Assembly (NCBI GenBank): GCA_013298595.1
Contig: JAAFIG010000003.1
Span: forward strand, 1-64,000
DNA from: Deinococcales bacterium
GTDB lineage: Bacteria; Deinococcota; Deinococci; Deinococcales; JAAFIG01
Direction: 5' to 3'
DNA length: 64,000 bases
Shown here: one piece after another, positions 1-64,000 of the stretch
Layout of the letters: each line of letters opens with the position of its first letter
How positions within the stretch are numbered: position 1 is the stretch's first letter
Position numbers and translations under genes: made by a program
Notes under the pieces: model-generated
The model's input: only the letters and a program-made list of their open reading frames with translations
What the model was told of the DNA's origin: nothing
Database searches by the model: none

Positions 1-80
1 GTTTTGGCGGCTGGTAAAAGTGGTTCGAGATGCTTAAACTGTTGGCGGGTAAGGCTACTGGTGTAGATTTTTTGTTTCAC
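1..80 (-). CDS. IS5-family transposase, N-terminal fragment (partial)
   Basis: A minus-strand frame opens with GTG at 80-78 and stays open to the window edge. It reads (M)KQKIYTSSLT, then ends in LEPLLPAAK. The pattern 'T-s-L-T-x-x-Q/E-[FW]-x-x-L-E-P-L-L-P' is the start of the DUF4096-type N-terminal domain of IS5-family transposases, which bind the element ends and catalyse cut-and-paste transposition. Only 26 residues are visible, so neither the catalytic DDE residues nor intactness can be judged. The family call rests on this short but characteristic motif. Confidence 0.65.
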   Translation of the reverse strand, partial: MKQKIYTSSLTRQQFKHLEPLLPAAK

Positions 81-122
81 AGCTTAATTCTGACCGGCTT
101 TACCCACTTTATAAACACGCTC
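1..122 (-). mobile_element. End of an IS5-like insertion sequence (partial, runs off left edge)
   Basis: Only the 5' end of the element is in the window. It carries the first 26 codons of a transposase on the minus strand. The probable terminal inverted repeat reads inward from 122 and begins GAGCGTGTTTATAAAG on the minus strand. The adjacent TAA at 123-125 could be one copy of the short target duplication typical of IS5-family members. The other end lies outside the window, so the boundary and duplication are inferred. The element abuts the broken start of the SDR gene. Confidence 0.6.
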
Positions 123-127
123 TAAAC

Positions 128-964
128 AAAATTGTACTCGTCACAGGTGCAAATTCAGGTATTGGTTTAGCCACAACCATCGGATTAGCCAAACAAGGTG
201 CAACTGTATTGATGGTCGCTCGAGATCAGCAAAAAGGCAAAGCTGCACTCGAAGCTGCTAAGCAACGAGCAAACAGCCAAAAGATTCAATTACTCCTCGC
301 CGATTTAGCCTTACAAAGCGATATACGACGATTAGCTCGAGAGGTACAACAACAATACTCGCATCTGGACGTGTTGATTAACAACGCTGCGATTATTCCT
401 ACCGAACGACAACTCACCACCGAAGGCATCGAAATGCAATTAGCCGTCAATCATCTTGCCCCATTCTTACTAACCAATCTGCTTTTACCGCAACTCGAGC
501 AAGCCGAACAAGGACGAGTTGTTACCGTCTCGAGTGTGGTACATGCACGTGGACACATCAATGACATCCAAAACACTGCGTACGACCAAACCGGTGCTCC
601 TACCAAAGGCTGGCAAGCCTACTGTAATACCAAGTTGATGAATGTCTTATTTGCCAACGAATTAGCCAAACAAATTGCTCATACTCGAGTGACATCGAAT
701 AGTTTACATCCAGGGGTGATTGGCACTAATCTTTGGCGCACATTACCGTTTTTTATGCGTTTTGTTGCTAACCTAACCATGCCCAAACCAGAACGTGGTG
801 CACGAACATCTATCTATCTTGCCAGCGACCCCAGCCTAGATAAAACAACGGGTAAATACTTCTCGGATGATCGCAATGAAATTCCTGCCCATGCCAATGC
901 GCTCGACCCAGTTTTACAACAACAACTCTGGACAATCAGCGAAGAATTGGTTCGCCAAAAATAA
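128..964 (+). CDS. Short-chain dehydrogenase/reductase (retinol-dehydrogenase-like), 5' end interrupted by IS
   Basis: This is an NAD(P)-dependent oxidoreductase of the SDR superfamily, probably cytoplasmic, substrate unknown. Counting from the codon at 128, the cofactor motif TGANSGIG is at about residues 6-13, NNAA near 86, the active-site Ser in TVSS near 135, and YCNTK gives catalytic Tyr ~165 and Lys ~169. Homology starts right at the IS end. The frame is open upstream to 53 but has no ATG, GTG or TTG before the glycine motif. The first usable starts (TTG 209, ATG 212) would remove the Rossmann motif. I infer that the IS removed the native start, leaving the gene silent, fused or dependent on a rare start such as ATT at 131. 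The sequence after 128 is otherwise intact. Confidence 0.8.
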   Translation, partial: KIVLVTGANSGIGLATTIGLAKQGATVLMVARDQQKGKAALEAAKQRANSQKIQLLLADLALQSDIRRLAREVQQQYSHLDVLINNAAIIPTERQLTTEGIEMQLAVNHLAPFLLTNLLLPQLEQAEQGRVVTVSSVVHARGHINDIQNTAYDQTGAPTKGWQAYCNTKLMNVLFANELAKQIAHTRVTSNSLHPGVIGTNLWRTLPFFMRFVANLTMPKPERGARTSIYLASDPSLDKTTGKYFSDDRNEIPAHANALDPVLQQQLWTISEELVRQK

Positions 965-990
965 GTACGAGGCTCAAGGTCGCTATGGTT

Positions 991-1974
991 TTACTGTTCT
1001 AAAATCTTTTCCATACAAATACTCCACGTGTCATCCTCGTACGGTGGAAACGCAGAAATTCTCGAGTAGCCATTTTTTTCGTACAGAGCCACCGCTTCGG
1101 GGTTACGATCACCTGTCTCGAGCCGAATGGTTCTCATGCCTAAGCTTGGGGCAACTTGCTCGAGTTTCAGTAAAATCTTTGCCCCCAAACCACGACCTCG
1201 TAAGTTCGGATGCACAAACATACGTTTTAATTCAGTGGTGTCAGCACTCAGTGGGCGAATCGCCGCACAACCAACAGCCACACCACCGACTCGAGCCACC
1301 ACAAAAGCAGCGTTTGGCACGTCTAAATCCTCGGGTTTGAAACGCGCCGCGCCTTGTTGCGGGTCTTCTGGGTAACGACCTCGCAACTCGAGGGTTAGTT
1401 GGTTAATCAGGTTAGCAGCATCTTCGCTGTACACCGATTCAACTTCTACTGTGATTGGATGATGCTCGAGCAACAAACGGTACATGTACACTGTGGCATC
1501 AAATAGACGGGTTTCGCTACGAATATATTCTGGAATCACACCCGCTTTTTGCCAACCAAATTTTGTGTATAAATTTTCCGAAGGATCACCCACTCGAGTA
1601 TCAAGAATGAGCGTGGTGCGATACTGCTGCAATGCCTCGAGTTCGATTTGTTGCAACAAGGCTTGGGCGATACCTTGACGGCGAAAATCTGAATGCACCA
1701 TCAGTTTTGCCACTTCTGCACGGTGTAAACCATTGGCTCGAGAGACTAAATCCAGTTGCACGGTACCAACAACTAAATTGTGCTCGAGCGCAATCAGCAT
1801 CACTCGATTTGTGCCTTGTAAAGCCGTATTCACCTCGAGCCAATAAGCCCGAGCTTCGGCGCTTACCAGCGGTGGCAAAAAACCAATTGAAGCACCACCA
1901 TCCACAGCATTTTGCAGCAACGCAATTAGGTCTGCAAGGTATGGCTCGAGATTTGTTATTCGTTTGATTTCCAC
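991..1974 (-). CDS. Tandem GNAT acetyltransferase
   Basis: This protein has two complete GNAT folds, each of which would transfer an acetyl group from acetyl-CoA to an amine. The N-terminal half carries the acetyl-CoA loop FRRQGIAQALL near residue 100. The C-terminal half carries NLRGRGLGAKILLKLE near residue 255 and ends with the usual ALYEKNGY strand. I chose GTG at 1974 (327 aa, start MEIKRITNLE) because AAGGAG lies about 6 nt upstream and the first GNAT strand begins there. An ATG at 2019 would add 15 unrelated residues. The substrate is unknown. It is transcribed away from the LysR gene. Confidence 0.85.
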   Translation of the reverse strand: MEIKRITNLEPYLADLIALLQNAVDGGASIGFLPPLVSAEARAYWLEVNTALQGTNRVMLIALEHNLVVGTVQLDLVSRANGLHRAEVAKLMVHSDFRRQGIAQALLQQIELEALQQYRTTLILDTRVGDPSENLYTKFGWQKAGVIPEYIRSETRLFDATVYMYRLLLEHHPITVEVESVYSEDAANLINQLTLELRGRYPEDPQQGAARFKPEDLDVPNAAFVVARVGGVAVGCAAIRPLSADTTELKRMFVHPNLRGRGLGAKILLKLEQVAPSLGMRTIRLETGDRNPEAVALYEKNGYSRISAFPPYEDDTWSICMEKILEQ

Positions 1975-2092
1975 AGTGCTCCTTGACTCGAGAGATTGAA
2001 TAATTGAATGCCATACCATCTTAAAATTCTTGATTCACGAGTTCAAGCGCAAAGTATTGATAATTGCTATCGAAAAACCTGATAATAGGACA

Positions 2093-3004
2093 ATGGACGT
2101 AGATCAGTTAATTGCTTTTGAACGCATCGTCCGCGAAGGTAGTTTTAGTAAAGCTGCTTGGGCATTGGGTATCGCCCAACCCAGCATCAGTGCTCGAGTG
2201 GCAGGACTAGAAAATACAGTAGGTGGAGCATTATTTACTCGAGGTCGGAAGGTACGTTTAACCGCTCGAGGAACAAGTTTTTTACCCTATGCACGCAAAG
2301 CACTGGCAACCTTACAAGATGGTCTCGAGGCAGCGCGTTTAGCCCAAAATGGCGAACGCGGTTTGTTAAGAATTGGTGTGTTGCGCTCGTTATCGGGTGG
2401 GTTACTTGGACCTGTGATGCTCGAGTTTCAACAACAATTCCCAGAAGTCGAATGCCAAATTCGAGAAGGTGACCATTGGAATTTGGTCGAATGGCTTTGC
2501 GATGGTTTATTCGATATGGCACTGATTTGCTTTCCTTGTGTTGACCCTTTACTCGCCGATATCACCCCTGTTTTGCAGTTGCAAGAAAACATGGTTTTTG
2601 TGGTGTCTCCACAGCACCGACTGGCACAACCAGCAGGTATTACCCAAGCCGAAATCCTTAGCCATTCCAACCCGTTTTTATTGTTGCGCTGGTGGCAAAA
2701 CACACCATTTGAAATAGAATTACTGGCTACCCAAGCTAAAGCCACCCTCGATGTGCCCAACGAAACAGGGCGGTACTTAGTGACCCACGGACAAGGCGCA
2801 GGATTTTTTAGTAAACCCACCATCGCCTCGGAATTAGCCAACGGCACCATGCTCGAGATTCCAGTTCTAGATATGCCAAGCATTCAGCGAAAAACCGCTT
2901 TAGTACATCTGACACGCCACAAAGAACACTCAGCTGCCGCTAAAAACTTTGCTCTACTCCTCGAGCGCCAAGCTAAAAAGCAGGGCTTAATTGCTATACT
3001 CTAA
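2093..3004 (+). CDS. LysR-family transcriptional regulator
   Basis: This 303-residue protein has the usual LysR length. Residues 1-60 form the winged helix-turn-helix (MDVDQLIAFERIV, then SFSKAAWALGIAQPSIS and a VGGALFTR wing). A long linker helix and a periplasmic-binding-protein-like effector domain follow from about residue 90. ATG 2093 is chosen over the upstream TTG at 2030 because the domain begins exactly there and AGGA precedes it. The effector and targets are unknown. The divergent GNAT gene is the usual place to look for a LysR target. Its 3' end contains the promoter of the LOG gene. Confidence 0.9.
   Translation: MDVDQLIAFERIVREGSFSKAAWALGIAQPSISARVAGLENTVGGALFTRGRKVRLTARGTSFLPYARKALATLQDGLEAARLAQNGERGLLRIGVLRSLSGGLLGPVMLEFQQQFPEVECQIREGDHWNLVEWLCDGLFDMALICFPCVDPLLADITPVLQLQENMVFVVSPQHRLAQPAGITQAEILSHSNPFLLLRWWQNTPFEIELLATQAKATLDVPNETGRYLVTHGQGAGFFSKPTIASELANGTMLEIPVLDMPSIQRKTALVHLTRHKEHSAAAKNFALLLERQAKKQGLIAIL
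2995..3000 (+). promoter_or_regulatory. -10 box of a leaderless promoter for the LOG gene
   Basis: TATACT ends 7 nt before the GTG start at 3008, inside the last codons of the LysR gene. No Shine-Dalgarno site is present, which suggests a leaderless transcript beginning at or near the GTG. Confidence 0.55.
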
Positions 3005-3007
3005 ACT

Positions 3008-3541
3008 GTGAATATCGCTGTGTATTGTGGCTCGAGTTTTGGTAACAACCCTGAATTTGCAAATGCTGCTAAAGCCCTTGGGAAAAGTCTGGCAGAAGCG
3101 AAAACTGGTTTAGTGTACGGTGGTGGCAATGTTGGTTTAATGGGCGCGATAGCCGATGCCGTACTTGAAGCTGGTGGAAATGTGATCGGAGTTATCCCCA
3201 AAGCCCTCGAGCAACGCGAAGTGGCACACAGTAATTTAACCCAGTTAATTATTGTGCCCGATATGCACACCCGCAAAGCCAAAATGATTGAACTTGCCGA
3301 TGCTTTTATCGTTTTACCCGGCGGCATAGGCACACTCGAGGAATTATTTGAAGTCTGGACTTGGGCGCAACTGGGGTATCACCAAAAATCTGTGGGATTG
3401 TTGAATATTGCTGGGTATTACGATCAGCTTCTCGAGTTTTTGGATATGGCTGTAAAAGTAGGTTTTCAAAAACCCATACACCGCGATTTTTTACTGGTCG
3501 AAACCAACCCAACTGCTTTACTCGAGCGAATTAGGCAGTAA
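3008..3541 (+). CDS. LOG-family protein (cytokinin riboside 5'-monophosphate phosphoribohydrolase type)
   Basis: LOG-family enzymes hydrolyse the N-glycosidic bond of (modified) nucleoside 5'-monophosphates, releasing the base and ribose 5-phosphate. At 177 aa this has the usual length. The Rossmann-like start contains VYGGGNVGLMG (residues 36-46), and the family hallmark PGGIGTLEE lies at 104-112, preceded by the conserved R-K pair at 89-91. It starts with GTG at 3008, with a -10 box 7 nt upstream. Its 3' end overlaps the convergent hydrolase gene by 11 bp. Whether it acts on cytokinin-like nucleotides or plain AMP cannot be told. Confidence 0.88.
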   Translation: MNIAVYCGSSFGNNPEFANAAKALGKSLAEAKTGLVYGGGNVGLMGAIADAVLEAGGNVIGVIPKALEQREVAHSNLTQLIIVPDMHTRKAKMIELADAFIVLPGGIGTLEELFEVWTWAQLGYHQKSVGLLNIAGYYDQLLEFLDMAVKVGFQKPIHRDFLLVETNPTALLERIRQ

Positions 3542-4403
3542 AAAAATCTTGACAAATTTTTGAGAAAACACTCGGTTGCTCGAGCCAAGGAATATGCCCG
3601 CAATGATTGATAAACTCGAGTTGAGCTTGAGTCACAAGTTCTTTGATACGGTACGCCTGCGTGATTGGTTCAAAATCTTGATAGCCATAAATAATTTTGA
3701 CTTGCGCGGAAATATCAGCCAGTTTTGCCTCGAGATCATCCCAGTTGATACTGTTCCAAATGTACCGATGCACCAAAGGATGAAATTCACTGGCATCAAA
3801 AGATTGAATAAACGCCGCTCGAGCTTCGTTGTTATACACCGCGTTACGTGCCCAGAATTGAGTCGCACTTTTTTGATGTAATTGCTGTAAAACCATCACA
3901 TCCAAAGCTGCCAAAGCTTGCTTGCGTTGCAATTGCAGTTCGGCTAATTCGGCAAAATCGGTGGCACTAAATCCCCTCGAGAAATTCGCACCTGCCACCG
4001 CATTAAAATCTGAGCGAATCGGACCAGGCGACACTGCCAATAACTTTGCAACATTATCTGGATAAAAACTGGCATACAACAAACCTAGATTTGCACCCCA
4101 CGAATGTCCTAGAACCTCGAGTTGCGCCACACCTAATTCAAACTGCACCGCCACTAAATCCTCGAGCAAAAGAGGTAGTTGTAATGTTTCTGGGCTAATA
4201 CTTTCTAAGATACTCTGCCCAGTGCCACGCTGATCGAGCAAAACCACCGTTCGAGTCTCGAGTAAGGATTGCACCGCAGCTTTCATATACGAACACGAAT
4301 CACCAGGACCACCCGATAACACCAGCAGCGGCGCTCCAGAACCAGCCATCTCGAGATGCAAAGTCACATCAGCTCGAAGTATTTTCCGCACAACCCAATT
4401 CAT
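3531..4403 (-). CDS. Alpha/beta hydrolase, prolyl-aminopeptidase-like
   Basis: This is a 290-residue alpha/beta hydrolase. The oxyanion-region motif GGPG is at 31-34, DQRGTGQS at 57-64, and the nucleophile elbow GHSWG places Ser at 101. Probable acid and base are Asp ~243 (GYQDFEP) and His ~270 (HCGHIPW). GGPG plus DQRG is the combination seen in peptidase family S33 (proline iminopeptidase), so cleavage of an N-terminal residue or an ester is plausible. It has no signal peptide. Its ATG overlaps the stop of the upstream GNAT gene by 4 nt, so the two are co-translated. It is convergent with the LOG gene. Confidence 0.85.
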   Translation of the reverse strand: MNWVVRKILRADVTLHLEMAGSGAPLLVLSGGPGDSCSYMKAAVQSLLETRTVVLLDQRGTGQSILESISPETLQLPLLLEDLVAVQFELGVAQLEVLGHSWGANLGLLYASFYPDNVAKLLAVSPGPIRSDFNAVAGANFSRGFSATDFAELAELQLQRKQALAALDVMVLQQLHQKSATQFWARNAVYNNEARAAFIQSFDASEFHPLVHRYIWNSINWDDLEAKLADISAQVKIIYGYQDFEPITQAYRIKELVTQAQLEFINHCGHIPWLEQPSVFSKICQDFFTA

Positions 4404-5242
4404 ACATTGACCGTTTTGCGATACGAAACCATTTGCCGTTGTAAAACAAAACCAAGACGCTGATACATAGTAATCGCCTCGAGATTTGTGCTATTCACCG
4501 TTAAAAAAACACTTTCTACATTAGCAAAAGTAAAAATCCACTCGAGGGTTTTACTCATCAATTGCCGACCAATACCCTGTCCTCTGGCACTGGGTTGCAC
4601 ACCAATAAACTCGAGACTGGCTGTACCGTATTCGCCGACTTCGGCATAACTATACCCGAGCAAAGTATTATTCTGCTCGAGTACAAAAAGCACATGATAC
4701 TCGGATAAACGCTCGAGAATTTCCGCACCATCATAATATGTATTCGCAAAAATCTGATCGTGCAAGGCTATAAACGCAGCAGCATCTTGCTCAGTCGCTA
4801 CTCGAGCCGTCGTGAGTTGTGGTACCCATTGTTGCTTAGTCAACTCGAGCACATGTTCTTGACCATGAACCACACAACCAATCTGCGATGCAAAAGTCGC
4901 AACACCCGCATTTTTTGCATCGGCAAACAACAGCCATGCTTTAGAATCCACAAGTTTAGGTTCGAGTAAATGCCAAAGCTGCATTACCACAGCAATTTCA
5001 CCCACAGAACCATAAACCCAAGCTCGAGCATCATTATCTATATCTGCACCAAGAAAAGCACAAATACCACTTTCATCTCGAGCAATAAAAAACTGACTCA
5101 ACTCGAGATCAGCTAAATCTGTAGCAATATCTGCTTCGTTACTTGGCACATAACCCATATGCGTTTCAGATTTACTTTGGGCTGTAGCCAGAAAATGCGC
5201 CAAATCTGGAATATCGGCTGGTGATAGCGATGCGAATTTCAT
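4400..5242 (-). CDS. Two-domain GNAT acetyltransferase
   Basis: This is a 280-residue protein. The C-terminal half is a clear GNAT domain, with the acetyl-CoA loop PSARGQGIGRQLM near residue 220 and the closing motif NLEAITMYQRLGF. The N-terminal half is a weaker GNAT-like fold (start MKFASLSPADIPDLAHFL) without an obvious CoA loop, as in mycothiol-synthase-like tandem GNATs. The substrate is not known. It is the first gene of a two-gene unit with the downstream hydrolase and is divergent from the nitronate monooxygenase gene across about 96 bp. Confidence 0.8.
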   Translation of the reverse strand: MKFASLSPADIPDLAHFLATAQSKSETHMGYVPSNEADIATDLADLELSQFFIARDESGICAFLGADIDNDARAWVYGSVGEIAVVMQLWHLLEPKLVDSKAWLLFADAKNAGVATFASQIGCVVHGQEHVLELTKQQWVPQLTTARVATEQDAAAFIALHDQIFANTYYDGAEILERLSEYHVLFVLEQNNTLLGYSYAEVGEYGTASLEFIGVQPSARGQGIGRQLMSKTLEWIFTFANVESVFLTVNSTNLEAITMYQRLGFVLQRQMVSYRKTVNV

Positions 5243-5324
5243 AACCTCGAGTTTGCCATGAGCAAGCGGCTAGGCGCATACGCCAATTCGCGTACAAAAA
5301 CAAATCTAACAAGTTAACTCACGC

Positions 5325-5330
5325 TATAAT
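5325..5330 (+). promoter_or_regulatory. -10 box TATAAT of a leaderless promoter
   Basis: A perfect TATAAT ends 8 nt before the ATG of the nitronate monooxygenase gene. There is no good -35 at 17 bp and no Shine-Dalgarno site. It is one of the clearest examples of the start-proximal -10 pattern in this window. Confidence 0.65.
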
Positions 5331-5338
5331 GTACAACC

Positions 5339-6331
5339 ATGTTAACAACTGAATTAACCAAAAAACTCGGGATTCGTACCCCAATTATCCAAGCACCAAT
5401 CGGTGGAATTTCCATGCCAACACTGGTTGCAGCTGTCTCCAATGCAGGTGGATTGGGTATGCTGTCTGGCACTTGGCGTAAACCTACTGACTTACAAGTA
5501 TTACTAAATGAAACTCGAGCTTTAACCAACGCACCTTTTGCTGTCAATTTTGTCCTCGCATTTGATATTCACGAACAACTCGAGCTTTGCTTAAAGGCGG
5601 GTATCAAAATCTTTTCTTTTTTCTGGGGAGACCCTAGCCCGTATATTGCAGCAATTCATGCAGTGCAAGGTATTGTTATGCACACCGTGGGCAGTGCCGC
5701 CGAAGCCAGAACGGCAGTGGATAATGGCGTTGATATTCTGATTGCTCAAGGTGTCGAAGCAGGAGGTCATGTCTGGGGTGAAGTTTCAAGTTTTGCACTG
5801 CTGCCAGCAATTGCTGATGCGGTAACAAATACGCCAATTGTTGCCGCAGGTGGCATTGCCGATGGACGAGGCTTAGCTGCCGCGCTATGTTTAGGGGCTA
5901 GTGGCGTTTGGATGGGTACACGCTTTGTTGCCACCCACGAAGCCTATGCCCACAGCCACTACCAACAAGCCATACTCGAGGCTGAAGAAACCAGTACCAC
6001 ACATCAGCAACGCTTATTCAATATTGGATGGGATCATGCTGCTCACCGAGTACTAAAAAATAGTACGTATCAAAACTGGTTGCTCGCTGGACAACCCGAT
6101 GTAGGACAACGACCTCGGGAAAACGAAATTGTTAGCACCCTCGAGCAAGGTATAAACATTTTTCGTTACGATTCCGATGCACCAACCAAAGCCGTAATAC
6201 AAGGCAACCCAGAAGCACAAGCCCTATATGCTGGTCAAAGCGTAGGATTGATCCATGAAATCAAATCGGCGGCTGACGTTGTTCTAGAAACAACAAATCA
6301 AGCCTTAGCAATCCTCAATCGAAATTCGTAA
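5339..6331 (+). CDS. Nitronate monooxygenase (2-nitropropane dioxygenase family)
   Basis: This FMN-dependent TIM-barrel enzyme would oxidise alkyl nitronates such as propionate-3-nitronate to aldehydes with release of nitrite, a detoxification reaction. At 330 aa it has family length. Typical features are the N-terminal IIQAPIGGISMPTLVAAVSNAGGLG-type strand (residues 15-40), GVEAGGHVWG with the presumed catalytic-base His near 144, IVAAGGIADGRG (phosphate binding) near 168-179, and GASGVWMGTRF near 190. It stands alone between the divergent GNAT and the convergent ada gene. Confidence 0.88.
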   Translation: MLTTELTKKLGIRTPIIQAPIGGISMPTLVAAVSNAGGLGMLSGTWRKPTDLQVLLNETRALTNAPFAVNFVLAFDIHEQLELCLKAGIKIFSFFWGDPSPYIAAIHAVQGIVMHTVGSAAEARTAVDNGVDILIAQGVEAGGHVWGEVSSFALLPAIADAVTNTPIVAAGGIADGRGLAAALCLGASGVWMGTRFVATHEAYAHSHYQQAILEAEETSTTHQQRLFNIGWDHAAHRVLKNSTYQNWLLAGQPDVGQRPRENEIVSTLEQGINIFRYDSDAPTKAVIQGNPEAQALYAGQSVGLIHEIKSAADVVLETTNQALAILNRNS

Positions 6332-6397
6332 CTCAAGATTGCAGTCCTTACACCAGACTCGCTCGAGACCAAGTGGTGAGACTCCAAAACTTGCCAT

Positions 6398-7435
6398 TCA
6401 ATCGGCAGCAAAAGCCCGTTCTTGCTCGAGTAAACGTTTTTTGCGCTCGATGCCCCACCGATACCCACTGAGCGCTCCGTTGCTACCAATCACCCGATGA
6501 CACGGCACCACCAACGCCACTGGGTTAGTGGCACAGGCTCGAGCCACGGCACGCACCGCACTTGGTTGCCCGATTTCCACAGCAATTTCCGAGTACGAAC
6601 GTGTTTGCCCGTAAGGAATACTCTTTAAGGCGTTCCAAACTCGGCTTTGGAATACCGTGGTTTTCACATCGGTGGGCAAATCGAGGGTTTGTTGCTGCCC
6701 AAGAATATGCTCGAGAATGGCTTGGCTTTGTATGGCTAACAACTCGGAGTTTTGCTCGAGCATAGCGTTGGGGAATTCGGTTTGTAACTCGAGCAGTGTT
6801 TCGGCAACCATTCCAAAACGCACTGCCACTAAACCGCGTTCAGTTGCTGCAATCAAGATGCTACCAAGCAGCGTCTCGAGGTGCGTATAAAAAATAGTTT
6901 CACCCAATCCACCCGCTTTGTACTGCTTGGGATTCATGCCCAGTTGTGCATTTTGCGCTTCGTATATTCGGCTGCTCGAGTTAAAACCAGCTTCGTATAA
7001 AGCCCGAGTAACACTGTCATGGCTTTTTAATTCGTTGCGTAGACGCGTAGCGCGGAATGTTTTAGCGTATTGCTTAGGGCTGACACCAACTGCTGCTTTG
7101 AACACTTTTTGCAAATGCCACGGACTGAGTTGAACCGCTGCTGCAAGAACCTCGAGCGAAGGTTCAGATTCGGCTTGCTCGAGTAAAGCAATCATTTTTT
7201 GTACCACTGCATTGATGTTCTGCAGCCTTACCCAGCATCGTTTGCAACGCCGATAGCCTGCCAGTTCTGCTTCGGCTGGTGTATCAAAAAATTCGACATT
7301 AGTCACTTTTGGTAAACGCGAACTGCAACTGGGTTGACAATAAATCCCTGTGGTTTTGACAGCGTAAACAAATACATTATCCAAGCTTGAGTCTCGGGTT
7401 TGTACAGCTTGCCAACGGAGTTCAGAAGTATTCAT
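6398..7435 (-). CDS. ada: Bifunctional Ada: methylphosphotriester/O6-methylguanine methyltransferase and AraC-type activator
   Basis: Ada removes methyl groups from DNA phosphotriesters and from O6-methylguanine onto its own cysteines and activates the adaptive response. All three parts are visible in 345 aa: an N-terminal zinc domain with four cysteines (C33, C37 and the pair in RRCKRCW near 64-67); an AraC-type helix-turn-helix at about 85-180 (SLEVLAAAVQLSPWHLQKVF and SPKQYAKTFR); and a C-terminal MGMT domain with the alkyl-acceptor motif PCHRV (Cys 312). This is a complete Ada. No separate alkA or ogt gene is adjacent. Confidence 0.95.
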   Translation of the reverse strand: MNTSELRWQAVQTRDSSLDNVFVYAVKTTGIYCQPSCSSRLPKVTNVEFFDTPAEAELAGYRRCKRCWVRLQNINAVVQKMIALLEQAESEPSLEVLAAAVQLSPWHLQKVFKAAVGVSPKQYAKTFRATRLRNELKSHDSVTRALYEAGFNSSSRIYEAQNAQLGMNPKQYKAGGLGETIFYTHLETLLGSILIAATERGLVAVRFGMVAETLLELQTEFPNAMLEQNSELLAIQSQAILEHILGQQQTLDLPTDVKTTVFQSRVWNALKSIPYGQTRSYSEIAVEIGQPSAVRAVARACATNPVALVVPCHRVIGSNGALSGYRWGIERKKRLLEQERAFAAD

Positions 7436-7489
7436 AGCCTTATCTTAGAAGTAATCAAAGATGCCATCAATCCAAATCTTGTGCTGCAA

Positions 7490-8284
7490 TTATTGCAGTA
7501 TCTCGAGAGCATCACCCACTCGTAAAACACCAGAGGTAAGATGAACTGCATTTTGACCAAATAACACTTTATGACCCTGCGTACGATACTTCGCCAATGT
7601 TCGCATCGGTTCAACCCCTCGAGCACCTGTTTCAGGGTGGTTGGTAATCATCACACAACGCGCACAAGGTTTAACGACTTGTAAGGTCAGATCAGCTAAT
7701 CGAATGCTCTGCCATGTATCCTCAGCATGAGGCTCGAGATTGCCAGCAATCACAATATTTGGACGAAACCTCGCCCAAGTTACAGCTTGCTCGAGTTTGG
7801 CATTTAAGGCATCAAGCGAGGCTTGCGAAGCGATCAGCAACGGAAAACCATCATTAAAACTGGTGAACCTTGCCTCTGGCACATACTCAGCATCGACTCG
7901 CCGTGTTCGTTCGTTGGCAAAACAAACCAAACGCACGGCTCGCCCAAGCAAGCTCGAGAACCACGTATCTGCTTCGGAACTAACCAACACAGCTTCACTC
8001 GAGTCATCGGTGATGTGTTGCACCATAATGCGCCGACCAATTGCCACAAATGGTACGTACAGCAACGGCATATCAGCCGCTGAAACTTGCAAACCATCGG
8101 CGGTTAGATGAACTCGAGCCAAAGCCAAACGCGGATCGTTGCGTTGCGAAACAAACACGCCAGCCTCATCTACTAACATCCAACGCCGATCCAACACAGG
8201 ACCAAATTCGTCCAACTCGAGACTGGGCATTGCCACACCAGCCACCGATTTAATCGGATAGACAAACAAATCAGCAATTCGCAT
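7490..8284 (-). CDS. MOSC-domain protein (YcbX/mARC-like)
   Basis: MOSC proteins of this type bind a molybdenum cofactor or handle sulfur and in YcbX/mARC reduce N-hydroxylated compounds. The protein starts MRIADLFVYPIKSVAG, the typical beta-barrel N-terminal domain, and the MOSC domain follows from about residue 120. The conserved Cys lies in KPCARCVMI near 205. The ATG at 8284 overlaps the stop of the upstream cupin gene in a TAATG junction, which fixes the start. A longer frame to 8341 lacks homology. The two genes are probably one transcript. Confidence 0.85.
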   Translation of the reverse strand: MRIADLFVYPIKSVAGVAMPSLELDEFGPVLDRRWMLVDEAGVFVSQRNDPRLALARVHLTADGLQVSAADMPLLYVPFVAIGRRIMVQHITDDSSEAVLVSSEADTWFSSLLGRAVRLVCFANERTRRVDAEYVPEARFTSFNDGFPLLIASQASLDALNAKLEQAVTWARFRPNIVIAGNLEPHAEDTWQSIRLADLTLQVVKPCARCVMITNHPETGARGVEPMRTLAKYRTQGHKVLFGQNAVHLTSGVLRVGDALEILQ

Positions 8285-8679
8285 TATCCGATTGTACCAG
8301 CCGAAGCCTGCACACTCGAGTCCACATAATGCGTAGCCCAAGGTGCAATAGCCATACCAACTATCGTGGTTTCCTGATCGCTACCATCAAAATGCACAGC
8401 GTTAGCTGGTACAAAAACCACGCTGCCAGCAGGGTAAGCCTCGAGCTTAGCCGCATCAAAAACATCACCATAACCAAGGTATAACGTGCCATGCAGCACC
8501 ACCACTCGAGCATCGGCGGTATGCCAATGTGGAGGATCCCAAAAGCCACTGGGAATCGCAAACGCATAGGTAAAACCCGTACCAGCCACGTCACGCCGAC
8601 CCTCGAGCAAACTGTATTTTGTGCCATCAGCAGCGATATCCTGCCACTCAAGCGTAGCAATATTCCAAGATTGTTTCAT
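8284..8679 (-). CDS. Cupin-domain protein
   Basis: This is a 131-residue single-domain cupin. The metal-binding motif appears as PPHWHTADARVVVLHG around residues 52-67 and the second cupin box as AGSVVFVPANAVHF around 83-96. The reaction is unknown; small cupins range from enzymes to binding proteins. The ATG at 8679 has a TAAACT box 7 nt upstream and no Shine-Dalgarno site, which argues for this start rather than the longer frame to 8748. It is followed directly by the MOSC gene. Confidence 0.75.
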   Translation of the reverse strand: MKQSWNIATLEWQDIAADGTKYSLLEGRRDVAGTGFTYAFAIPSGFWDPPHWHTADARVVVLHGTLYLGYGDVFDAAKLEAYPAGSVVFVPANAVHFDGSDQETTIVGMAIAPWATHYVDSSVQASAGTIG

Positions 8680-8686
8680 GCAAAAG

Positions 8687-8692
8687 AGTTTA
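8687..8692 (-). promoter_or_regulatory. -10 box (TAAACT) of a leaderless promoter
   Basis: TAAACT on the minus strand ends 7 nt before the cupin ATG at 8679. It has the same arrangement as the other start-proximal boxes here. Confidence 0.5.
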
Positions 8693-8782
8693 ACAATTTT
8701 GCTCTCGAGAGACTCATCAATTCTTGTGCTGCAATTAAAAAGACGCAAGCAAACAGCCTCGCGCCTTAATAACCCATTGGTT

Positions 8783-9277
8783 TTACTTCATTTTCTTTGG
8801 CATTAAAACTGTATCAATCACATGAATCACGCCGTTAGAAGCAGCAACATCAGCTTTGATCACTTTGGCATTGTTAATCTCGAGCACTTTACCCATCACC
8901 GAGATATTCAGCATTGAACCCTCAACACTGGTTGCAGTTTTCCCATTCATTGTCATGGCAGTGGCTCCCATGACTTTGCCTGAGACCACATGGTACAACA
9001 GCACACGTTTTAGTTCGGCTTTGTTTTTTAGCAAAGCATCCAAATCAGCTTTTTTGATTTTCGCAAAAGCAGCATTGTTTGGAGCGAACACAGTAAACGG
9101 ACCTTTACCCTCGAGTGTTTTCACCAAATCAGCCGCTTTTAAGGCAGCCACTAAGGTACTAAATTGTGGATCGGAAACAGCGACACCAACAATACTGGGT
9201 GTAGCAGCATTACTTTGTAACAAAAGAGCTGGAGCAATTCCAGCCATTAACAATCCTACTAGTGCAAATTTCTTCAT
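8783..9277 (-). CDS. Secreted fasciclin-domain protein
   Basis: This is a 164-residue secreted protein with one fasciclin (FAS1, beta-Ig-H3) domain, a fold used for cell adhesion and matrix contact. It has a signal peptide (MKKFALVGLLMAGIAPALLL, cut near SNA-A at about 24). The FAS1 signature follows: STLVAALKAADLV, then GPFTVFAPNNAAF (about residues 62-74), YHVVSGKV and the closing NGVIHVIDTVLMP. ATG 9277 is preceded by AGGAG. The gene is transcribed alone, divergent from the kinase gene. Confidence 0.92.
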   Translation of the reverse strand: MKKFALVGLLMAGIAPALLLQSNAATPSIVGVAVSDPQFSTLVAALKAADLVKTLEGKGPFTVFAPNNAAFAKIKKADLDALLKNKAELKRVLLYHVVSGKVMGATAMTMNGKTATSVEGSMLNISVMGKVLEINNAKVIKADVAASNGVIHVIDTVLMPKKMK

Positions 9278-9448
9278 GAAAACTCCTGATTGAAAGGGTA
9301 GACCCACCACGTTGGCGGTCTTGAAAGCAGTGTAAACGCATCAAAAAACAATTGATATGCGGGTTCGTACGATTGAAACTCATCGCAGCACACCTTTGCT
9401 TAACCACGGAACTTTTAGCACGCCAATCTCGTAGAATAACCCAGAGTC

Positions 9449-10891
9449 ATGACCACCTGCCCATTCTGTGCCTCGAGCACCCCCGAAGATGCCATCAGTT
9501 GCCCAACTTGCGGAGCTACACTGGCAGGCTTACAACTCGAGACAGGTTTGGTCTTAATCGGCAAGTACACTCTCGAGCAAGTGTTAGGACAAGGTGGGTT
9601 TGGTATCACGTACCTTGCCACCGACCAATCCCTAAATCGTAAAGTAGCAATCAAAGAACTCTTCCCTGAAGGCTGCACCCGAGACGGCAATACCTTAATT
9701 CCTGCCACGAGTTTAGGGCTGAGTGGCTTTGCCGAAACCAAAACACGATTTCTCGAGGAAGCCCAAACCTTAGCGCAATTCAATCATCTGCATATTGTTC
9801 GCGTTTTCGAGGTTTTTGAAGCCAACAGCACAGCTTACATAGTCATGGAAGCCCTTGAAGGAAAAACACTAGGCAATATTCTGGCTCGAGATGGCACCTT
9901 ACCCGAAATCTACGTTAAACGCATTGCCACCGATGTATGCGATGCTCTCGAGATTGTGCATCAAAACGGTTTATTACACCGCGACATCAAACCCGACAAT
10001 TTATTCATCACCACCGATAACCGAGTGGTGCTACTCGATTTTGGTAGTGCTCGAGGTTTCCAAACAGGCAAAGCCCTACGACACACACAACTGGTTAGCC
10101 CTGGCTATGCCGCCCCAGAACAATATGCCAGCCAAGCAAAATTTGGAACCTACACCGATGTCTACGGTTTAAGTGCCACACTATTCCATGCAGCCACAGG
10201 CAAACCACCACCCACTGCCAGCGACAGAGTGATCTCGAGCGATGCAGATTTGCACATGCCAAGCCATATTGCAGAACCACTGAGAACAGCCCTGACTCGA
10301 GGCTTGGCATTACGTATAGATCAGCGTCCACAGACAGCAAAAGATTTTGTCAAATTACTCGAGGAGAAGTCGTTCACACCAATATCAAAGCCATTTAGTC
10401 AAACCATTCCCAACAAACAGACTGAAACAATTTTATTTCGTAATAACGATATGCTTGTCACTTCCAAACAAATAGAAATCAAACAGCAAGATCAGTATAG
10501 AACTGTTAGCACTTATTTCATATCTGATCTTGCTTTAGCAGAAGTTACTAACGATCAAACAAAACTGCCGCTCAAAATGATTATGGGTGGCGAACCAGGC
10601 GTCTGGGTAGTACTTTTAGGATTACTCTGTGTAGCAATCACTTTTGGTATTTTAAAAGACTTATCCATTTCACTACCCGTAGCAGCAATACTTATTTCGA
10701 TAGGTACTTATTTCTATGTCAAATGGTTTCGCAACCAAAAAGGCACCTTTTATCTTCACTTGGTTTTCAAAACAAATACGCAAAATGCACACATTTTTCA
10801 TATGCCTACAGAATTATTTCTTTTACCAAATGCAATACCTCAAGAAGCCGAAATTGTTGCAAGCCGCATTCGTGCTTATCTCGAGCCTTAA
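9449..10891 (+). CDS. Membrane-anchored Ser/Thr protein kinase with N-terminal zinc ribbon
   Basis: This is a 480-residue Hanks-type kinase. It has a zinc ribbon (C4, C7, C18, C21), a P-loop GQGGFG near 48-53, VAIKE with Lys 69, the catalytic loop HRDIKPDN at 177-184, DFG at 197-199 and an APE-like AAPEQ near 221. Two adjacent hydrophobic segments at about 383-430 should place it in the membrane with the kinase domain cytoplasmic. A short soluble tail follows. The zinc ribbon-kinase-two-helix order is uncommon. The target is unknown. TAGAAT at 9432-9437 is a possible -10 box, 11 nt from the ATG. Confidence 0.88.
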   Translation: MTTCPFCASSTPEDAISCPTCGATLAGLQLETGLVLIGKYTLEQVLGQGGFGITYLATDQSLNRKVAIKELFPEGCTRDGNTLIPATSLGLSGFAETKTRFLEEAQTLAQFNHLHIVRVFEVFEANSTAYIVMEALEGKTLGNILARDGTLPEIYVKRIATDVCDALEIVHQNGLLHRDIKPDNLFITTDNRVVLLDFGSARGFQTGKALRHTQLVSPGYAAPEQYASQAKFGTYTDVYGLSATLFHAATGKPPPTASDRVISSDADLHMPSHIAEPLRTALTRGLALRIDQRPQTAKDFVKLLEEKSFTPISKPFSQTIPNKQTETILFRNNDMLVTSKQIEIKQQDQYRTVSTYFISDLALAEVTNDQTKLPLKMIMGGEPGVWVVLLGLLCVAITFGILKDLSISLPVAAILISIGTYFYVKWFRNQKGTFYLHLVFKTNTQNAHIFHMPTELFLLPNAIPQEAEIVASRIRAYLEP

Positions 10892-10892
10892 A

Positions 10893-11369
10893 TCACAACT
10901 CGAGTTGCATTGGAAAAACAGGAATTAAGGTGCTGTGTTCTAATGTCTCTTTTGCTGTATAAAATTGCATTAGACCATCTAGATTGCATGTCCAAACTTC
11001 TTGTGCACCTTGGTTTGTGTATAACTCAATTTTTTCTCGAATCTCTTTTCTCGAGTTACTTGGGCTGATAATTTCAATACAAATTTCTGGTGCTGCCCTG
11101 AACGGTGTTTCAAAGACATGAATATTCCAGAATTCTTGGCTAAACCAGACGACATCAGCTACTTTAACCCCTGTGCTAGTTTCGATGCTGCATTCGCTTA
11201 GTACAGTGCCATGCTCTTGGACTCGAGAGAGCAAAGCAATGATTTTAGCTTGTAGCCAACCATGTCGGTTTGATGCAGGACTCATTTCAATTTTGCCTTC
11301 TTGATTTAATTCGATTTTGTATGGCAAATTTTTGAGACTAGGGTCTGCGAGTACATCTTGCCAGTTCAT
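10893..11369 (-). CDS. Uma2-family (DUF820) restriction-endonuclease-fold protein
   Basis: Uma2 proteins have a PD-(D/E)XK nuclease-like fold. They are very common in cyanobacteria and Deinococcota, and their biological role is unclear. At 158 aa this has family length. It shows the N-terminal helix, IEMSPASNRHGWLQAKI, the D-V-V-W strand (GVKVADVVWF near residue 72), and the E-I-I-S-P-S-N-S-R-K-E-I-R-E-K active-site region near 96-114. The start ATG has TATACT 7 nt upstream. It converges with the kinase gene with 1 bp between stops. Confidence 0.85.
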   Translation of the reverse strand: MNWQDVLADPSLKNLPYKIELNQEGKIEMSPASNRHGWLQAKIIALLSRVQEHGTVLSECSIETSTGVKVADVVWFSQEFWNIHVFETPFRAAPEICIEIISPSNSRKEIREKIELYTNQGAQEVWTCNLDGLMQFYTAKETLEHSTLIPVFPMQLEL

Positions 11370-11376
11370 ATTTCAT

Positions 11377-11382
11377 AGTATA
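11377..11382 (-). promoter_or_regulatory. -10 box (TATACT) of a leaderless promoter
   Basis: The minus-strand TATACT ends 7 nt before the Uma2 ATG at 11369. No Shine-Dalgarno site is seen. Confidence 0.55.
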
Positions 11383-11440
11383 TGCAAACAAAATAAAAGC
11401 TTCGTTAGAACCAATACCAGCATCTCGAGGGCTTAGGGTT

Positions 11441-11446
11441 TAGACT
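11441..11446 (+). promoter_or_regulatory. -10 box (TAGACT) of a leaderless promoter
   Basis: TAGACT ends 8 nt before the aldo-keto reductase ATG at 11455. The divergent Uma2 promoter lies about 60 bp away. Confidence 0.5.
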
Positions 11447-11454
11447 TTATTTCT

Positions 11455-12438
11455 ATGCAATATACAAGATTAGGTTCTTCGGGTTTAACCGTTTCCAAAA
11501 TTTGTCTTGGCATGATGACGTATGGCGATCCTCAGTTTCGTCCGTGGTCTTTAAATCTCGAGGATTCCGAACCTTTTGTGTGTCGGGCACTCGAGGCGGG
11601 TATTAATTTTTTTGATACCGCTAATGCGTACTCGAGGGGGACTTCTGAGGAGTTCACAGGTACTTTACTGAAGAAATTTGCTAAGCGCGACGAGTATGTA
11701 CTGGCGAGTAAAGTATTTTTTGGAGTTGGCGAATCTGCTCCGAATCAACAAGGACTCTCGAGGAAACATATTTTCTCGGCAATTGATGCGAGCTTAAAAC
11801 GCTTGGGAACAGATTACTTGGATTTGTATCAGATTCATCGTTGGGATGCCAATACACCTATCGAAGAAACCATGCAGGCACTTGATGATGTGGTGAAATC
11901 GGGTCGGGTGCGTTACATTGGCGCTTCGAGTATGTGGGCTTGGCAATTTGCTAAGGCACAAAAAATTGCAGAACAACATGGTTTAACCAAGTTTATTTCG
12001 ATGCAGAATCATTATAATTTAATTTATCGTGAAGAAGAACGCGAAATGATGCCTCAATGCCTTGATATGGGGGTTGGTGTGATTCCGTGGAGTCCTTTGG
12101 CTCGAGGTAAATTGGCTGGAAACCGAAGTGCAGATGGGCAAAAACTGACCAAACGTGCCGAAACCGATTCCTTTGGCGATACTTTGTACACCCATCCCAA
12201 TGATTGGGTGATTATCGAACGCTTAAATGCGTTAGCTGCTGCTCGAGGCGTTTCAAGTGCAACTATTGCACTGGCTTGGATGCTTGCTAAACCATTTATT
12301 TCTGCGCCAATCATTGGTGCTAGTAAAGCCCAGCATCTCGAGGATGCCATTGCAGCCGTAGAGATTAAACTTTCGGCGGAGGAACTGCAGCAACTCGAGG
12401 AATTGTACGAACCGCACCCAGTGGCGGGTCATCAATAA
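11455..12438 (+). CDS. Aldo/keto reductase
   Basis: This NADPH-dependent oxidoreductase of 327 aa has a TIM barrel and acts in the cytoplasm. The catalytic tetrad is visible: D54 and Y59 (DTANAYSRG), K86 (LASKVFF) and H128 (YQIHRWD). The cofactor-binding IGASKAQHLEDAI lies near 282-294. The sequence resembles the YajO/Tas-like group that reduces aldehydes and ketones broadly. The physiological substrate is unknown. A NIPSNAP gene follows 7 nt after the stop and is probably co-transcribed. Confidence 0.9.
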   Translation: MQYTRLGSSGLTVSKICLGMMTYGDPQFRPWSLNLEDSEPFVCRALEAGINFFDTANAYSRGTSEEFTGTLLKKFAKRDEYVLASKVFFGVGESAPNQQGLSRKHIFSAIDASLKRLGTDYLDLYQIHRWDANTPIEETMQALDDVVKSGRVRYIGASSMWAWQFAKAQKIAEQHGLTKFISMQNHYNLIYREEEREMMPQCLDMGVGVIPWSPLARGKLAGNRSADGQKLTKRAETDSFGDTLYTHPNDWVIIERLNALAAARGVSSATIALAWMLAKPFISAPIIGASKAQHLEDAIAAVEIKLSAEELQQLEELYEPHPVAGHQ

Positions 12439-12445
12439 GGTTTTT

Positions 12446-12739
12446 ATGCAGTTGCAATTGCGGACATACACCATCAATAAGGGCTGTCTTGAATTATGGG
12501 TGCAAGAATGGGAAACCATGCTTGTGCCTTTGCGTGAGAAATTGGGTTTTGTGGTGCTCGAGGCGTATTCGTTGCCCAGTTCAAACCAGTTTGTTTGGTT
12601 GATGGGTTACGCTGGTTCAAATACGTGGGAGGCTGCCGATCAAGCTTATTTTGATTCTGAGGAGCGCAAAACCATGCAGCCCGATCCTGGGCGGTTTATT
12701 GCTCGGATGGAAAATGTTTTTGTGCAAAAAGTGCGCTGA
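12446..12739 (+). CDS. NIPSNAP-family protein
   Basis: This is a 97-residue protein with a dimeric ferredoxin-like alpha/beta fold. It starts MQLQLRTYTINKGCLELWVQEWE, the usual 'R-x-Y-x-i-x-x-G' beginning of NIPSNAP domains, and contains FVWLMGYAG in the central strand. The function is unknown; relatives sit next to oxidoreductases and may bind their substrates. It lies 7 nt after the aldo-keto reductase stop with a weak AAGG upstream, consistent with one operon. Confidence 0.8.
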   Translation: MQLQLRTYTINKGCLELWVQEWETMLVPLREKLGFVVLEAYSLPSSNQFVWLMGYAGSNTWEAADQAYFDSEERKTMQPDPGRFIARMENVFVQKVR

Positions 12740-12741
12740 GT

Positions 12742-13134
12742 TTATTGTTGCTCGAGGTCTCGGAGTGCTACGGTTAACGCATTTGTCGAAACTCGAATCT
12801 CGAGTAAGCTGAGTACCAACGAAACCAGCATTAAACTGAGGCTACTAGCAAATAAAATAACGGCGATATTCTCGAGTTTAAAAAGTATTGCCAGCATTGC
12901 GGCAACACATAGCGCTAAGCTGGCAATGCCACCACTTTGCATCCAAAGAATTAAACGAATGCGGTAACGCAAAGCGGCGATTTGTTCGAGAATCGCTTTG
13001 TTGTGGTCTTGGCGGTAACTTTCGGTCAGGCGGCGTATCAGGGCGGCTAGTGCCAAAAAACGATTGGTGTACGCTAACATCAATAACGAGATGGCTGGAA
13101 AAAGCAATGCGGGTGTGCCAAGGGTTATTTCCAC
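12742..13134 (-). CDS. DUF2721-family membrane protein
   Basis: This is a small integral membrane protein of 130 aa with about three hydrophobic segments. The N-terminus MEITLGTPALLFPAISLLMLAYTNRF-like stretch matches the DUF2721 consensus (TPALLFPAISLL-L-AYTNRF). A charged helix with conserved arginines (AALIRRLTESYR) follows, then two transmembrane helices. GTG 13134 is chosen because the family begins here and a TACAAT box ends 6 nt before it. The frame extending to 13191 has no matching residues. The role is unknown. Confidence 0.82.
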   Translation of the reverse strand: MEITLGTPALLFPAISLLMLAYTNRFLALAALIRRLTESYRQDHNKAILEQIAALRYRIRLILWMQSGGIASLALCVAAMLAILFKLENIAVILFASSLSLMLVSLVLSLLEIRVSTNALTVALRDLEQQ

Positions 13135-13140
13135 AGGTTT

Positions 13141-13146
13141 ATTGTA
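13141..13146 (-). promoter_or_regulatory. -10 box (TACAAT) of a leaderless promoter
   Basis: The minus-strand TACAAT lies between the end of the tryptophan dioxygenase gene and the DUF2721 GTG start, 6 nt before that start. Confidence 0.5.
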
Positions 13147-13147
13147 C

Positions 13148-13972
13148 CTATAAAACAGTTCTGACTTGCCAGAGTTCTGGAAAAAGTACAATCTCGAGTG
13201 CTCGGCGCAAGTATGGCACGCCTGCTGTACCTCCAGACCCCGTTTTCATACCAATCACACGTTCAACTGTCACCAAATGATTGAATCGCCAACGTCTGAA
13301 ATTATCTTCGACATCAATCAGTTTTTCACCAAGTGCATATAATTCCCAGTATTTGCTGGTGTTGCGGTACACCTCGAGCCAAGCAGCCAGTACTTCTGGT
13401 GAGACTACGTGTGGTTCGGCATAATTTCGCTCGAGGATATTGGTGGGAATAGCAAAGCCTGCTTGGTGCAGTAAGCGAATACTCAGGTCATACAGACTAG
13501 GTGACTGTAAGGCTTGCTCGAGTAAAGCATAATGTTCTGGGTTTTCTTTGTGTGGACGTAACATAAAAGCGTTTTTATTACCGAAGTAAAATTCGATTAA
13601 ACGGTACTGATAACTCTGAAAACCACTAGCTTGTCCAAAAGCATCTCTAAACTCGAGATAATCGGTTGGGGTCATGGTTTTTAAGACTTCCCAAGCATTC
13701 GCCATTTGTTCTTGGGCACGGGCTACTCGAGCTAACATTTTCATGGCTGGGTCTATGGTGGTGTTACCAAGGTGCTGCATGGCGTTGCTGAGTTCGTGAA
13801 TAATCAGTTTCATCCAGAGTTCTTGGACTTGATGAATGATAATAAATAAGGGTTCGTCGTGGGCTTGGGTTAAGCAATCTTGTGCACTCAGTAATTGCTC
13901 GAGTTGCAAGTATTTGCCATACGAAAAACCATTTTTAAAATCGGTATGGGCACTTTGATAGGTATCTGTCAT
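13148..13972 (-). CDS. kynA: Tryptophan 2,3-dioxygenase
   Basis: This haem enzyme opens the indole ring of L-tryptophan to N-formylkynurenine, the first step of the kynurenine route. At 274 aa it has typical bacterial length. The landmarks are LFIIIHQVQELWMKLIIHEL (distal-side helix with the conserved His, near residues 42-61), RFNHL with the probable proximal haem His near 235, and GSGGTAGVPYL, the flexible loop that closes on substrate. ATG 13972 has TATGAT 6 nt upstream; the frame's longer TTG start at 13993 would overlap that box. No kynB or kynU genes are in the window. Confidence 0.93.
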   Translation of the reverse strand: MTDTYQSAHTDFKNGFSYGKYLQLEQLLSAQDCLTQAHDEPLFIIIHQVQELWMKLIIHELSNAMQHLGNTTIDPAMKMLARVARAQEQMANAWEVLKTMTPTDYLEFRDAFGQASGFQSYQYRLIEFYFGNKNAFMLRPHKENPEHYALLEQALQSPSLYDLSIRLLHQAGFAIPTNILERNYAEPHVVSPEVLAAWLEVYRNTSKYWELYALGEKLIDVEDNFRRWRFNHLVTVERVIGMKTGSGGTAGVPYLRRALEIVLFPELWQVRTVL

Positions 13973-13978
13973 GAGTGC

Positions 13979-14007
13979 ATCATAGGCGCTCAAGAGTTTG
14001 TTAGACT
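13979..14007. promoter_or_regulatory. Divergent leaderless promoters of kynA and the PfkB kinase
   Basis: Minus-strand TATGAT (13979-13984) ends 6 nt before the kynA ATG. Plus-strand TAGACT (14002-14007) ends 7 nt before the PfkB ATG. The whole intergenic space is 42 bp, so two RNA polymerases could hardly bind at once. Confidence 0.55.
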
Positions 14008-14014
14008 AGACTTC

Positions 14015-14923
14015 ATGTCCGATCTTCTTGTCTTTGGCGAAGCCTTAATAGACTTAAAAGCAAAATCTGCGCTTGAATTTGAGGGTTTTGTTGGTGGTTC
14101 ACCGTTAAATGTTGCTTTAGCCGCCGCTCGGCTGGGTTTACAGAGTCACCTTGCCACTCGAGTTTCGACCGATTTTTTTGGTCAGGAAATCATGGCTGTC
14201 TTAACCAAAAATAATGTGCAAACCGATTTTCTCGAGCGTGGTGATGAACCAAGTACATTGGCTTTTGTGCGTATCGAAGATAATCAACCCAATTATAGTT
14301 TTCGTTTTGTTGGTACAAGTTTTCTCGAGTATCAAGGCATTAAAACCTTGCCTACAAATTTACGAGCTGTGCATATTGGCAGTATTTTTGTGTTATTTCC
14401 AACCCTTGCCGAGCGCACCCATAAAATAATGGCAGACTTTAAGGGTTTAAAGCATTATGATATTAACGCCAGACCTGCCATCGAAAGCAATGCCGATATT
14501 TACCGTGCCACTTTACCGCGTTGGCTTGCGTTAGCTGATTGGGTGAAATGTTCCAAAGAAGATTTTGAATTTCTCTACCCCAATACTTCCGAAAGCGAAT
14601 TTGCTAACCAAGTGCTTGAACATGCTGCTGTACTGGTGGTCACAGATGGTGGGGAAGGAGCAAGGCTGTACCGCAAAAATCGTGCCATGCTCGAGGTAGC
14701 ATCGCCTAAAATCAGTCTTGTGGATACTGTTGGTGCTGGTGATACTTTCAGTGGAGCTACTATTCAACAACTGCTCAAACATAACCTCGAGAGCAAAACC
14801 GCTTTGCAAAATGCTTCTGATGAGACATTACTCGAGGTACTGAATTTTGCTGCCAAAGCCGCTGCTATAAACTGCACTCGAGCTGGTTGTAACCCACCAA
14901 CACTCGAGGAGATGAGTAAATAG
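14015..14923 (+). CDS. PfkB-family carbohydrate kinase (fructokinase-like)
   Basis: This cytoplasmic ribokinase-fold enzyme phosphorylates a sugar with ATP. At 302 aa the family signatures are an N-terminal substrate region GGSPLNVALAAARLG (about 28-42) and the C-terminal DTVGAGDTFSG anion-hole/catalytic motif at 237-247, with catalytic Asp 243. The sequence is closest in style to fructokinases and 2-keto-3-deoxygluconate kinases, but the exact sugar cannot be assigned. ATG 14015 is chosen over the longer frame from 13895, which would run into kynA. An LpxB-related gene follows after 13 nt. Confidence 0.88.
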   Translation: MSDLLVFGEALIDLKAKSALEFEGFVGGSPLNVALAAARLGLQSHLATRVSTDFFGQEIMAVLTKNNVQTDFLERGDEPSTLAFVRIEDNQPNYSFRFVGTSFLEYQGIKTLPTNLRAVHIGSIFVLFPTLAERTHKIMADFKGLKHYDINARPAIESNADIYRATLPRWLALADWVKCSKEDFEFLYPNTSESEFANQVLEHAAVLVVTDGGEGARLYRKNRAMLEVASPKISLVDTVGAGDTFSGATIQQLLKHNLESKTALQNASDETLLEVLNFAAKAAAINCTRAGCNPPTLEEMSK

Positions 14924-14936
14924 CTAGGGGCTTATC

Positions 14937-16145
14937 TTGAAAATTCTCTTTGTTTCAAATGGGCATGGTGAGGATACCATTGGGGCACGGTTGGCTCGAG
15001 AATTCCTGCACCTGCCAAATCTCGAGTTAGAAGCTGTACCAATTGTCGGGGCTGGTAATCCTTACGAGCGGCTTGGTATACGGGTTTCTGGTCCTCGCTG
15101 GTCGCCTCCTTCAGGTGGGTTTACTTTTACCTCTTTGGCACGTTTTCTCGAGGATTGGCGTGATGGAATGCGGCAAAAAACGCATTTGCAACATTGGGCT
15201 GTGCGTCGTGCCAAAGCCGATGTGGTGATTGTGGTTGGCGATATTTATGCGCTTGGTGTGACAAAGCTTTTTGCCTTTAAGGAAGCCAAACCAAAAGTCT
15301 TTCAAGTACAACCGTTGGTCAGTCGGTACTACCAAGATGGTATGAATGCTCAGGATAAACTCGAGCGATTAAATCGGGTAACAGTGGACAGTTTTACTAC
15401 ACCCGAATTATGGCTAATGAAAAACATGGTGCAGCATGTCTATGCTCGAGATGCACATACAGCCGATTGGTTACACAAACTTGGCGTATCTGCTGCCAGT
15501 TATCTTGGCAATCTGATGATGGATTGTCTCGAGCCAGAGCAGAATTTTACAGCCATTCTCGAGCAAAAACCTGTGCTGGCATTGCTACCAGGTACTCGAG
15601 ATGATCAACTTGAAAGTTTGCCAAAAATGCTCGAGGTTTGTGCCGAATTACCCGATTTTCAAGCATTTGCTGCTTTGCCACACCTTCATTCGGGTTTGCA
15701 ATTACCAAGTTCGTGGTTCTGGGAAACAGCCAACGCACTCGAACAAAGTGTCAGTGCCAAAAAAGTGGCTGTGCATACTTCTGGGTTGCGCGTACCGATT
15801 CTCGAGCAGGCATTTGCATCGTTATTACACAATGCTGCAGTGGTACTGGGTACAAGTGGCACTGGCAACGAACAAGCTGTGGGACTGGGTAAACCAGTGA
15901 TTAGCTTCCCGACCAGCGGACCCCAATACACCCTTAATTTTGCTAAAGCTCAAGCCAGATTACTTGGTGCAGGTTTAACATTACTCGAAGTTAAAAGCAC
16001 CAGCGCTTTAGTGACAGCTATTCGCAATGCCAATGCCCAAGCCGCTCGAGTGGCGGGCTTAGAACGTATGGGTCAAGCTGGTGGCGCAGCAGCCGTGGCA
16101 CGGCATATCCTGAGGCAATTGGGAGTTTACTATGGCAAAAACTGA
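14937..16145 (+). CDS. LpxB-related glycosyltransferase-like protein
   Basis: This is a 402-residue GT-B-fold protein related to lipid-A-disaccharide synthase, of the kind found in cyanobacteria and Deinococcota that lack classical lipid A. It begins KILFVSNGHGEDTIGARL and has ALLPGTRDDQL near 216-226 and LGTSGTGNEQAVGLGKPVI near 300-318, where LpxB and UDP-sugar transferases bind the nucleotide. The sugar acceptor is unknown; a cell-envelope glycolipid is plausible. It starts with TTG at 14937 behind AGGGG. Its last 14 nt overlap the next gene. Confidence 0.78.
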   Translation: MKILFVSNGHGEDTIGARLAREFLHLPNLELEAVPIVGAGNPYERLGIRVSGPRWSPPSGGFTFTSLARFLEDWRDGMRQKTHLQHWAVRRAKADVVIVVGDIYALGVTKLFAFKEAKPKVFQVQPLVSRYYQDGMNAQDKLERLNRVTVDSFTTPELWLMKNMVQHVYARDAHTADWLHKLGVSAASYLGNLMMDCLEPEQNFTAILEQKPVLALLPGTRDDQLESLPKMLEVCAELPDFQAFAALPHLHSGLQLPSSWFWETANALEQSVSAKKVAVHTSGLRVPILEQAFASLLHNAAVVLGTSGTGNEQAVGLGKPVISFPTSGPQYTLNFAKAQARLLGAGLTLLEVKSTSALVTAIRNANAQAARVAGLERMGQAGGAAAVARHILRQLGVYYGKN

Positions 16146-16503
16146 TTTTGTTTCGATTGACCAGTACATTCAAAGTTTCCCCGCACCTGTACAAAAAATC
16201 CTGATTGAACTGCAAGCAGTTATTCAATCCGCAGCCCCTGAGGCAACCGAAAAAATCAGTTATCAAATACCAACTTTTTATTTGCAGGGTAACTTAGTAC
16301 ATTTTGCAGCCTATAAAAATCATATTGGGTTTTACCCCACGCCAGACGGTATCAGCGAATTTCAAGCCGAACTCGAGGTGTACAAAAATGCCAAAGGCTC
16401 GGTACAATTTCCGATAGATCAACCATTACCGTGGGCATTGATTCGTCGAATGGTGGCATTTCGGGTTGCAAAAAATCTACAAAAAAAGTCCAAACAAGGC
16501 TAA
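16132..16503 (+). CDS. DUF1801 (YdhG-like) protein
   Basis: This is a 123-residue protein of the DUF1801 family. Landmarks are the opening 'I-D-Q-Y-I-Q-S-F-P' helix, AAPEATEKISYQIPTF (about residues 33-48), and HIGFYPTPDG. Family members have a small alpha/beta fold sometimes linked to iron delivery (frataxin-like), but the function here is unproven. It overlaps the LpxB-related gene by 14 nt, so translation is probably coupled. A second DUF1801 gene lies near 40.6 kb. Confidence 0.82.
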   Translation: MAKTDFVSIDQYIQSFPAPVQKILIELQAVIQSAAPEATEKISYQIPTFYLQGNLVHFAAYKNHIGFYPTPDGISEFQAELEVYKNAKGSVQFPIDQPLPWALIRRMVAFRVAKNLQKKSKQG

Positions 16504-16546
16504 TCACAACTTTCAGTTACTTAACAATTTGTTGGCTTTTTTAGCT

Positions 16547-16552
16547 TAAACT
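16547..16552 (+). promoter_or_regulatory. -10 box (TAAACT) of a leaderless promoter
   Basis: TAAACT ends 6 nt before the M32 carboxypeptidase ATG at 16559; no Shine-Dalgarno site is present. Confidence 0.5.
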
Positions 16553-16558
16553 ATCATC

Positions 16559-18055
16559 ATGACTCAACTCGAGGAATTAAAAACGTTGCTGGCGGAAATC
16601 TCGGATTTAACTGCTGTTTCACAACTTGTCTCGTGGGATAAAGAAACCCAAATGCCTAAAGGTGGTGCGGCTTCTCGAGCTAACCAGTTATCTACTTTGG
16701 CACGTTTATTGCATCAAAAAAATACGTCTTCTGAAATCAAAAACTTGTTAACAGCTCTCGAGCCTGAACTTGGCAACAAAGATTCCTTAGATGGTGCACT
16801 GATTCGTTTGTTACGCCTCGAGTTTGAGCGGCGTTCCAAATTACCCACCGATTTTGTTGCCGATTTTGCTAAAGCTCGCAGCGAAGCAGGTACTGTCTGG
16901 GAAGCTTCGCGGCATCAGAATAATTGGGCTGCGTTTTTACCACATCTCGAGAAAATGTTTTCGATGGCGCGTCGGTCAGCCGATTATTATGGTTACGATT
17001 CCCATCCTTACGATGCACTGCTTTGGGATTACGATCCTGGTTTAAAAACAGCCGATATCAAACAAATTTTTGCTGATGTTCGTACCTTTACTGTGCCACT
17101 TTTAGAACGCATTGTGGCTGCTGGTGAAAAGGTGGATTACAGTGTGTTAACTCGTTCTTTTCCTCTCGAGGCTCAACGGGCTTTCTCACTCGAGGTTGCC
17201 CAAGCCTTTGGTTATGATTTGCAACATGGGCGTTTAGATGTGACAGCCCATCCTTTTGCCACCAATTTCTCCAAGGATGATGTGCGAATTACTACCCGAT
17301 TTGATGAGCATTACTTCCCAATGGCGTTCTACGGCGTTTTACACGAAGCTGGTCATGCTATGTACGAACAAAACACTGCCGATGAATTGCGTCGTACACC
17401 ACTGGCTCGAGGGGCTTGGAGTACCGCTCATGAAAGCCAATCGAGGTTATGGGAGAACCTTGTTGGGCGCTCGAGTGGTTTTTGGCAGCACTGGTTTCAT
17501 TTGGCACAAAAGCATTTCCCACAAGCCTTACACGATGTGGATGCAGCTACGATGTACAAACTTGTCAACCGAGTCAAACCAAGTTTAATCCGAGTTGAAG
17601 CTGATGAATTAACCTATAACTTGCACATCATGTTGCGTTTTGAACTCGAGTTAGCCATCTTTGAAGATAAACTCAAAGTTTCTGAACTCCCCGAAGCTTG
17701 GAATGCCAAAATGCAAGAATACCTTGGTGTTACCCCACCTGATTATGCCAGTGGTGTGATGCAAGACATTCACTGGTCAGCAGGGCTATTTGCTTACTTT
17801 CCAACATATAGCTTAGGCAATATTCTTAGCGTCCAACTGTTTAATAAAGCCAGCTCGCAAATGGGAGATTTAAATGCCATGTTTGCTCGAGGTGAATACC
17901 AACCGCTTCTTCATTGGCTAACACATGCTGTTTTGCGCCACGGTAAAACCTATTTACCTCCAGAACTGATTCAGAAAGCCACAGGTGAACCACTGAGTGC
18001 CAAGTACTACTTAGCTTATCTCGAGCAGAAATTCAGTGGAATATATGGGCTATGA
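16559..18055 (+). CDS. Carboxypeptidase, peptidase family M32 (Taq type)
   Basis: This zinc metallopeptidase removes C-terminal residues from peptides in the cytoplasm. At 498 aa it has the family's usual length. The zinc site HEAGH is at 262-266, and the third ligand and second motif HESQSR begin at 291 (Glu 292). The M32 hallmark 'I-R-V-E-A-D-E-L-T-Y-N-L-H-I' lies near 345. The best known relative is the thermostable carboxypeptidase of Thermus aquaticus. It is monocistronic with its own start-proximal -10 box. Confidence 0.94.
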   Translation: MTQLEELKTLLAEISDLTAVSQLVSWDKETQMPKGGAASRANQLSTLARLLHQKNTSSEIKNLLTALEPELGNKDSLDGALIRLLRLEFERRSKLPTDFVADFAKARSEAGTVWEASRHQNNWAAFLPHLEKMFSMARRSADYYGYDSHPYDALLWDYDPGLKTADIKQIFADVRTFTVPLLERIVAAGEKVDYSVLTRSFPLEAQRAFSLEVAQAFGYDLQHGRLDVTAHPFATNFSKDDVRITTRFDEHYFPMAFYGVLHEAGHAMYEQNTADELRRTPLARGAWSTAHESQSRLWENLVGRSSGFWQHWFHLAQKHFPQALHDVDAATMYKLVNRVKPSLIRVEADELTYNLHIMLRFELELAIFEDKLKVSELPEAWNAKMQEYLGVTPPDYASGVMQDIHWSAGLFAYFPTYSLGNILSVQLFNKASSQMGDLNAMFARGEYQPLLHWLTHAVLRHGKTYLPPELIQKATGEPLSAKYYLAYLEQKFSGIYGL

Positions 18056-18122
18056 GCTTTTAGGTGCGCTGATTTAACCTTTATCTTTTAACTGTACTCT
18101 CTCTTTTTACTCGAGGTCTGTT

Positions 18123-18647
18123 ATGAAAAAATACTTCCTAGCCTTGATCTTCACCTTACTTGGTTTCTCCAGTGCAGCTCCAAGTGGGTCTAAGTTACTC
18201 GATTTAATCGCTCCTGAGTTTGTTCTCACCAATCATTTGGGGCAAGTGGTGCGGCTCGAAGATTTTCGTGGTAAACCTGTTGTTCTCAATTTCTGGGCTT
18301 CTTGGTGTGGTCCTTGTCGTGGAGAATTTCCTGGTCTGCATACAGTGTGGTCGCGTAATAAAGGACAAGTTGAGTTCTTAGCAGTGGCAATTTCCGAGCC
18401 TCGAGAAACAAGCTTAAAATTTATGCAAGATAACAAATACACATTTACCGTACTGACCGACCCTGCCAACAGCGGTAACACCGAACCCACTCGAGCTGTG
18501 GCTAATCGGTATGGGATTGAAGCCATTCCAACAACGTACTTCATAGACGCTGGTGGCGTGGTGCGACGCACCGTTCTGGGTGGTATGAACACCGTGGATT
18601 TCCGTGATTACCTACGTGAAATTGGAGTCAATGACCTTGGACGCTAA
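18123..18647 (+). CDS. TlpA-like thiol-disulfide oxidoreductase, exported
   Basis: This is a 174-residue thioredoxin-fold protein of the TlpA/ResA/AhpC-TSA type. It has an N-terminal signal sequence of about 18 residues ending in SSAAP, then the active site WASWCGPC with Cys 62 and Cys 65 and the cis-Pro region GIEAIPTTYFID near 138-149. It should act outside the cytoplasmic membrane, reducing disulfides, for example in cytochrome c maturation. The Shine-Dalgarno site GAGG before the ATG is part of a CTCGAG copy. A second thioredoxin gene and a ccdA-like gene follow, forming a thiol-redox set. Confidence 0.88.
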   Translation: MKKYFLALIFTLLGFSSAAPSGSKLLDLIAPEFVLTNHLGQVVRLEDFRGKPVVLNFWASWCGPCRGEFPGLHTVWSRNKGQVEFLAVAISEPRETSLKFMQDNKYTFTVLTDPANSGNTEPTRAVANRYGIEAIPTTYFIDAGGVVRRTVLGGMNTVDFRDYLREIGVNDLGR

Positions 18648-18728
18648 ACCTTTGAACCTTTGCTCGCATGGCTGCGTATCTGATGGTAGGACTGCTCGAG
18701 TCGACTCGAGGTTCGTTATGGAGGCTTT

Positions 18729-19121
18729 ATGAAGAAATTGATGCTTGGTTTGGTTGGTTTGGTGGCAATGTCAGTGGCTGTGGCACAATCCGATACGATG
18801 ATGAAATCGGCTGGGTATGTGACATACAGCAAAAAGGCATTTGATGAAGCTGCAAAACAAAAACGTGTGTACTTCTTTGCTGCATCTTGGTGCCCAAGTT
18901 GCCGTGCAGCTGATAAAGATTTTAATGCGAATATCAAGAAAATTCCTGAAAACGTCATGGTTTTCAAGACCGATTACGATACCGAAGCAGCCCTGAAAAC
19001 AAAGTTTAATATCACCAGTCAGCATACTTTTGTCTATGTTGATGCTAAAGGCGAAGCTTTGAAAAAGTGGTCCGGTGGCGGTTTTGCCGAGCTTTTAGTC
19101 AATACCCAAGACAAGAAATAA
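18729..19121 (+). CDS. Exported thioredoxin-like protein
   Basis: This is a 130-residue thioredoxin-fold protein with a signal peptide (MKKLMLGLVGLVAMSVAVAQ, cut near 20) and the active site AASWCPSC with Cys 55 and Cys 58, as in DsbD-gamma/thiol:disulfide interchange domains. It probably receives electrons from the CcdA-like membrane protein encoded next. GGAGG precedes the ATG. A strong intrinsic terminator lies between it and the ccdA-like gene, so the level of the downstream gene may be set by readthrough or by its own promoter. Confidence 0.85.
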   Translation: MKKLMLGLVGLVAMSVAVAQSDTMMKSAGYVTYSKKAFDEAAKQKRVYFFAASWCPSCRAADKDFNANIKKIPENVMVFKTDYDTEAALKTKFNITSQHTFVYVDAKGEALKKWSGGGFAELLVNTQDKK

Positions 19122-19128
19122 ATGAACA

Positions 19129-19168
19129 AAAACGCAGAGGCTAGACATACTTAGCCTCTGCGTTTTTA
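19129..19168 (+). terminator. Intrinsic terminator
   Basis: A perfect 15-bp stem, AAAACGCAGAGGCTA (19129-19143) with TAGCCTCTGCGTTTT (19152-19166), has an 8-nt loop and runs into a T tract. It is the clearest Rho-independent terminator in the window. It lies between the thioredoxin and ccdA-like genes and would work in both directions. Confidence 0.9.
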
Positions 19169-19178
19169 TAGAGGTTTT

Positions 19179-19925
19179 ATGCTGACCACAACTTTTTTTG
19201 CATTTTTATCTGGCATTCTCACCATTGCTTCGCCCTGTGTGCTGCCAGTCCTGCCTTTTCTCCTTTCAGGAGCAATAGGCGGTAAATCACGACCTTATGG
19301 CATTATTCTAGGCTTCATTGCTTCGTTTACCTTGTTCACACTTTTTCTCTCGAGTATTGTTCAAGTACTTGGCATTTCAGCCGATATTTTGCGTTTATTC
19401 AGTATTGGCGTATTACTCATTTTTGGTCTAATGCTTTGTGTACCACAACTACACAGCATTTATGAACGTTTCTCGAGCAGTGCTATGGGTGGTATCAGCA
19501 AGCTTGGACAAGGCAAAAATGATGGGTTTCTGGGCGGTATCAGCGTTGGCGCGACCCTTGGTTTATTGTGGAGTCCATGTGTTGGTCCGATCATGGCAAG
19601 TGTGATTTCCTTAGCATTATCTGGTAATGTTTCAGCCCAAGCATTTTTTGTTACCCTTGCATTTTCTATTGGCACAGCCATACCCATGCTGGCAGTTATG
19701 CTGGGTGGCAGAAAACTACTCAACCGAGTTGGTTGGTTAATGAATAACCTTGGCAATGTGCAACGTGGTTTTGGCGTAGTACTTGTGGTTTTTGCTTTGG
19801 GTATGGGATTTAACTTCGATAGAAAATTTCAAACTTGGGTACTAGATACTTTTCCTGCTTACACCGATTTCTTAGTTGGATTACAAGGGCAAACACCCGA
19901 AAAAGGTGTGCTCGAACAGAAATAA
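19179..19925 (+). CDS. CcdA/DsbD-beta-like cytochrome c biogenesis membrane protein
   Basis: This is a 248-residue polytopic membrane protein of about six helices that carries reducing power from cytoplasmic thioredoxin to exported thiol proteins. The two redox cysteines expected for the family are present: Cys 20 in ASPCVLPVLPF and Cys 134 in LLWSPCVGPIMA. Its place after two exported thioredoxin-fold proteins supports the assignment. It starts 10 nt after the terminator hairpin with a GAGG Shine-Dalgarno site. Confidence 0.9.
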   Translation: MLTTTFFAFLSGILTIASPCVLPVLPFLLSGAIGGKSRPYGIILGFIASFTLFTLFLSSIVQVLGISADILRLFSIGVLLIFGLMLCVPQLHSIYERFSSSAMGGISKLGQGKNDGFLGGISVGATLGLLWSPCVGPIMASVISLALSGNVSAQAFFVTLAFSIGTAIPMLAVMLGGRKLLNRVGWLMNNLGNVQRGFGVVLVVFALGMGFNFDRKFQTWVLDTFPAYTDFLVGLQGQTPEKGVLEQK

Positions 19926-20070
19926 GCTTTAGCTCAAAAGCCGTAAAATCAGGCTGCTTTTGAAAACCAGAAGCTATTTCCTCACCTAATTGATCCATTA
20001 GCTTCTGGATTGCTTTGCTAATCTGAGGTTTTCTCGAGTACTGTGCTCAAACAGCATACAAACAGTTTAA
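19926..20070. other. Intergenic region with inverted repeat
   Basis: This space between convergent genes holds CCAGAAGCTA (19967-19976) and its complement TAGCTTCTGG (19999-20008) around a 22-nt loop. A shorter repeat TCAAAAGC/GCTTTTGA lies just before it. These may terminate one or both genes, but neither has a clear T tract. No gene is visible. Confidence 0.4.
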
Positions 20071-20604
20071 TTACCAATCAAAACCAAAACGCTTCAAAAT
20101 AGCCCGCTCGAGCGAACGAGCTAATACCGTGTGCATCAAAGCATTATCAATGACTGGGCGCACCAAAATACTATGAACACCCGCAGTATTTGCCCCAAGT
20201 ACATCCGTAAAAACCTGATCACCAAGCATCGCCACTTGCTGCGGCTCGAGATGCAATTCTTGAACAGCTGTACGAAACGCCGCTACAAACGGCTTACCCG
20301 CCATGCCGCCAGACCCAACAGCTTTCACCCCCAAAGCCTCAGCATGAAATTGAATCCGTTTCGGACGAGCATTAGAAACAATCCGCAAACCAATACCAGC
20401 TGCTTTTAAAGGCTCGAGCCATTCCTGTACTTTCTTAATATCTTCATCTGTGCTTTTAAAAACCGCATGAGGCACAATAGTGTTATCTATATCAATCAAC
20501 AAACCACGCAAGTTACGTCGCTCGAGAAAATCTGGAGTAATTTCAAAAACAGTATTAATTAAATCGTTGGGTTTGAAACGCGTTAACACACAATAAACTA
20601 CCAT
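20071..20604 (-). CDS. YqeG-family HAD IIIA phosphatase
   Basis: This is a 177-residue haloacid dehalogenase-type hydrolase. The catalytic motif is LLIDIDNTI, with nucleophile Asp 38 and Asp 40. VSNARP (motif II) lies near 78-83, GKP (motif III Lys) near 103-105, and MLGDQVFTDVLGA (motif IV) near 126-138. YqeG relatives are widespread single-domain phosphatases, and some are phosphatidylglycerolphosphate phosphatases; the substrate here is unproven. It is transcribed towards the ccdA-like gene and away from the GGDEF gene's end. Confidence 0.88.
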   Translation of the reverse strand: MVVYCVLTRFKPNDLINTVFEITPDFLERRNLRGLLIDIDNTIVPHAVFKSTDEDIKKVQEWLEPLKAAGIGLRIVSNARPKRIQFHAEALGVKAVGSGGMAGKPFVAAFRTAVQELHLEPQQVAMLGDQVFTDVLGANTAGVHSILVRPVIDNALMHTVLARSLERAILKRFGFDW

Positions 20605-20712
20605 AAAACATTTATTGATACTTACCCAGTATATAGAATCACGTTGTCAATTAAACATATCTTTAGCAATACATCTCGAGTTCATGTGTACCATAAGCGA
20701 TAATATTGGTAT

Positions 20713-21681
20713 TTATTGCTCTAGGCTTGCTACACGCGAATTTCCCAAACTGCGTTTATCCTCGTACATACGCATATCTGCTAAGTGCAACGCTTCATCC
20801 AAAGTCAATGCCTCGAGTTTAACACCCCCAACTGCCACACCAGCAAAACGTTGCCGCACTCGAGCAATCACTATTTCGGGTAGCTCTTGCAAACAAGCCA
20901 CAAATTCATCGCCACCAATACGATAAACTTTTCCAAGAGTGGCAACGCTTTCTTTGAGGCACTGCGAAAACTCGAGGAGATACGCATCGCCTGCTTCATG
21001 CCCTTGATGGTCGTTAATGGCTTTTAAGCCATTTAAATCCCAGATTGTCAGATAGACAAAATGGTGTGAATCGGCAAAATCTTGCCGTAACGCCCGTCGG
21101 TTTCTTAATTGCGTTAATGAATCTGTGGTTGCTGCTTGCTCGAGTTTACTGTATGTGCGTTGTAACTCGGCAACTGCATAATAAAACAGTACCCCAATTC
21201 CACTAAACGATAATGAAGCATTAATACCAAAATAAAATTGCCAAGGGCTGTGTTGTGAAACCAAGAAAATAATTGCTAAACCACTCCCGAACACAAATCC
21301 GCGCCAGCTAAACAGTAATGCCAACGTAAAATTTGGCACAAGCGCAAACAAAATCCGTGCTGCTTCATTCAGTTCGGTTACTTCAACAAACGCAGGGTAA
21401 CGACAAACCCAAGCAAAACCCAGCATTGAACAACACACCATTATTGCCAGCGGTAAATCTGATTTTGTTTGCAACCTAGACCAGCCGTAACACAACCACA
21501 TACCCAATACCATCGCAAAAAAAGGAATAATTCCCAACTCGAGCCACTGTTGTACTGGACGAGTAAAATAACTCAGCGCCCCAAGCGTATGGGCAACTAG
21601 CGCCGAGAACCAAAAACCATTCAAAAACCTTGACCTAACCTGTTCAAACACCCCCAAAGCATAGATGTTTTTTTGATCCAA
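20713..21681 (-). CDS. Membrane-bound diguanylate cyclase (GGDEF)
   Basis: This is a 322-residue protein with about six hydrophobic segments in residues 15-165, followed by a cytoplasmic GGDEF domain that makes cyclic di-GMP from two GTP. The A-site motif GGDEF is intact at 256-260, preceded by DLNGLKAINDHQGHEAGD. No obvious RxxD inhibitory site is seen before it. The start is weak: the frame opens with TTG at 21681 without a clear Shine-Dalgarno site. No matching EAL or PilZ gene lies in the window. Confidence 0.88.
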   Translation of the reverse strand: MDQKNIYALGVFEQVRSRFLNGFWFSALVAHTLGALSYFTRPVQQWLELGIIPFFAMVLGMWLCYGWSRLQTKSDLPLAIMVCCSMLGFAWVCRYPAFVEVTELNEAARILFALVPNFTLALLFSWRGFVFGSGLAIIFLVSQHSPWQFYFGINASLSFSGIGVLFYYAVAELQRTYSKLEQAATTDSLTQLRNRRALRQDFADSHHFVYLTIWDLNGLKAINDHQGHEAGDAYLLEFSQCLKESVATLGKVYRIGGDEFVACLQELPEIVIARVRQRFAGVAVGGVKLEALTLDEALHLADMRMYEDKRSLGNSRVASLEQ

Positions 21682-21795
21682 TGTTGTTCAATAACCACAA
21701 ACCAATTTTTGAAACTACGCCATTTAGCCGATGCGACACCAACCCAAAGAACGTGCTAAGATTTTCTTACCAACACCAAAGGAGGTGCTAAGAAT

Positions 21796-21930
21796 ATGAA
21801 TCACAACCAAACCACTATCCGACTCGAGAAAACTGTGTCTCGTGCAAATAATAGCCTTGTCTCCCCTACTCATAGGAGTACCCGTGATTCCAATACCCGT
21901 CCTAGCATCACCTTCGTTCTATCTGCGTAA
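21796..21930 (+). CDS. Small protein of 44 residues, unknown
   Basis: This short frame begins at ATG 21796 behind a near-perfect Shine-Dalgarno site, AAAGGAGGTG, the strongest in the window. It runs 44 residues (start MNHNQTTIRLEKTVSRANN) to TAA at 21930. It is rich in Ser, Thr, Asn and Arg and has no membrane segment or known motif. It ends 21 nt before the RIO kinase gene and could be a leader peptide for it or an independent small protein. The direct repeat GTGCTAAGA occurs twice before the start (around 21752 and 21786). There is no homology evidence, only context. Confidence 0.45.
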   Translation: MNHNQTTIRLEKTVSRANNSLVSPTHRSTRDSNTRPSITFVLSA

Positions 21931-21951
21931 ACACAATTTGGCGGTAGACTA

Positions 21952-22974
21952 ATGCCGCGTCATCCTGCGCTGATGGCGCTGACCGAAAATCCTGCCAGCA
22001 ATGCTTTCGAGCTGACCAAAACAGGTGTGATTGCCACACAAAACGAAACCCCACCCGAACCAGAACCCAGTGATGGTGATGAACCTTGGTGGATGGCACT
22101 CGATAGCTTAGATAAAACCCAAGAATTCCAAGAGCGAGGATACCGCCTCGCCAAAGGTAAGCCGGCTCGAAGGCGCACTGTATCGCAACTTCATGCCGCC
22201 AACGACATTGACTTCAAAAACGATGATCGAAAATTCATAGACCCAGGACTCGAGGAATTACACACTCGAGGCTTAATCAAAGAAGTGCTATGGCAATTAA
22301 AAAGCGGTAAGGAAGCCACTGTATATGTCTGCGAAGGACAAACAGGTTTGGTTGCTGCCAAACTCTATGTAGATTCTCGAGTGCGTGGTTTCAAAGACGA
22401 TGCGCTGTACCGCGAAGGACGCAACATAGACGATAAACGCCTGAAAAAAGCCATAGACCAACGTTCAGAAACAGGTATTTCAGCACAAAATTTTTTATGG
22501 GTACAAGAAGAATTTCAGCAGCTCCACGCATTGCACAACGCAGGGGTACGTGTACCCAAGCCACTCGCCCATGAAGCCAGTGTGATTTTAATGGAATTTA
22601 TTGGCGACGAAAATGAAGTTGCCCAACGCGTCGCCGATGCAAGACTTTCTCGAGCAGATGCCGAAATTGCCTTTGCCCAAGCCCTCGAGCAATATGCCAG
22701 AATCCTAAGCACAGGCAGGGTTCATGGCGATTTTAGTACCTTTAATTTGCTGTGGTGGCACGGTGAATGCGTGGTGATTGATTTCCCACAAGTGGTCAGT
22801 ATTAAACAACCCACTGCCAAAATGATCCTTGAGCGTGACATCCAAGGGCTGTGCCGTACCTTTAGCACTTTTGGTATTAAAAAAGATTGGCAAGAAGCCT
22901 TAAAAATCATTCAAACCAAAGCAAGAGCGCTACAAACTTCGATGCTCTCCGAGGAAATGGAGAACATTCTGTGA
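21952..22974 (+). CDS. RIO-family serine protein kinase
   Basis: This is a 340-residue RIO-type atypical kinase/ATPase, a family present in Deinococcota and some proteobacteria. The ATP-binding region contains KSGKEATVYVCEG near 123-135 and AAKLYV, the catalytic loop VHGDFSTFNLL gives Asp 260, and the metal-binding motif VIDFPQ gives Asp 277. The first 80 residues are acidic and probably disordered. The target is unknown in bacteria. Its stop overlaps the next start in GTGA. It heads the long co-directional run to 29.4 kb. Confidence 0.9.
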   Translation: MPRHPALMALTENPASNAFELTKTGVIATQNETPPEPEPSDGDEPWWMALDSLDKTQEFQERGYRLAKGKPARRRTVSQLHAANDIDFKNDDRKFIDPGLEELHTRGLIKEVLWQLKSGKEATVYVCEGQTGLVAAKLYVDSRVRGFKDDALYREGRNIDDKRLKKAIDQRSETGISAQNFLWVQEEFQQLHALHNAGVRVPKPLAHEASVILMEFIGDENEVAQRVADARLSRADAEIAFAQALEQYARILSTGRVHGDFSTFNLLWWHGECVVIDFPQVVSIKQPTAKMILERDIQGLCRTFSTFGIKKDWQEALKIIQTKARALQTSMLSEEMENIL

Positions 22975-23417
22975 CTGAAGAAACCCTGAAAAGTAACATC
23001 CTCGAAATGCTCGAGGAAACTTTTGTGCAGACTCGAGGAATTTATCTTGACCGTGCTAAAGGCGGACTTCTCGAGACGCTTGAAAAAATAAGTGCCGAAA
23101 CCGCATCCATAGAATTTAGGAATCAGCGCAGTATCGCAGCGCATATCGAACATACTCGAGTTTATTTGGTGGCATTGCATGGGTATATGAATGGTGCAAC
23201 TTCTCCCACCGATTGGGATGCCAGTTGGCAAACGCACACTGTGACTGAACTCGAGTGGCGGATCTTGCGGGACAATTTAAAAGTTACTTACGAAGCACTG
23301 ATGAAAGATTTAGAGAAACTGGACGATAACGATGTCAAATTATCCGAGGGCATAGCGATTTTGGTGCATAGTGCTTATCACTTTGGAGCAATTCGGCAAT
23401 TGGTGTTGCAAAGATGA
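22971..23417 (+). CDS. DinB-like helical-bundle protein
   Basis: This is a 148-residue all-helical protein resembling the DinB/YfiT metalloenzyme superfamily. It opens with MTEETLKSNILEMLEETF; later IAAHIEHTRVYLVALHGYM and HSAYHFGAIRQL near the end supply the histidines typical of the metal site. Members include thiol (bacillithiol or mycothiol) transferases and isomerases. GTG 22971 overlaps the RIO stop by 4 nt (GTGA), which fixes the start. Its own stop overlaps the next ATG. The reaction is unknown. Confidence 0.75.
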   Translation: MTEETLKSNILEMLEETFVQTRGIYLDRAKGGLLETLEKISAETASIEFRNQRSIAAHIEHTRVYLVALHGYMNGATSPTDWDASWQTHTVTELEWRILRDNLKVTYEALMKDLEKLDDNDVKLSEGIAILVHSAYHFGAIRQLVLQR

Positions 23418-23800
23418 ACATAACCTACTTAATCAATCCATCACTCGATAACCCCGCACTAAACGAGCTTTTCTCGAGCGCATGGAGTAAGCCTTACAAT
23501 GTGAATTTTCAACCTGAACTCGAGGCTGCTTTATGTTATGTCGCAGCATTCGATAACTCGAGACTGATTGGTTTTGTCAAACTGATTGGCGATGCTGGGG
23601 TTCATGCGTTTTTACTCGACACATCTGTTCACGCAGAGTACAAACACCGTGGCATTGGGCAAGAATTGGTATCTCGAGCTGTGGCATTTGCTAAAGAACA
23701 CGGTTGCGAATGGGTACATGTGGATTTTGAAGACCACCTCGAGTCATTTTATGAAAAATGCGGCTTTAAGCCAACCAAAGCAGGTTTAATCCAACTATGA
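23414..23800 (+). CDS. GNAT-family N-acetyltransferase
   Basis: This is a 128-residue single-domain acetyltransferase. The acetyl-CoA loop is YKHRGIGQELVSRAVAF, around residues 75-91, followed by the final strand-helix ending in SFYEKCGF. It is short, as is usual for this family. The substrate is unknown. ATG 23414 overlaps the previous stop (ATGA), and its stop overlaps the next start in the same way, so it is embedded in an operon. Confidence 0.86.
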   Translation: MNITYLINPSLDNPALNELFSSAWSKPYNVNFQPELEAALCYVAAFDNSRLIGFVKLIGDAGVHAFLLDTSVHAEYKHRGIGQELVSRAVAFAKEHGCEWVHVDFEDHLESFYEKCGFKPTKAGLIQL

Positions 23801-24582
23801 ACACACCAACCTCATTACCTGAGTTAAACGATGTGCTACTCGAGCTTATTGATAGTGCTAAACAGATTCTAGGCACACATTTTTTAGCAGCGTACTTGCA
23901 AGGTTCGTTTGCTGTTGGCGATTGGGATTCACACAGCGATGTGGATTTTTTGATTGTACTCAAAGACGAATTACCGCTCGTTTTGCTGCCTGAATTACAA
24001 ACCATGCACTCGAGAATTTACGCGCTTCCATCGGTGTGGGCACAACATCTCGAGGGGTCGTATATCAGCCAAAAAGTGCTGCAAAACAACGATACAAGCA
24101 TCCCGCTATGGTACTTAAATAATGGTAGCCAAAAACTGAGTCTGGATACGCATTGTAATACCTTGGTGACACGTTGGACAACTCGAGAACATGGGATTAC
24201 TTTGGCTGGAGCAGATGCCAAAAGTTTGATTGAACCTGTTAATACCAATGAATTAAAACGCGAGGTTAAATTGGTGATGCAAAATTGGGGTACAGACATT
24301 CTCGAGTCTCCAAGCAAAATTAATACCCGTTGGTATCAGCAATTTGCGATCATTTCTTATTGCCGAATGTTACAAACACTCCGCACAGGAGAAATTTTGT
24401 CAAAACGTTCGGCAGCCATTTGGGGGCAACAAAATCTTGATCCTCGCTGGCATGATTTAATTGCAACAGCTTGGCAAGAACACGCCAAGCAACGCGAAAA
24501 TTATAAAGTCATCGCTGATCCTCGAGACGTACAACGAAGCTTAGCATTCATTCAATATGCCCTCGAATTTGAGCACAGTTAA
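23797..24582 (+). CDS. Nucleotidyltransferase, aminoglycoside adenylyltransferase-like
   Basis: This is a 261-residue protein of the AadA-like class. The N-terminal nucleotidyltransferase motif is GSFAVGDWDSHSDVDF, with Gly 36-Ser 37 and metal-binding Asp 48 and Asp 50. The C-terminal helical domain resembles the DUF4111 region of AadA. AadA enzymes adenylylate streptomycin or spectinomycin, but many chromosomal relatives have no known drug substrate. The start overlaps the GNAT gene by 4 nt. Its neighbours (GNAT, MFS pump, APH kinase) are all families also found in antibiotic resistance. Confidence 0.8.
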   Translation: MNTPTSLPELNDVLLELIDSAKQILGTHFLAAYLQGSFAVGDWDSHSDVDFLIVLKDELPLVLLPELQTMHSRIYALPSVWAQHLEGSYISQKVLQNNDTSIPLWYLNNGSQKLSLDTHCNTLVTRWTTREHGITLAGADAKSLIEPVNTNELKREVKLVMQNWGTDILESPSKINTRWYQQFAIISYCRMLQTLRTGEILSKRSAAIWGQQNLDPRWHDLIATAWQEHAKQRENYKVIADPRDVQRSLAFIQYALEFEHS

Positions 24583-24613
24583 ATCAGCTCACCTTATAGC
24601 CAGGAGCAACACA

Positions 24614-25840
24614 TTGAACCGCTTATCACCTCAACTGGTTTTTCTTATTTTAAACATCGGCTCGAGTTTCTTGTTTGGCTTAGTATTCAGTGCCAATACC
24701 CTGTACTACGCTACAGTGATTAAACTTTCACCACTCGAGTTGGTCTTGGTTGGCACCGCGCTCGAGTTAGCTATTTTACTTTTTGAAGTACCCACAGGCG
24801 TTGTTGCAGACACGATTTCTCGTAAAGTTTCGATTTTAATTGGCTTTGCACTGATTGGGCTTGGATTTTTACTCGAGGGTTTGATTCCAGCATTTTTAGC
24901 TATCCTGATGGCGCAAGTGCTTTGGGGAATTGGTTACACATTTACCAGTGGCGCAACCCAAGCGTGGCTATCCGATGAAATCAGCGAGCAAGCTGCCAAT
25001 GCCTTAATGCTGCGGGTCGGTGCGTATGGTTTCCCAATTCGGATGGCAATTGTTCTCAGTGTGTTGTTGCTGGCAGGCTCGAGTTTACAAGTTCCGATTG
25101 TGTTTGCTGGGCTAGGCTTTCTTGTTTTAAGTGCCTTTTTATGGTTGGTCATGCCCGAATTACATTTCAAACCGCAACCTGTACCAAAAGGCAAGCTCTT
25201 TGATTCACTGAAAAATACTTTGCTTGAGGCATTACGTTTTTCCACAAAAAACCCAAGTATGCGAACCCTTTTGCTAGTGACGATTGTTTTAGGAGCAGCA
25301 TCAGAATCGTTTGATCGTTTATGGCAACTGCATTTACTTCGCTTTGGTTTACCGAAACTCGAGCTAGGGTTTTTAAGTGCGGTGCAACAGCAACTTATGG
25401 TATTTTTGTTGCTCGATGCCTTGATTGACATAGTGGTATTACCACTGACGTTATGGGCAAAACGAATCAACCTCAAGTCCATTCGTGCCATCACTCGAGT
25501 CTTGTTGTTCAGCACTGGTGCATTGATTGTCTGCCTTGTGCTATTTGCATTGGCGGGTGGTTTTTGGTTGGCGTTAGTGGCATTTGTGCTGGCTCGAGCC
25601 ATTCGTAACCTACAACACCCACTGCACACTGCTTGGCTTAATCAGCGTCTCGAGCCGAACATCCGCGCTACTGTGTTATCGCTGAACGGTCAAGCCGATG
25701 CAGTTGGACAAATTGCAGGTGGACCGCTGATTGGGTTTTTAGGTAATTCGAGTTTGCGGTTAGCACTTTTGAGTAGTGCATTGATTACGGTTTTAACCTT
25801 ACCGATGTACGCTCAAGCCAGTCAAAAGGAGAATCTATGA
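24614..25840 (+). CDS. Major facilitator superfamily transporter
   Basis: This is a 408-residue inner-membrane transporter with about 12 predicted helices and the MFS loop motif PTGVVADTISRKVSI between helices 2 and 3 (near residue 60). Drug or metabolite export is likely but unproven. I chose TTG 24614 because CAGGAG lies 9 nt upstream and the first helix begins shortly after. A frame from 24557 would overlap the previous gene by 26 nt and add a polar tail. Its stop overlaps the next ATG. Confidence 0.86.
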   Translation: MNRLSPQLVFLILNIGSSFLFGLVFSANTLYYATVIKLSPLELVLVGTALELAILLFEVPTGVVADTISRKVSILIGFALIGLGFLLEGLIPAFLAILMAQVLWGIGYTFTSGATQAWLSDEISEQAANALMLRVGAYGFPIRMAIVLSVLLLAGSSLQVPIVFAGLGFLVLSAFLWLVMPELHFKPQPVPKGKLFDSLKNTLLEALRFSTKNPSMRTLLLVTIVLGAASESFDRLWQLHLLRFGLPKLELGFLSAVQQQLMVFLLLDALIDIVVLPLTLWAKRINLKSIRAITRVLLFSTGALIVCLVLFALAGGFWLALVAFVLARAIRNLQHPLHTAWLNQRLEPNIRATVLSLNGQADAVGQIAGGPLIGFLGNSSLRLALLSSALITVLTLPMYAQASQKENL

Positions 25841-26316
25841 TAAGCCCAGAGATAGCATTCGCTTGGAACACCAATAACGCCGTCAATGCTGTGCTGCTCG
25901 AGCATCTGACTCCAGAAATGCTTGAAGCTGGCACTCCAGGAGGTGGGTACACCGTGGCGCAGCATCTTGCCCATATGGTCGAATGTACCAAAGGCTGGGG
26001 AATGCAACTCGGGGATAGCGAGTTAAAGAATTTGCCAGATTTGTACTCGAATTATGATGATGAAACAGGTCATTTCGATGCAGAAATGAACCTCGGGCGA
26101 ATCAAAAGCGTGATGAAACAAACTCGAGATTTAGTTCTCAAAACCGCTCAAAACGCAGTTGGCAAAGGTAAATTGCCGCACTCGAGTCCTGCACAGTTTT
26201 TAATGCACATGTCGATACACGACGCGCATCATCGAGGACAAATTTTGCTGGCACTGAAAGCTGAAGGATTTGCACTGCCCGACGAAAATTCGCTCTGGAT
26301 GCCGTTGCGTTCATAA
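25837..26316 (+). CDS. DinB-family protein
   Basis: This is a 159-residue four-helix protein of the DinB superfamily with the expected metal-binding histidines: QHLAHMVE near residues 47-51 and SIHDAHHRGQI near 128-138. Such proteins are putative thiol-dependent transferases involved in stress or xenobiotic handling. It is the second of three DinB-type genes in this run, and they are not close copies of each other. It is translationally coupled to the MFS gene by ATGA. The substrate is unknown. Confidence 0.85.
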   Translation: MISPEIAFAWNTNNAVNAVLLEHLTPEMLEAGTPGGGYTVAQHLAHMVECTKGWGMQLGDSELKNLPDLYSNYDDETGHFDAEMNLGRIKSVMKQTRDLVLKTAQNAVGKGKLPHSSPAQFLMHMSIHDAHHRGQILLALKAEGFALPDENSLWMPLRS

Positions 26317-26325
26317 AGGAAAATA

Positions 26326-27228
26326 ATGCAAGCAGAAAAATTACATCCAGACGAAGTGAACATCAGCCTGAACTTGGTACAACAATTACTCGAGACCCAA
26401 TTTCCACATTGGGCAAATTTACCAATTAAACTACTCAAAGCTGGTGGTACAGAAAATGTGTTGTATCGCCTTGGCGATACATTGTTGGTGCGTTTGCCAC
26501 GGATAGACTGGGCAGTTGCACCACTCGAGAAAGATGCAACTTGGTTGCCTTTTGTTGCACCGTACATAGCACTGCAAATTCCTAAGCTACTGGCTCAAGG
26601 ATTACCATCCGAAGCCTACCCGTTTCCTTGGGGTGTGTACGCTTGGCTCGAAGGGCAGGATTTGTTCAATGCGCCACTCGAGAATGAAGAAGCATTGGCA
26701 CTGGATTTGGTGAGTTTGATTCAGTCTTTGCAGCGTATTCCAATTCCAGAAGCGCCACCGCCTGCTCGAGGCAAACCATTTGCAGATGATGACATAGGTG
26801 TGCGTGAAAATTTGGCATTGCTACCAACACAATTTCAACCTGTACAACTCGAGCAGATTTGGCAAAAAGCACTTGTTGCACCTGCATGGACAGGTGTGGC
26901 TGTCTGGTCACATGGGGATTTACATGGCGCAAATTTACTTGGTCAGCATGGACGTTTAAGTGCCGTGCTGGATTTCGGGGCGCTTGGGGTGGGCAATCCT
27001 ATTTATGATTATGCCAGTGCATGGATGTTGCTGAGAAAACCCGCTCGAACAACTTTTCGAGCTGCCCTCGAGTTAGATGATGCAACATGGTTGCGCTCGG
27101 CAGGTGTGGCATTGCGCTTCGCAGCATTTGCGTACCCATACTATGTGAACACTAACCCTGTGCTAACTAGCATTGCCACGCATTCTATGCAGGAAATCCT
27201 AGTTGATTTTGAAAGAGGTTTATTATGA
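26326..27228 (+). CDS. Aminoglycoside-phosphotransferase-family kinase
   Basis: This is a 300-residue APH/choline-kinase-fold enzyme. It has the catalytic loop WSHGDLHGANLL with Asp 198 and the metal-binding VLDFGALGVGNPIYDYASAW near 214. The N-lobe contains GGTENVLYRLGDTLLVRLPR. Enzymes of this type phosphorylate small hydroxyl compounds including aminoglycosides. Chromosomal versions are often general metabolic kinases. A good Shine-Dalgarno site (AAAGGA) precedes ATG 26326. Its stop overlaps the following ATG by 4 nt. Confidence 0.87.
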   Translation: MQAEKLHPDEVNISLNLVQQLLETQFPHWANLPIKLLKAGGTENVLYRLGDTLLVRLPRIDWAVAPLEKDATWLPFVAPYIALQIPKLLAQGLPSEAYPFPWGVYAWLEGQDLFNAPLENEEALALDLVSLIQSLQRIPIPEAPPPARGKPFADDDIGVRENLALLPTQFQPVQLEQIWQKALVAPAWTGVAVWSHGDLHGANLLGQHGRLSAVLDFGALGVGNPIYDYASAWMLLRKPARTTFRAALELDDATWLRSAGVALRFAAFAYPYYVNTNPVLTSIATHSMQEILVDFERGLL

Positions 27229-28166
27229 CCAACGAATTTCTCGAGTACGCCGTGCAGCAAGTTCATCCTAAACTCTTCGAGTGGTACAGCTTAGAGCAAA
27301 TCAAAACAGCTTTACTCTCGGATGTCACTCGAGATACCACTGAGTTTTTTACACCAGAATTCTCAAGCCGCTTTGCAGAACATTTTACATCACTTGGGAT
27401 AGAAGATAGTCGTTACAGTCATCGTTTACTCGAAGTGAATGGTCGGCGTTTGATTGCTGGCATTCGGTTTTTCTCGAGAAACATTGAACGCCCCTTTATT
27501 GAGGTTGCTCGGGTTTCTAAACCGCTTGAATCAGATACAGATAAACAAGCACTGACTGCGTTTTTACGCAATGAATTTGCTGAATTCAAACCCTTGACTT
27601 GGCATATTTTTCAAAGTTCGCATTTGTCATACCAATTTCCGAATTGTGCTGGCGACAAACGCGTATTGGTTGGCAACATGCAAACTATTAATGCTTTGCC
27701 AAAACCAAAGAATCACGAGCGAGTGCGTTTAGAACCTGCCACAAATCTCGAGTTTTATCCGCGTTACGAAGCTTCATATCAGAATTTACATGCGAAACAC
27801 AGTTGGCTGGCAGATATTTCACGTATGGAATCTTATGATGATCTCGAGTACTATTTAGCCAACGACAAAGTTTTTGAGATTTTTGTAGATGACGAATGGG
27901 CAGGAATTACCATTGCTTCACGCAGCACAGAATTTGGATTAAGCGGTTGGTACATGATCGAAATTACGCTCGAGGAACGCTGGCAAGGACAAGGGCTGGG
28001 TGTGGCTGTGCAACGAGCACTTGTCTCGAGTCTCGAATTTTCCGACACCGATTGTTTATATGGCACCATTGGGGCAGTAAATACGCCAATGCAAAAAACG
28101 GCGGCTCGAGTTGGCAGAATAGATATTGGTGGTGAGTACATGATTGACATACATAAAAAATTTTGA
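27225..28166 (+). CDS. GNAT-family acetyltransferase, large
   Basis: This is a 313-residue protein whose C-terminal third is a GNAT domain (LEERWQGQGLGVAVQRALV near residues 252-270, then NTPMQKTAARVGR in place of the usual closing Y/F-x-x-x-G-F). The first 150 residues do not match a family I recognise and may be a degenerate first GNAT domain or a substrate-recognition domain. ATG overlaps the kinase stop (ATGA). The substrate is unknown. Confidence 0.78.
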   Translation: MTNEFLEYAVQQVHPKLFEWYSLEQIKTALLSDVTRDTTEFFTPEFSSRFAEHFTSLGIEDSRYSHRLLEVNGRRLIAGIRFFSRNIERPFIEVARVSKPLESDTDKQALTAFLRNEFAEFKPLTWHIFQSSHLSYQFPNCAGDKRVLVGNMQTINALPKPKNHERVRLEPATNLEFYPRYEASYQNLHAKHSWLADISRMESYDDLEYYLANDKVFEIFVDDEWAGITIASRSTEFGLSGWYMIEITLEERWQGQGLGVAVQRALVSSLEFSDTDCLYGTIGAVNTPMQKTAARVGRIDIGGEYMIDIHKKF

Positions 28167-28454
28167 TGATGTCATTGCTGTAGCTTTAAAACTTCCCGAA
28201 TCCGAAGTATCAACTTCCTACAACACACCTGCCATTAAAGTTCAGAAAAAACTTTTGGCAAGACTACGAGAAGATGGTGTTTCGTTAGCAATTCGCTCAA
28301 CCTTCGAGGCGGACTACCGATGCGCGCCAGAAACATTTTCGATTCCAGCACATTACGTCAATTACCAACGGTAAAACTCGAGGAATTAGAACACTTAGTT
28401 GTGAATACTTGGCAGATTGCAGCGCCTAAGAAATTAAAGAAGAATCGTGCCTAA
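28144..28454 (+). pseudogene. MmcQ/YjbR-family gene, frameshifted
   Basis: The first 76 codons (TTG 28144 to TAA 28374) encode the beginning of a MmcQ/YjbR (DUF419-like) protein: FDDVIAVALKLPESE, then PAIKVQKKLLARL and ETFSIPAHYVNY. At NYQR the frame stops. The expected C-terminus (PTVKLEELEHLVVNTW, then APKKLKKN) continues in another frame to 28454. One missing base near 28368 would explain the switch. The protein is otherwise recognisable over its whole length, so the break is recent, a sequencing error or a recoding site. The start overlaps the GNAT end by 23 nt. Confidence 0.7.
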
Positions 28455-28941
28455 GAAGCCCGAAACCAAAAAAAGCAATATTCTCTTAACCGGGATGTCT
28501 GGTACAGGTAAATCCTCAGTAATAAAGGCATTGCGGAAACTTGGTTATGTTGCTGTAGACACCGATTACGATGATTATTGTCTCGAGCTGAACGGTAAAC
28601 GGCTTTGGAATGAAACAAAAATACAAACCCTGCTCACTTCTGGGCATCGTCTTCTTTTTGTGTCGGGTTGTGTGGCAAATCGAGGTAAGTTTTATTCTTT
28701 TTTTGATCGTGTGGTGCTGCTTTCTGCTCCAAAAGAAACGATTCTCGAGCGAGTTCAAAATCGTTCCAATAACCAGTATGGTAAAGCCTTAGCCGAGCAA
28801 GCCGAAATTCTTAGTCATCTCGAGGAAATCGAGCCTTTGCTACGAGCGGGTTGTCATTTGGAAATTAATACTGCGTTATTTTCGGTAGAAGATGTGGTAC
28901 AACGCGTGCTGCTCGAGATTGAACAAAGGGAGAACACATGA
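28447..28941 (+). CDS. P-loop ATPase/small-molecule kinase
   Basis: This is a 164-residue protein with a Walker A motif GMSGTGKSS (16-24) and the layout of nucleotide or shikimate-type kinases (DTDYDDYC as possible substrate site near 38-45, VVLLSAPKETILERVQNR lid region near 88-105). The substrate is unknown. GTG 28447 overlaps the out-of-frame end of the YjbR remnant, suggesting coupling in the ancestral operon. Its stop overlaps the next ATG. It is related in type, but not closely in sequence, to the kinase at 36.3 kb. Confidence 0.8.
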   Translation: MPKKPETKKSNILLTGMSGTGKSSVIKALRKLGYVAVDTDYDDYCLELNGKRLWNETKIQTLLTSGHRLLFVSGCVANRGKFYSFFDRVVLLSAPKETILERVQNRSNNQYGKALAEQAEILSHLEEIEPLLRAGCHLEINTALFSVEDVVQRVLLEIEQRENT

Positions 28942-29435
28942 AAATTAGAACATTTTATCAGTATCTCACTCAAGCTAGACGAGATTTATGGGGTTTTCTC
29001 GAGAGATTACCTAACGAAGTGCTATCCAAAAACATGATTCCCGCTGAGCGTTTTCGTTGCATCAAAGATTTGCTGCTGCACATTGCCACTGTCGAAGATT
29101 CTTGGGTTCACGAAGATATTCTTCGTGACCAACCCGTTTGGGAGCGCACAGAGGGTTATCCAAAGCGTTTTGAACCACCTTATTTTGCCACTGAATCTTT
29201 GGCTTGGATTCTCGAGTACTGGAAAGCAGTGGAGCAAAGCACATTGGGGTTTCTCGAGCAATTACCAGACGCTGATCTCAAGCGTGTCGTGGATAAAAAC
29301 TGGACAGTTGAGGGGTTACTCTGGCATGTGTTGCAACACGAAACTCGGCACACAGCTCAGATTGCTTTGTTGGCACGGTTGCAAGGTTTTAATCCACCAC
29401 AATTGGATTTGTTGCGGTATCTGCCACTCGAGTAA
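28938..29435 (+). CDS. DinB-family protein
   Basis: This is a 165-residue four-helix protein and the third DinB-type protein of this cluster. Metal-site histidines appear in LLLHIATVED near 46 and in WHVLQHETRHTAQIALL near residues 129-145, the usual H-x3-H pattern at the C-terminal helix. It closes the run of coupled genes that began with the RIO kinase. The function is unknown; a thiol transferase role is possible by family. Confidence 0.87.
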   Translation: MKIRTFYQYLTQARRDLWGFLERLPNEVLSKNMIPAERFRCIKDLLLHIATVEDSWVHEDILRDQPVWERTEGYPKRFEPPYFATESLAWILEYWKAVEQSTLGFLEQLPDADLKRVVDKNWTVEGLLWHVLQHETRHTAQIALLARLQGFNPPQLDLLRYLPLE

Positions 29436-29438
29436 ACT
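29433..29438 (+). promoter_or_regulatory. -10 box (TAAACT) of a leaderless promoter
   Basis: TAAACT overlaps the last stop codon of the DinB gene and ends 6 nt before the esterase ATG at 29445. Confidence 0.5.
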
Positions 29439-29444
29439 GATGGT

Positions 29445-30347
29445 ATGAAGCACTTCACTATTTTTGTACTCATAGTTTTTTTATTGTGCTTGACTAGCAT
29501 TCAATCTGCCTCGAGTTTAGATTATGCTGCGACATTGGTTTCTGGTGGTTTGACACGCTCGTATCTGGTACATGTACCTGCAAACATCCCGAGTTCTGGT
29601 ACTTCGCTGCTGGTGGCTTTGCATGGTGGTAGTGGTGATGGTCGTGGTATGCAGCAATTAACAAATTTAAACGCTCTTGCCGACCAAAAAGGATTTATTA
29701 CAGTCTACCCAGATGGTCTACAAAAAACTTGGGCAGATGGTCGAGGTACAACACCTGCCGAGCTTCAAGGCGTGAATGATGTTGCATTTCTCTCTAGTTT
29801 AGTGCGGGCAATCTCGAGTCAATATAAAATCAATACAAAAAAAGTTTTTGCCACAGGGATATCCAATGGTGGTTTTATGGCGACTAAATTGGCTTGCGAA
29901 GCCTCGAGTATCTTTGTGGCTGTCGCAGTAGTCAGTGCGACCATGCCACAAAATCTTGTCTCGAGTTGCAAGCCAATTGGTGGTATGCCATTTTTATTAA
30001 TACATGGCACTGCCGATACTTTTGTGCCAGCCAGTGGTGGAGTTGTCACTAAAGGTAATGGTGGAAAAATTCTTTCAACGGCTGCTACGATCAATTTTTG
30101 GAAATCCTTAAATGGTTGTAATACTGCCACCTCGAGCAACATCAATCCGCTAGCAGATGGTACCAGTATTACACTCGAGCAATACCAGAATTGCAGCTCT
30201 GGGCATGATGTTTGGTTTTACAAGATTCTTGGTGGTGGGCATACTTGGGCTGGTGGTTTGCAGTATTTACCCGAAATCATTATTGGAAAAACCAGTCAGG
30301 ACATCAATGCTAACGAAGTCATTTGGCAATTTTTTCAACAACAGTAG
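29445..30347 (+). CDS. Secreted polyhydroxybutyrate-depolymerase/feruloyl-esterase-like hydrolase
   Basis: This is a 300-residue secreted alpha/beta hydrolase of the LpqC/PHB depolymerase type. It has a signal peptide over about the first 23 residues, an oxyanion region ALHGGSGDG near 58-66, the nucleophile elbow GISNGG with Ser 140, Asp 191 in HGTADTFVP and His 266 in GGGHTW. Paired cysteines in the C-terminal half suggest disulfides outside the cell. Substrates may be short-chain polyesters or plant esters. It is probably expressed from its own start-proximal promoter. Confidence 0.87.
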   Translation: MKHFTIFVLIVFLLCLTSIQSASSLDYAATLVSGGLTRSYLVHVPANIPSSGTSLLVALHGGSGDGRGMQQLTNLNALADQKGFITVYPDGLQKTWADGRGTTPAELQGVNDVAFLSSLVRAISSQYKINTKKVFATGISNGGFMATKLACEASSIFVAVAVVSATMPQNLVSSCKPIGGMPFLLIHGTADTFVPASGGVVTKGNGGKILSTAATINFWKSLNGCNTATSSNINPLADGTSITLEQYQNCSSGHDVWFYKILGGGHTWAGGLQYLPEIIIGKTSQDINANEVIWQFFQQQ

Positions 30348-30418
30348 AACTTTTTCCCATTGAATTTTTCGATACCAGAGATGGCTTTTTGCAGCTTGAA
30401 CTGACCACCTAAGTTGCA

Positions 30419-30424
30419 TACTCT
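30419..30424 (+). promoter_or_regulatory. -10 box (TACTCT) of a leaderless promoter
   Basis: TACTCT, matching TANNNT, ends 6 nt before the ATG at 30431; the overlapping CATACT is an alternative at 8 nt. Confidence 0.4.
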
Positions 30425-30430
30425 GATGCC

Positions 30431-30925
30431 ATGATTATTCGTCCAGCCACAAAAGCCGATTTACTCACAATTCTCGAGATTTACAACGATGCAATTATGC
30501 ACACCACGGCTGTGTACAGTTACGAACCACATACCCTCGAGATGCGTTTAGCGTGGTTTGAAACTCGAGCAAAAGATGGTTTTCCTGTGTTTGTTGCCGA
30601 GGAAAATGGTTTAGTGCTTGGCTTTTCTTCATATGGAGCTTTTCGGGCTTGGGCAGCTTATGAATTCACAGTTGAAGGTAGTATTTATGTGCATCCCAAG
30701 CATCGTGGTCGGGGTATTGGTAAGGCTTTAATTCCGCCGCTTTTAGAACACGCAAAAGCCAATGGTAAACATGCGTTTATCGCAGGAATCGATGCAACCA
30801 ATACTGCCAGTATTCGTTTACATCAGCACTTTGGCTTTCTCGAGGTAGGAATGTTCAAAGAGGTAGGTTGGAAATTTGATCGTTGGTTGGATTTACTTTT
30901 TTTTCAGTTGTTGTTACAAAAATAA
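30431..30925 (+). CDS. GNAT acetyltransferase, phosphinothricin acetyltransferase-like
   Basis: This is a 164-residue acetyltransferase of the Pat/Bar type. It starts MIIRPATKADLLTILEIYNDAI, has VYSYEPHTLEMRLAWF, the acetyl-CoA loop HPKHRGRGIGKALI near 96-109, and ends with the family's LHQHFGFLEVGMFKEVGWKF-like region. Pat enzymes acetylate phosphinothricin or methionine sulfoximine, so an amino-acid-analogue substrate is likely. It is monocistronic. Confidence 0.9.
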   Translation: MIIRPATKADLLTILEIYNDAIMHTTAVYSYEPHTLEMRLAWFETRAKDGFPVFVAEENGLVLGFSSYGAFRAWAAYEFTVEGSIYVHPKHRGRGIGKALIPPLLEHAKANGKHAFIAGIDATNTASIRLHQHFGFLEVGMFKEVGWKFDRWLDLLFFQLLLQK

Positions 30926-31081
30926 AGCATGGCAATCAAATTATCTCGAGACAATCAGGGTTTGAAGCACCACATCTTCACCAAGCATGACAAATAATCA
31001 AATGGTCTGTTGTAAGCAAACTACGAACAGCAACTGATTGTGATTTTGACACTGTAACCAGTGAAACGATGGTCTGATGAT

Positions 31082-33322
31082 TTACAAATACCGAGCTGTT
31101 ATCGAAGTTTTCTCGAGTAACAAATCCTTGGGTGTGCCAGCAAATAACACTTGCCCACCCGCATTACCACCTTCAGGTCCCATATCTATAATCCAGTCAG
31201 CTTGGCGAATCACATCGAGATGATGTTCAATTAAAATAACGGTATTACCTGCATCTACAAGTCTGTCTATTATTCGCATAAGCTGCCCTATATCCGATAA
31301 ATGCAAACCTGTGGTGGGTTCGTCCATCACGTAGACAGTACCTGCCTTGTGGATTTCTGTTGCAAGTTTTAAACGTTGTCCTTCGCCACCAGACACGGTA
31401 CTCAGGGGTTGTCCGAGTTTTAAGTAGCCAAGTCCGACATCAAACATGGCTTGTATCACCACCCGAATTTTCTTTTCACTAAAAAACCCAAGCGCATCTT
31501 CGACAGTCATCTCGAGAACATCACTGATGGTTTTTTCACGCAATTGATACTCGAGCACTTCAGGCTTAAAGCGTTTACCGTTACAGACTTCGCAATGCGA
31601 AGTAATACCTTCCATAAAAGCAAGATCGGTGTACACTACTCCAAGTCCATTACAATTCGGGCAACTTCCTGAGGAGTTAAAACTAAATAAGGATGGGCTG
31701 ACTTTGTTGGCTTTCGCAAAGACACTGCGAATCTCATCCATAATGCCCGTATATGTGGCTGGCGCTGAACGCACCGAAGTGGTGACTCGAGATTGATCTA
31801 TGACAATGGCATTTGGGTGTTGCTCGAGAAACACATCATTTATCAAGGTACTTTTTCCACTTCCCGCCACGCCCGTAACGACTGTGAAAACCCCCGTTGG
31901 GATCTTAACCGAAACATCTTTTAAGTTGTTCAAATTCGCATTTTTAATCTCGAGAAATCCTGTGGCTTTTCGTACCTCGAGTTTGATTGGTAAACTCTGT
32001 TTCAAGAATCTACCTGTCAACGTATCCGCCTCGAGCAGTTTAGACACATTGCCTTCAAAGACAACCTGACCGCCATGAGAACCCGCTTTTGGTCCGATGT
32101 CTACAATATGATCTGCCACTCGAATCACATCGGGGTCGTGTTCGACGACCAGCACCGTATTGCCTTTGTCACGAAGTTTTTGTAGCAAGCCATTGAGCCG
32201 AGCCACATCCCTAGCATGAAGCCCAACGCTTGGTTCATCGAGAATGTAGAGCATATCGGTCAGGCTGTTACCCAAGTGGCGAATCATTTTAATGCGTTGC
32301 GATTCGCCCCCAGATAGCGTCGTGGTTTCACGGCTCAGGCTCAGGTAGCCCAAGCCAATTTCCACCAAATGCTCGAGACGTTCAAGCAGTTTGGCAGCCA
32401 CTTTAATGGCAACTGGGTCAGTTAAGCCTTTTAGCGTTTCAATCAACTTGGTTGCCTCGAGATCAGACATTTGGGCAATGTTTAAGCCATTAATTCGAGA
32501 CTCGAGCGCAGCCGCGTTCAGCCTTGCCCCATGACAGACAGAGCAAACTTGGGTGTTGACATACTTTTCAAAAATGGCTCGGTTACGGTCAGACATGGCA
32601 GCCGCATCTTTTTTAATATACATTCTGGTAAAACGCTCGATTAAACCTTCGTACTTCAAATTAAAATCCGTGAAAGCAACTTTATGATTACCTGCACCAT
32701 ACAAGAGTATTTGCATTTCTTCAGGGCTGTACTGCTCAAGTGGCTTATCATTATCAAAAAATTTGGATTCGGTGTAGGTTTTCCAAGTCCAGTACGTTCC
32801 AACCTTAAAATCTGGATGTAAAATCGCGCCACCATTAAGCGACTTGGTTTTATCAAGAAACTTCTCGAGGTCAAGTTGAACGGTTTTGCCTATGCCTTCG
32901 CACTCGAGACACATTCCTTGTGGAGTGTTAAATGAATACACAAATGCTGCTCCAGCCGAGGGCGTACCGACTCGAGAAAATAAGAGGCGCAACAGTCCTG
33001 CAATATCGGTGTACGTTCCCATTGTCGAGCGTGAACCACCACCAACCCGTTTTTGGTTAATAATGATTGGAGCATTCAGATTCTCGATTGAATCCACATC
33101 AGGTTGTCCATAACTTGGTAAGAAACCTTGCACAAAATTAGTAAAGGTTTCGTTGAGTTGCCGCTGCGCTTCGGCAGCAATCGTATCAAAGACCAAACTG
33201 GATTTACCCGAGCCAGACACGCCCGTAAAAACCGTGATTTGATTCTTAGGAATGTCAATCGAAATGTTTTTAAGGTTGTTTTCTCGAGCGCCGCGAATAT
33301 GGATAAAGTTTCGTTCAGTCAT
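31082..33322 (-). CDS. UvrA2/DrrC-type excinuclease-like ABC ATPase
   Basis: This is a 746-residue UvrA relative lacking the UvrB-binding insert, like class II UvrA and the drug-resistance protein DrrC. It has two ABC modules. Module 1 has Walker A GVSGSGKSS (34-42), a signature LSGGESQRIKM and DEPSVGLHARD. Module 2 has Walker A GVAGSGKST near 477, signature VSGGEGQRLKL and DEPTTGLH. Zinc-site cysteines remain (CLECEG; CPNCNG and CEVCNG). It probably binds damaged or drug-intercalated DNA. It stands alone. Confidence 0.92.
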   Translation of the reverse strand: MTERNFIHIRGARENNLKNISIDIPKNQITVFTGVSGSGKSSLVFDTIAAEAQRQLNETFTNFVQGFLPSYGQPDVDSIENLNAPIIINQKRVGGGSRSTMGTYTDIAGLLRLLFSRVGTPSAGAAFVYSFNTPQGMCLECEGIGKTVQLDLEKFLDKTKSLNGGAILHPDFKVGTYWTWKTYTESKFFDNDKPLEQYSPEEMQILLYGAGNHKVAFTDFNLKYEGLIERFTRMYIKKDAAAMSDRNRAIFEKYVNTQVCSVCHGARLNAAALESRINGLNIAQMSDLEATKLIETLKGLTDPVAIKVAAKLLERLEHLVEIGLGYLSLSRETTTLSGGESQRIKMIRHLGNSLTDMLYILDEPSVGLHARDVARLNGLLQKLRDKGNTVLVVEHDPDVIRVADHIVDIGPKAGSHGGQVVFEGNVSKLLEADTLTGRFLKQSLPIKLEVRKATGFLEIKNANLNNLKDVSVKIPTGVFTVVTGVAGSGKSTLINDVFLEQHPNAIVIDQSRVTTSVRSAPATYTGIMDEIRSVFAKANKVSPSLFSFNSSGSCPNCNGLGVVYTDLAFMEGITSHCEVCNGKRFKPEVLEYQLREKTISDVLEMTVEDALGFFSEKKIRVVIQAMFDVGLGYLKLGQPLSTVSGGEGQRLKLATEIHKAGTVYVMDEPTTGLHLSDIGQLMRIIDRLVDAGNTVILIEHHLDVIRQADWIIDMGPEGGNAGGQVLFAGTPKDLLLEKTSITARYL

Positions 33323-33495
33323 GAAAACTCCAGATAAAGATAGTCTTGGTGTTGCTTAACCAAGAGCGCGAAGGATTTTAGAAAAGTAGTTCTCGAGAAT
33401 AAGCTATTGCGTACTTAGAACAACAACATGATAAAAGGAATTGATTATTCTGTCAAACAAAAATATCAATATTTATATTCTGTTCCATGTTAAAC

Positions 33496-33530
33496 TTCTA
33501 ATTTGTAAGGATAAACTTTACAAATTAGAA
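33496..33530. repeat. Long perfect inverted repeat
   Basis: TTCTAATTTGTAA (33496-33508) and TTACAAATTAGAA (33518-33530) form a perfect 13-bp stem with a 9-nt loop. It could be a bidirectional terminator or a protein-binding site upstream of the UvrA2 gene (start 33322). The stop codon of a minus-strand coding scrap lies within one arm. Confidence 0.8.
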
Positions 33531-33703
33531 ACTATACTCTCCTCGAGTTCTGCCAAACGCTCCAATTCTTCTTTAACCCCGAGCAAATCGAAACGGCTCA
33601 AGCAGCATGAGCGAATGCCATAGGGGAAAACTTGGTAAAACCGAACTCGAGACCATCAATACTGCAATGGCTCGAGTTCTCGAAGTCATCTCAAATGAGT
33701 AAA

Positions 33704-33856
33704 TCCTGCTTAATTTCTTTTTTTCACTTTTGCTTTTAACTCTTAGACAAACTCGAGGGATTGAGCAATCCATTGCTAGAGTTCTAATTGCTGACCGACA
33801 ATGGTATCGGTCATGACAACATATTCGCGCATACCTGTACCACCTTGAGACCCCAG
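33704..33856 (-). pseudogene. Decayed 3' fragment of a TfoX-domain gene
   Basis: About 150 bp align closely, without large gaps, to the 3' end of the intact TfoX-like gene at 38784-39134. The shared stretches include the A/T-rich end 'TTAATTTCTTTTTTTC', 'GGGATTGAGCAATCCATTG' and 'ACATATTCGCGCATACCT'. Stops and substitutions break the frame, and the 5' two-thirds are gone. One of the two CTCGAG sites of the intact gene is CTAGAG here. It is evidence of a duplicated segment between 33.7 and 38.8 kb. Confidence 0.85.
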
Positions 33857-33870
33857 ATGCGTTCAAAAGC

Positions 33871-34431
33871 TTAATCTTGGGCAAAAGCCTTCCAACAGGC
33901 TTCAATCACTTGTTCGATAATGACATCATCAAGTGAGAAATACCCGCTTATACTGGCTTGAACCACGGCAAGGATTGCACCCGAACTAAGGTGTACGGCA
34001 ACCCTTGGGTCTATATTGCTCATGATGCCTTGTGCTTGCGCTTCAGCAATTAAACGCATAGTGATTTCCACAGATGGGGTGGTTCGTTGACGCAATATTG
34101 CTGACACATACGGTGAATGCTTACAAGCAGAAATCAACTCTAGTTGTTTGGGATATTGCAACGCAAATTTTGCCATGTTTCGTATAAAACTTTTGAGTTG
34201 CACCTCGATGCTGCTTTCAGGATCATGATTTGCCATGATGTGGTTTTCTAACAAGTCTGCGGTTTCTTGGTAAACGGTATTGACCAGTTCTTCTTTACTC
34301 GAGAAATAGTTATAAATTGTTCCTGCACCTACCCCTGCTTTGGCAAAAATTTTAGTAAACGAGACTGATTGCAGTCCGTGTTCAACAATTAACTCGAGGG
34401 TCGCTTGGAGGATATCGTCACGTTTGCTCAC
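33871..34431 (-). CDS. TetR-family repressor
   Basis: This is a 186-residue TetR-type regulator. The DNA-binding part is residues 1-50 (SKRDDILQATLELIVEHGLQSVSFTKIFAKAGVGAGTIYNYF-like order, with helix-turn-helix at about 27-46). The rest is the helical ligand-binding domain. GTG 34431 is chosen because the TetR domain begins there and TACAAT ends 8 nt upstream; the longer frame to 34602 would cross the operators and the divergent gene. It is divergent from an NAD-dependent epimerase-like gene whose promoter carries two palindromes. That gene is the likely target. Confidence 0.9.
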   Translation of the reverse strand: MSKRDDILQATLELIVEHGLQSVSFTKIFAKAGVGAGTIYNYFSSKEELVNTVYQETADLLENHIMANHDPESSIEVQLKSFIRNMAKFALQYPKQLELISACKHSPYVSAILRQRTTPSVEITMRLIAEAQAQGIMSNIDPRVAVHLSSGAILAVVQASISGYFSLDDVIIEQVIEACWKAFAQD

Positions 34432-34439
34432 AAGAATGT

Positions 34440-34445
34440 ATTGTA
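34440..34445 (-). promoter_or_regulatory. -10 box (TACAAT) of the tetR gene
   Basis: The minus-strand TACAAT ends 8 nt before GTG 34431. It is consistent with leaderless expression of the repressor, separate from the operators about 50 bp away. Confidence 0.45.
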
Positions 34446-34479
34446 CTTGAATGGATCGGAACAATTGTTTGGTGGGTTC

Positions 34480-34508
34480 TTGACTTTTTGAAATTTGGAA
34501 TGTATATT
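34480..34508 (+). promoter_or_regulatory. Sigma-70-like promoter of the epimerase-like gene
   Basis: TTGACT (34480-34485), a 17-bp spacer and TATATT (34503-34508) make the best two-element promoter in the window. The -10 lies inside operator 1. The gene it serves has a Shine-Dalgarno site, unlike the leaderless genes. Confidence 0.7.
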
Positions 34509-34531
34509 CCAAATTGGAATGAATGTTCCAA
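34495..34531. promoter_or_regulatory. Tandem palindromic operators for the TetR protein
   Basis: Operator 1 is TTGGAATGTATATTCCAA (34495-34512) and operator 2 is TTGGAATGAATGTTCCAA (34514-34531), with centres 19 bp apart. Both have TTGGAA...TTCCAA arms. They cover the -10 and probable start point of the epimerase-like gene, so binding by the adjacent TetR protein would block it. Function is inferred from position and symmetry. Confidence 0.75.
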
Positions 34532-34543
34532 GTCAGGGGAAAT

Positions 34544-35575
34544 ATGGAAAGCAAAACAGTATTGGTCACGGGCGGTTCGGGATTTGTTGGGTCGCACTGC
34601 ATTGTGCAACTCTTAAAAGCAGGCTACAACGTCAACACCACTGTCAGAAACCTAGCTCGAGAAAACGAAGTCCGCACAATGGTCAAACGAGGCGGGATTT
34701 TGGCAGGAGACCGCCTGAAATTCTTCGCCTCAGACCTCACAGCAGACCTTGGCTGGAGAGAAGCCGTTGCTGGTTGCACTTACGTGCTTCATGTTGCCAG
34801 TCCATTTCTAATCGTAGTTCCCAAAGACGAAAACGAATTGATTATTCCTGCTCGAGAAGGCACATTGCGGGTGCTACGAGCCTCGAGAGATGCAGGCGTT
34901 AAGCGGGTGGTAGTTACATCCTCTTTTGTGGCAGTCGGTTACGGACACGAACCTCGAGCCAAGCCGTTCACCGAAACTGATTGGACCAACCTCGAGGGAG
35001 ATGGGGTGAATGGGTATGCAAAATCCAAAACCTTAGCCGAAAAAGCCGCTTGGGATTTTATCAAACAAGAGGGTAACGGACTCGAGCTTTCAGTAGTCAA
35101 CCCAGTAGGTATTTTTGGACCAGCACTTGGCACAGACATTTCACCATCAATGGAGTTAGTAACCACCCGAATTGCTGGGAGAATCCCAAGTATGTCAGGC
35201 TTAACTCTTAGCGTTATAGACGTAGAAGACCTCGCAGTGCTTCATTTATTAGCAATGGAAAATCCAAAAGCCAACAACGAACGATTCTTAGCAGTCGGTG
35301 ATGGTTTAATTGAGGCAGCAGCGTTTGCCCAAATTTTACAAGTTGAACTGGCAACTTTGGGTCAAAAAACTGGAATTTTAACGCTCCCCGATTGGCTTAT
35401 TCGTTTTTCAGGATTGTTTATGCCTCAAATGAAAGTGGTTGCCAACCAACTGGGCAAAAAGACTTTGATCTCCAATCAAAAAGCCCAACAAATGTTGGGC
35501 TGGAGACCGCGCAGCAACGAAGAAACCTTACGTCGCACGGCAAGAAGTTTAGTTGAACTGGGATTGTTCAAATGA
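34544..35575 (+). CDS. NAD-dependent epimerase/dihydroflavonol-reductase-like protein
   Basis: This is a 343-residue extended SDR. The cofactor motif TGGSGFVGSH lies at about residues 9-18, and the active site is Tyr/Lys in GYAKSKTLAEKA near 166-170, as in dihydroflavonol 4-reductase and 3-beta-HSD-like enzymes. It would reduce a carbonyl or oxidise an alcohol with NADP(H). ATG 34544 follows AGGGGA; the ATG at 34523 lies inside operator 2 and is unlikely. Expression is probably repressed by the divergent TetR and induced by its ligand, perhaps the enzyme's substrate. Confidence 0.87.
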   Translation: MESKTVLVTGGSGFVGSHCIVQLLKAGYNVNTTVRNLARENEVRTMVKRGGILAGDRLKFFASDLTADLGWREAVAGCTYVLHVASPFLIVVPKDENELIIPAREGTLRVLRASRDAGVKRVVVTSSFVAVGYGHEPRAKPFTETDWTNLEGDGVNGYAKSKTLAEKAAWDFIKQEGNGLELSVVNPVGIFGPALGTDISPSMELVTTRIAGRIPSMSGLTLSVIDVEDLAVLHLLAMENPKANNERFLAVGDGLIEAAAFAQILQVELATLGQKTGILTLPDWLIRFSGLFMPQMKVVANQLGKKTLISNQKAQQMLGWRPRSNEETLRRTARSLVELGLFK

Positions 35576-35756
35576 TCCCAAACTTTACACCGCAACGTTA
35601 GAACTACCCTAAGTTTGCACCTACTCCTAACTTTCTCGAGCCTCAGTGGTTGTGATACGTCCAACCATCAAGCTAAGTCCAACTGCCACCTCAAGTTTGC
35701 ATCCTTTCCAAGTAGTTGAACACAGCACTGGCTCAAGTTCTCGAGGCACTGTGATT

Positions 35757-36113
35757 TTACACTTTCTCGCAAGCCACTTCGATCATAAAGTTGCCACCTG
35801 GACACTCAAAATGAAAAGTCCAAGAACCCCAAGTGTGTTCTGGGGGTTTCATCTCCAACCCAGCAGCTTTTAGGCGTTCAAAGATTTCATTGACTTTACT
35901 TTCGGTTCTGGCATCAAAGCCAATATGAAACATTTTTGGATAACTGATTCTCGAGCCTTTCATCAAATTTATGTGCATTCCATCATCGCCACTCAACACC
36001 GCCATGCCTGCATTATTATCTTCAAAAGCATCAGTAAACCCAAAGTTTTTTTTGAAGAATGAACTGACTTCTGTTACGTTACTAACGGTTAAGTTGATAT
36101 GGTCAAGTCTCAT
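35757..36113 (-). CDS. VOC-family (glyoxalase/bleomycin-resistance fold) protein
   Basis: This is a 118-residue VOC protein. It opens with RLDHINLTVSNV (metal-ligand His near residue 5), continues with AVLSGDDGMHINLM and KMFHIGFDA, and ends with the ECPGGNFMIEV strand that usually supplies the last metal ligand Glu. Such proteins include glyoxalases, dioxygenases and drug-binding proteins, and the substrate cannot be assigned. A strong AAAGGAG precedes the ATG. It converges with the epimerase-like gene. Confidence 0.83.
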   Translation of the reverse strand: MRLDHINLTVSNVTEVSSFFKKNFGFTDAFEDNNAGMAVLSGDDGMHINLMKGSRISYPKMFHIGFDARTESKVNEIFERLKAAGLEMKPPEHTWGSWTFHFECPGGNFMIEVACEKV

Positions 36114-36262
36114 AATTTTCTCCTTTTAGAACATTTTTCTTTGTTCCAAAAGAAGCTTAAACTTATAAGCCGTCAGGTTTTGTCGTTTGATAATGGCGAT
36201 TCTGCAATGCGCGTTTAGGGATTTTCGAGGAGGCGAATTAAGAAACTTTTGTAGTTTCACAG

Positions 36263-36268
36263 TATCCT
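36263..36268 (+). promoter_or_regulatory. -10 box (TATCCT) of a leaderless promoter
   Basis: TATCCT ends 6 nt before the kinase ATG at 36275. Confidence 0.45.
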
Positions 36269-36274
36269 TTCTGC

Positions 36275-36796
36275 ATGACCCAAAGAAGCGAAGTGCTATT
36301 TATTGGTGGGCGAAGTGGTACAGGCAAAACCAGTGTCGCCTCGGCATTGCACGAATTACTCTCGGAATACCACATTCAACACGCTGTCATCGAAGGAGAT
36401 TACCTCGACATGGCTTATCCTGCGCCTTGGAAACATGAGTTGGAGGAAAAGAATTTACAAGCAATTTGGCAAAATTATTCCACGCTTGGTTATTCTCGGT
36501 TGATTTACACCAATGTGGTGAGCGTACTTCAAACGGATAAACTTATTCGTGCAATGGGTGATGATCCAAAAGTCATAGCCGTGCTGCTCGATGTTTCCGA
36601 TGAGGTGATGCAAAAGCGGCTCAGTCAACGCGAATCTGGACTGTCACTCGAGCGTCATCTGCAACGCAACGCCGAACGTCGAAATCATTTAGAAATAAAT
36701 GCGCCTGCATGGGTTCATCGGGTACAAACAAACGAGAAGACTTTGGATCAGTTGGCTGCCGAGGTTGTACAACTTACGGGCTGGCTTCATGTTTGA
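36275..36796 (+). CDS. P-loop kinase-like ATPase
   Basis: This is a 173-residue protein with Walker A GGRSGTGKTS (11-20) and an AAA/adenylate-kinase-like layout: VIEGDYLDMAYPAPW (substrate site near 38-52), VLLDVSDEVMQKRLSQRE (lid, near 108-125). It is similar in type to uncharacterised ATP-binding proteins annotated as gluconate- or chloramphenicol-kinase-like. The substrate is unknown. It is probably its own transcription unit; the WYL regulator gene follows with a separate promoter. Confidence 0.8.
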   Translation: MTQRSEVLFIGGRSGTGKTSVASALHELLSEYHIQHAVIEGDYLDMAYPAPWKHELEEKNLQAIWQNYSTLGYSRLIYTNVVSVLQTDKLIRAMGDDPKVIAVLLDVSDEVMQKRLSQRESGLSLERHLQRNAERRNHLEINAPAWVHRVQTNEKTLDQLAAEVVQLTGWLHV

Positions 36797-36903
36797 AACT
36801 CAACTGATATTCGGTATGTATCTGCTGCACAAATTGTCCAGATGATTCTAAGCCGTTTAGGGTTTGACGCAAATCTGCTTCAAGACCATCAGTTTTGTCG
36901 TTT

Positions 36904-36909
36904 TATAAT
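36904..36909 (+). promoter_or_regulatory. -10 box (TATAAT) of a leaderless promoter
   Basis: A perfect TATAAT ends 7 nt before the WYL regulator ATG at 36917. A near copy of the surrounding DNA (TTTTGTCGTTT then GATAATG) occurs at about 36180-36197 without a gene behind it. Confidence 0.6.
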
Positions 36910-36916
36910 GCCTGTC

Positions 36917-37867
36917 ATGTACGACCCCTCAATGCGAGTTCTGACTGTTCTCGAGATGTTACAAGCCAAAGAACGTGTCACTGCCACAGAATTAGCTGCT
37001 CGGCTTGAAGTTAGCACTCGTACTGTGCAGCGTTACGTGGCACGGCTTCAAGACCTTGGTGTACCTGTTACTTCCTCCCGTGGGCGTGGCGCGAGCTACC
37101 GCTTAAAACCCAGTTTTAGAATGCCACCAATCATGTTTAACACCGAAGAAGCTTTTGCTGTAGCACTCGGGCTAAATGCTTTGCAGCACATTGGCTTAAC
37201 TGCGCTTGCTCCAGCCGTAGTTGGTGTAGAAAGTAAACTCGAGCGGGTCTTACCAACTGCGATTTGGGGGCGAATGCAAGCCCTAAGTGCAGCCTTGCAA
37301 CTCGAGAAACAACCGTGGCTTACACCTGTGGATGCAACCCTGATTTCCGAACTTACCAGCGCCATACAAGAACGGCTCGAGACGCAAATGCAGTATGCCA
37401 ATTATCAACGTATCTTGAGTCAACGCACGGTTCAACCACTTGGTTTGGTACGTGACAATGGTGTTTGGTTCTTGGGTGCGTATTGTTTGTTGCGTCAGGA
37501 TTTACGGTTATTTCGCGTAGACCGAATCTCGAGTGTTCATAAAACCCAGATTTCTTTTACTACATCAGCACAGTTTAATATCGAAGATTTCACTAAGGAA
37601 AGACTGCAAGCCACACCTGCAAAGTACAAAACCGAGGTTTGGCTCGAGATAACACTCGAAATGATGTGGTTTGATTTGATTCCACCTCGCGCCAAATGGA
37701 CACCAGAAAATAATGGAATTGTGCTACGCACCAATGTCAACAACCTAGAACAATATGCAGCTCGGTTACTCGAATTTAATTGTCGGCTCGAGATTCGGTT
37801 TCCGCCCGAGTTAAAAATAGCTTTTCGAGAACTTGCAACCCGTGCCATGCGAGTATTTGAACAGTAA
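36917..37867 (+). CDS. YafY-type HTH/WYL-domain transcriptional regulator
   Basis: This is a 316-residue regulator. Residues 1-65 form an HTH_11 winged helix (RVLTVLEMLQAKERVTATELAARLEVSTRTVQRY-type order). A WYL domain follows from about residue 135; its core is changed to LVRDNGVWFLGAYCLLRQDLRLFRVDRI. A WCX C-terminal extension completes it. WYL proteins sense nucleic acids or small ligands and often control stress or defence genes. ATG 36917 has TATAAT 7 nt upstream, so the 25-residue longer frame from 36842 is rejected. A decayed copy of its 3' end lies at 38513-38776. Confidence 0.88.
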   Translation: MYDPSMRVLTVLEMLQAKERVTATELAARLEVSTRTVQRYVARLQDLGVPVTSSRGRGASYRLKPSFRMPPIMFNTEEAFAVALGLNALQHIGLTALAPAVVGVESKLERVLPTAIWGRMQALSAALQLEKQPWLTPVDATLISELTSAIQERLETQMQYANYQRILSQRTVQPLGLVRDNGVWFLGAYCLLRQDLRLFRVDRISSVHKTQISFTTSAQFNIEDFTKERLQATPAKYKTEVWLEITLEMMWFDLIPPRAKWTPENNGIVLRTNVNNLEQYAARLLEFNCRLEIRFPPELKIAFRELATRAMRVFEQ

Positions 37868-37948
37868 CTCGGGATAACGTATGACAAGAAAGGTAAGCAA
37901 GTTTCTATCACTTGATTAGCTTTCAGCTTGCCGCACCATGTATGACTC

Positions 37949-38512
37949 TTATACCCCAAACTGTTTGAAATGGTGATCGAGGTGTTGGTATTGCAGCCTA
38001 GCCCGCTCATTGGGGGTCATAGGACCAAAGAATGTATTGGGCTGGCTAGTCATCCCTGCTTCTCCTCCCTGTTTAAAACGCTCTAGTAGGGTTAGTAAGC
38101 GTTGTTTTTCCTGAGCAAAGTCACGGGTATCCTTGATTTTAATGGAATCATCGGTGGGCGAGTTTTTGGAGAATCCCGTGGACAAGATTTGCCGTTTAGC
38201 AGCACCCCCGAACAACCGTCCTATCAGTGACCATGAAGTTGGCTTAGAACTCATGGCAACCTCGAGCGCTCCTGCGAGGTGTGCCATCATCTGGGCTACG
38301 TCCATCTTTCCCCACCCAGCTTGGCTTTGTGGGGTTAGTTTTTCCAGACGTTCAAGCATGGTGGCATAAGACTGTGATTCCAACAAGGTAGGGTTATACA
38401 CAAACCAATCGTACACTTTGTTTTCATTCAATATCAAGTATTGGTATTGCTGGGTTTTATTTTCAAAAAATCCAGCAATATGGGCTACTCGACCTGCCAA
38501 CTCGAGCAGCAT
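37949..38512 (-). CDS. DUF1569-family protein
   Basis: This protein of up to 187 residues has the DUF1569 pattern: ERLEKLTPQSQAGWGKMDVAQMMAHLAGALE (about residues 53-83), then RERARLQYQHLDHHFKQFGV-like ending, here PNERARLQYQHLDHHFKQFGV. The fold is a DinB-like four-helix bundle and the function is unknown. The first ~42 residues do not look like the family, and the frame begins exactly where the WYL remnant starts. The true start may be a later TTG or GTG, for example before LESQSYATML. Confidence 0.75.
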   Translation of the reverse strand: MLLELAGRVAHIAGFFENKTQQYQYLILNENKVYDWFVYNPTLLESQSYATMLERLEKLTPQSQAGWGKMDVAQMMAHLAGALEVAMSSKPTSWSLIGRLFGGAAKRQILSTGFSKNSPTDDSIKIKDTRDFAQEKQRLLTLLERFKQGGEAGMTSQPNTFFGPMTPNERARLQYQHLDHHFKQFGV

Positions 38513-38776
38513 TTAATATCAAAGACTTTAATTGCAAACCATGCCAGCCAAGTACAAAACCAAAGTCTAGCTCAAGAAGAACCTTGAAACCATGTGGTCT
38601 GATCTGATTCCACTCAGGGCTGAATGAAATCAGAAAATAATGGCATTTTATTACGAGTGAATGTCAATGATCTTGTATAATACGCGGCTCGACAGCTCGA
38701 GATTCAGTTTCTGCTCGAGTTAAAAATGGCTTTCTGAGAACTTGCGACTGGTGCTATTCGAGTATTTGAAGAATAC
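38513..38776 (+). pseudogene. Decayed 3' fragment of a WYL-regulator gene
   Basis: About 260 bp align to the last third of the intact WYL gene (about 37585-37865). Shared stretches include 'AAGTACAAAACC', 'GATTCCAC', 'CAGAAAATAATGG', 'CTCGAGATTC' and 'GAGTTAAAAATGGCTTT'. In-frame stops, small indels and the missing 5' part show that it is dead. It sits directly beside the TfoX gene, a copy of whose 3' end is also decayed at 33.7 kb. It appears to result from local duplication and decay. Confidence 0.88.
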
Positions 38777-38783
38777 GTCCTAC

Positions 38784-39134
38784 TTAATTTCTTTTTTTCG
38801 CTTTTGCTTTTAGCCCTTGGACAAGCTCGAGGGATTGAGCAATCCATTGCTCGAGTTCTACTTGGTGACCAACAATGTTGTCTGGCATGACAACGTATTC
38901 GCGCATACCTCTGCCACCTTTGGGTGCAAAAGGTGTTGCGCCTTGCTCGAGACTCATGGCGCGGTCTGCTTCGTTTAATCGTAAAACAAGACCATGATGG
39001 TAAAGGTACATAAACATTTGGTCGTTGAAAAAAGCACAGGGGAAACCAAACATTTTCCGTACTCGAACTCCCTCTATATTGCTAATGCTTGACTGGAATA
39101 TCTCGAGGAGTTTTTGTGGCTCGAGGTTGGTCAT
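38784..39134 (-). CDS. TfoX N-terminal-domain protein
   Basis: This is a 116-residue single-domain TfoX_N protein: EIFQSSISNIEGVRVRKMFGFPCAFFNDQMFMYLY is the characteristic stretch (about residues 12-46), and the C-terminus is Lys-rich. In gamma-proteobacteria TfoX controls competence, but single-domain members have unknown roles. ATG 39134 overlaps the flavodoxin stop by 4 nt (ATGA). An ATG 9 nt further upstream is possible. A decayed second copy lies at 33704-33856. Confidence 0.85.
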   Translation of the reverse strand: MTNLEPQKLLEIFQSSISNIEGVRVRKMFGFPCAFFNDQMFMYLYHHGLVLRLNEADRAMSLEQGATPFAPKGGRGMREYVVMPDNIVGHQVELEQWIAQSLELVQGLKAKAKKRN

Positions 39135-39715
39135 TTGTTCCATCGCAGTGTGGCTTGAGCGATTCGTTGACCGTATTTTTCGGCGGTTAGTAAATCACCT
39201 GATGTGGGTTGGCTGCCTATGCTTGGCTGGACTGTTCCAAGTGCGCCAACGCCAATGTAATAACCCCATTGGTCTATGCCTTCACTCGAGCCTGTCATGT
39301 GCGATGCTTGTGCAGTCGGTCCAAGCCAAACCATACGAAGTTGTGCCGCAAGGGTCACTAGGTAGTGTAGGGTCATGAGTTTATCGCCACTTGGATGACT
39401 TGAGGTTGTGAATCCTCCTGCCAGTTTATCTTGCCATGAATGGCTCATCCAATGCGGTGCGGTTGCATCTGCAAAGCATTTGAAGATGCCTGAGACCATC
39501 CCCATGTAAGTTGGCGCTCCAAAGACAATGGCGTGAGCTGCATTCAGTTTTTCGGTAATGCTGTCATCTGCCCAGCGTCCTGCTTGGATTTGTTCACCTG
39601 TCAGTATCAGTCGTTCAACATCAATGCCTTTAGTTTGAGCGCCGCGCTCGAGGGCGTGGGCAACCTGGTCGGTGTTACCAAATCCTGAGTGATAGACAAT
39701 TGCAATGTTTTTCAT
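39131..39715 (-). CDS. Flavodoxin/WrbA-like NAD(P)H quinone oxidoreductase family protein
   Basis: This is a 194-residue flavodoxin-fold protein that binds FMN. The phosphate loop is YHSGFGNTDQVA (about residues 8-19), GAPTYMGMVSG (72-82) contacts the isoalloxazine, and a GGFTTSSHPSGDK stretch (about 103-115) follows as in WrbA. It likely performs two-electron quinone or nitro reduction. CAGGAG precedes the ATG. It is divergent from a TetR gene, with a 19-bp palindrome between them, so that TetR is the likely regulator. The TfoX gene is co-translated downstream. Confidence 0.87.
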   Translation of the reverse strand: MKNIAIVYHSGFGNTDQVAHALERGAQTKGIDVERLILTGEQIQAGRWADDSITEKLNAAHAIVFGAPTYMGMVSGIFKCFADATAPHWMSHSWQDKLAGGFTTSSHPSGDKLMTLHYLVTLAAQLRMVWLGPTAQASHMTGSSEGIDQWGYYIGVGALGTVQPSIGSQPTSGDLLTAEKYGQRIAQATLRWNK

Positions 39716-39756
39716 GGGGTCTCCTGTCTCAAGTTCATTTTGTTTTTTACGAACTT

Positions 39757-39775
39757 ATATTGACATTGTCAATAT
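39757..39775. promoter_or_regulatory. Perfect 19-bp palindrome, probable TetR operator
   Basis: ATATTGACA-T-TGTCAATAT is a perfect palindrome in the space between the flavodoxin and TetR genes. It contains TTGACA (39760-39765), a possible -35 for the tetR promoter, so a bound repressor would block both directions. The role is inferred from symmetry and position. Confidence 0.75.
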
Positions 39776-39779
39776 AGCG

Positions 39780-39785
39780 TATAAT
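39780..39785 (+). promoter_or_regulatory. -10 box (TATAAT) of the tetR gene
   Basis: A perfect TATAAT ends 7 nt before ATG 39793. TTGACA lies upstream with only a 14-bp spacer, shorter than usual. Confidence 0.65.
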
Positions 39786-39792
39786 GTTGCTT

Positions 39793-40410
39793 ATGTCAAC
39801 ATCCAAAAAAATGCCGTCAAAAACCTATCATCATGGCAACTTACGCCAAGTGTTACTCGAGGCAGCCCAAACACTCACCGCCGAAGTTGGCATTGATGGT
39901 TTTACATTGCGCGAAGTGGCTCGTCGTGCAGGCGTGAGTCACGCCGCACCGTACAATCACTTTGCCGATAAAACCGCCCTAGTCGAAGCGCTGGCTGTCC
40001 ATGCTTTTCAAGAACTTGCCAATGCTTTACGAATAGCCGTAAACAAACACGCCACCCCACTTTCGGCGCTCGAGGAAATCGGTGTGGCATATGTACGCTT
40101 TGCTTATCAACATCCAAACGAATTTCGATTTATTTTTCGCAACGACCTACGCCCAAGTGCTGAAAGTGCCACCAATCAAGCTGGTGAGCGAGCCTACGCG
40201 GTACTACTTGAAACAATGAAAAGCGCCCAATCATTCCTTGCCAGTAAAGACATTGAATTATTGGCATTAACGGCTTGGTCAACCTCACACGGACTAGCAA
40301 CACTTGTGGTCAACGGACCACGTTCAGATTTAACACAAAATCTCGAGGGTGTCGAATACCTAGCTCGAGGTGTGATGCAGACATTACAAGAAGGATTATT
40401 CAAAAGATAA
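39793..40410 (+). CDS. TetR-family regulator with WHG-type C-terminal domain
   Basis: This is a 205-residue TetR. The DNA-binding domain covers about residues 9-60, with helix-turn-helix FTLREVARRAGVSHAAPYNHFADK around 33-56. The C-terminal domain carries AWSTSHGLATLVVNG, the W-x-x-x-H-G pattern of the WHG subgroup. ATG 39793 is preferred to the ATG at 39784, which overlaps the -10 box. It probably represses itself and the divergent flavodoxin gene through the palindrome at 39757-39775. Electrophiles or quinones are plausible inducers given its neighbour. Confidence 0.9.
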   Translation: MSTSKKMPSKTYHHGNLRQVLLEAAQTLTAEVGIDGFTLREVARRAGVSHAAPYNHFADKTALVEALAVHAFQELANALRIAVNKHATPLSALEEIGVAYVRFAYQHPNEFRFIFRNDLRPSAESATNQAGERAYAVLLETMKSAQSFLASKDIELLALTAWSTSHGLATLVVNGPRSDLTQNLEGVEYLARGVMQTLQEGLFKR

Positions 40411-40414
40411 TTGA

Positions 40415-40461
40415 TTTTTCAGTCTTGGATTTAGCTTTAGGTCTAAAGCCAAATTGAAAAA
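40415..40461. repeat. Nested inverted repeats after the tetR gene
   Basis: Outer arms TTTTTCA (40415-40421) and TGAAAAA (40455-40461) enclose an inner hairpin GCTTTAG (40434-40440) / CTAAAGC (40443-40449) with a 2-nt loop. It lies 5 nt after the tetR stop and may help end transcription, although there is no long T run directly after the inner stem. Confidence 0.5.
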
Positions 40462-40576
40462 CACAAAACCAATTTTTAACGCACTCGAGCAAACCGAAAT
40501 TGCCCAAGTAATATGGGCGAATAATCTGAAAAAACTTGGTAAAAATAATATCGCAGTATTTTTCTGGGATTCTTGA
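40454..40576 (+). CDS. Possible short ORF or gene remnant, 40 residues
   Basis: A TTG-initiated frame at 40454 reads 40 residues (start MKNTKPIFNALEQTEIAQVI, end NNIAVFFWDS) to TGA at 40576. Amino-acid use looks protein-like and it contains one CTCGAG in the Leu-Glu frame. It has no Shine-Dalgarno site, no -10 box and overlaps the inverted repeat. It may be the tail of an eroded gene rather than a working one. Confidence 0.25.
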   Translation: MKNTKPIFNALEQTEIAQVIWANNLKKLGKNNIAVFFWDS

Positions 40577-40592
40577 GGAGCTACGAAAAACA

Positions 40593-40949
40593 CTACTCCA
40601 ACTCGGCTAATCTGGCTGCAACTAAATCCTTTAGTAATTTAATATCTATGTCCCAATTAATAGGAATTTGGAAAAGGTTTTTCTGCACAACATACTTCTG
40701 ACTTTCTAGCCGAACCCTAAAATCTTCAATCACTCGAGCACTCCAAGGAGCAAGAGCAAGATGATTCTTCAGTGCAGAAACACCAAACACGTATTTTCCG
40801 CGCAAGTGAATTTGTGGCACATTCCAAGCAATTTTGCACTCGAGTTCTGGGAATTGGCTCAGAATCAAATCAATCACTGCTCTGAGTGTCTTGGCTTTTT
40901 GAGCCTCCAGCGAAGCTAAATAATCCTCAATGGAGTCAAATTTACTCAT
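40593..40949 (-). CDS. DUF1801-family protein
   Basis: This is a 118-residue DUF1801 protein: SIEDYLASLEAQKAKTLRAVIDLI, then CKIAWNVPQIHLRGKYVFGVSALKNHLALAPW (the I-x-W/Y-x-x-P-x-x-x-x-G-K core near residues 40-72). The function is unknown. It overlaps the upstream YdeI-like gene by 8 nt and is probably co-translated with it; YdeI proteins themselves contain a DUF1801-like part. It is a distant relative of the DUF1801 gene at 16.1 kb. Confidence 0.82.
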   Translation of the reverse strand: MSKFDSIEDYLASLEAQKAKTLRAVIDLILSQFPELECKIAWNVPQIHLRGKYVFGVSALKNHLALAPWSARVIEDFRVRLESQKYVVQKNLFQIPINWDIDIKLLKDLVAARLAELE

Positions 40950-41523
40950 CGTCCAAGCCTCGTCCCTCGAGAATCTGCGGGATGTATTTTTCGACCCTCA
41001 AAACTCGAGTTTTAGCTTGTTTGGGCGCAGAAAAATAAAGTAAGTAACCTCTTTGCCGCCCTGGGGTGAGGGCAGAAAAAGCTGTTTCTAAGGCAGGGTT
41101 TTTTTCTAGCTCGGTTAGAAATTCTTCAGGAATATCAAATTCTTTTGTTTTTTTCATATCAACTTTTAAGCCCATTTTTTCAACTTGAATAGCTTCAAAA
41201 ATATAGGTTTTAATTTTTTCTTCTAATGCCAAAATTTCTTGCAAACCAACAAAACGAATCTGACGGGCTGATTGAACATTTTTGGTTTGCTGAACCAAAA
41301 TACCTTCGGGGTCTGCTAGTAAAACGCCTTTGTGAAATAACAACGCACAGTAATCCTTAAAGCCATGAATCAGAACAACATTGCTACTTTGTAAGGTGTA
41401 ACAAGGGACACCCCATTTGAGTTCTTCGGTCAGTTCACACTCGAGCATCATAGTTCGTAAGTGCTGGTATTCTTTTTGCCATTTGCTGGTTTTATTAAAA
41501 AAGAAGTCTACTTTTGGATTCAT
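40942..41523 (-). CDS. YdeI/OmpD-associated-family protein
   Basis: This is a 193-residue protein with an N-terminal DUF1801-like domain (ELKWGVPCYTLQSSNVVLIHGFKDYCALLFHKG, about residues 33-65) and a C-terminal YdeI/OmdA region ending AFSALTPGRQRGYLLYFSAPKQAKTRVLRVEKYI, the family hallmark. Relatives have been linked to bacteriocin or polymyxin tolerance, and the mechanism is unclear. GGAG precedes the ATG. Immediately upstream lies an eroded AHSA1-like gene on the same strand. Confidence 0.87.
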   Translation of the reverse strand: MNPKVDFFFNKTSKWQKEYQHLRTMMLECELTEELKWGVPCYTLQSSNVVLIHGFKDYCALLFHKGVLLADPEGILVQQTKNVQSARQIRFVGLQEILALEEKIKTYIFEAIQVEKMGLKVDMKKTKEFDIPEEFLTELEKNPALETAFSALTPGRQRGYLLYFSAPKQAKTRVLRVEKYIPQILEGRGLDDE

Positions 41524-41535
41524 GTCAAAGCTCCG

Positions 41536-41736
41536 TTACTCGAGAATTTGCGTTAACTTGCTAATAAAATGCGTCCAGCCACTTTGAGCGCCGTAATAGG
41601 CTTGCGTTTGGTCGGGTCTGAAACAAGATTGTTCCATTCATATTAATTGTGCCTTCTTTGCATCCCAACTGTAGGAAAGTTGCTCAAGTGGTTTAACTAT
41701 TAGCACCTCGCAATCCACGATTCCATTCCATTTTAT
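41536..41736 (-). pseudogene. Eroded AHSA1/SRPBCC-family gene
   Basis: Two frames on the minus strand carry pieces of an AHSA1-like protein. The upstream piece reads WNGIVDCEVLIVKPLEQLSYSWD (the 'G-x-V-x-x-x-x-P-x-x-L-x-Y-x-W' strand). The downstream piece, opened by ATG 41634, reads RPDQTQAYYGAQSGWTHFI then LTQILE and stops at 41536; this is the family's C-terminal helix. The middle of the gene and its 5' part are missing. The remnant lies between the YdeI-like gene and the 3' end of the surface-protein operon. Confidence 0.75.
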
Positions 41737-41737
41737 A

Positions 41738-44700
41738 TTATTTTGCACCAAAGGTTTGTTCGTTAAATAAAAACTCGAGGCGGATATACAAACCTGGGCG
41801 GACACTGAAATTTCCTAAGCTCGAGTCAAAGCCAATCAGGTTTGTGCCAATGGTTAATCCGAGTTCGTTGGTGATCCGCCATGTACCTTCGAGTCCGATG
41901 GCGATGCGGCTGGAAACATTGGGTTGGAATTGCCAGATAGCTTGTGCACCAATACCGAGGTTATCTTGAATCCAGTAGCGAGTAGCAATGTTTATTTGCG
42001 CTGTGAATAAATTGCTGGCGTATTTGTAAGCAATACCGCCGCGTATCGTGAAGCGTTCGGTAGGGCTGTAGGTACTTTGGATTTCGCCTAGCGCTTCGTT
42101 GCCATTGGGTGCGTAAACACCTGTGCGGATTTGGTTTTGGGTCAGAATACTGAGATTGGCTGGACGGTAAGCTCCTGCGATGCTAAAGCGTAAACCGTCG
42201 CCGTTTGCAGCAAAGGTTGTCTCGAGATTTGGTGAGATAACCAACTGGCTATTTTTGGGTTGTAAGATAAATCCAAGGCGATAAACTTGTTTTAAGCCGT
42301 TGACTCCAATAGCAAATTGAGCGGCAGCAGTACCATTAATATCTTCGGTCTCGAGGCGTAAGGCAGTGTTAAGGCTGATGGTTGGACTCGAGCCAATCAC
42401 AGAGTTCAATTCTGCGCCAATGTTGGCTGTGAGGGCGGGGCTGAGTGGGATGCTGGTTTCGATGCCAAGTCGAGCGCGTCCAGCGTCGCCGCTGTTGGCT
42501 GGTAAGTCGTAAGCCGCACTAACGTTGGTGGTGCCAAATGTGCCACGTAAGGCAATTGCGCCATCGTTATTACCATTAAAACTGTAGGTATCGCGGATCT
42601 CGAGTTTGAGGTTATCGGTGATGGCGTATTCGATTGCACCTGCGATTTGAAATGGGGTGTCTGAGGTTAATGGTGTTCGAGCCTCGAGTGAGAATTTGAC
42701 CCGTCCAACATTGACTGCGCCGCTGGTAAGCAAATAGCCAAGACTATTAGGATTGGTATTTTGCCAACGCCATACAATACCTAAGCCGATGCTGAAAGCA
42801 CCTAAGCGTTGTGTAGCGCCTGCACCAAGGTCTGTGCGAGTGTCAAAGGTGACAAAGCTACGAGAGGTGCTGAAGGTGCTCTGTAGGCGCAAATCAGGGA
42901 TTGGTGTGGCAGTCAGACCAACTCGTAAAGAACTAGCAGGTTGGCTTGGATTGACTGCCACATAACCAATGCCAAGGGCTTGGTACTCGAGAAGGGCTTC
43001 AATAGCTTCATTTTTGTAACGTCCACCGACCGATAATGCCCAATCACTCGAGTATGCCAATTCAGATTCTAAGCGTAAGGTTTCGCTGGTGTAATTCAGT
43101 CCCAATGCCACTAACGGGCTGCTGTTGGGGTTAAAAGCCAGAGCTGTACCTGAAACTCGCCAGTTACCAAGGAGCACTTGAGCTTGTGTACCAAAGCGGT
43201 ACTCGAGTGGAGCTGTACCTGTGGCTGGAGCGTATTCGACCAGTAAAAACTGTGGGTTATTATTGTTATCAAAGGTGCTTAGTGGTTTGGTCAGGAAAAT
43301 AATGCCACTGATTGGGTCAATACTGTAATCAATTAAACGCACCAATTCGCGTTGAGCCAGAATCAAACCAGAGTTATCACGGTCTCGAGTAACAATGCGA
43401 ATACGTTCACTACCAGATTGTACAGCTTGGGGTAAACGATACAAACTTGTACCATCGCCAGGAGCGCCAAAAGGTTGGCTGGCATTGGTGTTGGTTAAAG
43501 TGGCTCGAGGTTGATAACTAGCAAAGGCTGTTAAGGTTAAAACAGGGTCACGCCAAAGGAGTTGTAAGCCTTGTTGCCGACTGTTATACGCACTCAATCT
43601 GCCAACAAAACCCGCTTGATAAGAGCCATACATAGCAAAGCTTGGACCACGCTCGAGACGAATATAAAATGGGTCAGAAGAATTGACATCTTGTCCGCGC
43701 AAAGCGGCATCGCCAAGAAGTGGGAAGCGTTCAAATGGGTTGGCAATTGGCTCGAGTGTGCCACTAAATTCAAAGACGGGAGCGAACGCAGCACGTAAGT
43801 TAATGCCAATGGTTAATAAGAAACCATTGCCAATACTGCCCCTAGCAAAGCCTTGTAAACCCGCACCAATGCTAAAAGGATCAGTGATTTCTGCGGCGAT
43901 ATAAGCGTTTCCAATCGCAATCCACGGGCGTTGACTCGAGACAACTGCAAATTCAACTTTGGTGATTAAATCGCCAAGCCGAGCTTCGGCACGAACCACA
44001 GTGCGATCTTGGATGCTGGAGAGTGGAATTTCAGCTACACCATTGATATAACGCACTTGATACCCTGCGATATTGGGCACAGCATCTGGCAGCAGCGGTA
44101 AGGGGTCAGAGAACCAATCCAGTACGCCATCACCTGTGGTTAAGTTATTGCCATCTAAAACCCGTAAACGCAGTGTTGGACGGTCTTGAGGGTCGGAAGT
44201 TAAATCGCCAACAGCTTCGATCAGTAATTTTGTGGCTTCACCTGCTAAGAACACATCACTCGAGTCAGCAACAAAGGCTTTGGTTTCTGGGTCAAAGGCA
44301 CGCAGGGTTAATTCGTTTTTGCCTGGTCGCAAACGCACAGCGATATATTCAATGGTTAAACGATTTGTGCCTTCATCGTAAGTGGTGCTACCTGCTTGTT
44401 CTTTGGGGACAAGCACACCGTTCATCCGAAATTCAATTTGCTCGGCTTTTAAGGGTAAATCGACCAAGACATTAATTTGATCGCGGTTACGAATGACTGT
44501 GCCACTAGCAGGGTTAACAATCAAAGCACCAACCCGTAAACGTGAGGCTGGCAGCGGTGTGGTGGCTGCTTGTGCTTGGCGTTGGTATGCCTCGAGAATA
44601 GCAGGGTCACCTTGAATCACACGGTACTGGGCTGGGCGATTGCCTTGGCTGGGTAAGCGAATAATAATACCAGCGCGATTCTCGGGCAAATTCAGTGGTT

Positions 44701-47020
44701 GGGTGTGGTTTAGCACATATACAATTTCGTGTTTGCCACGCAATTGCCCAACTTCCCAGAATAAATAATCGGCAGACTCGAGTGGATTGGCAAGCGGCTT
44801 AGTATCTAATCGGCTTGAATCGGTCTCGAGTGTTGCATCATCGGGGATGCGGTCTACAATAATCACTTCGGCATTGGCGGGGATATTCTCGAGGGTAAAG
44901 CGCAAACTGACTTCGCTACGACGCACTCGAGCTGGCAATTCACGGACTGGAATGCTGAGAGTGGCATCTGGAGCAACAGCTGTGGTGTTTAAACTGAGGC
45001 TGGCACTGATTGGAAAATCTCCTGCAATATCGGCTCGAGCTGCCACAGGGATAACTCGGGTTTCGTTGGCAGCTAAGGTAATGGTTGGTTCGAGTGGTTC
45101 AAAATTTAGGTCTGAGGCATTAAACGTTAAATTCAGTGTGATTGGGCGGTTAAGCGGATTGCTGACAACAATTTCTAGTGGAATACTTGTGCCAGGGCGT
45201 GGTGTGACTGTACTGGCTAAACGCAAACGCAAACCTGCATTAACTCGAGTAAACGCTGTTTGGGCTGTGACTGTTCGCAGATCAGGTGCGCTAGCAGTAG
45301 CAGTTAAGGTAGCGGTATCAGGTAAACCAGCTGTGACAGTGGCACGGTACTCGAGTTGACGGCGTTCACCAATCTCGAGTCTGCCTGTGCTGGGTAAGGC
45401 TTTCTGGACTTCTAAAAGCGGGTTTGTGCTTTCAGTCAATTCGTAATCGGTGGGTTGCTCACCAATATTCTCGAGCAGTAACGGCACCGTCACAACTTCA
45501 CCAGGTAAAGCTGGAGTGGCTTGGATACTGGTGCGGGTCAAACGCAATTCGGCAGGTTTGACAGCCCGTTGTACTGCCACTGTTAAACGGTCTGTGTTAT
45601 TGCTTGGGTTTGGGTCGTTTGTGGCACTCGAGACCACACCCACTAAGTCGTAGGTGCTGGCAGTACTGGAACGCAATGCCACTAAAACCGTGACACTCGC
45701 GCCATTTTCGATGGTGCCAAGTTGACAAGTTAAAACGCGTTGCTCGAGGGTGCAATTGCCTTGGCTGCTGCTTTGCGAAGTTGTCTCGAGACCCGTTGGT
45801 AAAGTCACACGGTAAACAGCGTTGCTGGAAGTGTTTGCACCGTTATTGTTGATGGTCGCAGTGAGGACAAAAGGTTCGTTGGGTTGCACAGGGTTGGGTT
45901 CGGCAACTTGGATAATCTCGAGGTCTGCTTTGAGGTTTGGGTCGGGGGTGGGATTAACTGGGTTTGTTGGATTGTTTGGATTGCTTGGTGTCGGATTCGT
46001 TGGATTGGTGGGAGTAGTTGGTGTGGTTGGATTATTTGGATTGGTGGGAGGGGTTGGAGGGATACCATTTGAGTTTGCTGGTGGTTTTGTGGGTGTGGTA
46101 GGAGGATTACCAATGGGTGGTAATGGTGGCACAACAATATTGGAATTGGTTCTACCTAGAATTAAACGCGGTGTGGTTAAGAGTGGCGGTGTGGTTGGTA
46201 AGGTCACGAAAACCGTGGCAAAAAATGGTTTAACTGTTTGCCGTGCCACTTCCCGAAAACGCATAGTAAACGCATTTGAACGCTGCTTTAGCGAAGCAAT
46301 TTTAGCACGAACTGTCCAAGTACCAAGTAATGCTTTGGTTACAAGAATCTCGTTTAATGCCCAAGCTCGAGATGCCGAACTGTTCAGGCGTTGCCGTTGC
46401 CCATTTGGTAATTGCAAGTAAAACTCGAGTTCGTTGCCATCTGCGTCGTAATTACCAATTTCTAAACCATGTCCGATCATGGCAGCAGTCACATTGAGTT
46501 GTGCTACGGTACGCTCTAAACCAAGATTGCCAAAGGCATTAGCGGTCATTTGGCTGGACTCGAGTTTGGCGTATTGTAAAGCCACAACAAAAGCATTTTT
46601 GCCATTGCCTGTGCTTTTCACCTCGAGCGGATATGTGCCCGCAGACAACGGAGCATGCCAGAAGCGTTCCCAACGGTTTCTTGAATCTGCACCGTAGTTT
46701 TGGGTTAAAAGCGTTTTTTGTTGTGGGGTGCGAATTATAAATTGTGTCTTCCATATTTTTTGGTCGTAACGTTCATCGCCGACATACCAATTAAAATCAC
46801 CTCGAGCAATTGGATCGGCTAAGTTCATATTGGGGCTACGCACTTCGATACGAACCCGTTGTGTACTTTGCAACGGTGGAATAATCAAACGATAATCATC
46901 TGTGCCAGCTTGCCAGTTTTGCACATTACCAAAACTCACCAATGGAAAAACATTGGTTTCTTGGGCAAAAGCAAAACTCGAGCAAAGCAAAAAACAAATC
47001 ATCAGTAAAAATCTGTTCAT
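41738..47020 (-). CDS. Large outer-membrane protein: Ig-like/DUF11 stalk plus C-terminal beta barrel
   Basis: This 1760-residue protein has a signal peptide (about 1-20). Residues ~25-260 form jelly-roll modules resembling pre-peptidase C-terminal domains. A Pro/Thr/Asn-rich linker lies at ~295-365, a CARDB/DUF11 module (ADLEIIQVAEPNPVQPNEPF) at ~365-480, and further Ig-like modules to ~1000. From ~1050 to the end are alternating hydrophobic beta strands typical of an outer-membrane barrel. At the barrel entry, GSERIRIVTRDRDN then LIDYSIDPISGIIFLTKP matches a motif seen in several giant barrel proteins. It is the last gene of the operon, and its ATG overlaps the previous stop by 4 nt. It is probably surface exposed; its role is unknown. 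Confidence 0.8.
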   Translation of the reverse strand: MNRFLLMICFLLCSSFAFAQETNVFPLVSFGNVQNWQAGTDDYRLIIPPLQSTQRVRIEVRSPNMNLADPIARGDFNWYVGDERYDQKIWKTQFIIRTPQQKTLLTQNYGADSRNRWERFWHAPLSAGTYPLEVKSTGNGKNAFVVALQYAKLESSQMTANAFGNLGLERTVAQLNVTAAMIGHGLEIGNYDADGNELEFYLQLPNGQRQRLNSSASRAWALNEILVTKALLGTWTVRAKIASLKQRSNAFTMRFREVARQTVKPFFATVFVTLPTTPPLLTTPRLILGRTNSNIVVPPLPPIGNPPTTPTKPPANSNGIPPTPPTNPNNPTTPTTPTNPTNPTPSNPNNPTNPVNPTPDPNLKADLEIIQVAEPNPVQPNEPFVLTATINNNGANTSSNAVYRVTLPTGLETTSQSSSQGNCTLEQRVLTCQLGTIENGASVTVLVALRSSTASTYDLVGVVSSATNDPNPSNNTDRLTVAVQRAVKPAELRLTRTSIQATPALPGEVVTVPLLLENIGEQPTDYELTESTNPLLEVQKALPSTGRLEIGERRQLEYRATVTAGLPDTATLTATASAPDLRTVTAQTAFTRVNAGLRLRLASTVTPRPGTSIPLEIVVSNPLNRPITLNLTFNASDLNFEPLEPTITLAANETRVIPVAARADIAGDFPISASLSLNTTAVAPDATLSIPVRELPARVRRSEVSLRFTLENIPANAEVIIVDRIPDDATLETDSSRLDTKPLANPLESADYLFWEVGQLRGKHEIVYVLNHTQPLNLPENRAGIIIRLPSQGNRPAQYRVIQGDPAILEAYQRQAQAATTPLPASRLRVGALIVNPASGTVIRNRDQINVLVDLPLKAEQIEFRMNGVLVPKEQAGSTTYDEGTNRLTIEYIAVRLRPGKNELTLRAFDPETKAFVADSSDVFLAGEATKLLIEAVGDLTSDPQDRPTLRLRVLDGNNLTTGDGVLDWFSDPLPLLPDAVPNIAGYQVRYINGVAEIPLSSIQDRTVVRAEARLGDLITKVEFAVVSSQRPWIAIGNAYIAAEITDPFSIGAGLQGFARGSIGNGFLLTIGINLRAAFAPVFEFSGTLEPIANPFERFPLLGDAALRGQDVNSSDPFYIRLERGPSFAMYGSYQAGFVGRLSAYNSRQQGLQLLWRDPVLTLTAFASYQPRATLTNTNASQPFGAPGDGTSLYRLPQAVQSGSERIRIVTRDRDNSGLILAQRELVRLIDYSIDPISGIIFLTKPLSTFDNNNNPQFLLVEYAPATGTAPLEYRFGTQAQVLLGNWRVSGTALAFNPNSSPLVALGLNYTSETLRLESELAYSSDWALSVGGRYKNEAIEALLEYQALGIGYVAVNPSQPASSLRVGLTATPIPDLRLQSTFSTSRSFVTFDTRTDLGAGATQRLGAFSIGLGIVWRWQNTNPNSLGYLLTSGAVNVGRVKFSLEARTPLTSDTPFQIAGAIEYAITDNLKLEIRDTYSFNGNNDGAIALRGTFGTTNVSAAYDLPANSGDAGRARLGIETSIPLSPALTANIGAELNSVIGSSPTISLNTALRLETEDINGTAAAQFAIGVNGLKQVYRLGFILQPKNSQLVISPNLETTFAANGDGLRFSIAGAYRPANLSILTQNQIRTGVYAPNGNEALGEIQSTYSPTERFTIRGGIAYKYASNLFTAQINIATRYWIQDNLGIGAQAIWQFQPNVSSRIAIGLEGTWRITNELGLTIGTNLIGFDSSLGNFSVRPGLYIRLEFLFNEQTFGAK

Positions 47021-50000
47021 GGCAGCACCTCATCCCAGTACAAATCGGGGTCGGTACAAGCACGTTCAGCTGCCACATTGGTTAATAGTGCATAACGAAT
47101 ACGGTATGTACCAGCCTCGAGTTGAGCAAATAGTAAAGCGCCATCTTCAGCGATAGAGAAATTTACTGTTTGTCCCGCAGCGTTTTGCACCTCGAGTTGC
47201 TTGCGTTCTGCACCTATTGGCAGTGGGTCGGTTAAGCGCAAATTTGCCACATTTTGTTGTAATTGCAACACCAAATTCACAGCATACCCTGCGCCACCAG
47301 CCACCACTTGTTTCTCGAGGTTAGCAATGCCCATAGTTAATGTGGTGCGGCGTGATTTTTGTAATTGGGCTTCTGGGGCAAGTAATGGGAAATCAATTTG
47401 TTGTGGGGCTGGGTCGTTGATGCTGACGTGGCGCGTGCCAACATTGGTGTCACCTGGCATAGATTGTAATGTCCACGGCGCGGATAATGGATCGAGGCGT
47501 AACGCGTATAAACCTGGTTGCAATTCAGGGAAACTATACCGCCCTTGGCTATCAGAGATGGTGTATGCACCGTTAGAGAGATAAATTCTGGCATGAGCAA
47601 GCGGATAATCCGAGCCATCAAACATACGATTACGGTTTTTATCAAAGAAAATTCTGCCCAGAATAGCACTGGCTCGTCCAAAAATACTGGCTTCAACTTT
47701 GACAGCAGCAATCGCATTATTGCTGGTCACAGAAATTTTATTTGCCCCACCAATGGCGGTGGCAATGGCACGGTTTTCGACGCGCTCAGGAGCGTTGGGT
47801 GTGACTAAACCAACCAAGCGAATCCGCAATGTAGTGTTGGCGTTCAGTGTGCCAATAGCCCAAGTCAGCACTTGTACACCACTTTGCACAGTTACGGTTG
47901 GCTCGAGTGGTATATCCCCTAAGCGGCTCGAACCAAGTTTATAAACAATACCCACGGGCATCGTATCGGTCAGGGTTAAATTCTCGAGTTTAGCGTTTTG
48001 TGAAGCATTACGGATGCGTAATTCGTAATCAATGCTACCACCAATACTGACCACGGTTTGTAAAGCACTTTTCTCGAGTTGTAAAATACTTCCTAGCACA
48101 TCAGTTTGTGTGGTGTTTGAAACAACAGGAATGACCACAGCTTGGCTGCTGATACTAGCGGTATTGAGGATTCGCTCGAGGTCAGGGGTATCTACACGCA
48201 CTTTTGCTAAGAAGCTCAGGGTTTTACTTTCGTTAATGGCAACATTGTTAAAACGCCATGTCAGAGTTTTGCTCACAGCATCAAATGTGCCATTACTCGA
48301 GATATTACTTGGCATTTCGAGTAAAGCACTGAGAATATCTGTGATGACAACATTGTTTTGTACGCTACCACTAACATTGCGCCAAGTTAAATTAAACTCG
48401 AGGGTTGTACCTTGGTTGACTCGAGCAGCACTGACTTTCTTTTCTAAAGTAAAGGCATCGCTGGATGGACGAATTCGGCTGAGAATACTCAGGGTACGGT
48501 TTTGTAAACGTGGTGCAAGAATGGATTGTAAACGCAGCACAGCTTGCCAACCATTGCCCGCATTATTACCAACCGTGCCAGTTGGCGGTATCACTTGCAA
48601 AGTCATGGCTCGAGTTTCACCCGCTGTCATATTGCTTAATTCGGGTTTTCCATTGTTGTTAGTATCGAGTAAAACGCTGCCATCGGCTGCCAGAAAACGG
48701 GTTGTCCAACCTGTGGGTAATACCGACTCGAGGTTTAACTCGAGGGTATCGGTGAATGAACTGGCATTGAGGACACTGAAATTGTAATTGGCATTAGCAC
48801 CCACAAAAATTTCTTGGCTTTGGCTATCAAGTGGGTCTGGGTATTCATTGACTGTGGCTTGTCCAAGTGGACCAATCCAAATAGCAGCACTGCTGGCTGC
48901 TACAACTATATTGGTGCTGATATCACTTAGCGTGGATAAACTGGCTTTGGTTCGCAGCACAGCTTTGATATTGGTAAAATTCAGCGGCAGCACAATTCGT
49001 ACCACCAGATCAATTTGTTCATTTGGTAATAAACGCACCGAATTGCGTGGCAGCAACATGGTTTCGTCTAAAAATTGCAGTGTTGCCCCTTGTAAGTCGC
49101 TACTGGTATCTAACTCAAGACTGAATGTATCGGCAATGTTACCTGTGTTTTGAATGGTATTGACAAAACTGACTGCAATACCACCTGGGACATTGACAAT
49201 ACTTTGGCTATCAGTTTGGTTTGTATTATCACCAGTTCGAGTAATATTCCATGTTTTACCAGTGGTTGGTTCAGTAAACATGTATGTGCCACTGGTTAAA
49301 CCATCGCGGGGCAAAATACTGATACCACTGCGTTCAAAAACACTCGAGACCGCCTCGTTTGATAACACTTGGCGTTTGCTATCTGTGGCATCGCCATACT
49401 CGAGCTGGGCAACATTGCGAATCCGTGTGCCGCCTTGAACAGTATTTAAAACGCGAACAAAAAAAGAAAATTGGAAACTCGAGCCAACCGCAAAAGTATC
49501 TTCGGGCAAAGCATCGGTACTGTGTGGGTCGCGCAGCAATAAACCAATTATAGTGGCTCGAGGATTCGGAATTGAACTCCATAATCCATTGGTTTGATAA
49601 ATAATCAGGCTGCCAAAACCTGTGCCTGTACTGGCAGTGGCTGGATTACGAATCTCGAGTTGTGTACCTGCGGGAATACTATCGGTCAGTAAAATACCAT
49701 CGAGTGGGTTGCCATCCACGCGCACCACACTGGCAATTGAACGAGCCGCCCGCTGACCAATGTTGTTACCAAAAATTTGGTACTCAATTAAACCAGTTAA
49801 ATCAGGTTCGGTGGCACTTTTAGCAAGCACAGGAGCAGCATCACGAACAACAGTCACACTACCCAAATTATTGTTATCCCAAAGCGTGGTATCGCTCGAG
49901 CGAGCTTGTAAATCAATCCGCGTCACAGCATTGCTGGCAGCAGTAGTAGGAATGGTACCAACAGCAAAGATATTGATTTTGGCATTAGGTGCTAACGTTA

Positions 50001-50514
50001 CGCTACCTGTAATCAGTGGTTCGCCTGCGTCCAAAATGGCATTGCCATTAGCATCGCGGTACAACAGCAAATTCTCGAGATTAAAAGCATCGGTGGTATC
50101 CTGAATTAAGCTTAGGGTAATTGTGTCCGAAGCATTACCCGAATTTTCTAAAGTGTAAACCAATGTAGCACTCGAGCCAGGATTACCAATACGATTATTG
50201 CTTGGGGCAACAGGTAAAGTAAAATTACTGGTTGGTGCGCCCACACTACTGGTATTGCCTGCATCTGGAATCAGATTGATTGAATAAATAGAGCGAGTGA
50301 CAATGCTGGCAACATTAGAAAGCGCATTGTAGGTGTTGCCATCGGCTGTTGTAAAACTGATACTGGCTTGGTTTTCGATTAACGTACCAGCCAATGTGGC
50401 ACGTTGTGCCAAAGCAGTATTGGTAAAAATGCAAAGCAAAAATAAGCAGCAACGCAAAACCCACTCGAGACCTGCTCGAGAGAAAATGCTTGGCATTGTT
50501 GCTAAAGTAATCAT
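47017..50514 (-). CDS. Secreted DUF11/SdrD-like repeat protein
   Basis: This is a 1165-residue exported protein. It has an N-terminal signal anchor (about 12-36, ending TALAQ), then repeated DUF11-type beta modules with the 'N-T-a-x-I-x-x-x-D-x-L' style (for example LEKSALQTVVSIGGSIDYELRIRN). An SdrD B-like/carboxypeptidase-regulatory module follows near residues 970-1035 (GRIFFDKNRNRMFDGSDYPLAHARIYL, then GRYSFPELQPGLYALRLD), and a last DUF11-like part. Such proteins build cell-surface layers or fibres. AGGAAAA precedes the ATG. It is coupled by ATGA to the barrel protein, which suggests they act together. Confidence 0.82.
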   Translation of the reverse strand: MITLATMPSIFSRAGLEWVLRCCLFLLCIFTNTALAQRATLAGTLIENQASISFTTADGNTYNALSNVASIVTRSIYSINLIPDAGNTSSVGAPTSNFTLPVAPSNNRIGNPGSSATLVYTLENSGNASDTITLSLIQDTTDAFNLENLLLYRDANGNAILDAGEPLITGSVTLAPNAKINIFAVGTIPTTAASNAVTRIDLQARSSDTTLWDNNNLGSVTVVRDAAPVLAKSATEPDLTGLIEYQIFGNNIGQRAARSIASVVRVDGNPLDGILLTDSIPAGTQLEIRNPATASTGTGFGSLIIYQTNGLWSSIPNPRATIIGLLLRDPHSTDALPEDTFAVGSSFQFSFFVRVLNTVQGGTRIRNVAQLEYGDATDSKRQVLSNEAVSSVFERSGISILPRDGLTSGTYMFTEPTTGKTWNITRTGDNTNQTDSQSIVNVPGGIAVSFVNTIQNTGNIADTFSLELDTSSDLQGATLQFLDETMLLPRNSVRLLPNEQIDLVVRIVLPLNFTNIKAVLRTKASLSTLSDISTNIVVAASSAAIWIGPLGQATVNEYPDPLDSQSQEIFVGANANYNFSVLNASSFTDTLELNLESVLPTGWTTRFLAADGSVLLDTNNNGKPELSNMTAGETRAMTLQVIPPTGTVGNNAGNGWQAVLRLQSILAPRLQNRTLSILSRIRPSSDAFTLEKKVSAARVNQGTTLEFNLTWRNVSGSVQNNVVITDILSALLEMPSNISSNGTFDAVSKTLTWRFNNVAINESKTLSFLAKVRVDTPDLERILNTASISSQAVVIPVVSNTTQTDVLGSILQLEKSALQTVVSIGGSIDYELRIRNASQNAKLENLTLTDTMPVGIVYKLGSSRLGDIPLEPTVTVQSGVQVLTWAIGTLNANTTLRIRLVGLVTPNAPERVENRAIATAIGGANKISVTSNNAIAAVKVEASIFGRASAILGRIFFDKNRNRMFDGSDYPLAHARIYLSNGAYTISDSQGRYSFPELQPGLYALRLDPLSAPWTLQSMPGDTNVGTRHVSINDPAPQQIDFPLLAPEAQLQKSRRTTLTMGIANLEKQVVAGGAGYAVNLVLQLQQNVANLRLTDPLPIGAERKQLEVQNAAGQTVNFSIAEDGALLFAQLEAGTYRIRYALLTNVAAERACTDPDLYWDEVLP

Positions 50515-50563
50515 TTTATTTTCCTAAGTAACTTTATAAAAAGTATTGCGTTTCTCAATAACC

Positions 50564-50663
50564 CGCTCCCGTTAGACGAATCTACGGGAGCGAACAGAAG
50601 AGGTCTGCACTTCGTGAGGCAGTACCAATGACGAGGTGCAGCCCCCACATTGTGAGGGCTGCA
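50564..50663 (-). ncRNA. Structured inter-gene RNA with mutually exclusive hairpins
   Basis: Within the operon transcript (minus strand) three hairpins can form between two DUF11 genes: TGCAGCCC/GGGCTGCA (50637-50663), CTGCAC..GTGCAG with TCGT/ACGA (50605-50641), and CGCTCCCGT/ACGGGAGCG (50564-50592). The first two share the arm at 50637-50641 and cannot coexist. No T tract follows. It may be an attenuator, processing site or stabilising element. No known RNA family was recognised. Confidence 0.55.
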
Positions 50664-50672
50664 TTGTCCGGA

Positions 50673-53600
50673 TTAGCGAACACTGACCTTGAAGGTAATC
50701 GTAATGGTTCTACCATTTGCAAAGGCATTAACGGGTGTTGCAGCAGCATTGATCACTTGTAAACGAATGTTGGTGACACGCACAGCGTCGTCACTGTAAC
50801 CATTACCGTTGGTATCAGCAGGAGCAGTAGTGCTCCAAGTTGCACCACCATCAGTGGAGTACTCTGGGGTGCAAGTGTACCCTGCGCCAAGTACAGCAGC
50901 GCAATCTTCGGTGATCGAACCAAACTTAAAGTCTGTGAAAGCTGGAATAGCGTCAAAGACAATTAAATTGGTCACAGGACCACTACCAAGGTTAGCTGCC
51001 GTTATGGTATAGGTAATTTCACTTTGGTTAAAAGCGGCTGGCAATAACAAACCACGTGGTTTAGCTTCGTTACCAGCATTGATGGTAGTAGCTGTTTTTG
51101 TTACCAGCACATTACCAGCCACAACAGTGGTGGTGTCTTTGACACTAGCGGTTGAAGTACCATTCACACCGAAAGTTGCGGTTGCTACGATGTCACGAAC
51201 ATCTGAATCGCCAATCGAAACAGCGTTAGAAGCTGTGCTGACTTGGACAAAAACCGTGCGTTGTTGATTTGGCAAAATTGCCGCAATAGTGGTTGCACTG
51301 GTACTCGAGATAATTGTGTCTGTAGCATCAATGCTACCAACTGTGCCACCCGATGGGTTATCCAAGTAAACAGTATACGTAAAGCCTGGTAAACCAGCAG
51401 CTGGTGTCATTTGTAAAGCAGTAATGCTCGAGTTACCATTGTTGGTTAGTGTGTGGGTGTGAATAACGGTACCACCAACTGAAACGGTACGGGTGCTATT
51501 GGCAATAAAGTCCAAAGCATTGTTTGCATTGATGGTCAAGGTATTAGCAATTGAACCAACAACAGCGACATTGGAAGTTGATGTGGCTGTAAAGTTAATT
51601 GGCAAGTTGCTTTGTGGAGCTGCATTGCTTGGGATGGTGACAAGAGCCACCAGTTGCACGACACCGTTGCTGGTCGCTGTGCTTGGATTGAGCACACCCG
51701 TTGTTGTTGCAACAGGTTCGCCTGCATCCACAACACCGTTACCATTGGTATCAACGTAATACACAACCGAACCACCACTTGGTACACCTGTGCCATTAAC
51801 CGACAGTGTAAAGTTGTCAGCACTTGCACCTGTGTTACGAATAACGAGTGGATAAGAAACAGTTGCTCCAGCGTTACCTGTTAAACCAACTGGGGTAGCG
51901 CTTGTACCTGTTGGAGCAGCTGGTGTAAAGCCGCCCGTAGCTGGGTTGGTTGTGGCGCTCGAGTCGTTATTGAAAACTTCAACACTGACACCATCGGTTA
52001 AGGTAGTAAAACGATTAACAGTAATATCGGTAATGGTTGCATTGGCTGATGAAGTTGCACGAACAACTGCGTTCCAACCATTGACGGGAGCTGTAGGTGC
52101 GGTTGCACCATCAAAGATAACTTTGACAACCACGTTAACTGTTGCACCTGCGGTCAGACTGATAGGACCTGAAATTGGGGTGATACCATCAGCAGCAAAT
52201 AAAGCCACTGATGTATTGGCTGGCAAATTACTTAATGCAGCGTCGTAAAGCACATCAAAGCTTTGGGTTGAATTGCTGTTATTACGAACAGTGTTGACAA
52301 AACAACCTGTTGAATTCATTGGGAAAGCATTTGGTACAACCGTGCGGTCTGCACCAGTGGCTGTGGTTGTGCCCGTTGTGCCTGCAATAGCAAAAACAGC
52401 AGGAGCAACAGGGTTACGGCGACCCGTTACTAATTCGGTACAAGAAGCAGCTGCACCAGCTAAGTTGCCTGTTAAAACTGTGCCATTGGCAAGGCTGGCT
52501 TGTCCGTTTGGCGCGACAGCTACACCAAGAATGCTCGGCATATTGACAGTCGCTGTTGCAGTTTGTACAACAGGTACGACTGAGCTTGTACCATTGGAAG
52601 TAATGGTTGCAGTGTCAACAATTGGTGTTCCAGATGCGGTAGTGGTTGGTACTGTCACTGAAAAATTCAAAGCATAATCGGCACTAGCACAAAGCGTATT
52701 GGCTGGTGTAGCAGAAGTATTAGCAGCAGCAGCCACTGGGCTGGCTGGCAAAATCAATAAGCCAACTCGAGTAATCGAAGCGGCAGCTGGAGCAGTTGCA
52801 GTCCAAGCAGGAGCAATTGCAGCTGTTTGATAAACCACAAAGGTTAAAGCACCACCTGATGAACCTGTGGCAGTACCCGTAAAGACTGTACCAGCAGGGA
52901 CGGTTGGGATGGCATTGTTAATTAAAATGCCGCTGTAATTGGCATTTGGCAAAGCAACCGTTGCACCCGTAATTTGTACCGAGTTTGGCACAGAACGAGC
53001 ACATTGATTGCCCGAGTTTGTTCCAGCAACAGCGTAGTTAATCTGACCAGTTGTTGGATTTGGACCCGATGGGGTGATGTTAATATCTAAAATAGCATCG
53101 GAAACAGTGGTCACTTGCGATAAATTATTGCGATCACGTTCGTTAGTTGCTGAAGCTGCAAAAGTTGCACCACGGTAACCAACCAGATCGAGTTTACGTA
53201 CCAAACCAACTGTATTTGGTGTAGTGGAAGTCACAACCACTCGAATACTCGAATTAGCAGCAACACTCACAGTTCCTGTGCGGGTGGTTGAGTTCCAACC
53301 TGTAATTAATAGTTCACCAGAATCAGCAACGCTGTTGTTATTAGTATCAAAATACACATTGATATTGCTTAAAGGTGATGCTGCATCGGCGGGGTTTAAT
53401 TCGACATTTAAGGTATAAACATCGTTACCATTACCAGGGTTACTAATGATATATCCAAAATTTGTGGTTCCACCCGGTAAGCTCGAGTCAATATTTGAAT
53501 TGGCGGGTACGCCTGTAAAATTGGTAGTTGCATCATCAGCAGCAAAAGAGCCTGTTGCTGAAACAGTGTTTGGTGTGATATCCAAACGGAAAACTTGCGA

Positions 53601-53774
53601 AACCACTGTCACAGCCGCTAAAGACGTGGTTACTTGTGGTGCACCGAAACCATCAATATAGGTGGCACTAGCGGTGTTTGAAATGGTTTCTCCCGCTCCA
53701 GTGGTTTGGGCAAATACCGAACTTGAGAACAGCAAACCTGTCAGGGCGAGAATTGCTCCTACTTTTTTAATCAT
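50673..53774 (-). CDS. Secreted DUF11-repeat protein, Thr/Ala/Val-rich
   Basis: This is a 1033-residue exported protein with a signal peptide (MIKKVGAILALTGLLFSSSVFA, cut near 23). It starts TTGAGETISNTASATYIDG, a typical DUF11 N-terminal strand also used by its operon neighbour. Several calcium-site-like stretches (DTNNNSVADSGELLI, DTNGNGVVDAGEPV) recur near residues 150 and 680. The composition is extremely Thr/Ala/Val/Asn rich with few charged residues, as in surface-layer proteins. A strong GGAGG precedes the ATG. CTCGAG is unusually rare here (5 copies in 3.1 kb). It is likely the most abundant product of the operon, by inference. Confidence 0.82.
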   Translation of the reverse strand: MIKKVGAILALTGLLFSSSVFAQTTGAGETISNTASATYIDGFGAPQVTTSLAAVTVVSQVFRLDITPNTVSATGSFAADDATTNFTGVPANSNIDSSLPGGTTNFGYIISNPGNGNDVYTLNVELNPADAASPLSNINVYFDTNNNSVADSGELLITGWNSTTRTGTVSVAANSSIRVVVTSTTPNTVGLVRKLDLVGYRGATFAASATNERDRNNLSQVTTVSDAILDINITPSGPNPTTGQINYAVAGTNSGNQCARSVPNSVQITGATVALPNANYSGILINNAIPTVPAGTVFTGTATGSSGGALTFVVYQTAAIAPAWTATAPAAASITRVGLLILPASPVAAAANTSATPANTLCASADYALNFSVTVPTTTASGTPIVDTATITSNGTSSVVPVVQTATATVNMPSILGVAVAPNGQASLANGTVLTGNLAGAAASCTELVTGRRNPVAPAVFAIAGTTGTTTATGADRTVVPNAFPMNSTGCFVNTVRNNSNSTQSFDVLYDAALSNLPANTSVALFAADGITPISGPISLTAGATVNVVVKVIFDGATAPTAPVNGWNAVVRATSSANATITDITVNRFTTLTDGVSVEVFNNDSSATTNPATGGFTPAAPTGTSATPVGLTGNAGATVSYPLVIRNTGASADNFTLSVNGTGVPSGGSVVYYVDTNGNGVVDAGEPVATTTGVLNPSTATSNGVVQLVALVTIPSNAAPQSNLPINFTATSTSNVAVVGSIANTLTINANNALDFIANSTRTVSVGGTVIHTHTLTNNGNSSITALQMTPAAGLPGFTYTVYLDNPSGGTVGSIDATDTIISSTSATTIAAILPNQQRTVFVQVSTASNAVSIGDSDVRDIVATATFGVNGTSTASVKDTTTVVAGNVLVTKTATTINAGNEAKPRGLLLPAAFNQSEITYTITAANLGSGPVTNLIVFDAIPAFTDFKFGSITEDCAAVLGAGYTCTPEYSTDGGATWSTTAPADTNGNGYSDDAVRVTNIRLQVINAAATPVNAFANGRTITITFKVSVR

Positions 53775-53798
53775 ACATCCTCCAAGGATTAGGTTGAA

Positions 53799-54281
53799 TT
53801 ACTTAATTTTGACGCGGGCTTTAAAGGTGACTGAGGCTTTAGCTGCCAGTGGAGCGCCGACCACCCAACGCAAATGGGTGTACTGATTGACTGGGACGAG
53901 TTCTTCAACAGTTTTGCCATCTTTGGTGACTTTGCGTTTCAGTGGTAACGCTGCAAAACTACGTTTGTTATCTGCTGAAGCTAGTAAAGTGGCAACACTT
54001 GCCACATTAGTGGCGCTTCCCTCGAGATAAACCGTATTTTTTGGAATGGGTAAATCCATCACCAATTTTGTGATTGGTTTATCTGTTGGGTTTTGAGCAG
54101 TGGTTCGGTACTCGAGAACACTACCTGGTTTAGCACTATTTGCTTTCTCGAATTTCTCCGTGGTTTTACCATTGCTGGTTGTGCTGACCACCAAGAAACT
54201 CTCAAGCAATAATTGTGGGCGTTGAGCAACTTGCGCTACTGCAAGACTCGTAAAAAACATCAGCCAGATTGCTAATTTCAT
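53799..54281 (-). CDS. Small exported DUF11-like protein
   Basis: This is a 160-residue protein with a signal peptide (about 1-16, ending AVAQ) and one beta-rich DUF11-like module: GSVLEYRTTAQNPTDKPITKLVMDLPIPKNTVYLEGSA (about residues 53-90) is the 'x-Y-x-x-x-x-x-N-x-x-x-x-x-x-x-x-x-x-x-D-x-x-P' core. Basic residues are frequent. It lies 24 nt before the next DUF11 gene and has a strong AAGGAG. It may be an accessory or assembly partner of the larger surface proteins, an inference from position only. Confidence 0.75.
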   Translation of the reverse strand: MKLAIWLMFFTSLAVAQVAQRPQLLLESFLVVSTTSNGKTTEKFEKANSAKPGSVLEYRTTAQNPTDKPITKLVMDLPIPKNTVYLEGSATNVASVATLLASADNKRSFAALPLKRKVTKDGKTVEELVPVNQYTHLRWVVGAPLAAKASVTFKARVKIK

Positions 54282-54455
54282 AGATACTCCTTGGTTTTAT
54301 TCTATGGCTTGGGGTTTGGATTCTTTGGTTGATTCCGACATGGCTCTGAGACGCTAAAAACTATATTTTGCTGCAACATACTGCTTATTGTCACACAAAT
54401 CACAATATCAGCACAAAACCTTCTGGTTAGGCAAAGTGTAAGGGTTCTGTAAGCG
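54282..54455. other. Inter-gene spacer in the surface-protein operon
   Basis: This 174-bp gap separates the lectin-like gene from the small DUF11 gene. It has no ORF. It is A+T rich near 54360-54420, with ACAAT/ATTGT repeats and TATAGT on the minus strand that could serve as an internal -10. I see no clear terminator. An internal promoter is possible but not proven. Confidence 0.4.
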
Positions 54456-57167
54456 CTAACGAATCGTGGCTCGGAAACAAACCTGACCTACTTGACCTGC
54501 CAGTAACGTTGGGACTCGAACAGTCACAACACCAGCCGCAAATTCGCCCGCATCAGCATCGGCAGCATCAGAGAGTGGTGTTGTGACCGTATTCAAAACC
54601 AAACTTAAAGAACCCGTTACAAAATTGGTAAAAAACGGAATTGAATCACGAATGACAATACTGGTGATTGTACCCGTACTGCTATTTTGAAAATAAATAC
54701 AATACTCGAGGGTTTCACCTGGTTTACCTTGAGCTGCTAAAGAAAATGTTCCACCGCTCGAGAAATTTCGTACCAATTTTGATAAACTTAAACCACTACC
54801 AATACTCGAGCCACCAATTCGCACAGTGTGTTTAACCCCAACCGCATCTATACAAACAGCATTATTTTGCCAGAACAAACGTGCATTTAAAGTTGGCATG
54901 GTTTGTTCACCTGCAGGTCTGCCTGTTGGTGAACGCACCACAAACTCGAGATTACAAGTTTTTAATTGTCCATCGGCTAAACGTTGCCAATTGGCATCAA
55001 CAGTAAAACTGGGCGCGCTGCTACTGATTGGCACGGCTACACTTGAGGTTCGTTCGGCAGCACTGAATATGCCATCGCAATTACTATCTACGTACACCAA
55101 ATAACTGTAATTAGTTACCCCAGCTAAATTCAGATGCACAGCCCCTAGTGTTCCAGGGCGATACGCTTGCACAAAGACAGTGCTACCAGGGCTGGGAATT
55201 TGCGCTGTTTGATTTGACAGCAACGTACTTTTTGGCACAATCCCAAAGTTATAACCTGCATAAACTGTACCCGCCGCAACTGTTAATGTCTGCGCTCGAG
55301 CGGCTACATCGCCAAAACTCGAGGCAAGCACAGGCGAAGCATTATTGATATTTTTACCTGTTGGCACACTGAGTGCATGAGAAATAACCACGGGATTCAC
55401 CCAGCCAAAACCCACCCATAAGGTGTAATTACCATTGGCATCGGTGTTGCTCGAGTCTACATTAACACCACTGGTAACTTGCACTGCCGCTGCTGTCACA
55501 GGTTTTTCGATACCATTGCGAATACCATTATTGGCATTTGTAACCACACTGTACGGTGCTGTAGCGGTGCTGTTTAAACCATCATCAACAAAGATATTGC
55601 CCGTAATTTTAGCCCCTTGGAAATTACCAAAATTTTGTTGCACCAAATTAAACTGCGTAATACTGGTCACTCGAGGGTTAGCTGTGGTAAACACGTAATT
55701 TGTCACTGCATTTTGGGTGATCGTGTAATTACCAACTGGTAAGTTGGTAAATGTATAAACACCACTGGCACTCGAGGTTGTGGTGGCTGCACTTGCGCCA
55801 GCTAAGGTGAGCGTAATACTTGGCAAAATACCTTCGCTGGTTTCCTTAACTAAATTATGGTTTGCATCAATAAAGACGACACCTGTGATCTGGTACCCTT
55901 GCACAACTGTACTAGCGCTTGGAAGATTGTTCGTATCATCAATGTCACCAATGCCTACAGGTGGACTCAGACTACTCGAATTGATAACTGTAGTAGCCGC
56001 TGCTGCTGGCAATATTTTACCTGTAATCACAATGGTGGCAGTACCACCAGCCGTTAAAGTCAGCAACAAACTGATATTGCTATTTGTACCACTGGCACTC
56101 GAGCAAGACCCTGCACCAGAAGCAACGCACGTCCAACTTGTCACTTGAATGGTGGTTGGAACAGTATCCGTGAGAATTGCGCCAACCACAGTAAAACCAC
56201 TGGTGTTTAATGCTCCTAGTGTGTAGGAAATAGTATCGCCAGGGATTGCGTTGGCTAAACTAGCGATTTTGGTCAGTTGTAAATCCACCCGTAAACTAAC
56301 CTTGACATTGCGAATTTCGTGAAAATTGGTCGAACCACCTGTTGAAGCTGCAAAACCAATTTTTAAAGTGGCTGGTGGTGCACTTGGCAAATTAAAAGGG
56401 GCAATAACCTGCGTAAAAGTGCCATTTTGTACAGTCATCCAACGGACAGAAGCCAAATACCCACCCACACCATTGGGTTGGATAATCATGTTGACTCGGC
56501 GGTAATAGGCTGTTGGAACAGGTCGGGTAGTGGTTGTGCCTGTACCAGCATCAACGCCAGGCGTTAAAGTGGCTGTACCTGCTAAATAATTATAGCCTGT
56601 TGCCCCATTACCCGGTCCACGAATCGAAATAGCATCTGGGCGTACACCCGGTCCGCCAGTGGTACAACGATCTGCTGAACTAGAAAAATTACCGAATTCG
56701 TCCAAAGCAATGCCAACATAGCCGTTGGATAAGCCACCAGGACTACCACCATACCCTTGGCAGTACCCTAGCGCTCCACCAAAATCGCCAATTTGAAAAG
56801 TGGTGGTTGAACCATCAAATAAAAACATGGTGATACCATCTGCGCCAGTACCGCCCCACGATAAATACTCGAAATCAATTTCAAACCCTAGCGGTGTCGG
56901 AAAGGCAGTGTTGTAATAGGAATACCCTTTTTGATTACCTGCATTACTGGTTAAGCGCAACCAACCAGAACCTGCAGGGTCTATGACTGTTGGTGTTGCC
57001 GCCGAAGTCAGGCGGGCATTATTACCAAAAACCCAACCAGGGGCTGTAGCATTGGTGAAGGGTTCATTGACTGCGAACTGAGCTTGAACTTGTCCAGCAC
57101 AACAAAGAATCAACCACATCAGTAAAAATGGTTGCCAGCACTGCTTAAACCTCGAGAATTGTTTCAT
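54456..57167 (-). CDS. Secreted L-type-lectin/DUF11/SdrD-like surface protein
   Basis: This is a 903-residue exported protein. After the signal peptide (about 1-30) comes a lectin-like jelly roll, residues ~35-290 (FEIDFEYLSWGGTGADGITMFLFDG, then YVGIALDEFGNF), as in bacterial L-type lectin domains. DUF11 (QLTKIASLANAIPGDTISYTLGALN) follows at ~295-400, and SdrD B-like modules (ITGVVFIDANHNLVKETSEG; ITGNIFVDDGLNS) at ~425-640. A second DUF11 module is at the C-terminus. It would bind surface or matrix glycans. It is the first gene of the leftward operon. The ATG at 57167 directly follows a TTG that could also start it. Confidence 0.82.
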   Translation of the reverse strand: MKQFSRFKQCWQPFLLMWLILCCAGQVQAQFAVNEPFTNATAPGWVFGNNARLTSAATPTVIDPAGSGWLRLTSNAGNQKGYSYYNTAFPTPLGFEIDFEYLSWGGTGADGITMFLFDGSTTTFQIGDFGGALGYCQGYGGSPGGLSNGYVGIALDEFGNFSSSADRCTTGGPGVRPDAISIRGPGNGATGYNYLAGTATLTPGVDAGTGTTTTRPVPTAYYRRVNMIIQPNGVGGYLASVRWMTVQNGTFTQVIAPFNLPSAPPATLKIGFAASTGGSTNFHEIRNVKVSLRVDLQLTKIASLANAIPGDTISYTLGALNTSGFTVVGAILTDTVPTTIQVTSWTCVASGAGSCSSASGTNSNISLLLTLTAGGTATIVITGKILPAAAATTVINSSSLSPPVGIGDIDDTNNLPSASTVVQGYQITGVVFIDANHNLVKETSEGILPSITLTLAGASAATTTSSASGVYTFTNLPVGNYTITQNAVTNYVFTTANPRVTSITQFNLVQQNFGNFQGAKITGNIFVDDGLNSTATAPYSVVTNANNGIRNGIEKPVTAAAVQVTSGVNVDSSNTDANGNYTLWVGFGWVNPVVISHALSVPTGKNINNASPVLASSFGDVAARAQTLTVAAGTVYAGYNFGIVPKSTLLSNQTAQIPSPGSTVFVQAYRPGTLGAVHLNLAGVTNYSYLVYVDSNCDGIFSAAERTSSVAVPISSSAPSFTVDANWQRLADGQLKTCNLEFVVRSPTGRPAGEQTMPTLNARLFWQNNAVCIDAVGVKHTVRIGGSSIGSGLSLSKLVRNFSSGGTFSLAAQGKPGETLEYCIYFQNSSTGTITSIVIRDSIPFFTNFVTGSLSLVLNTVTTPLSDAADADAGEFAAGVVTVRVPTLLAGQVGQVCFRATIR

Positions 57168-57327
57168 CAAATCACTTCAATATACCGAATCAAGTCACAA
57201 TTGGTTGGTCAAAACAACATCACACCATGAGGGGTTGCAACACCCTTGGGTTAGGGTTGGCATATATTATTTTTTATGTCACAAATTGATGATTACAAAA
57301 CACCCTATGCTTTTGCCTAAGACGTTC

Positions 57328-57333
57328 TACACT
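57328..57333 (+). promoter_or_regulatory. -10 box (TACACT) of a leaderless promoter
   Basis: TACACT ends 6 nt before ATG 57340 of the SGNH hydrolase gene, supporting that start over two in-frame upstream starts. Confidence 0.5.
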
Positions 57334-57339
57334 GTCCGT

Positions 57340-58119
57340 ATGGCAAAAACCGTTTGGATACTTGTGTGCTTTGTATTTGGTTTTGCTGCCGAAGCACAAT
57401 TGCAAATTCCCAAAGTTTTATTTGTCGGTAATAGCCATACCTATGTCAATAACATTCCTGAGTTAGTACAGAAAATGGCAGCCACTCAGGGGATTCAGCT
57501 CGAGGTCAGTGCAATAACAGCGGGTGGTTATCGGCTCGAGGATCATGTAGCCGATGGAAAAGTTCAGGCTGCTTTGAAATCCGAGAAATTTACCGTTGTT
57601 ATTTTGCAAGAACAAAGTGGTCGCCCTGTACTCGAGGCAGCGGCATTTAAGGCTTCAGTTCAACAACTGGCTGCCTTGGCAAAGACCGCCAAAACCCAAG
57701 TGGTCTTGTATGTTAGTTGGTCTCGAGCTGATTTAGAAGCCCAAGGGTATTCGCAAAAAAATTGGGATACAAGTTTTACCACTGTGGCAACAGCTACTCA
57801 GACAAAGCTTGCCCCTGTTGGTACAGCTTGGGCGAATGCCGTCAAAGCTGGTGTTCAAATCGAAAAGTTACGCTCCTCAGATGGTGTCCATGCTGCACCT
57901 GCGGGATCGTACTTAACAGCTTTGACAATTTACTCGAGTTTAGTTGGCTTAAATCCGTTGGGTTTGCCAAAACAATTTAAGGTTTCGCCCAGTGCCACCG
58001 ATCAGGAACTCAGTGCACCTATCAATCTCGAAGCTGGTTTAGCTAAAACCTTACAAATCGTGGCGTGGCAAACTGTCAAAGCTGTTAAAACAAACTTAAA
58101 ACCAAAAATTATTCGATAG
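57340..58119 (+). CDS. Exported SGNH/GDSL-type hydrolase
   Basis: This is a 259-residue secreted esterase-like protein. It has a signal peptide (residues 1-20, ending AEAQ), block I VGNSHT (catalytic Ser 32; here GNSH rather than GDSL), and block V DGVHAAPAGS with Asp 181 and His 184. The block II Gly lies in TAGGYRLEDH and block III has ILQEQSGRP. It likely removes acyl groups from lipids or polysaccharides outside the cell. It converges with the monooxygenase gene and overlaps it by 11 bp. Confidence 0.87.
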   Translation: MAKTVWILVCFVFGFAAEAQLQIPKVLFVGNSHTYVNNIPELVQKMAATQGIQLEVSAITAGGYRLEDHVADGKVQAALKSEKFTVVILQEQSGRPVLEAAAFKASVQQLAALAKTAKTQVVLYVSWSRADLEAQGYSQKNWDTSFTTVATATQTKLAPVGTAWANAVKAGVQIEKLRSSDGVHAAPAGSYLTALTIYSSLVGLNPLGLPKQFKVSPSATDQELSAPINLEAGLAKTLQIVAWQTVKAVKTNLKPKIIR

Positions 58120-59572
58120 TTGTCACTGAGAACTCGAGTGGGTCGAGGTTCTTTGTTTGTCCACGAAAATGCTGCACCAGTCGTGGGTATAAGGTCGTAA
58201 TTTTACCTCGAGAATCCACATACCAACTTTTGCAACCAGATGCCCAGACAGTCCCTTGGAATTGCTGATGAATGTGCTGATTATAGGTATTTTGAATGTC
58301 AGCCCGAACATCTAAGTAACCCTTGGTTTTCTCGAGCAATTCCGTGTACTGCATAATATAATTCATTTGCGCCTCGATCATCCCAAGCATCGAAGAGTGT
58401 CCTAACCCTGTGTTTGGTCCAAGCAACAAAGTAAAATTTGGGTATCCTGCCACACAAATGCCTTTGTATGCTTCGAGTCCAGTGGTTTTCCATTGCGAAA
58501 ATAATTCGCGCCCAGACAGCCCAATGACTTTAGCTGTGGTGGTAATCTCGGCGACTTCAAATCCTGTGGCAAAAATAATCACATCCACAGCGTGTTCCGT
58601 GCCATAAACAGTACAAATACTGCCCGAGGTAATTTCGGCAATAGCATCCGTCTCGAGACTGACATTATCGCGGTTAAAGGCTGGTAAGTACTCATCAGAA
58701 CTGAGAATTCGTTTACAACCCAATGTGTAATTTGGTGTTAATTTACGCCGAATTTCTAGGTTCTGCACTTCACGTTCGAGTTTTTGCAAACTGAGTTTTT
58801 GCATATACCCATGCACCAATTTATTACCAAGAAATAATTGCCCACGAAGCTCGAGCAATTGATATAAAAATCCTCGAGCTAAACGCTGCAACCACGGGTA
58901 GCGTTTATAGCGCTCCTGAACAGCTGCTGGTACAGGCGCATCCATGCGATCCCCCAGCCAGGCTGCGTTGCGTTGGAACACGGTTAGATGCGCTACCTGA
59001 GCTACAATACTTGGCACGATCTGAATTGCACTGGCTCCTGTGCCAATCACTGCCACCCGCTTACCTGAAAGTTCGATAGTCTGATTCCAACGTGCCGAAT
59101 GCAGGGTTAAACCTTGAAAGTGCTCGAGTCCACTGATTTTTGGAATGGTTGGTCGGTTAAACGGACCCCAACCTGCAATCACTTGCCGAGCAGTGACAAT
59201 TCGTCCAGAAGCATCAGTTAAACGCCATAAACCATGCTCCTCGAGAAATTCGTATAAAATAATTTCAGCATCAAACCGCATCTTTGCCTCGAGCCGATTT
59301 GAACGCACCACATCCTGCATATATGCCAGAATTTCGGGTTGTGTGCCATACCCCCGAGACCAATCTGGTTTAGGCACAAACGAAATCGAGTACAGCAAAC
59401 TTGGCACATCGCAAGCACACCCAGGGTAGGTGTTATCACGCCACGTTCCACCAATACTTGCTGCCCGCTCGAGCATGATAAAAGAATTACGTCCAGATTG
59501 TTGCAAACGCAACGCCGCAATGATTCCCGAGAAACCCGTACCAATAATGGCGATTTGAAAATCTGGAAGCAT
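58109..59572 (-). CDS. Baeyer-Villiger-type flavin monooxygenase
   Basis: This is a 487-residue FAD/NADPH monooxygenase. The FAD motif GTGFSG is at 11-16 and the NADPH motif GTGASA at 177-182. The Baeyer-Villiger fingerprint F-x-G-x3-H-x3-W is exact at 152-162 (FQGLTLHSARW). Such enzymes insert oxygen next to a carbonyl, turning ketones into esters or lactones. ATG 59572 is chosen because the Rossmann strand begins at once and AGGA lies upstream; the frame continues open to 59638. The alpha/beta hydrolase gene upstream on the same strand could cleave the ester product. Confidence 0.9.
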   Translation of the reverse strand: MLPDFQIAIIGTGFSGIIAALRLQQSGRNSFIMLERAASIGGTWRDNTYPGCACDVPSLLYSISFVPKPDWSRGYGTQPEILAYMQDVVRSNRLEAKMRFDAEIILYEFLEEHGLWRLTDASGRIVTARQVIAGWGPFNRPTIPKISGLEHFQGLTLHSARWNQTIELSGKRVAVIGTGASAIQIVPSIVAQVAHLTVFQRNAAWLGDRMDAPVPAAVQERYKRYPWLQRLARGFLYQLLELRGQLFLGNKLVHGYMQKLSLQKLEREVQNLEIRRKLTPNYTLGCKRILSSDEYLPAFNRDNVSLETDAIAEITSGSICTVYGTEHAVDVIIFATGFEVAEITTTAKVIGLSGRELFSQWKTTGLEAYKGICVAGYPNFTLLLGPNTGLGHSSMLGMIEAQMNYIMQYTELLEKTKGYLDVRADIQNTYNQHIHQQFQGTVWASGCKSWYVDSRGKITTLYPRLVQHFRGQTKNLDPLEFSVTTIE

Positions 59573-59691
59573 AGGAGTCCTTGAGGAAAGTAGGGATGAG
59601 GATTCAAAGATTTTTCGTATCTTCACCCTATGAAACAATACATTTTGAATTTTACCAAAAAAATTTACTTCGATAGTCTATTTTTTCCTAC

Positions 59692-60519
59692 TTAATTATC
59701 CAAAAACTCGAGCACATGTTGGTTAAATTCTTTGGCTTTCTCGAGCATCGGGAAATGCCCGCAAGGATTATAAATCTCGAGTTTTGCATTGGGAATAAGC
59801 CGAGTTGGAACTGGAGCATATTCGACTGGTAAAATATGATCTTGTTGTCCCCAAATCACCAAGGTACTGGCTTTGAGACTAGGCATTCGCTCAAGCATTG
59901 GGTTGTAAAAAGCGGGTTTTAAGCCTTTGTTGGTTGTCATAAAGCGCAGCATTTTCAGAAATGCCTTACTTGCCCCTGGTTGCTTAGCAAGTTCGTAATC
60001 TCGCTTTGCTCGAGTGGCTGTTTGTAAAGCAGGATTGGCGAATAAAGCTTTTAGGGTTTGTTTTGCACTGGCTCGGGAAGGTTGTGTCAGGATCTCGCCG
60101 AGTATTGGCAAGCTACATAATCCAAGGAATTTAGCACCTTTTGTACCCATGCCTGCAGGAGCCACCAAAACCAATCGCTCGAGCATTGTTGGGTATGTAA
60201 AAGCAAACTCGAGGGCAACAGCACCCCCCATAGAATTACCAATCAGTATGGCTTTCTCGAGGTTTAAGGCTTGCATGAAATCTTGGACAAACTTCGCTAA
60301 GAATGGAGTGGTATACGGCATGTCTGGCTTATCAGATAAACCACAGCCCAGTAAATCCAAAGCAAAAACCCTGTACCTCTCCCCTAGGGCTGCCATATTC
60401 TCAGACCAATCCTCGAGTGAACGTCCAATGCCATGAATGCAGATAACCACAGAACCCGTTGTGCCTGCGCTACGGTAACGCACTCGAGAAGCACCGATTT
60501 GCAAATATTGATCTTGCAT
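59692..60519 (-). CDS. Alpha/beta hydrolase (meta-cleavage-product-hydrolase/lipase-like)
   Basis: This is a 275-residue soluble alpha/beta hydrolase. The nucleophile elbow is GNSMGG with Ser 96, with Asp 227 (WGQQDHILP) and His 255 (CGHFPMLEK). The oxyanion region is CIHGIGRSLEDW near 27-38. ATG 60519 is preceded by TACAAT with a 5-nt gap, so the long frame to 60687, which would run through the cupin gene, is rejected. It is followed by the Baeyer-Villiger monooxygenase after 119 bp. A ketone-to-ester-to-acid-plus-alcohol route is plausible. Confidence 0.87.
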   Translation of the reverse strand: MQDQYLQIGASRVRYRSAGTTGSVVICIHGIGRSLEDWSENMAALGERYRVFALDLLGCGLSDKPDMPYTTPFLAKFVQDFMQALNLEKAILIGNSMGGAVALEFAFTYPTMLERLVLVAPAGMGTKGAKFLGLCSLPILGEILTQPSRASAKQTLKALFANPALQTATRAKRDYELAKQPGASKAFLKMLRFMTTNKGLKPAFYNPMLERMPSLKASTLVIWGQQDHILPVEYAPVPTRLIPNAKLEIYNPCGHFPMLEKAKEFNQHVLEFLDN

Positions 60520-60524
60520 AGTCC

Positions 60525-60542
60525 ATTGTACACAGTTAGACT
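60525..60542. promoter_or_regulatory. Back-to-back -10 boxes of divergent leaderless promoters
   Basis: Minus-strand TACAAT (60525-60530) ends 5 nt before the hydrolase ATG. Plus-strand TAGACT (60537-60542) ends 7 nt before the cupin ATG. The two starts are separated by only 30 bp, so the promoters must compete. Confidence 0.55.
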
Positions 60543-60549
60543 CGAGGTC

Positions 60550-60927
60550 ATGCGACCAACCACACCAAAAGACATTGCTGCCAGCCTGACCGAATTCTGG
60601 TCCCCTCGAGTCATTGCCGAAGTGGACGATACGTTTATTAAAGTGGCAAAAGTTCAAGGTTCGTTTACTTGGCACAGTCATGATCACGAAGACGAGTTAT
60701 TTATGATTCTGAAAGGGCATTTGCGCATCGAAATTGAAAATGCCGAAGCTGTAGAACTCAGCGAAGGTCAGATTTACGTTGTGCCTAAAGGCGTGCGACA
60801 TAACCCAATTGCCGAAAACGAATGTCATATCATGTTGATTGAACGTAAATCCACACTGCATACTGGCACAACCATCACCGATAAAACCCGTTCACTCGAG
60901 GAACAATTACGCCCAATGGAAACATAA
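60550..60927 (+). CDS. Cupin-domain protein
   Basis: This is a 125-residue single-domain cupin. Motif 1 appears as WHSHDHEDELFMILKG (three His and one Glu metal ligands, about residues 39-54) and motif 2 as GQIYVVPKGVRHNP (about 74-87). It resembles the small cupins annotated as mannose-6-phosphate isomerase-like, but no reaction can be assigned. ATG 60550 has TAGACT 7 nt upstream. It is divergent from the hydrolase and may belong to the same response. Confidence 0.83.
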   Translation: MRPTTPKDIAASLTEFWSPRVIAEVDDTFIKVAKVQGSFTWHSHDHEDELFMILKGHLRIEIENAEAVELSEGQIYVVPKGVRHNPIAENECHIMLIERKSTLHTGTTITDKTRSLEEQLRPMET

Positions 60928-61144
60928 GTGCTCTGTTTAATGCTCGAGAAGATAATTTTAAACAAAATGGCAAGTCAGAAACTCACAACAAGGATTTTGA
61001 CAATCACCTCAAAAATTGGTTAACACCAATCAAAGCAGCATTGCCACAACTTGATTCAGTACTTCACAAAGCACTATAAAATCAGCGTCACAACACCATC
61101 TTAATCTTATGCCCTGTGCAATTTTGGACTCGAGCCAAGAAAGT
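60928..61144. other. Intergenic region with a possible coding remnant
   Basis: A start-less open frame from about 60921 to TAA 61079 reads protein-like sequence ending FDNHLKNWLTPIKAALPQLD then SVLHKAL. It has no start codon or ribosome site and may be the 3' remnant of a lost gene. Otherwise I see nothing in this stretch. Confidence 0.3.
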
Positions 61145-61168
61145 GTTATCATCCGCTCTTGTGATAAC
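61145..61168. promoter_or_regulatory. Inverted repeat over the tetR start, probable autoregulatory operator
   Basis: GTTATCA (61145-61151) and TGATAAC (61162-61168) are perfect arms 10 nt apart. They overlap the -10 box TATCAT (61147-61152) and the GTG start at 61161. A repressor bound here would block the gene. The role is inferred. Confidence 0.65.
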
Positions 61169-61790
61169 TGCTGCTCCCAAACCACTCTTACAAGACGATG
61201 TCAAACTTTCGCTACGCGAACGCCAAAAAATTCGGCGACGCAACCGTATTTATCAAGTGGCAATCCAATTATTTAAGGAAAATGGTTTTGATAAAACCAC
61301 AGCCACCGACATCGCCCGTACCGCCCATGTTTCTCGAGGCACTTTCTTTAATTACTACCCATATAAAGAAGCTGTGCTGCTCGATTATGGTGCTTACATT
61401 GTTTCTAATTTAAACGATGTCATCGAAGAACACCGCACCGCTGGTTTAGACGCACCCACCTTGCTCGAGAAACTCTGGTTAGAACTGGCTCGAGTCACCG
61501 AAGAAGAACGCGACCTGATCCCGCCTTTGACTTACGAACTGATTAACCCAGACCCGATTCGGGCAAAAGCGGCTTATGAAGCCATGCCACTGGCAAAAAT
61601 TATTGAACCTTTGTTGCGTGAAACCCATAAATTGCGTGATGACCTAAGTGTTGAACGCATTGCAGCCACCATTGCCTATAGTTTCTTAATGACAGCTTTG
61701 CGTTGGAGTGCTTTTCATCCTAATCGCTCTGTCACCGACGAGCTAAAGAAGGCTTTGTCCTTGGTTTTAGATGGTGCTTATCAGCGCTGA
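61161..61790 (+). CDS. TetR-family regulator
   Basis: This is a 209-residue TetR. The N-terminal helix-turn-helix lies at about residues 40-62 (TATDIARTAHVSRGTFFNYYPYKE), and the C-terminal domain has the ERDLIPPLTYELI helix. GTG 61161 is preferred because TATCAT ends 8 nt before it; the longer frame from 61116 starts upstream of the -10 box. The inverted repeat across its own start suggests autorepression. It may also regulate the nearby cupin, hydrolase and monooxygenase genes, which is only a guess from proximity. Confidence 0.88.
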   Translation: MITAAPKPLLQDDVKLSLRERQKIRRRNRIYQVAIQLFKENGFDKTTATDIARTAHVSRGTFFNYYPYKEAVLLDYGAYIVSNLNDVIEEHRTAGLDAPTLLEKLWLELARVTEEERDLIPPLTYELINPDPIRAKAAYEAMPLAKIIEPLLRETHKLRDDLSVERIAATIAYSFLMTALRWSAFHPNRSVTDELKKALSLVLDGAYQR

Positions 61791-61825
61791 TGTGATATTT
61801 GCACGCGGAAATTGAAAATCTTTAG

Positions 61826-61831
61826 TAAACT
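61826..61831 (+). promoter_or_regulatory. -10 box (TAAACT) of the toxin-antitoxin operon
   Basis: TAAACT ends 7 nt before the antitoxin ATG at 61839, with no Shine-Dalgarno site. Confidence 0.5.
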
Positions 61832-61838
61832 GGGCTTT

Positions 61839-62030
61839 ATGAAGGCGACCATGCAAGCCGAAGTGCTTGCAATTCTCGAGAAACTCCCAGAAGAAGCCAA
61901 TTGGCTTGATTTTAAACGTGCTATTCAAGTTTTTGATCGCATCCACGAAGGTGTGGTTGACCTTGATAACGGACGTGTCTGGACGACTGATCAATTACGT
62001 AATCATTTCCGAAAGAAGACATTCACATGA
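61839..62030 (+). CDS. Antitoxin of a ParE/RelE-type pair
   Basis: This is a 63-residue acidic protein (start MKATMQAEVLAILEKLPEEA) encoded directly before a RelE/ParE-superfamily toxin, with a 4-nt overlap (ATGA). Length, order and overlap are those of a type II antitoxin that neutralises the toxin and represses the operon. No named DNA-binding domain is evident, so the identification rests mainly on context. I chose ATG 61839 over the frame's earlier start because the -10 box lies between them. Confidence 0.72.
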   Translation: MKATMQAEVLAILEKLPEEANWLDFKRAIQVFDRIHEGVVDLDNGRVWTTDQLRNHFRKKTFT

Positions 62031-62353
62031 TACCCGAGGAAAACAAATCCAGCATTCGTATCGAATGGTCAGACCGTGCCCGTCAAGACCTCGAGGAAAT
62101 CTATGAAAACCTCGAGCAGCATTCAATAGACGCGGCTGACCGTACTGTGCAACGCCTGATTGGTGTAATTGAAGATTTAGTTGCCGATGACACCCTTGGT
62201 ATTGCTGTGCCCAATCCACGCCACGAGAACCTCTTTAGTTTTGGTGAACGCCCGTACCGTATGTACTACCGTAAACTCGAGTACAGCCTCGAGATTGTGC
62301 ACATCGAAGAAAGCACTAAGCGCGGCACCCTTGCCAATAAACCATTGCGTTAA
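62027..62353 (+). CDS. RelE/ParE-superfamily toxin
   Basis: This is a 108-residue toxin-like protein. The ParE pattern is visible: IEWSDRARQDLEEIYENLEQHS (about residues 10-31), RLIGVIEDLVADDTLGIAVPNPRHENL, then ERPYRMYYRKLEYSLEIVHIEESTKR, the conserved R-x-x-Y and strand-end region. ParE toxins poison DNA gyrase, while RelE toxins cut mRNA at the ribosome; the sequence looks closer to ParE. It overlaps the antitoxin stop and ends in a 4-nt overlap with the convergent GrpB gene. Confidence 0.85.
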   Translation: MIPEENKSSIRIEWSDRARQDLEEIYENLEQHSIDAADRTVQRLIGVIEDLVADDTLGIAVPNPRHENLFSFGERPYRMYYRKLEYSLEIVHIEESTKRGTLANKPLR

Positions 62354-62922
62354 GCGTCCGATGCACCGAGTTGCCAGTTGGTCAAAGTCGCCCATTCCCA
62401 AGCACCTGTCATAAACAAATCAAATGCTGGGTCTTTGATATCGTAATAGGCTTCGGCGTTATCGGGAAAATACCGAGCCAATTGGCGTTTAACTTCGGCA
62501 TACGCTTCTCGAGTACCAGCATGGGTTCGTAAGTAATCGCGGCATAAAAGGGCATACCGCTGATTAAAACGCCCCTCGAGGCGAATATGCACATTGGCAA
62601 AACGTGGCAATAACATCTTGGCAAAACGTTTCTCGAGTTGATCGGGATTAAGCGTCAGACCGGGTGGTATATGGTCAAAAACGGCTTCTTCACGCCAAGT
62701 TAAACCACAAGACTCGAGCGCACCTTTCAAGGCTGGGTTATCTAAACTCGAGACAGTGATTTGAATGTCTATCACATCTTTGGCAGCAAGTTCTGGCACG
62801 CTGGTACTACCAATATGATCTATTCGCAAAGCCAGATCGCCAAGTGCAGTTCGTAAACTCGAGCCAATGGTTTTAAATTCCCCGAGCCAGCGTGTCTGAT
62901 ACGGCATGATTACAATGCTCAT
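62350..62922 (-). CDS. GrpB-family (UPF0157) nucleotidyltransferase-fold protein
   Basis: This is a 190-residue GrpB/UPF0157 protein: VIMPYQTRWLGEFKTIGSSLRTALGDLALRIDHIGSTSVPELAAKDVIDIQI carries the family landmarks (YxxxW near 8-12, IDHIGSTSVPGL-like near 34-45, and KDVIDIQI with the Asp pair). The fold is a minimal nucleotidyltransferase and the biochemical role is unclear. GGAGG precedes ATG 62922. Its start overlaps the stop of the Imm1-like gene by 4 nt. Confidence 0.9.
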   Translation of the reverse strand: MSIVIMPYQTRWLGEFKTIGSSLRTALGDLALRIDHIGSTSVPELAAKDVIDIQITVSSLDNPALKGALESCGLTWREEAVFDHIPPGLTLNPDQLEKRFAKMLLPRFANVHIRLEGRFNQRYALLCRDYLRTHAGTREAYAEVKRQLARYFPDNAEAYYDIKDPAFDLFMTGAWEWATLTNWQLGASDA

Positions 62923-63329
62923 GTTTCCTCCCAAAGCACACCCGAGTCTGGTTCGCCTTGTAAAAAATAGTGTTTGACAATCTGCAATGTTTGCTCGAGA
63001 TTCCAAGTGAATCTTTGCTCGGTGCTAAAACCCTGATCGGAAATCCAGAGGTCAAGCATTTCACTCGAGCCGTTCGGATTGACTGCTTGAATCCAGTACC
63101 CATCTTCATCAGCAATTTGAATGTGATACACACTCTCACCACCTGTCACTGCCATCGCATTGGTATCACCAATGCCTTCATTTAAGCAAAGCCAGAGAAT
63201 TGGTTGGTCAAAACGGTGCATGTTCCCAAGCCGTAACTCGAGGGTAGCCCAATCTGGCTCGAGTAGTGTTTCGGTGGTGTATGCCGAGTTATCTCGAAGG
63301 TAGCGAATAATGTCGAGCGAAGCAATCAC
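62919..63329 (-). CDS. Imm1-like immunity-type protein
   Basis: This is a 136-residue acidic protein. Its C-terminal pattern, a final helix then HYFLQGEPDSGVLWEE, and the GESVYHIQIADEDGYW strand resemble the Imm1 family of immunity proteins that neutralise nuclease-type polymorphic toxins. No partner toxin gene is adjacent (upstream is an ABC exporter), so this may be an orphan immunity gene or a related protein of other function. It lies 3 bp from the ABC exporter stop and is coupled by ATGA to grpB. Confidence 0.5.
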   Translation of the reverse strand: MIASLDIIRYLRDNSAYTTETLLEPDWATLELRLGNMHRFDQPILWLCLNEGIGDTNAMAVTGGESVYHIQIADEDGYWIQAVNPNGSSEMLDLWISDQGFSTEQRFTWNLEQTLQIVKHYFLQGEPDSGVLWEET

Positions 63330-63332
63330 AAA

Positions 63333-64000
63333 TTACACCCCTGCAAGTTCTTGGTCAGCGTATTGCAAGTTGTACAAAGTGGCATAGTATCCGCCGTGTT
63401 GCAGCAATTCATCATGGCTGCCTTCTTCAACAATTTTGCCTTTTCGCATGACAATAATACGGTCGCAGTTTTTAATGGTGCTTAAACGGTGAGCAATGAT
63501 GATGCTGGTGCGTCCGTGCATGACTTTTGCCAGTGCATCTTGGATTTGTAACTCGGATTCTGTGTCTATATTGGCGGTAGCTTCGTCGAGAACAAGTAAA
63601 ATATCTGGATTAGCAATTAATGCCCTTGCAAATGCCAAGAGTTGCTTTTGCCCTGTGGAAAGCGTTGCACCGCGTTCCTTAACCTCGGTTTTATAACCGT
63701 TGGGTAAACTCGAGATAAATTCGTGCACACCCACGTACTTACAGGCTTGAATGATTTTCTCGAGTGGAATGCTTTCATCGTTCATTCGCAAGTTTGATTC
63801 GATGGTGCCACTAAATAAGTAGACATCTTGCAATACCACACCAACATGTTTACGTAAGTCGCGTTGCACAATTTGACGGACATCGGTACCATCTACCAAA
63901 ATACTGCCTTTTTGAATATCGTAAAATCTCGAGACAAGGCTGATGATGCTGGTTTTACCCGCTCCAGTGGCACCAACCAGTGCCACACTCTGCCCAGGTT
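63333..64000 (-). CDS. ABC exporter, ATP-binding domain (partial, runs off right edge)
   Basis: The last ~222 residues of an ABC transporter nucleotide-binding domain are visible. Walker A is GATGAGKTS, the Q-loop VVLQDVYLF, the signature [15 protein letters not shown], Walker [14 protein letters not shown] and the H-loop AHRLSTI. The sequence style ([31 protein letters not shown]) is that of exporters with fused membrane domains (MsbA/YheH/SmdB type). The transmembrane half must lie beyond 64000. It is probably co-transcribed with the Imm1-like and grpB genes. Confidence 0.92.

Follow-up and report, generated by a model that had tools for sequence, protein, structure and literature searches.

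The palindrome CTCGAG is over-represented genome-wide in Deinococcales genomes and resembles the HIP words of cyanobacteria

Because the six-base palindrome CTCGAG recurs throughout a contig of a Deinococcales bacterium, the question arises what maintains this word at such a density and whether the force acts on the DNA or on the encoded protein. The whole stretch analysed, here called the window, comprises 64,000 nucleotides. A hand count reported in an earlier note for its first part was matched exactly on recount (Table 1). In 100 simulations of the window under an order-1 Markov model, 6.2 ± 2.9 copies were obtained, with a maximum of 17, against 419 observed. A background from which CTCGAG had been masked gives an expectation of 3.6. 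The enrichment in the window is thus 66- to 117-fold, depending on the background used, and the earlier estimate of about 40-fold was conservative. The sites are spread over the entire window, with 13-35 per 4 kb, and the runner-up palindrome, TTGCAA, has 49 copies. Neither a strong flanking extension around the sites nor any copy of cyanobacterial HIP1 (GCGATCGC) was found in the window.

Table 1. Positions of the features in the window.
Feature	Position	Strand	Remark
CTCGAG copies, n=419	1..64000	.	in genes (all three frames) and intergenic
CTCGAG copies, n=86, stretch hand-counted in the earlier note	1..10050	.	
Close pair shown as an example, CTCGAGACCTGCTCGAG, centres 11 bp apart	50464..50480	.	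pairs at this kind of spacing are 3-8 times less frequent than expected
Other palindromes, many of them nearly absent, same genome	1..64000	.	counts from 931 kb of G000

The window is an ordinary sample of its own genome (G000). The organism is no cyanobacterium; named relatives are MAGs of Deinococcales, uncultured bacteria related to Deinococcus. Instead of a genome-wide count near expectation, 27,159 copies of CTCGAG are present in 4.58 Mb, as against 15 of GAGCTC, which has the same letters reversed. No other hexamer is equally enriched; AGCGCT is the sole other palindrome that is even mildly raised (2.4-fold), and most are depleted. Densities were compared across 111 genomes of the phylum; most of the comparisons in the present analysis are based on samples of 44-931 kb per genome. 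Six genomes from two families carry 5,900-7,700 sites per Mb, about one per 150-170 bases: four from the window's own family f1 (5,900-6,500 per Mb) and two from genus g5 of family f2 (6,200-7,700 per Mb). Elsewhere in f2, G001 has 3,570 and G004 297 sites per Mb, and genera g10-g12 of family f4 have about 1,400-3,400. The Thermaceae-like genus g12, which is probably Meiothermus, is about 13-fold enriched; in genus g13, which appears to be Thermus, CTCGAG is not enriched relative to GAGCTC. In samples of five genomes (G000, G005, G006, G007 and G003), the observed/expected ratio (O/E) on a CTCGAG-masked background is 25-98, and CTCGAG ranks first among palindromes by a wide margin in each.

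In a pattern scan of GTDB for clustered CTCGAG, the largest group at high density among the matches listed consisted of Deinococcales MAGs. The listed matches that exceed their own order-1 expectation more than about 15-fold are Deinococcales too, apart from Lentibacillus salicampi (L088), which was rejected as an independent case because its sites lie in a 21-bp tandem repeat. Matches from Natrialbaceae and Rhodococcus were also set aside; they reach about 6-fold in loci selected for clustered sites, and other palindromes are not generally lost there.

The relation of the sites to coding sequence was assessed with simple longest-ORF gene calls, which were used for the ortholog comparison as well. 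In agreement with the earlier statement that sites occur in all frames and between genes, coding and non-coding DNA of G000 have equal densities, both about 6.2 k per Mb. About 60% of the coding sites are in the Leu-Glu frame, where 70-81% of all Leu-Glu pairs are written as CTCGAG versus 2-9% predicted from codon usage. Of the positions that could hold the word in the remaining two frames, 34-64% and 36-50% do so. Outside the sites, CTC and GAG are minority codons (12.5% and 34%). At orthologous Leu-Glu positions, CTCGAG was found in both genomes 80 times, compared with 77.7 expected for independent sites, so that sites come and go freely at individual positions although their total is maintained. 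The similar density within and between genes and the independence of ortholog sites together place the force on the word and not on particular positions. The earlier proposal that the DNA word, and not the protein, is the object of the bias is borne out by this independence and by the use of CTCGAG in most places that the protein leaves open to it. If mutation-selection balance applies, the O/E of 25-98 would correspond to a scaled coefficient, ln(O/E), of 3-4.6 per site. Single-mismatch versions of the word are at most about 2-3 times enriched. Methylation to m5C at the central CpG was considered and rejected, since the C-to-T products CTTGAG and CTCAAG show no excess over other transition products.

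Close neighbours exclude each other. Over 2.19 Mb, the frequency of pairs relative to baseline is 0.13-0.34 at distances of 8-13 bp and 0.5-0.8 at 14-20 bp, and the baseline is nearly reached from about 21 bp; pairs at 7 bp are an exception, with 0.88. Correspondingly, the probability that a Leu-Glu pair is written as CTCGAG, about 0.7 in general, goes down to about 0.3 beside another site, and in intergenic DNA the deficit of 8-13 bp pairs is about two-fold. Avoidance of hairpins was rejected as the cause of the exclusion, because generic 6-bp inverted repeats show no comparable short-range deficit. The exclusion suggests, as its simplest reading, a bound factor covering about 15-20 bp, but such a footprint fails to account for the tolerated 7-bp spacing. 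The use of CTCGAG at Leu-Glu pairs is flat at 21-250 bp from the next site, indicating no redundancy between sites. Spacing is otherwise random (CV 0.99), and no helical period was found in it.

This mutual exclusion of close sites had been overlooked in the earlier note, as had the fact that numerous other palindromes are nearly erased. Of the 64 hexamer palindromes, 18 fall below 0.1 of expectation in a 931-kb sample of G000, among them GAGCTC (3 observed, 86 expected), AGGCCT (0 and 148), GGGCCC (0 and 140), TTCGAA (4 and 223) and CCGCGG (2 and 109). Across the same five genome samples, 29-45% of the testable hexamer palindromes are below 0.1, and non-palindromic words have a median O/E near 1. 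The missing words vary by genome. GGCC is lacking in G000, G005 and G006 and only two-fold reduced in G007; GGYRCC and GGWCC are depleted in G007; CCWGG is depleted in G005 and G007 and enriched in G006. The missing words resemble Type II specificities, and their loss may represent restriction-site avoidance of unusual depth to which CTCGAG is the exception. In samples of G001 and of family f5, where CTCGAG is only 3- to 4-fold enriched, there is no loss of palindromes, their median being 0.90-0.95; g12 takes an intermediate place, with 13-fold enrichment and a palindrome median of 0.60. CTCGAG enrichment thus tracks palindrome loss over eight samples, a correlation and not a demonstrated cause.

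HIP1, described in 1995, was the precedent named in the earlier note, and rightly so, as it too is a single palindrome far over-represented genome-wide. No agreed function of HIP1 was found in the literature searched. HIP1 and alternate HIPs such as GGCGCC in Calothrix PCC 7103 generally occur at 1,000-2,000 per Mb and have cognate methyltransferases (PMC4390886). CTCGAG has the core features of this class and works like a HIP: it is a genome-wide outlier among palindromes, occurs in coding and non-coding DNA and in all frames, and deviations from it fall preferentially on the outer positions. A cognate solitary methyltransferase is predicted in all 18 genomes of g12. Unlike the cyanobacterial words, CTCGAG belongs to another phylum, reaches 5,900-7,700 per Mb (3-6 times their density), and lacks an internal GC dinucleotide, and no methyltransferase common to its extreme genomes was found among five Pfam classes. 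It is further accompanied by palindrome loss and short-range exclusion, neither of which was found described for HIPs. The published HIP model invokes repair for which a GC dinucleotide must be methylated, and it places the set point at about one site per kb (PMC4390886). This model does not transfer unchanged, as the GC dinucleotide is missing from CTCGAG and the density is 3-6 times higher. No report of a HIP outside cyanobacteria, or of CTCGAG over-representation in this phylum, was found in the open-licence literature.

An orphan methyltransferase for CTCGAG has been reported in Nocardia and Nocardiaceae, where the sites cluster near dnaA (PMC4752239). In the three origins examined here no such cluster was found: G007 has one pair of sites, whereas the DnaA boxes of G006 and of two g12 genomes contain no site. 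The XhoI/PaeR7I restriction-modification systems also recognise CTCGAG; four g12 genomes carry related solitary methyltransferases, and G108 has a degenerate system of this kind. Restriction by such enzymes should lower the frequency of the word, as it appears to do in G012-G014, and the extreme genomes have neither the PF04555 nuclease nor an M.XhoI-like methyltransferase. This nuclease is absent from G000-G007 and from all f1, f2 and f4 genomes. It is intact only in the three f3 genomes G012-G014, which have about half the CTCGAG density of their congeners, and is broken in G108, beside its methyltransferase.

A solitary CTCGAG methyltransferase, as proposed in the earlier note, has putative counterparts in g12. 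No methyltransferase common to the extreme genomes was found in searches with PF02384, PF07669, PF01555, PF00145 and PF02086 and two alignments. The methyltransferase loci of G000 include L013, which is a restriction system of Eco57I type, and L015, a defence island like DpdE/DrmMI; for the D12 class there is a weak match. An M.XhoI/PaeR7I-like enzyme is absent from this genome; its best relative there, L013, is about 22% identical and has a nuclease partner of its own. The orphan HpaII-like C5 methyltransferase L060 was rejected as a candidate, as it is about 58% identical to an enzyme encoded beside an HpaII-family nuclease, probably has CCGG specificity, and is restricted to G000, G005, G003 and G097. 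The PF01555 methyltransferase L059 was likewise rejected because its downstream ORF looks NotI-like by eye, so that it probably forms a restriction system. In G007, L209 is 28-29% identical to M.PaeR7I-like enzymes, is followed by an unrelated ORF, and was not counted as a CTCGAG methyltransferase.

In g12, 14 of the 18 genomes encode an orphan M.Eco57I_C-type methyltransferase (alignment A1), which in two of them lies near enolase and dnaN/dnaA. The remaining four encode a solitary M.XhoI/PaeR7I-like methyltransferase, and the three that were compared are 65-69% identical to a methyltransferase adjoining a PF04555 XhoI-family nuclease on plasmids. Neither type is present in the CTCGAG-extreme genomes. 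Among the matches listed, the two never co-occur in g12, and this strict either/or pattern suggests that both modify CTCGAG. The putative specificity of A1 derives solely from the complementary distribution, for which shared ancestry could partly account. Gene content therefore supports a candidate solitary CTCGAG methyltransferase in g12. Within g12, carriers of A1 and carriers of the M.XhoI-like enzyme show no difference in the density of the word (2,059 and 2,314 per Mb), and g10 and g11 of f4 are equally dense without A1; gene presence thus says nothing yet about cause.

As a tentative explanation, with somewhat less than an even chance of being right, we propose that CTCGAG belongs to the HIP class and that a site-specific factor recognises it, probably through adenine methylation. 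A uniform genome-wide drive would act on the word as such, and each copy would count on its own provided that no other is closer than about 20 bp. CTCGAG would be the target of a DNA-binding activity covering about 15-20 bp, most likely including solitary N6-adenine methylation, and the methylated site may be read or occupied by a further factor. The methyltransferase itself may have been swapped between unrelated families over time. Loss of the other palindromes would reflect restriction-site avoidance, from which CTCGAG is exempt. A wider picture is more doubtful. In it, the force would be exerted site by site by a factor that occupies about 15-20 bp and would be coupled to the near-loss of other palindromes, giving a palindrome economy with CTCGAG as the permitted mark and many other words purged. 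If true, this economy has reshaped the codon choice of a whole bacterial lineage, at most of its Leu-Glu pairs.

Other sources of the drive can be weighed against the same observations. An abundant nucleoid-associated protein could bind CTCGAG independently of methylation, selection on nucleoid packing keeping the sites through their occupancy. The exclusion zone of about 15-20 bp, the equal density everywhere and the lack of a common methyltransferase in the extreme genomes agree with it. However, no candidate protein was identified, spacing is otherwise random without a helical period, and the at most 2- to 3-fold enrichment of single-mismatch sites indicates an all-or-none specificity more like that of a restriction or modification enzyme. 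We consider this explanation unlikely. Biased repair, in which a methylation-dependent mismatch repair or similar tract converts near-matches to a functionless CTCGAG, would explain a force that works site by site in any place and has a literature precedent in HIPs (PMC4390886). It gives no reason for the 8-13 bp exclusion, however, and the published form needs the missing GC dinucleotide and predicts about one site per 1,000 bp, not one per 150-170 bp; CTTGAG and CTCAAG are also not in excess of other transition products. We regard it as decidedly unlikely.

Classic DNA uptake sequences occur about once per kb, and naturally competent members are found in the phylum. An uptake signal of a competent lineage, accumulated by molecular drive as in Pasteurellaceae and Neisseriaceae, would share the genome-wide, word-level accumulation with free turnover. 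In contrast to those sequences, CTCGAG is palindromic and about six-fold denser. Uptake of fragments of hundreds of bases should moreover make nearby sites redundant, but the use of CTCGAG does not drop with other sites 21-250 bp away, and the spacing is random. The suggestion of DNA uptake made in the earlier note is therefore disfavoured and appears very improbable. Finally, amino-acid and codon usage that spells Leu-Glu as CTC GAG, or else base composition, could yield the word as a by-product, and the majority of coding sites are indeed in the Leu-Glu frame. This explanation is already refuted by a non-coding density that is at least as high, and the strong enrichment in the other two frames, the minority status of both codons outside the sites and the order-1 expectation of 6 for the window argue against it as well, leaving it practically no chance.

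This second case of a HIP, independent and much denser, comes from a different phylum and thereby uncouples the biology of HIPs from that of cyanobacteria. It disagrees with the published model in two parts, the internal GC dinucleotide and the set point near one per kb, and adds a measurable exclusion zone and the joint loss of other palindromes. If culturable members are confirmed in g12, probably Meiothermus, the link between methylation and accumulation is directly testable in genomes with solitary M.XhoI-like enzymes.

A few segments of G000 depart from the uniform density. Five of 370 segments of 2.5 kb have two or fewer CTCGAG sites. Four of these five have a G+C content of 30-35% and look like recent imports, and one of the four covers the methyltransferase gene L054, which sits in a CTCGAG-free stretch and was therefore probably imported recently.

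In the window and in all sampled loci of its own family and of genus g5, the other group with extreme CTCGAG enrichment, many other hexamer palindromes are almost eliminated, with observed/expected ratios of 0-0.1. GGCC and GRGCYC are among the nearly missing words. The missing words vary from genome to genome, a pattern typical of Type II restriction sites. Outside the Deinococcales, CTCGAG is moderately enriched in loci that had been chosen for their clustered CTCGAG sites, ~6-fold in the Natrialbaceae (L074, L139, L157, L176, and others) and ~11-fold in the Myxococcota Dive96_bin1.27 (L105 and L132). A general depletion of other palindromes was not found in these loci. A scan match in Lentibacillus salicampi (L088:991-3643) was rejected as a genome-wide pattern, as it consists of two tandem arrays of ~21 bp containing CTCGAG.

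In all big samples, a spacing of exactly 7 bp (CTCGAGNCTCGAG) is exempt from the short-range exclusion of CTCGAG pairs, with 61 pairs at 7 bp versus 9 at 8 bp. In G007, from the same phylum, one such 7-bp pair is located among DnaA boxes.

Methyltransferases and XhoI-type systems were found in several genomes of the phylum (see table). In two g12 genomes, the conserved orphan M.Eco57I_C-type methyltransferase lies at most ~6 kb from a DnaA-box cluster, with enolase and dnaN nearby, and in G083 it adjoins dnaG. The orphan C5 methyltransferase is common only to G000 (the genome of the window), G005, G003, and G097, and its kinship with HpaII-type enzymes suggests that its target is probably CCGG. 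In G108, an M.XhoI-like methyltransferase is directly followed by a frameshifted XhoI nuclease. In G012, G013, and G014, the partner of the intact XhoI-family nuclease is a PF01555-type methyltransferase in place of the usual gamma-type enzyme, and the CTCGAG density of these three genomes is about half that of their congeners.

Coordinates of the features discussed
Feature	Location	Remarks
Conserved orphan M.Eco57I_C-type methyltransferase	L016:9459-11108; L017:8089-9732	two g12 genomes
Orphan C5 methyltransferase, HpaII-type relative	L060:4908-6038	without nuclease
Degenerate XhoI restriction system	L328, G108:C1 ~1094000-1096300	
Intact XhoI-family nuclease	L325 (G012), L326 (G013), L327 (G014)	
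Four very large predicted proteins in a run	window 41738-57170	minus strand; 904-1760 aa
Defence island	L015, G000:C9:27000-44000	

Judged by eye, the very large proteins predicted in the window resemble surface proteins that are secreted and carry DUF11-like domains in several copies. In the defence island of the same genome, one protein matches DpdE (E 4e-216) and adjoins a DrmMI-like methyltransferase of 1,241 residues.

Follow-up and report, generated by a model that had tools for sequence, protein, structure and literature searches.

Five adjacent genes in a Deinococcales genome combine DUF11-type proteins with a lectin-like module at one end of the set and a very large predicted barrel at the other. 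What kind of surface structure could these proteins form, and how would their parts be joined? We addressed this question in a window of 64,000 nucleotides, the whole stretch of DNA that was analysed. In a first-pass annotation, two of the leftward genes had been assigned to long DUF11 proteins and one each to a lectin-like DUF11 protein, a small DUF11 protein and a barrel protein of 1760 aa with Ig and DUF11 parts, a description that the open reading frames, their Pfam matches and the model of the barrel protein bear out. In the reading that we consider likely, these genes specify a five-part donor-strand pilus of diderm bacteria that is built on split DUF11/CLIPPER domains sealed by Lys-Asn bonds, with protein A serving as chaperone or cap and protein D as anchor.

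The five-gene locus and its conservation

The list of open reading frames and their translations place genes E, A, B, C, and D, in this order, on the minus strand between 57170 and 41738; all features of the window given below lie on this strand. Gene E (P0005; 54456..57170) starts at 57170, the ATG at 57167 named earlier being its second codon, and encodes a tip candidate of 904 aa in which a variable N-terminal module (here L-type-lectin-like) precedes DUF11, SdrD_B, and a conserved C-terminal DUF11 body. The 160-aa product of gene A (P0004; 53799..54281) consists of a signal peptide and a single DUF11-type body without the last strand, the catalytic Asp, and the conserved Lys. Gene B (P0003; 50673..53774; 1033 aa) encodes the putative major subunit with an N-terminal donor strand and a C-terminal acceptor body, and gene C (P0002; 47017..50514; 1165 aa) a protein with an N-terminal donor tail, internal DUF11 domains, SdrD_B, and a C-terminal region that adjoins D. 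Gene D (P0001; 41738..47020; 1760 aa) encodes an N-terminal Ig/DUF11 region followed by a giant C-terminal barrel. Pfam analysis recovered Lectin_L-type_dom, SdrD_B, and DUF11 in E, two DUF11 domains and SdrD_B in C, and one DUF11 domain in D (residues 366-481; 45578..45925), while B and A gave weak DUF11 matches (NCBIfam B_ant_repeat). Membership in the CLIPPER/DUF11 family (PF01345) is indicated by the Pfam matches in C, D, and E together with a Lys-Asp-Asn triad. As read from the sequence, all five proteins start with Sec-type signal peptides; with regard to the lipoprotein feature of type V (Mfa/FimA) pili, those of the A to D precursors read as ordinary AxA|Q-like signal peptides. The flanking genes (DUF4886, flavin monooxygenase, hydrolase, DUF1801, TetR) are unrelated.

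The last two genes, C and D, for which translational coupling had been claimed, overlap by 4 bp; the remaining intergenic gaps measure 174 bp (E-A), 24 bp (A-B), and 158 bp (B-C). Two strong hairpins are found in the B-C gap (50515..50672; z -4.7 in the window), and each of the 19 gaps examined has a GC-rich hairpin directly 3' of the stop codon of B (z between -1.1 and -4.7), a signal that is weakened by the GC-rich genomes. Such a hairpin would be in keeping with B being expressed more strongly, as major pilins are. Scans for promoters and terminators gave no informative signal.

Of 111 genomes of the phylum, 60 contain D, 84 contain A, and 76 contain E-type C-termini. In 35 genomes, A, D, and E share a single contig, where they fall within about 17 kb; in most of the other tabulated genomes the three are split by contig ends. 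Since the same genes are linked in 35 genomes, the set is not a chance neighbourhood. The gene-order comparison, named beforehand as a test able to refute the set, revealed that the order is kept across Deinococcota and is found again in two further phyla. Complete A-B-C-D-E clusters are present on pTT27 of Thermus thermophilus HB8, in Deinococcus sp. QL22, and in D. ficus, and profiles for A, B, C, the D core, and the E C-terminus recovered the same order over the fetched loci of Thermus, Meiothermus, Calidithermus, and further relatives. Deinococcus radiodurans carries B-C-D on MP1; in strain R1 there is no A at this locus and no E beside D. The genes DR_B0071-75, considered as the D. radiodurans cluster, were rejected as they represent a fructose operon, and the tags TTHB179-183, presumed for T. 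thermophilus, yielded no literature. In 33 of the 35 linked genomes E is located beyond D, and in the other two, those of the window's own family, it is beside A. What stands of the term operon, which had been applied to the locus, is a same-strand set linked in 35 genomes; the operon itself is unproven, given the three intergenic gaps and the position of E at the opposite end of the cluster in most relatives. A is also found alone, without D, in genomes of one family (f3; L057-L062 in G009, G023, G090, G005, G020, and G029), several times beside ABC-transporter pairs, which indicates that A has a role outside the present system.

The spread beyond the phylum rests on matches from a plasmid search with D. 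Plasmid p4 of Acinetobacter haemolyticus carries A, a broken B, a fused C-D gene (2008 aa), an OmpA-family gene, and E; the fusion independently supports a joint action of C and D. On p4, the B gene is distributed over several reading frames (L075:5843-8677), A, C-D, and E are open, and the OmpA-family gene is located between C-D and E. The cyanobacterium Synechococcus sp. NIES-970 has the order B-A-C-D-E with a 4-bp overlap of C and D. In both organisms the profiles matched A with 58-59 bits, C with at least 74 bits, and D with 94-140 bits. A two-gene version was observed on a plasmid of the alphaproteobacterium Pelagibacterium (L076:5072-14499), where a gene for a 1907-aa C-like protein overlaps by 4 bp with that for a D-like barrel annotated as a TonB-dependent receptor; similar barrels are present on several related plasmids.

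DUF11 domains divided between proteins

The internal DUF11 domains consist of a body followed by a last strand with the pattern '.GT.I.NtA.v.Y.D..G'. Mature B and C open with this last strand, the body being absent, and A, B, and E end in a DUF11 body that is cut off directly before it. In the window, the N-terminal donor tail of mature B (TTGAGETISNTASATYIDGFG...; 53580..53708) is the most conserved stretch of B; that of mature C (QRATLAGTLIENQASISFTTADG...; 50275..50406) was recognised by profile match and by comparison of the N-termini. The C-terminal acceptor bodies of B (50676..51122) and of E (54459..54785) both keep the Lys and the Asp, and that of E, in which the last strand is absent, ends at position 89 of the 128 positions of the DUF11 model. 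Nearly all B and C orthologues possess the tail consensus 'PAGTxIxNQASASYxDSAG' or a near variant; in B this stretch reaches mean pairwise identities of 0.64 and 0.57, compared with about 0.33 as is typical of B.

We compared these termini with a DUF11 profile of 128 positions that had been built from 137 internal domains only. All 39 mature B and C N-termini matched it solely at positions 92-125, and the C-termini of A, B, and E matched the body, mostly ending at positions 88-90. Where a DUF11 match reached the C-terminus of a protein, it stopped at positions 84-95 in 36 of 37 cases. A single N-terminus scores low (0-12 bits, with shuffles reaching up to 10), so that the evidence rests on the consistency of the positions and on the reciprocal search. 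In the latter, a profile of the tails found 18 internal sites at 6 bits or more, compared with zero when the proteins were reversed or shuffled. Of the 18 sites, 16 are located in DUF11 domains at positions 80-95, and one is a mis-started B. Within the 4.58 Mb of the genome from which the window derives, the tail occurs at two N-termini only, those of B and C, and at one internal site in C. The tails of the Acinetobacter and cyanobacterial proteins match as well (26-39 bits; 8.7 for the cyanobacterial C). Incomplete Ig-type subunits with an N-terminal donor strand, a feature of chaperone-usher pili, are present here by profile.

It is conceivable that B, C, and E are separate fibrillar adhesins that are individually held at the surface by D, each tail closing the C-terminal body of its own chain. 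DUF11 proteins usually form the stalks of fibrillar adhesins (PMC12617251), and other D paralogues accompany giant DUF11 proteins that are devoid of tails. However, the tail of C is combined with a different, D-adjacent C-terminal domain, and E and A possess bodies and no tail. Self-closure therefore fails for A, C, and E, whereas complementation between chains uses all parts, and we regard the existence of separate adhesins as improbable.

Donor and acceptor were also modelled in a single chain by reading through the stop codon of A into the start of B, an artificial construct whose readthrough is in frame in the window and in seven relatives. The A body was modelled with pLDDT values mostly above 90, followed by a disordered linker and the B tail at 79-87. 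Single-domain pilin and Ig structures align with this model from residue 1 (or 3) to 206-208, corresponding to the 139-residue body of A plus the tail of B. The alignment with BcpA (3kpt) has a Z of 14.1 over 130 residues at 2.4 A; further aligning structures are those of EbpB, T. thermophilus TTHA1873, and YcnI (119/128 residues). As the alignments run through the A body into the B tail, the tail appears, in the model, to fill the place of the last strand of the A domain, a reading taken from alignment ranges, not contacts.

DUF11 corresponds to the CLIPPER domain, in which a Lys-Asn isopeptide bond is accompanied by an Asp, the three residues being represented in crystal structure 9IFR by Lys715, Asp748, and Asn806 (PMC12617251). 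In the internal domains of the fetched loci, K/D/N are present at positions 7, 41, and 99 in 133 of 137 cases, and the spacing K7-D41-N99 agrees with K715-D748-N806 of 9IFR within one residue. The donor strand carries the Asn in 39 of 39 tails. Bodies of B contain the Lys in 21/21 and the Asp in 20/21 cases, and those of E contain both residues throughout (19/19 each); the Lys of B and E was read from separate alignments, since an insertion hides it in the global alignment. In A, the position of the Asp is occupied by I/L/V in 18 of 19 proteins, and the conserved Lys is absent. From this residue pattern, with Lys and Asp in B and E and neither in A, it would follow that B and E can act as covalent acceptors and A solely as a reversible one. 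The split joints are probably sealed by spontaneous Lys-Asn bonds.

A donor-strand fibre might also do without covalent sealing, the tails completing the bodies, with Lys and Asn packed in the core but unbonded. The split itself is clear, the conservation of Lys, Asp, and Asn could be structural, and A, if it binds tails at all, works without the triad. Against this stand the almost invariant K/D/N set of the intact domains (133/137), the bond seen at matching spacing in the CLIPPER crystal, and the loss of the pair in A alone, which suggests a functional difference. We consider an unsealed fibre unlikely and retain the reading with Lys-Asn-sealed joints.

The barrel protein D and the tip candidate E

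A model of the D core from 26 sequences consists of Ig domains followed by a barrel. In the window, the predicted barrel (41765..43921) has about 38-39 strands (AlphaFold2 pLDDT 83.1), and a conserved 84-residue domain (43256..43507), inserted after the first seven strands, is a candidate for a plug. Fold comparison of D ranked FimD first (Foldseek E 2e-8; VIA Z 16.4, with an rmsd of 12.6 A over 279 residues); since porins (Z about 15) and LptD score close to it, the comparison indicates a large barrel, not kinship. None of the 26 D-type sequences has a Pfam match to Usher (PF00577), and hhalign of the D profile against six K-12 ushers yielded a probability of 7.8%. In view of these two results and of the other barrels near FimD in the fold list, D was rejected as a distant usher. 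SprA is not among the fold matches listed, an absence that carries no weight against it.

Three more D-type barrels are encoded in the same genome (G000; C68:97654-118313, C4:46653-72042, and C19:58154-64660; L025-L030), with frames of about 1224-2713 aa. Two of them adjoin C-like DUF11 proteins of giant size (4191 and 6346 aa), and at these three loci there is no A, B, or E and no donor tail. The extra barrels and giant DUF11 genes constitute a second, two-gene type of system, and the absence of tails implies that D can serve non-polymeric proteins. D-type barrels in general probably hold DUF11 surface proteins. Upstream of the gene for the 6346-aa protein, three tandem open reading frames (834, 1172, and 1248 aa; C4:72026-81972; L027, L028) all end at DUF11 body position 89 with near-identical C-termini; they are either separate acceptor-type proteins or one interrupted gene.

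At its N-terminus, E contains an L-type-lectin-like domain (residues 65-288; 56307..56978) that is matched by Pfam with an E-value of 1.4e-11 and 45 bits, below the gathering threshold of 78. Its motifs GADGITMFL and GIALDEFGNF resemble the metal/sugar-site motifs of legume lectins and may serve as such sites in E. The N-terminal module varies by species and can be lectin-like, DUF3344-like, DUF6923, or a beta-helix. PDB sequence searches with the lectin part of E, with B, with the A family, and with a DUF11 domain of C returned nothing useful.

A conserved C-terminus behind variable N-terminal modules is also what might be expected if E were cargo sorted by its C-terminus in the manner of type IX secretion, with the very large D as translocon and B and C as accessories. 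Essentially one strong E-type C-terminus is found per genome, however, and it is situated beside D; there is no cargo set, and A and B end in the same type of body as E. No T9SS family matches were obtained in A to E, and PorP_SprF matched weakly (E 0.06) in one of the 26 D members. These observations make a secretion system very improbable, and the C-terminal domain of E was rejected as a general sorting signal. A 184-aa frame that consists almost solely of the E C-terminal domain (L066:9739-10293) occurs in a genome without D (G056) and is a remnant of a lost cluster.

A proposed donor-strand pilus and its relation to known systems

From the genes, their order, the divided domain, and its residues we infer a polymer whose polarity, joints, chaperone, export, and sugar binding would be as follows. 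The subunits would be exported by Sec and their tails bound by A. The tail of one subunit would then complete the C-terminal body of the next, giving the order E<-B<-B...<-C-D with E as tip, B as rod, C as base, and D as barrel. E, which has a body only, would form the distal tip, its body taking a B tail; B, with tail and body, would form the repeating rod, its bodies taking further B tails. The last B would take the tail of C, whose C-terminus, tied to D, would constitute the base. Lys-Asn bonds that form spontaneously, with no need of a sortase, would subsequently seal the B-B, E-B, and B-C joints. As a free body without Lys and Asp, A would hold tails reversibly as a chaperone or cap. D would sit in the outer membrane as a barrel of ~38 strands, its Ig domains in the periplasm, would provide the platform and anchor and is probably also the exporter, perhaps as an exit pore, and the interchangeable N-terminal module of E (lectin-like here) would bind the target surface.

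Chaperone-usher and type V pili are known examples of assembly by strand donation. With the chaperone-usher pili (type 1, FimA-H) the present system shares the N-terminal donor strand and the incomplete Ig-type C-terminal domain and, as predicted, a two-part tip adhesin and a platform formed by an outer-membrane barrel. It differs from them in that there is no Usher family match, in that D has about 38 strands vs 24 in the FimD barrel, in its DUF11 subunits with predicted covalent joints, and in that A would accept strands and not donate them; a Pfam match to a PapD/FimC-type periplasmic chaperone was not found in A to E. The system appears to work like a chaperone-usher pilus and yet to be unrecognisable as one.

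In SpyTag/SpyCatcher, one isopeptide domain is split into a strand and a body that recombine covalently; that pair is engineered, whereas here a natural version on a CnaA-like domain is predicted. Sortase-dependent pili (BcpA, SpaD, EbpB) likewise contain isopeptide-stabilised Ig domains, and among single-domain structures theirs match the fold of the body-plus-tail model best, but the joint predicted here is self-forming. No LPXTG-type C-terminus was seen when the C-termini of A to E were read directly, and neither the five genes nor the scanned flanking genes include one for a sortase.

In the archaeal thread filament of Saci_0406, head-to-tail donor-strand complementation is combined with an intermolecular isopeptide bond between Asn57 and the N-terminal amine of Asp24, which belongs to a subunit two positions along the filament (PMC9715654). 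Strand donation and an intermolecular isopeptide bond are common to both systems, in the present one as a prediction; the bond of the threads is not a canonical Lys-Asn triad in one split domain, and threads lack an outer membrane or barrel. The CLIPPER (DUF11) domains of fibrillar adhesins belong to the same family and have the Lys-Asp-Asn triad at matching spacing (PMC12617251; 9IFR), but their bond is intramolecular in intact domains, whereas here the domain is divided between two proteins.

The earlier proposal of a self-contained envelope system, in which a barrel serves as anchor or exporter for fibres with a tip, is supported by the conserved set and order of the genes. Its further statement that the set does not resemble any named secretion or pilus system also holds. 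The split-domain logic, which suggests how the parts join, is new beyond that annotation. Full-text literature, in which few subscription papers were covered, on DUF11 with donor strand or isopeptide and on intermolecular isopeptide with donor strand contained no account of the present system.

We see a fair chance that the system is a new pilus class. The more specific claim can be put forward tentatively: a class found at least in Deinococcota, Cyanobacteriota, and Pseudomonadota, in which the joints are divided CLIPPER domains sealed by Lys-Asn bonds, an usher-unrelated barrel of ~38 strands exports and anchors the fibre, and A, without the triad, acts as a reversible chaperone. The model makes a direct biochemical claim, namely that two named residues in different proteins are covalently joined. 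If it is true, widespread unannotated 'DUF11' or 'hypothetical' proteins represent a complete pilus system, including one on plasmid pTT27 of T. thermophilus, a species used in the laboratory, and a partial one on MP1 of D. radiodurans. It would constitute a natural counterpart of split tag/catcher chemistry and a third architecture for covalently joined fibres, besides archaeal threads and sortase pili, and D would rank among the largest outer-membrane barrels predicted. The pTT27 cluster of T. thermophilus HB8 (L009:15474-21900) is located a few kb from type I-E CRISPR-Cas genes.
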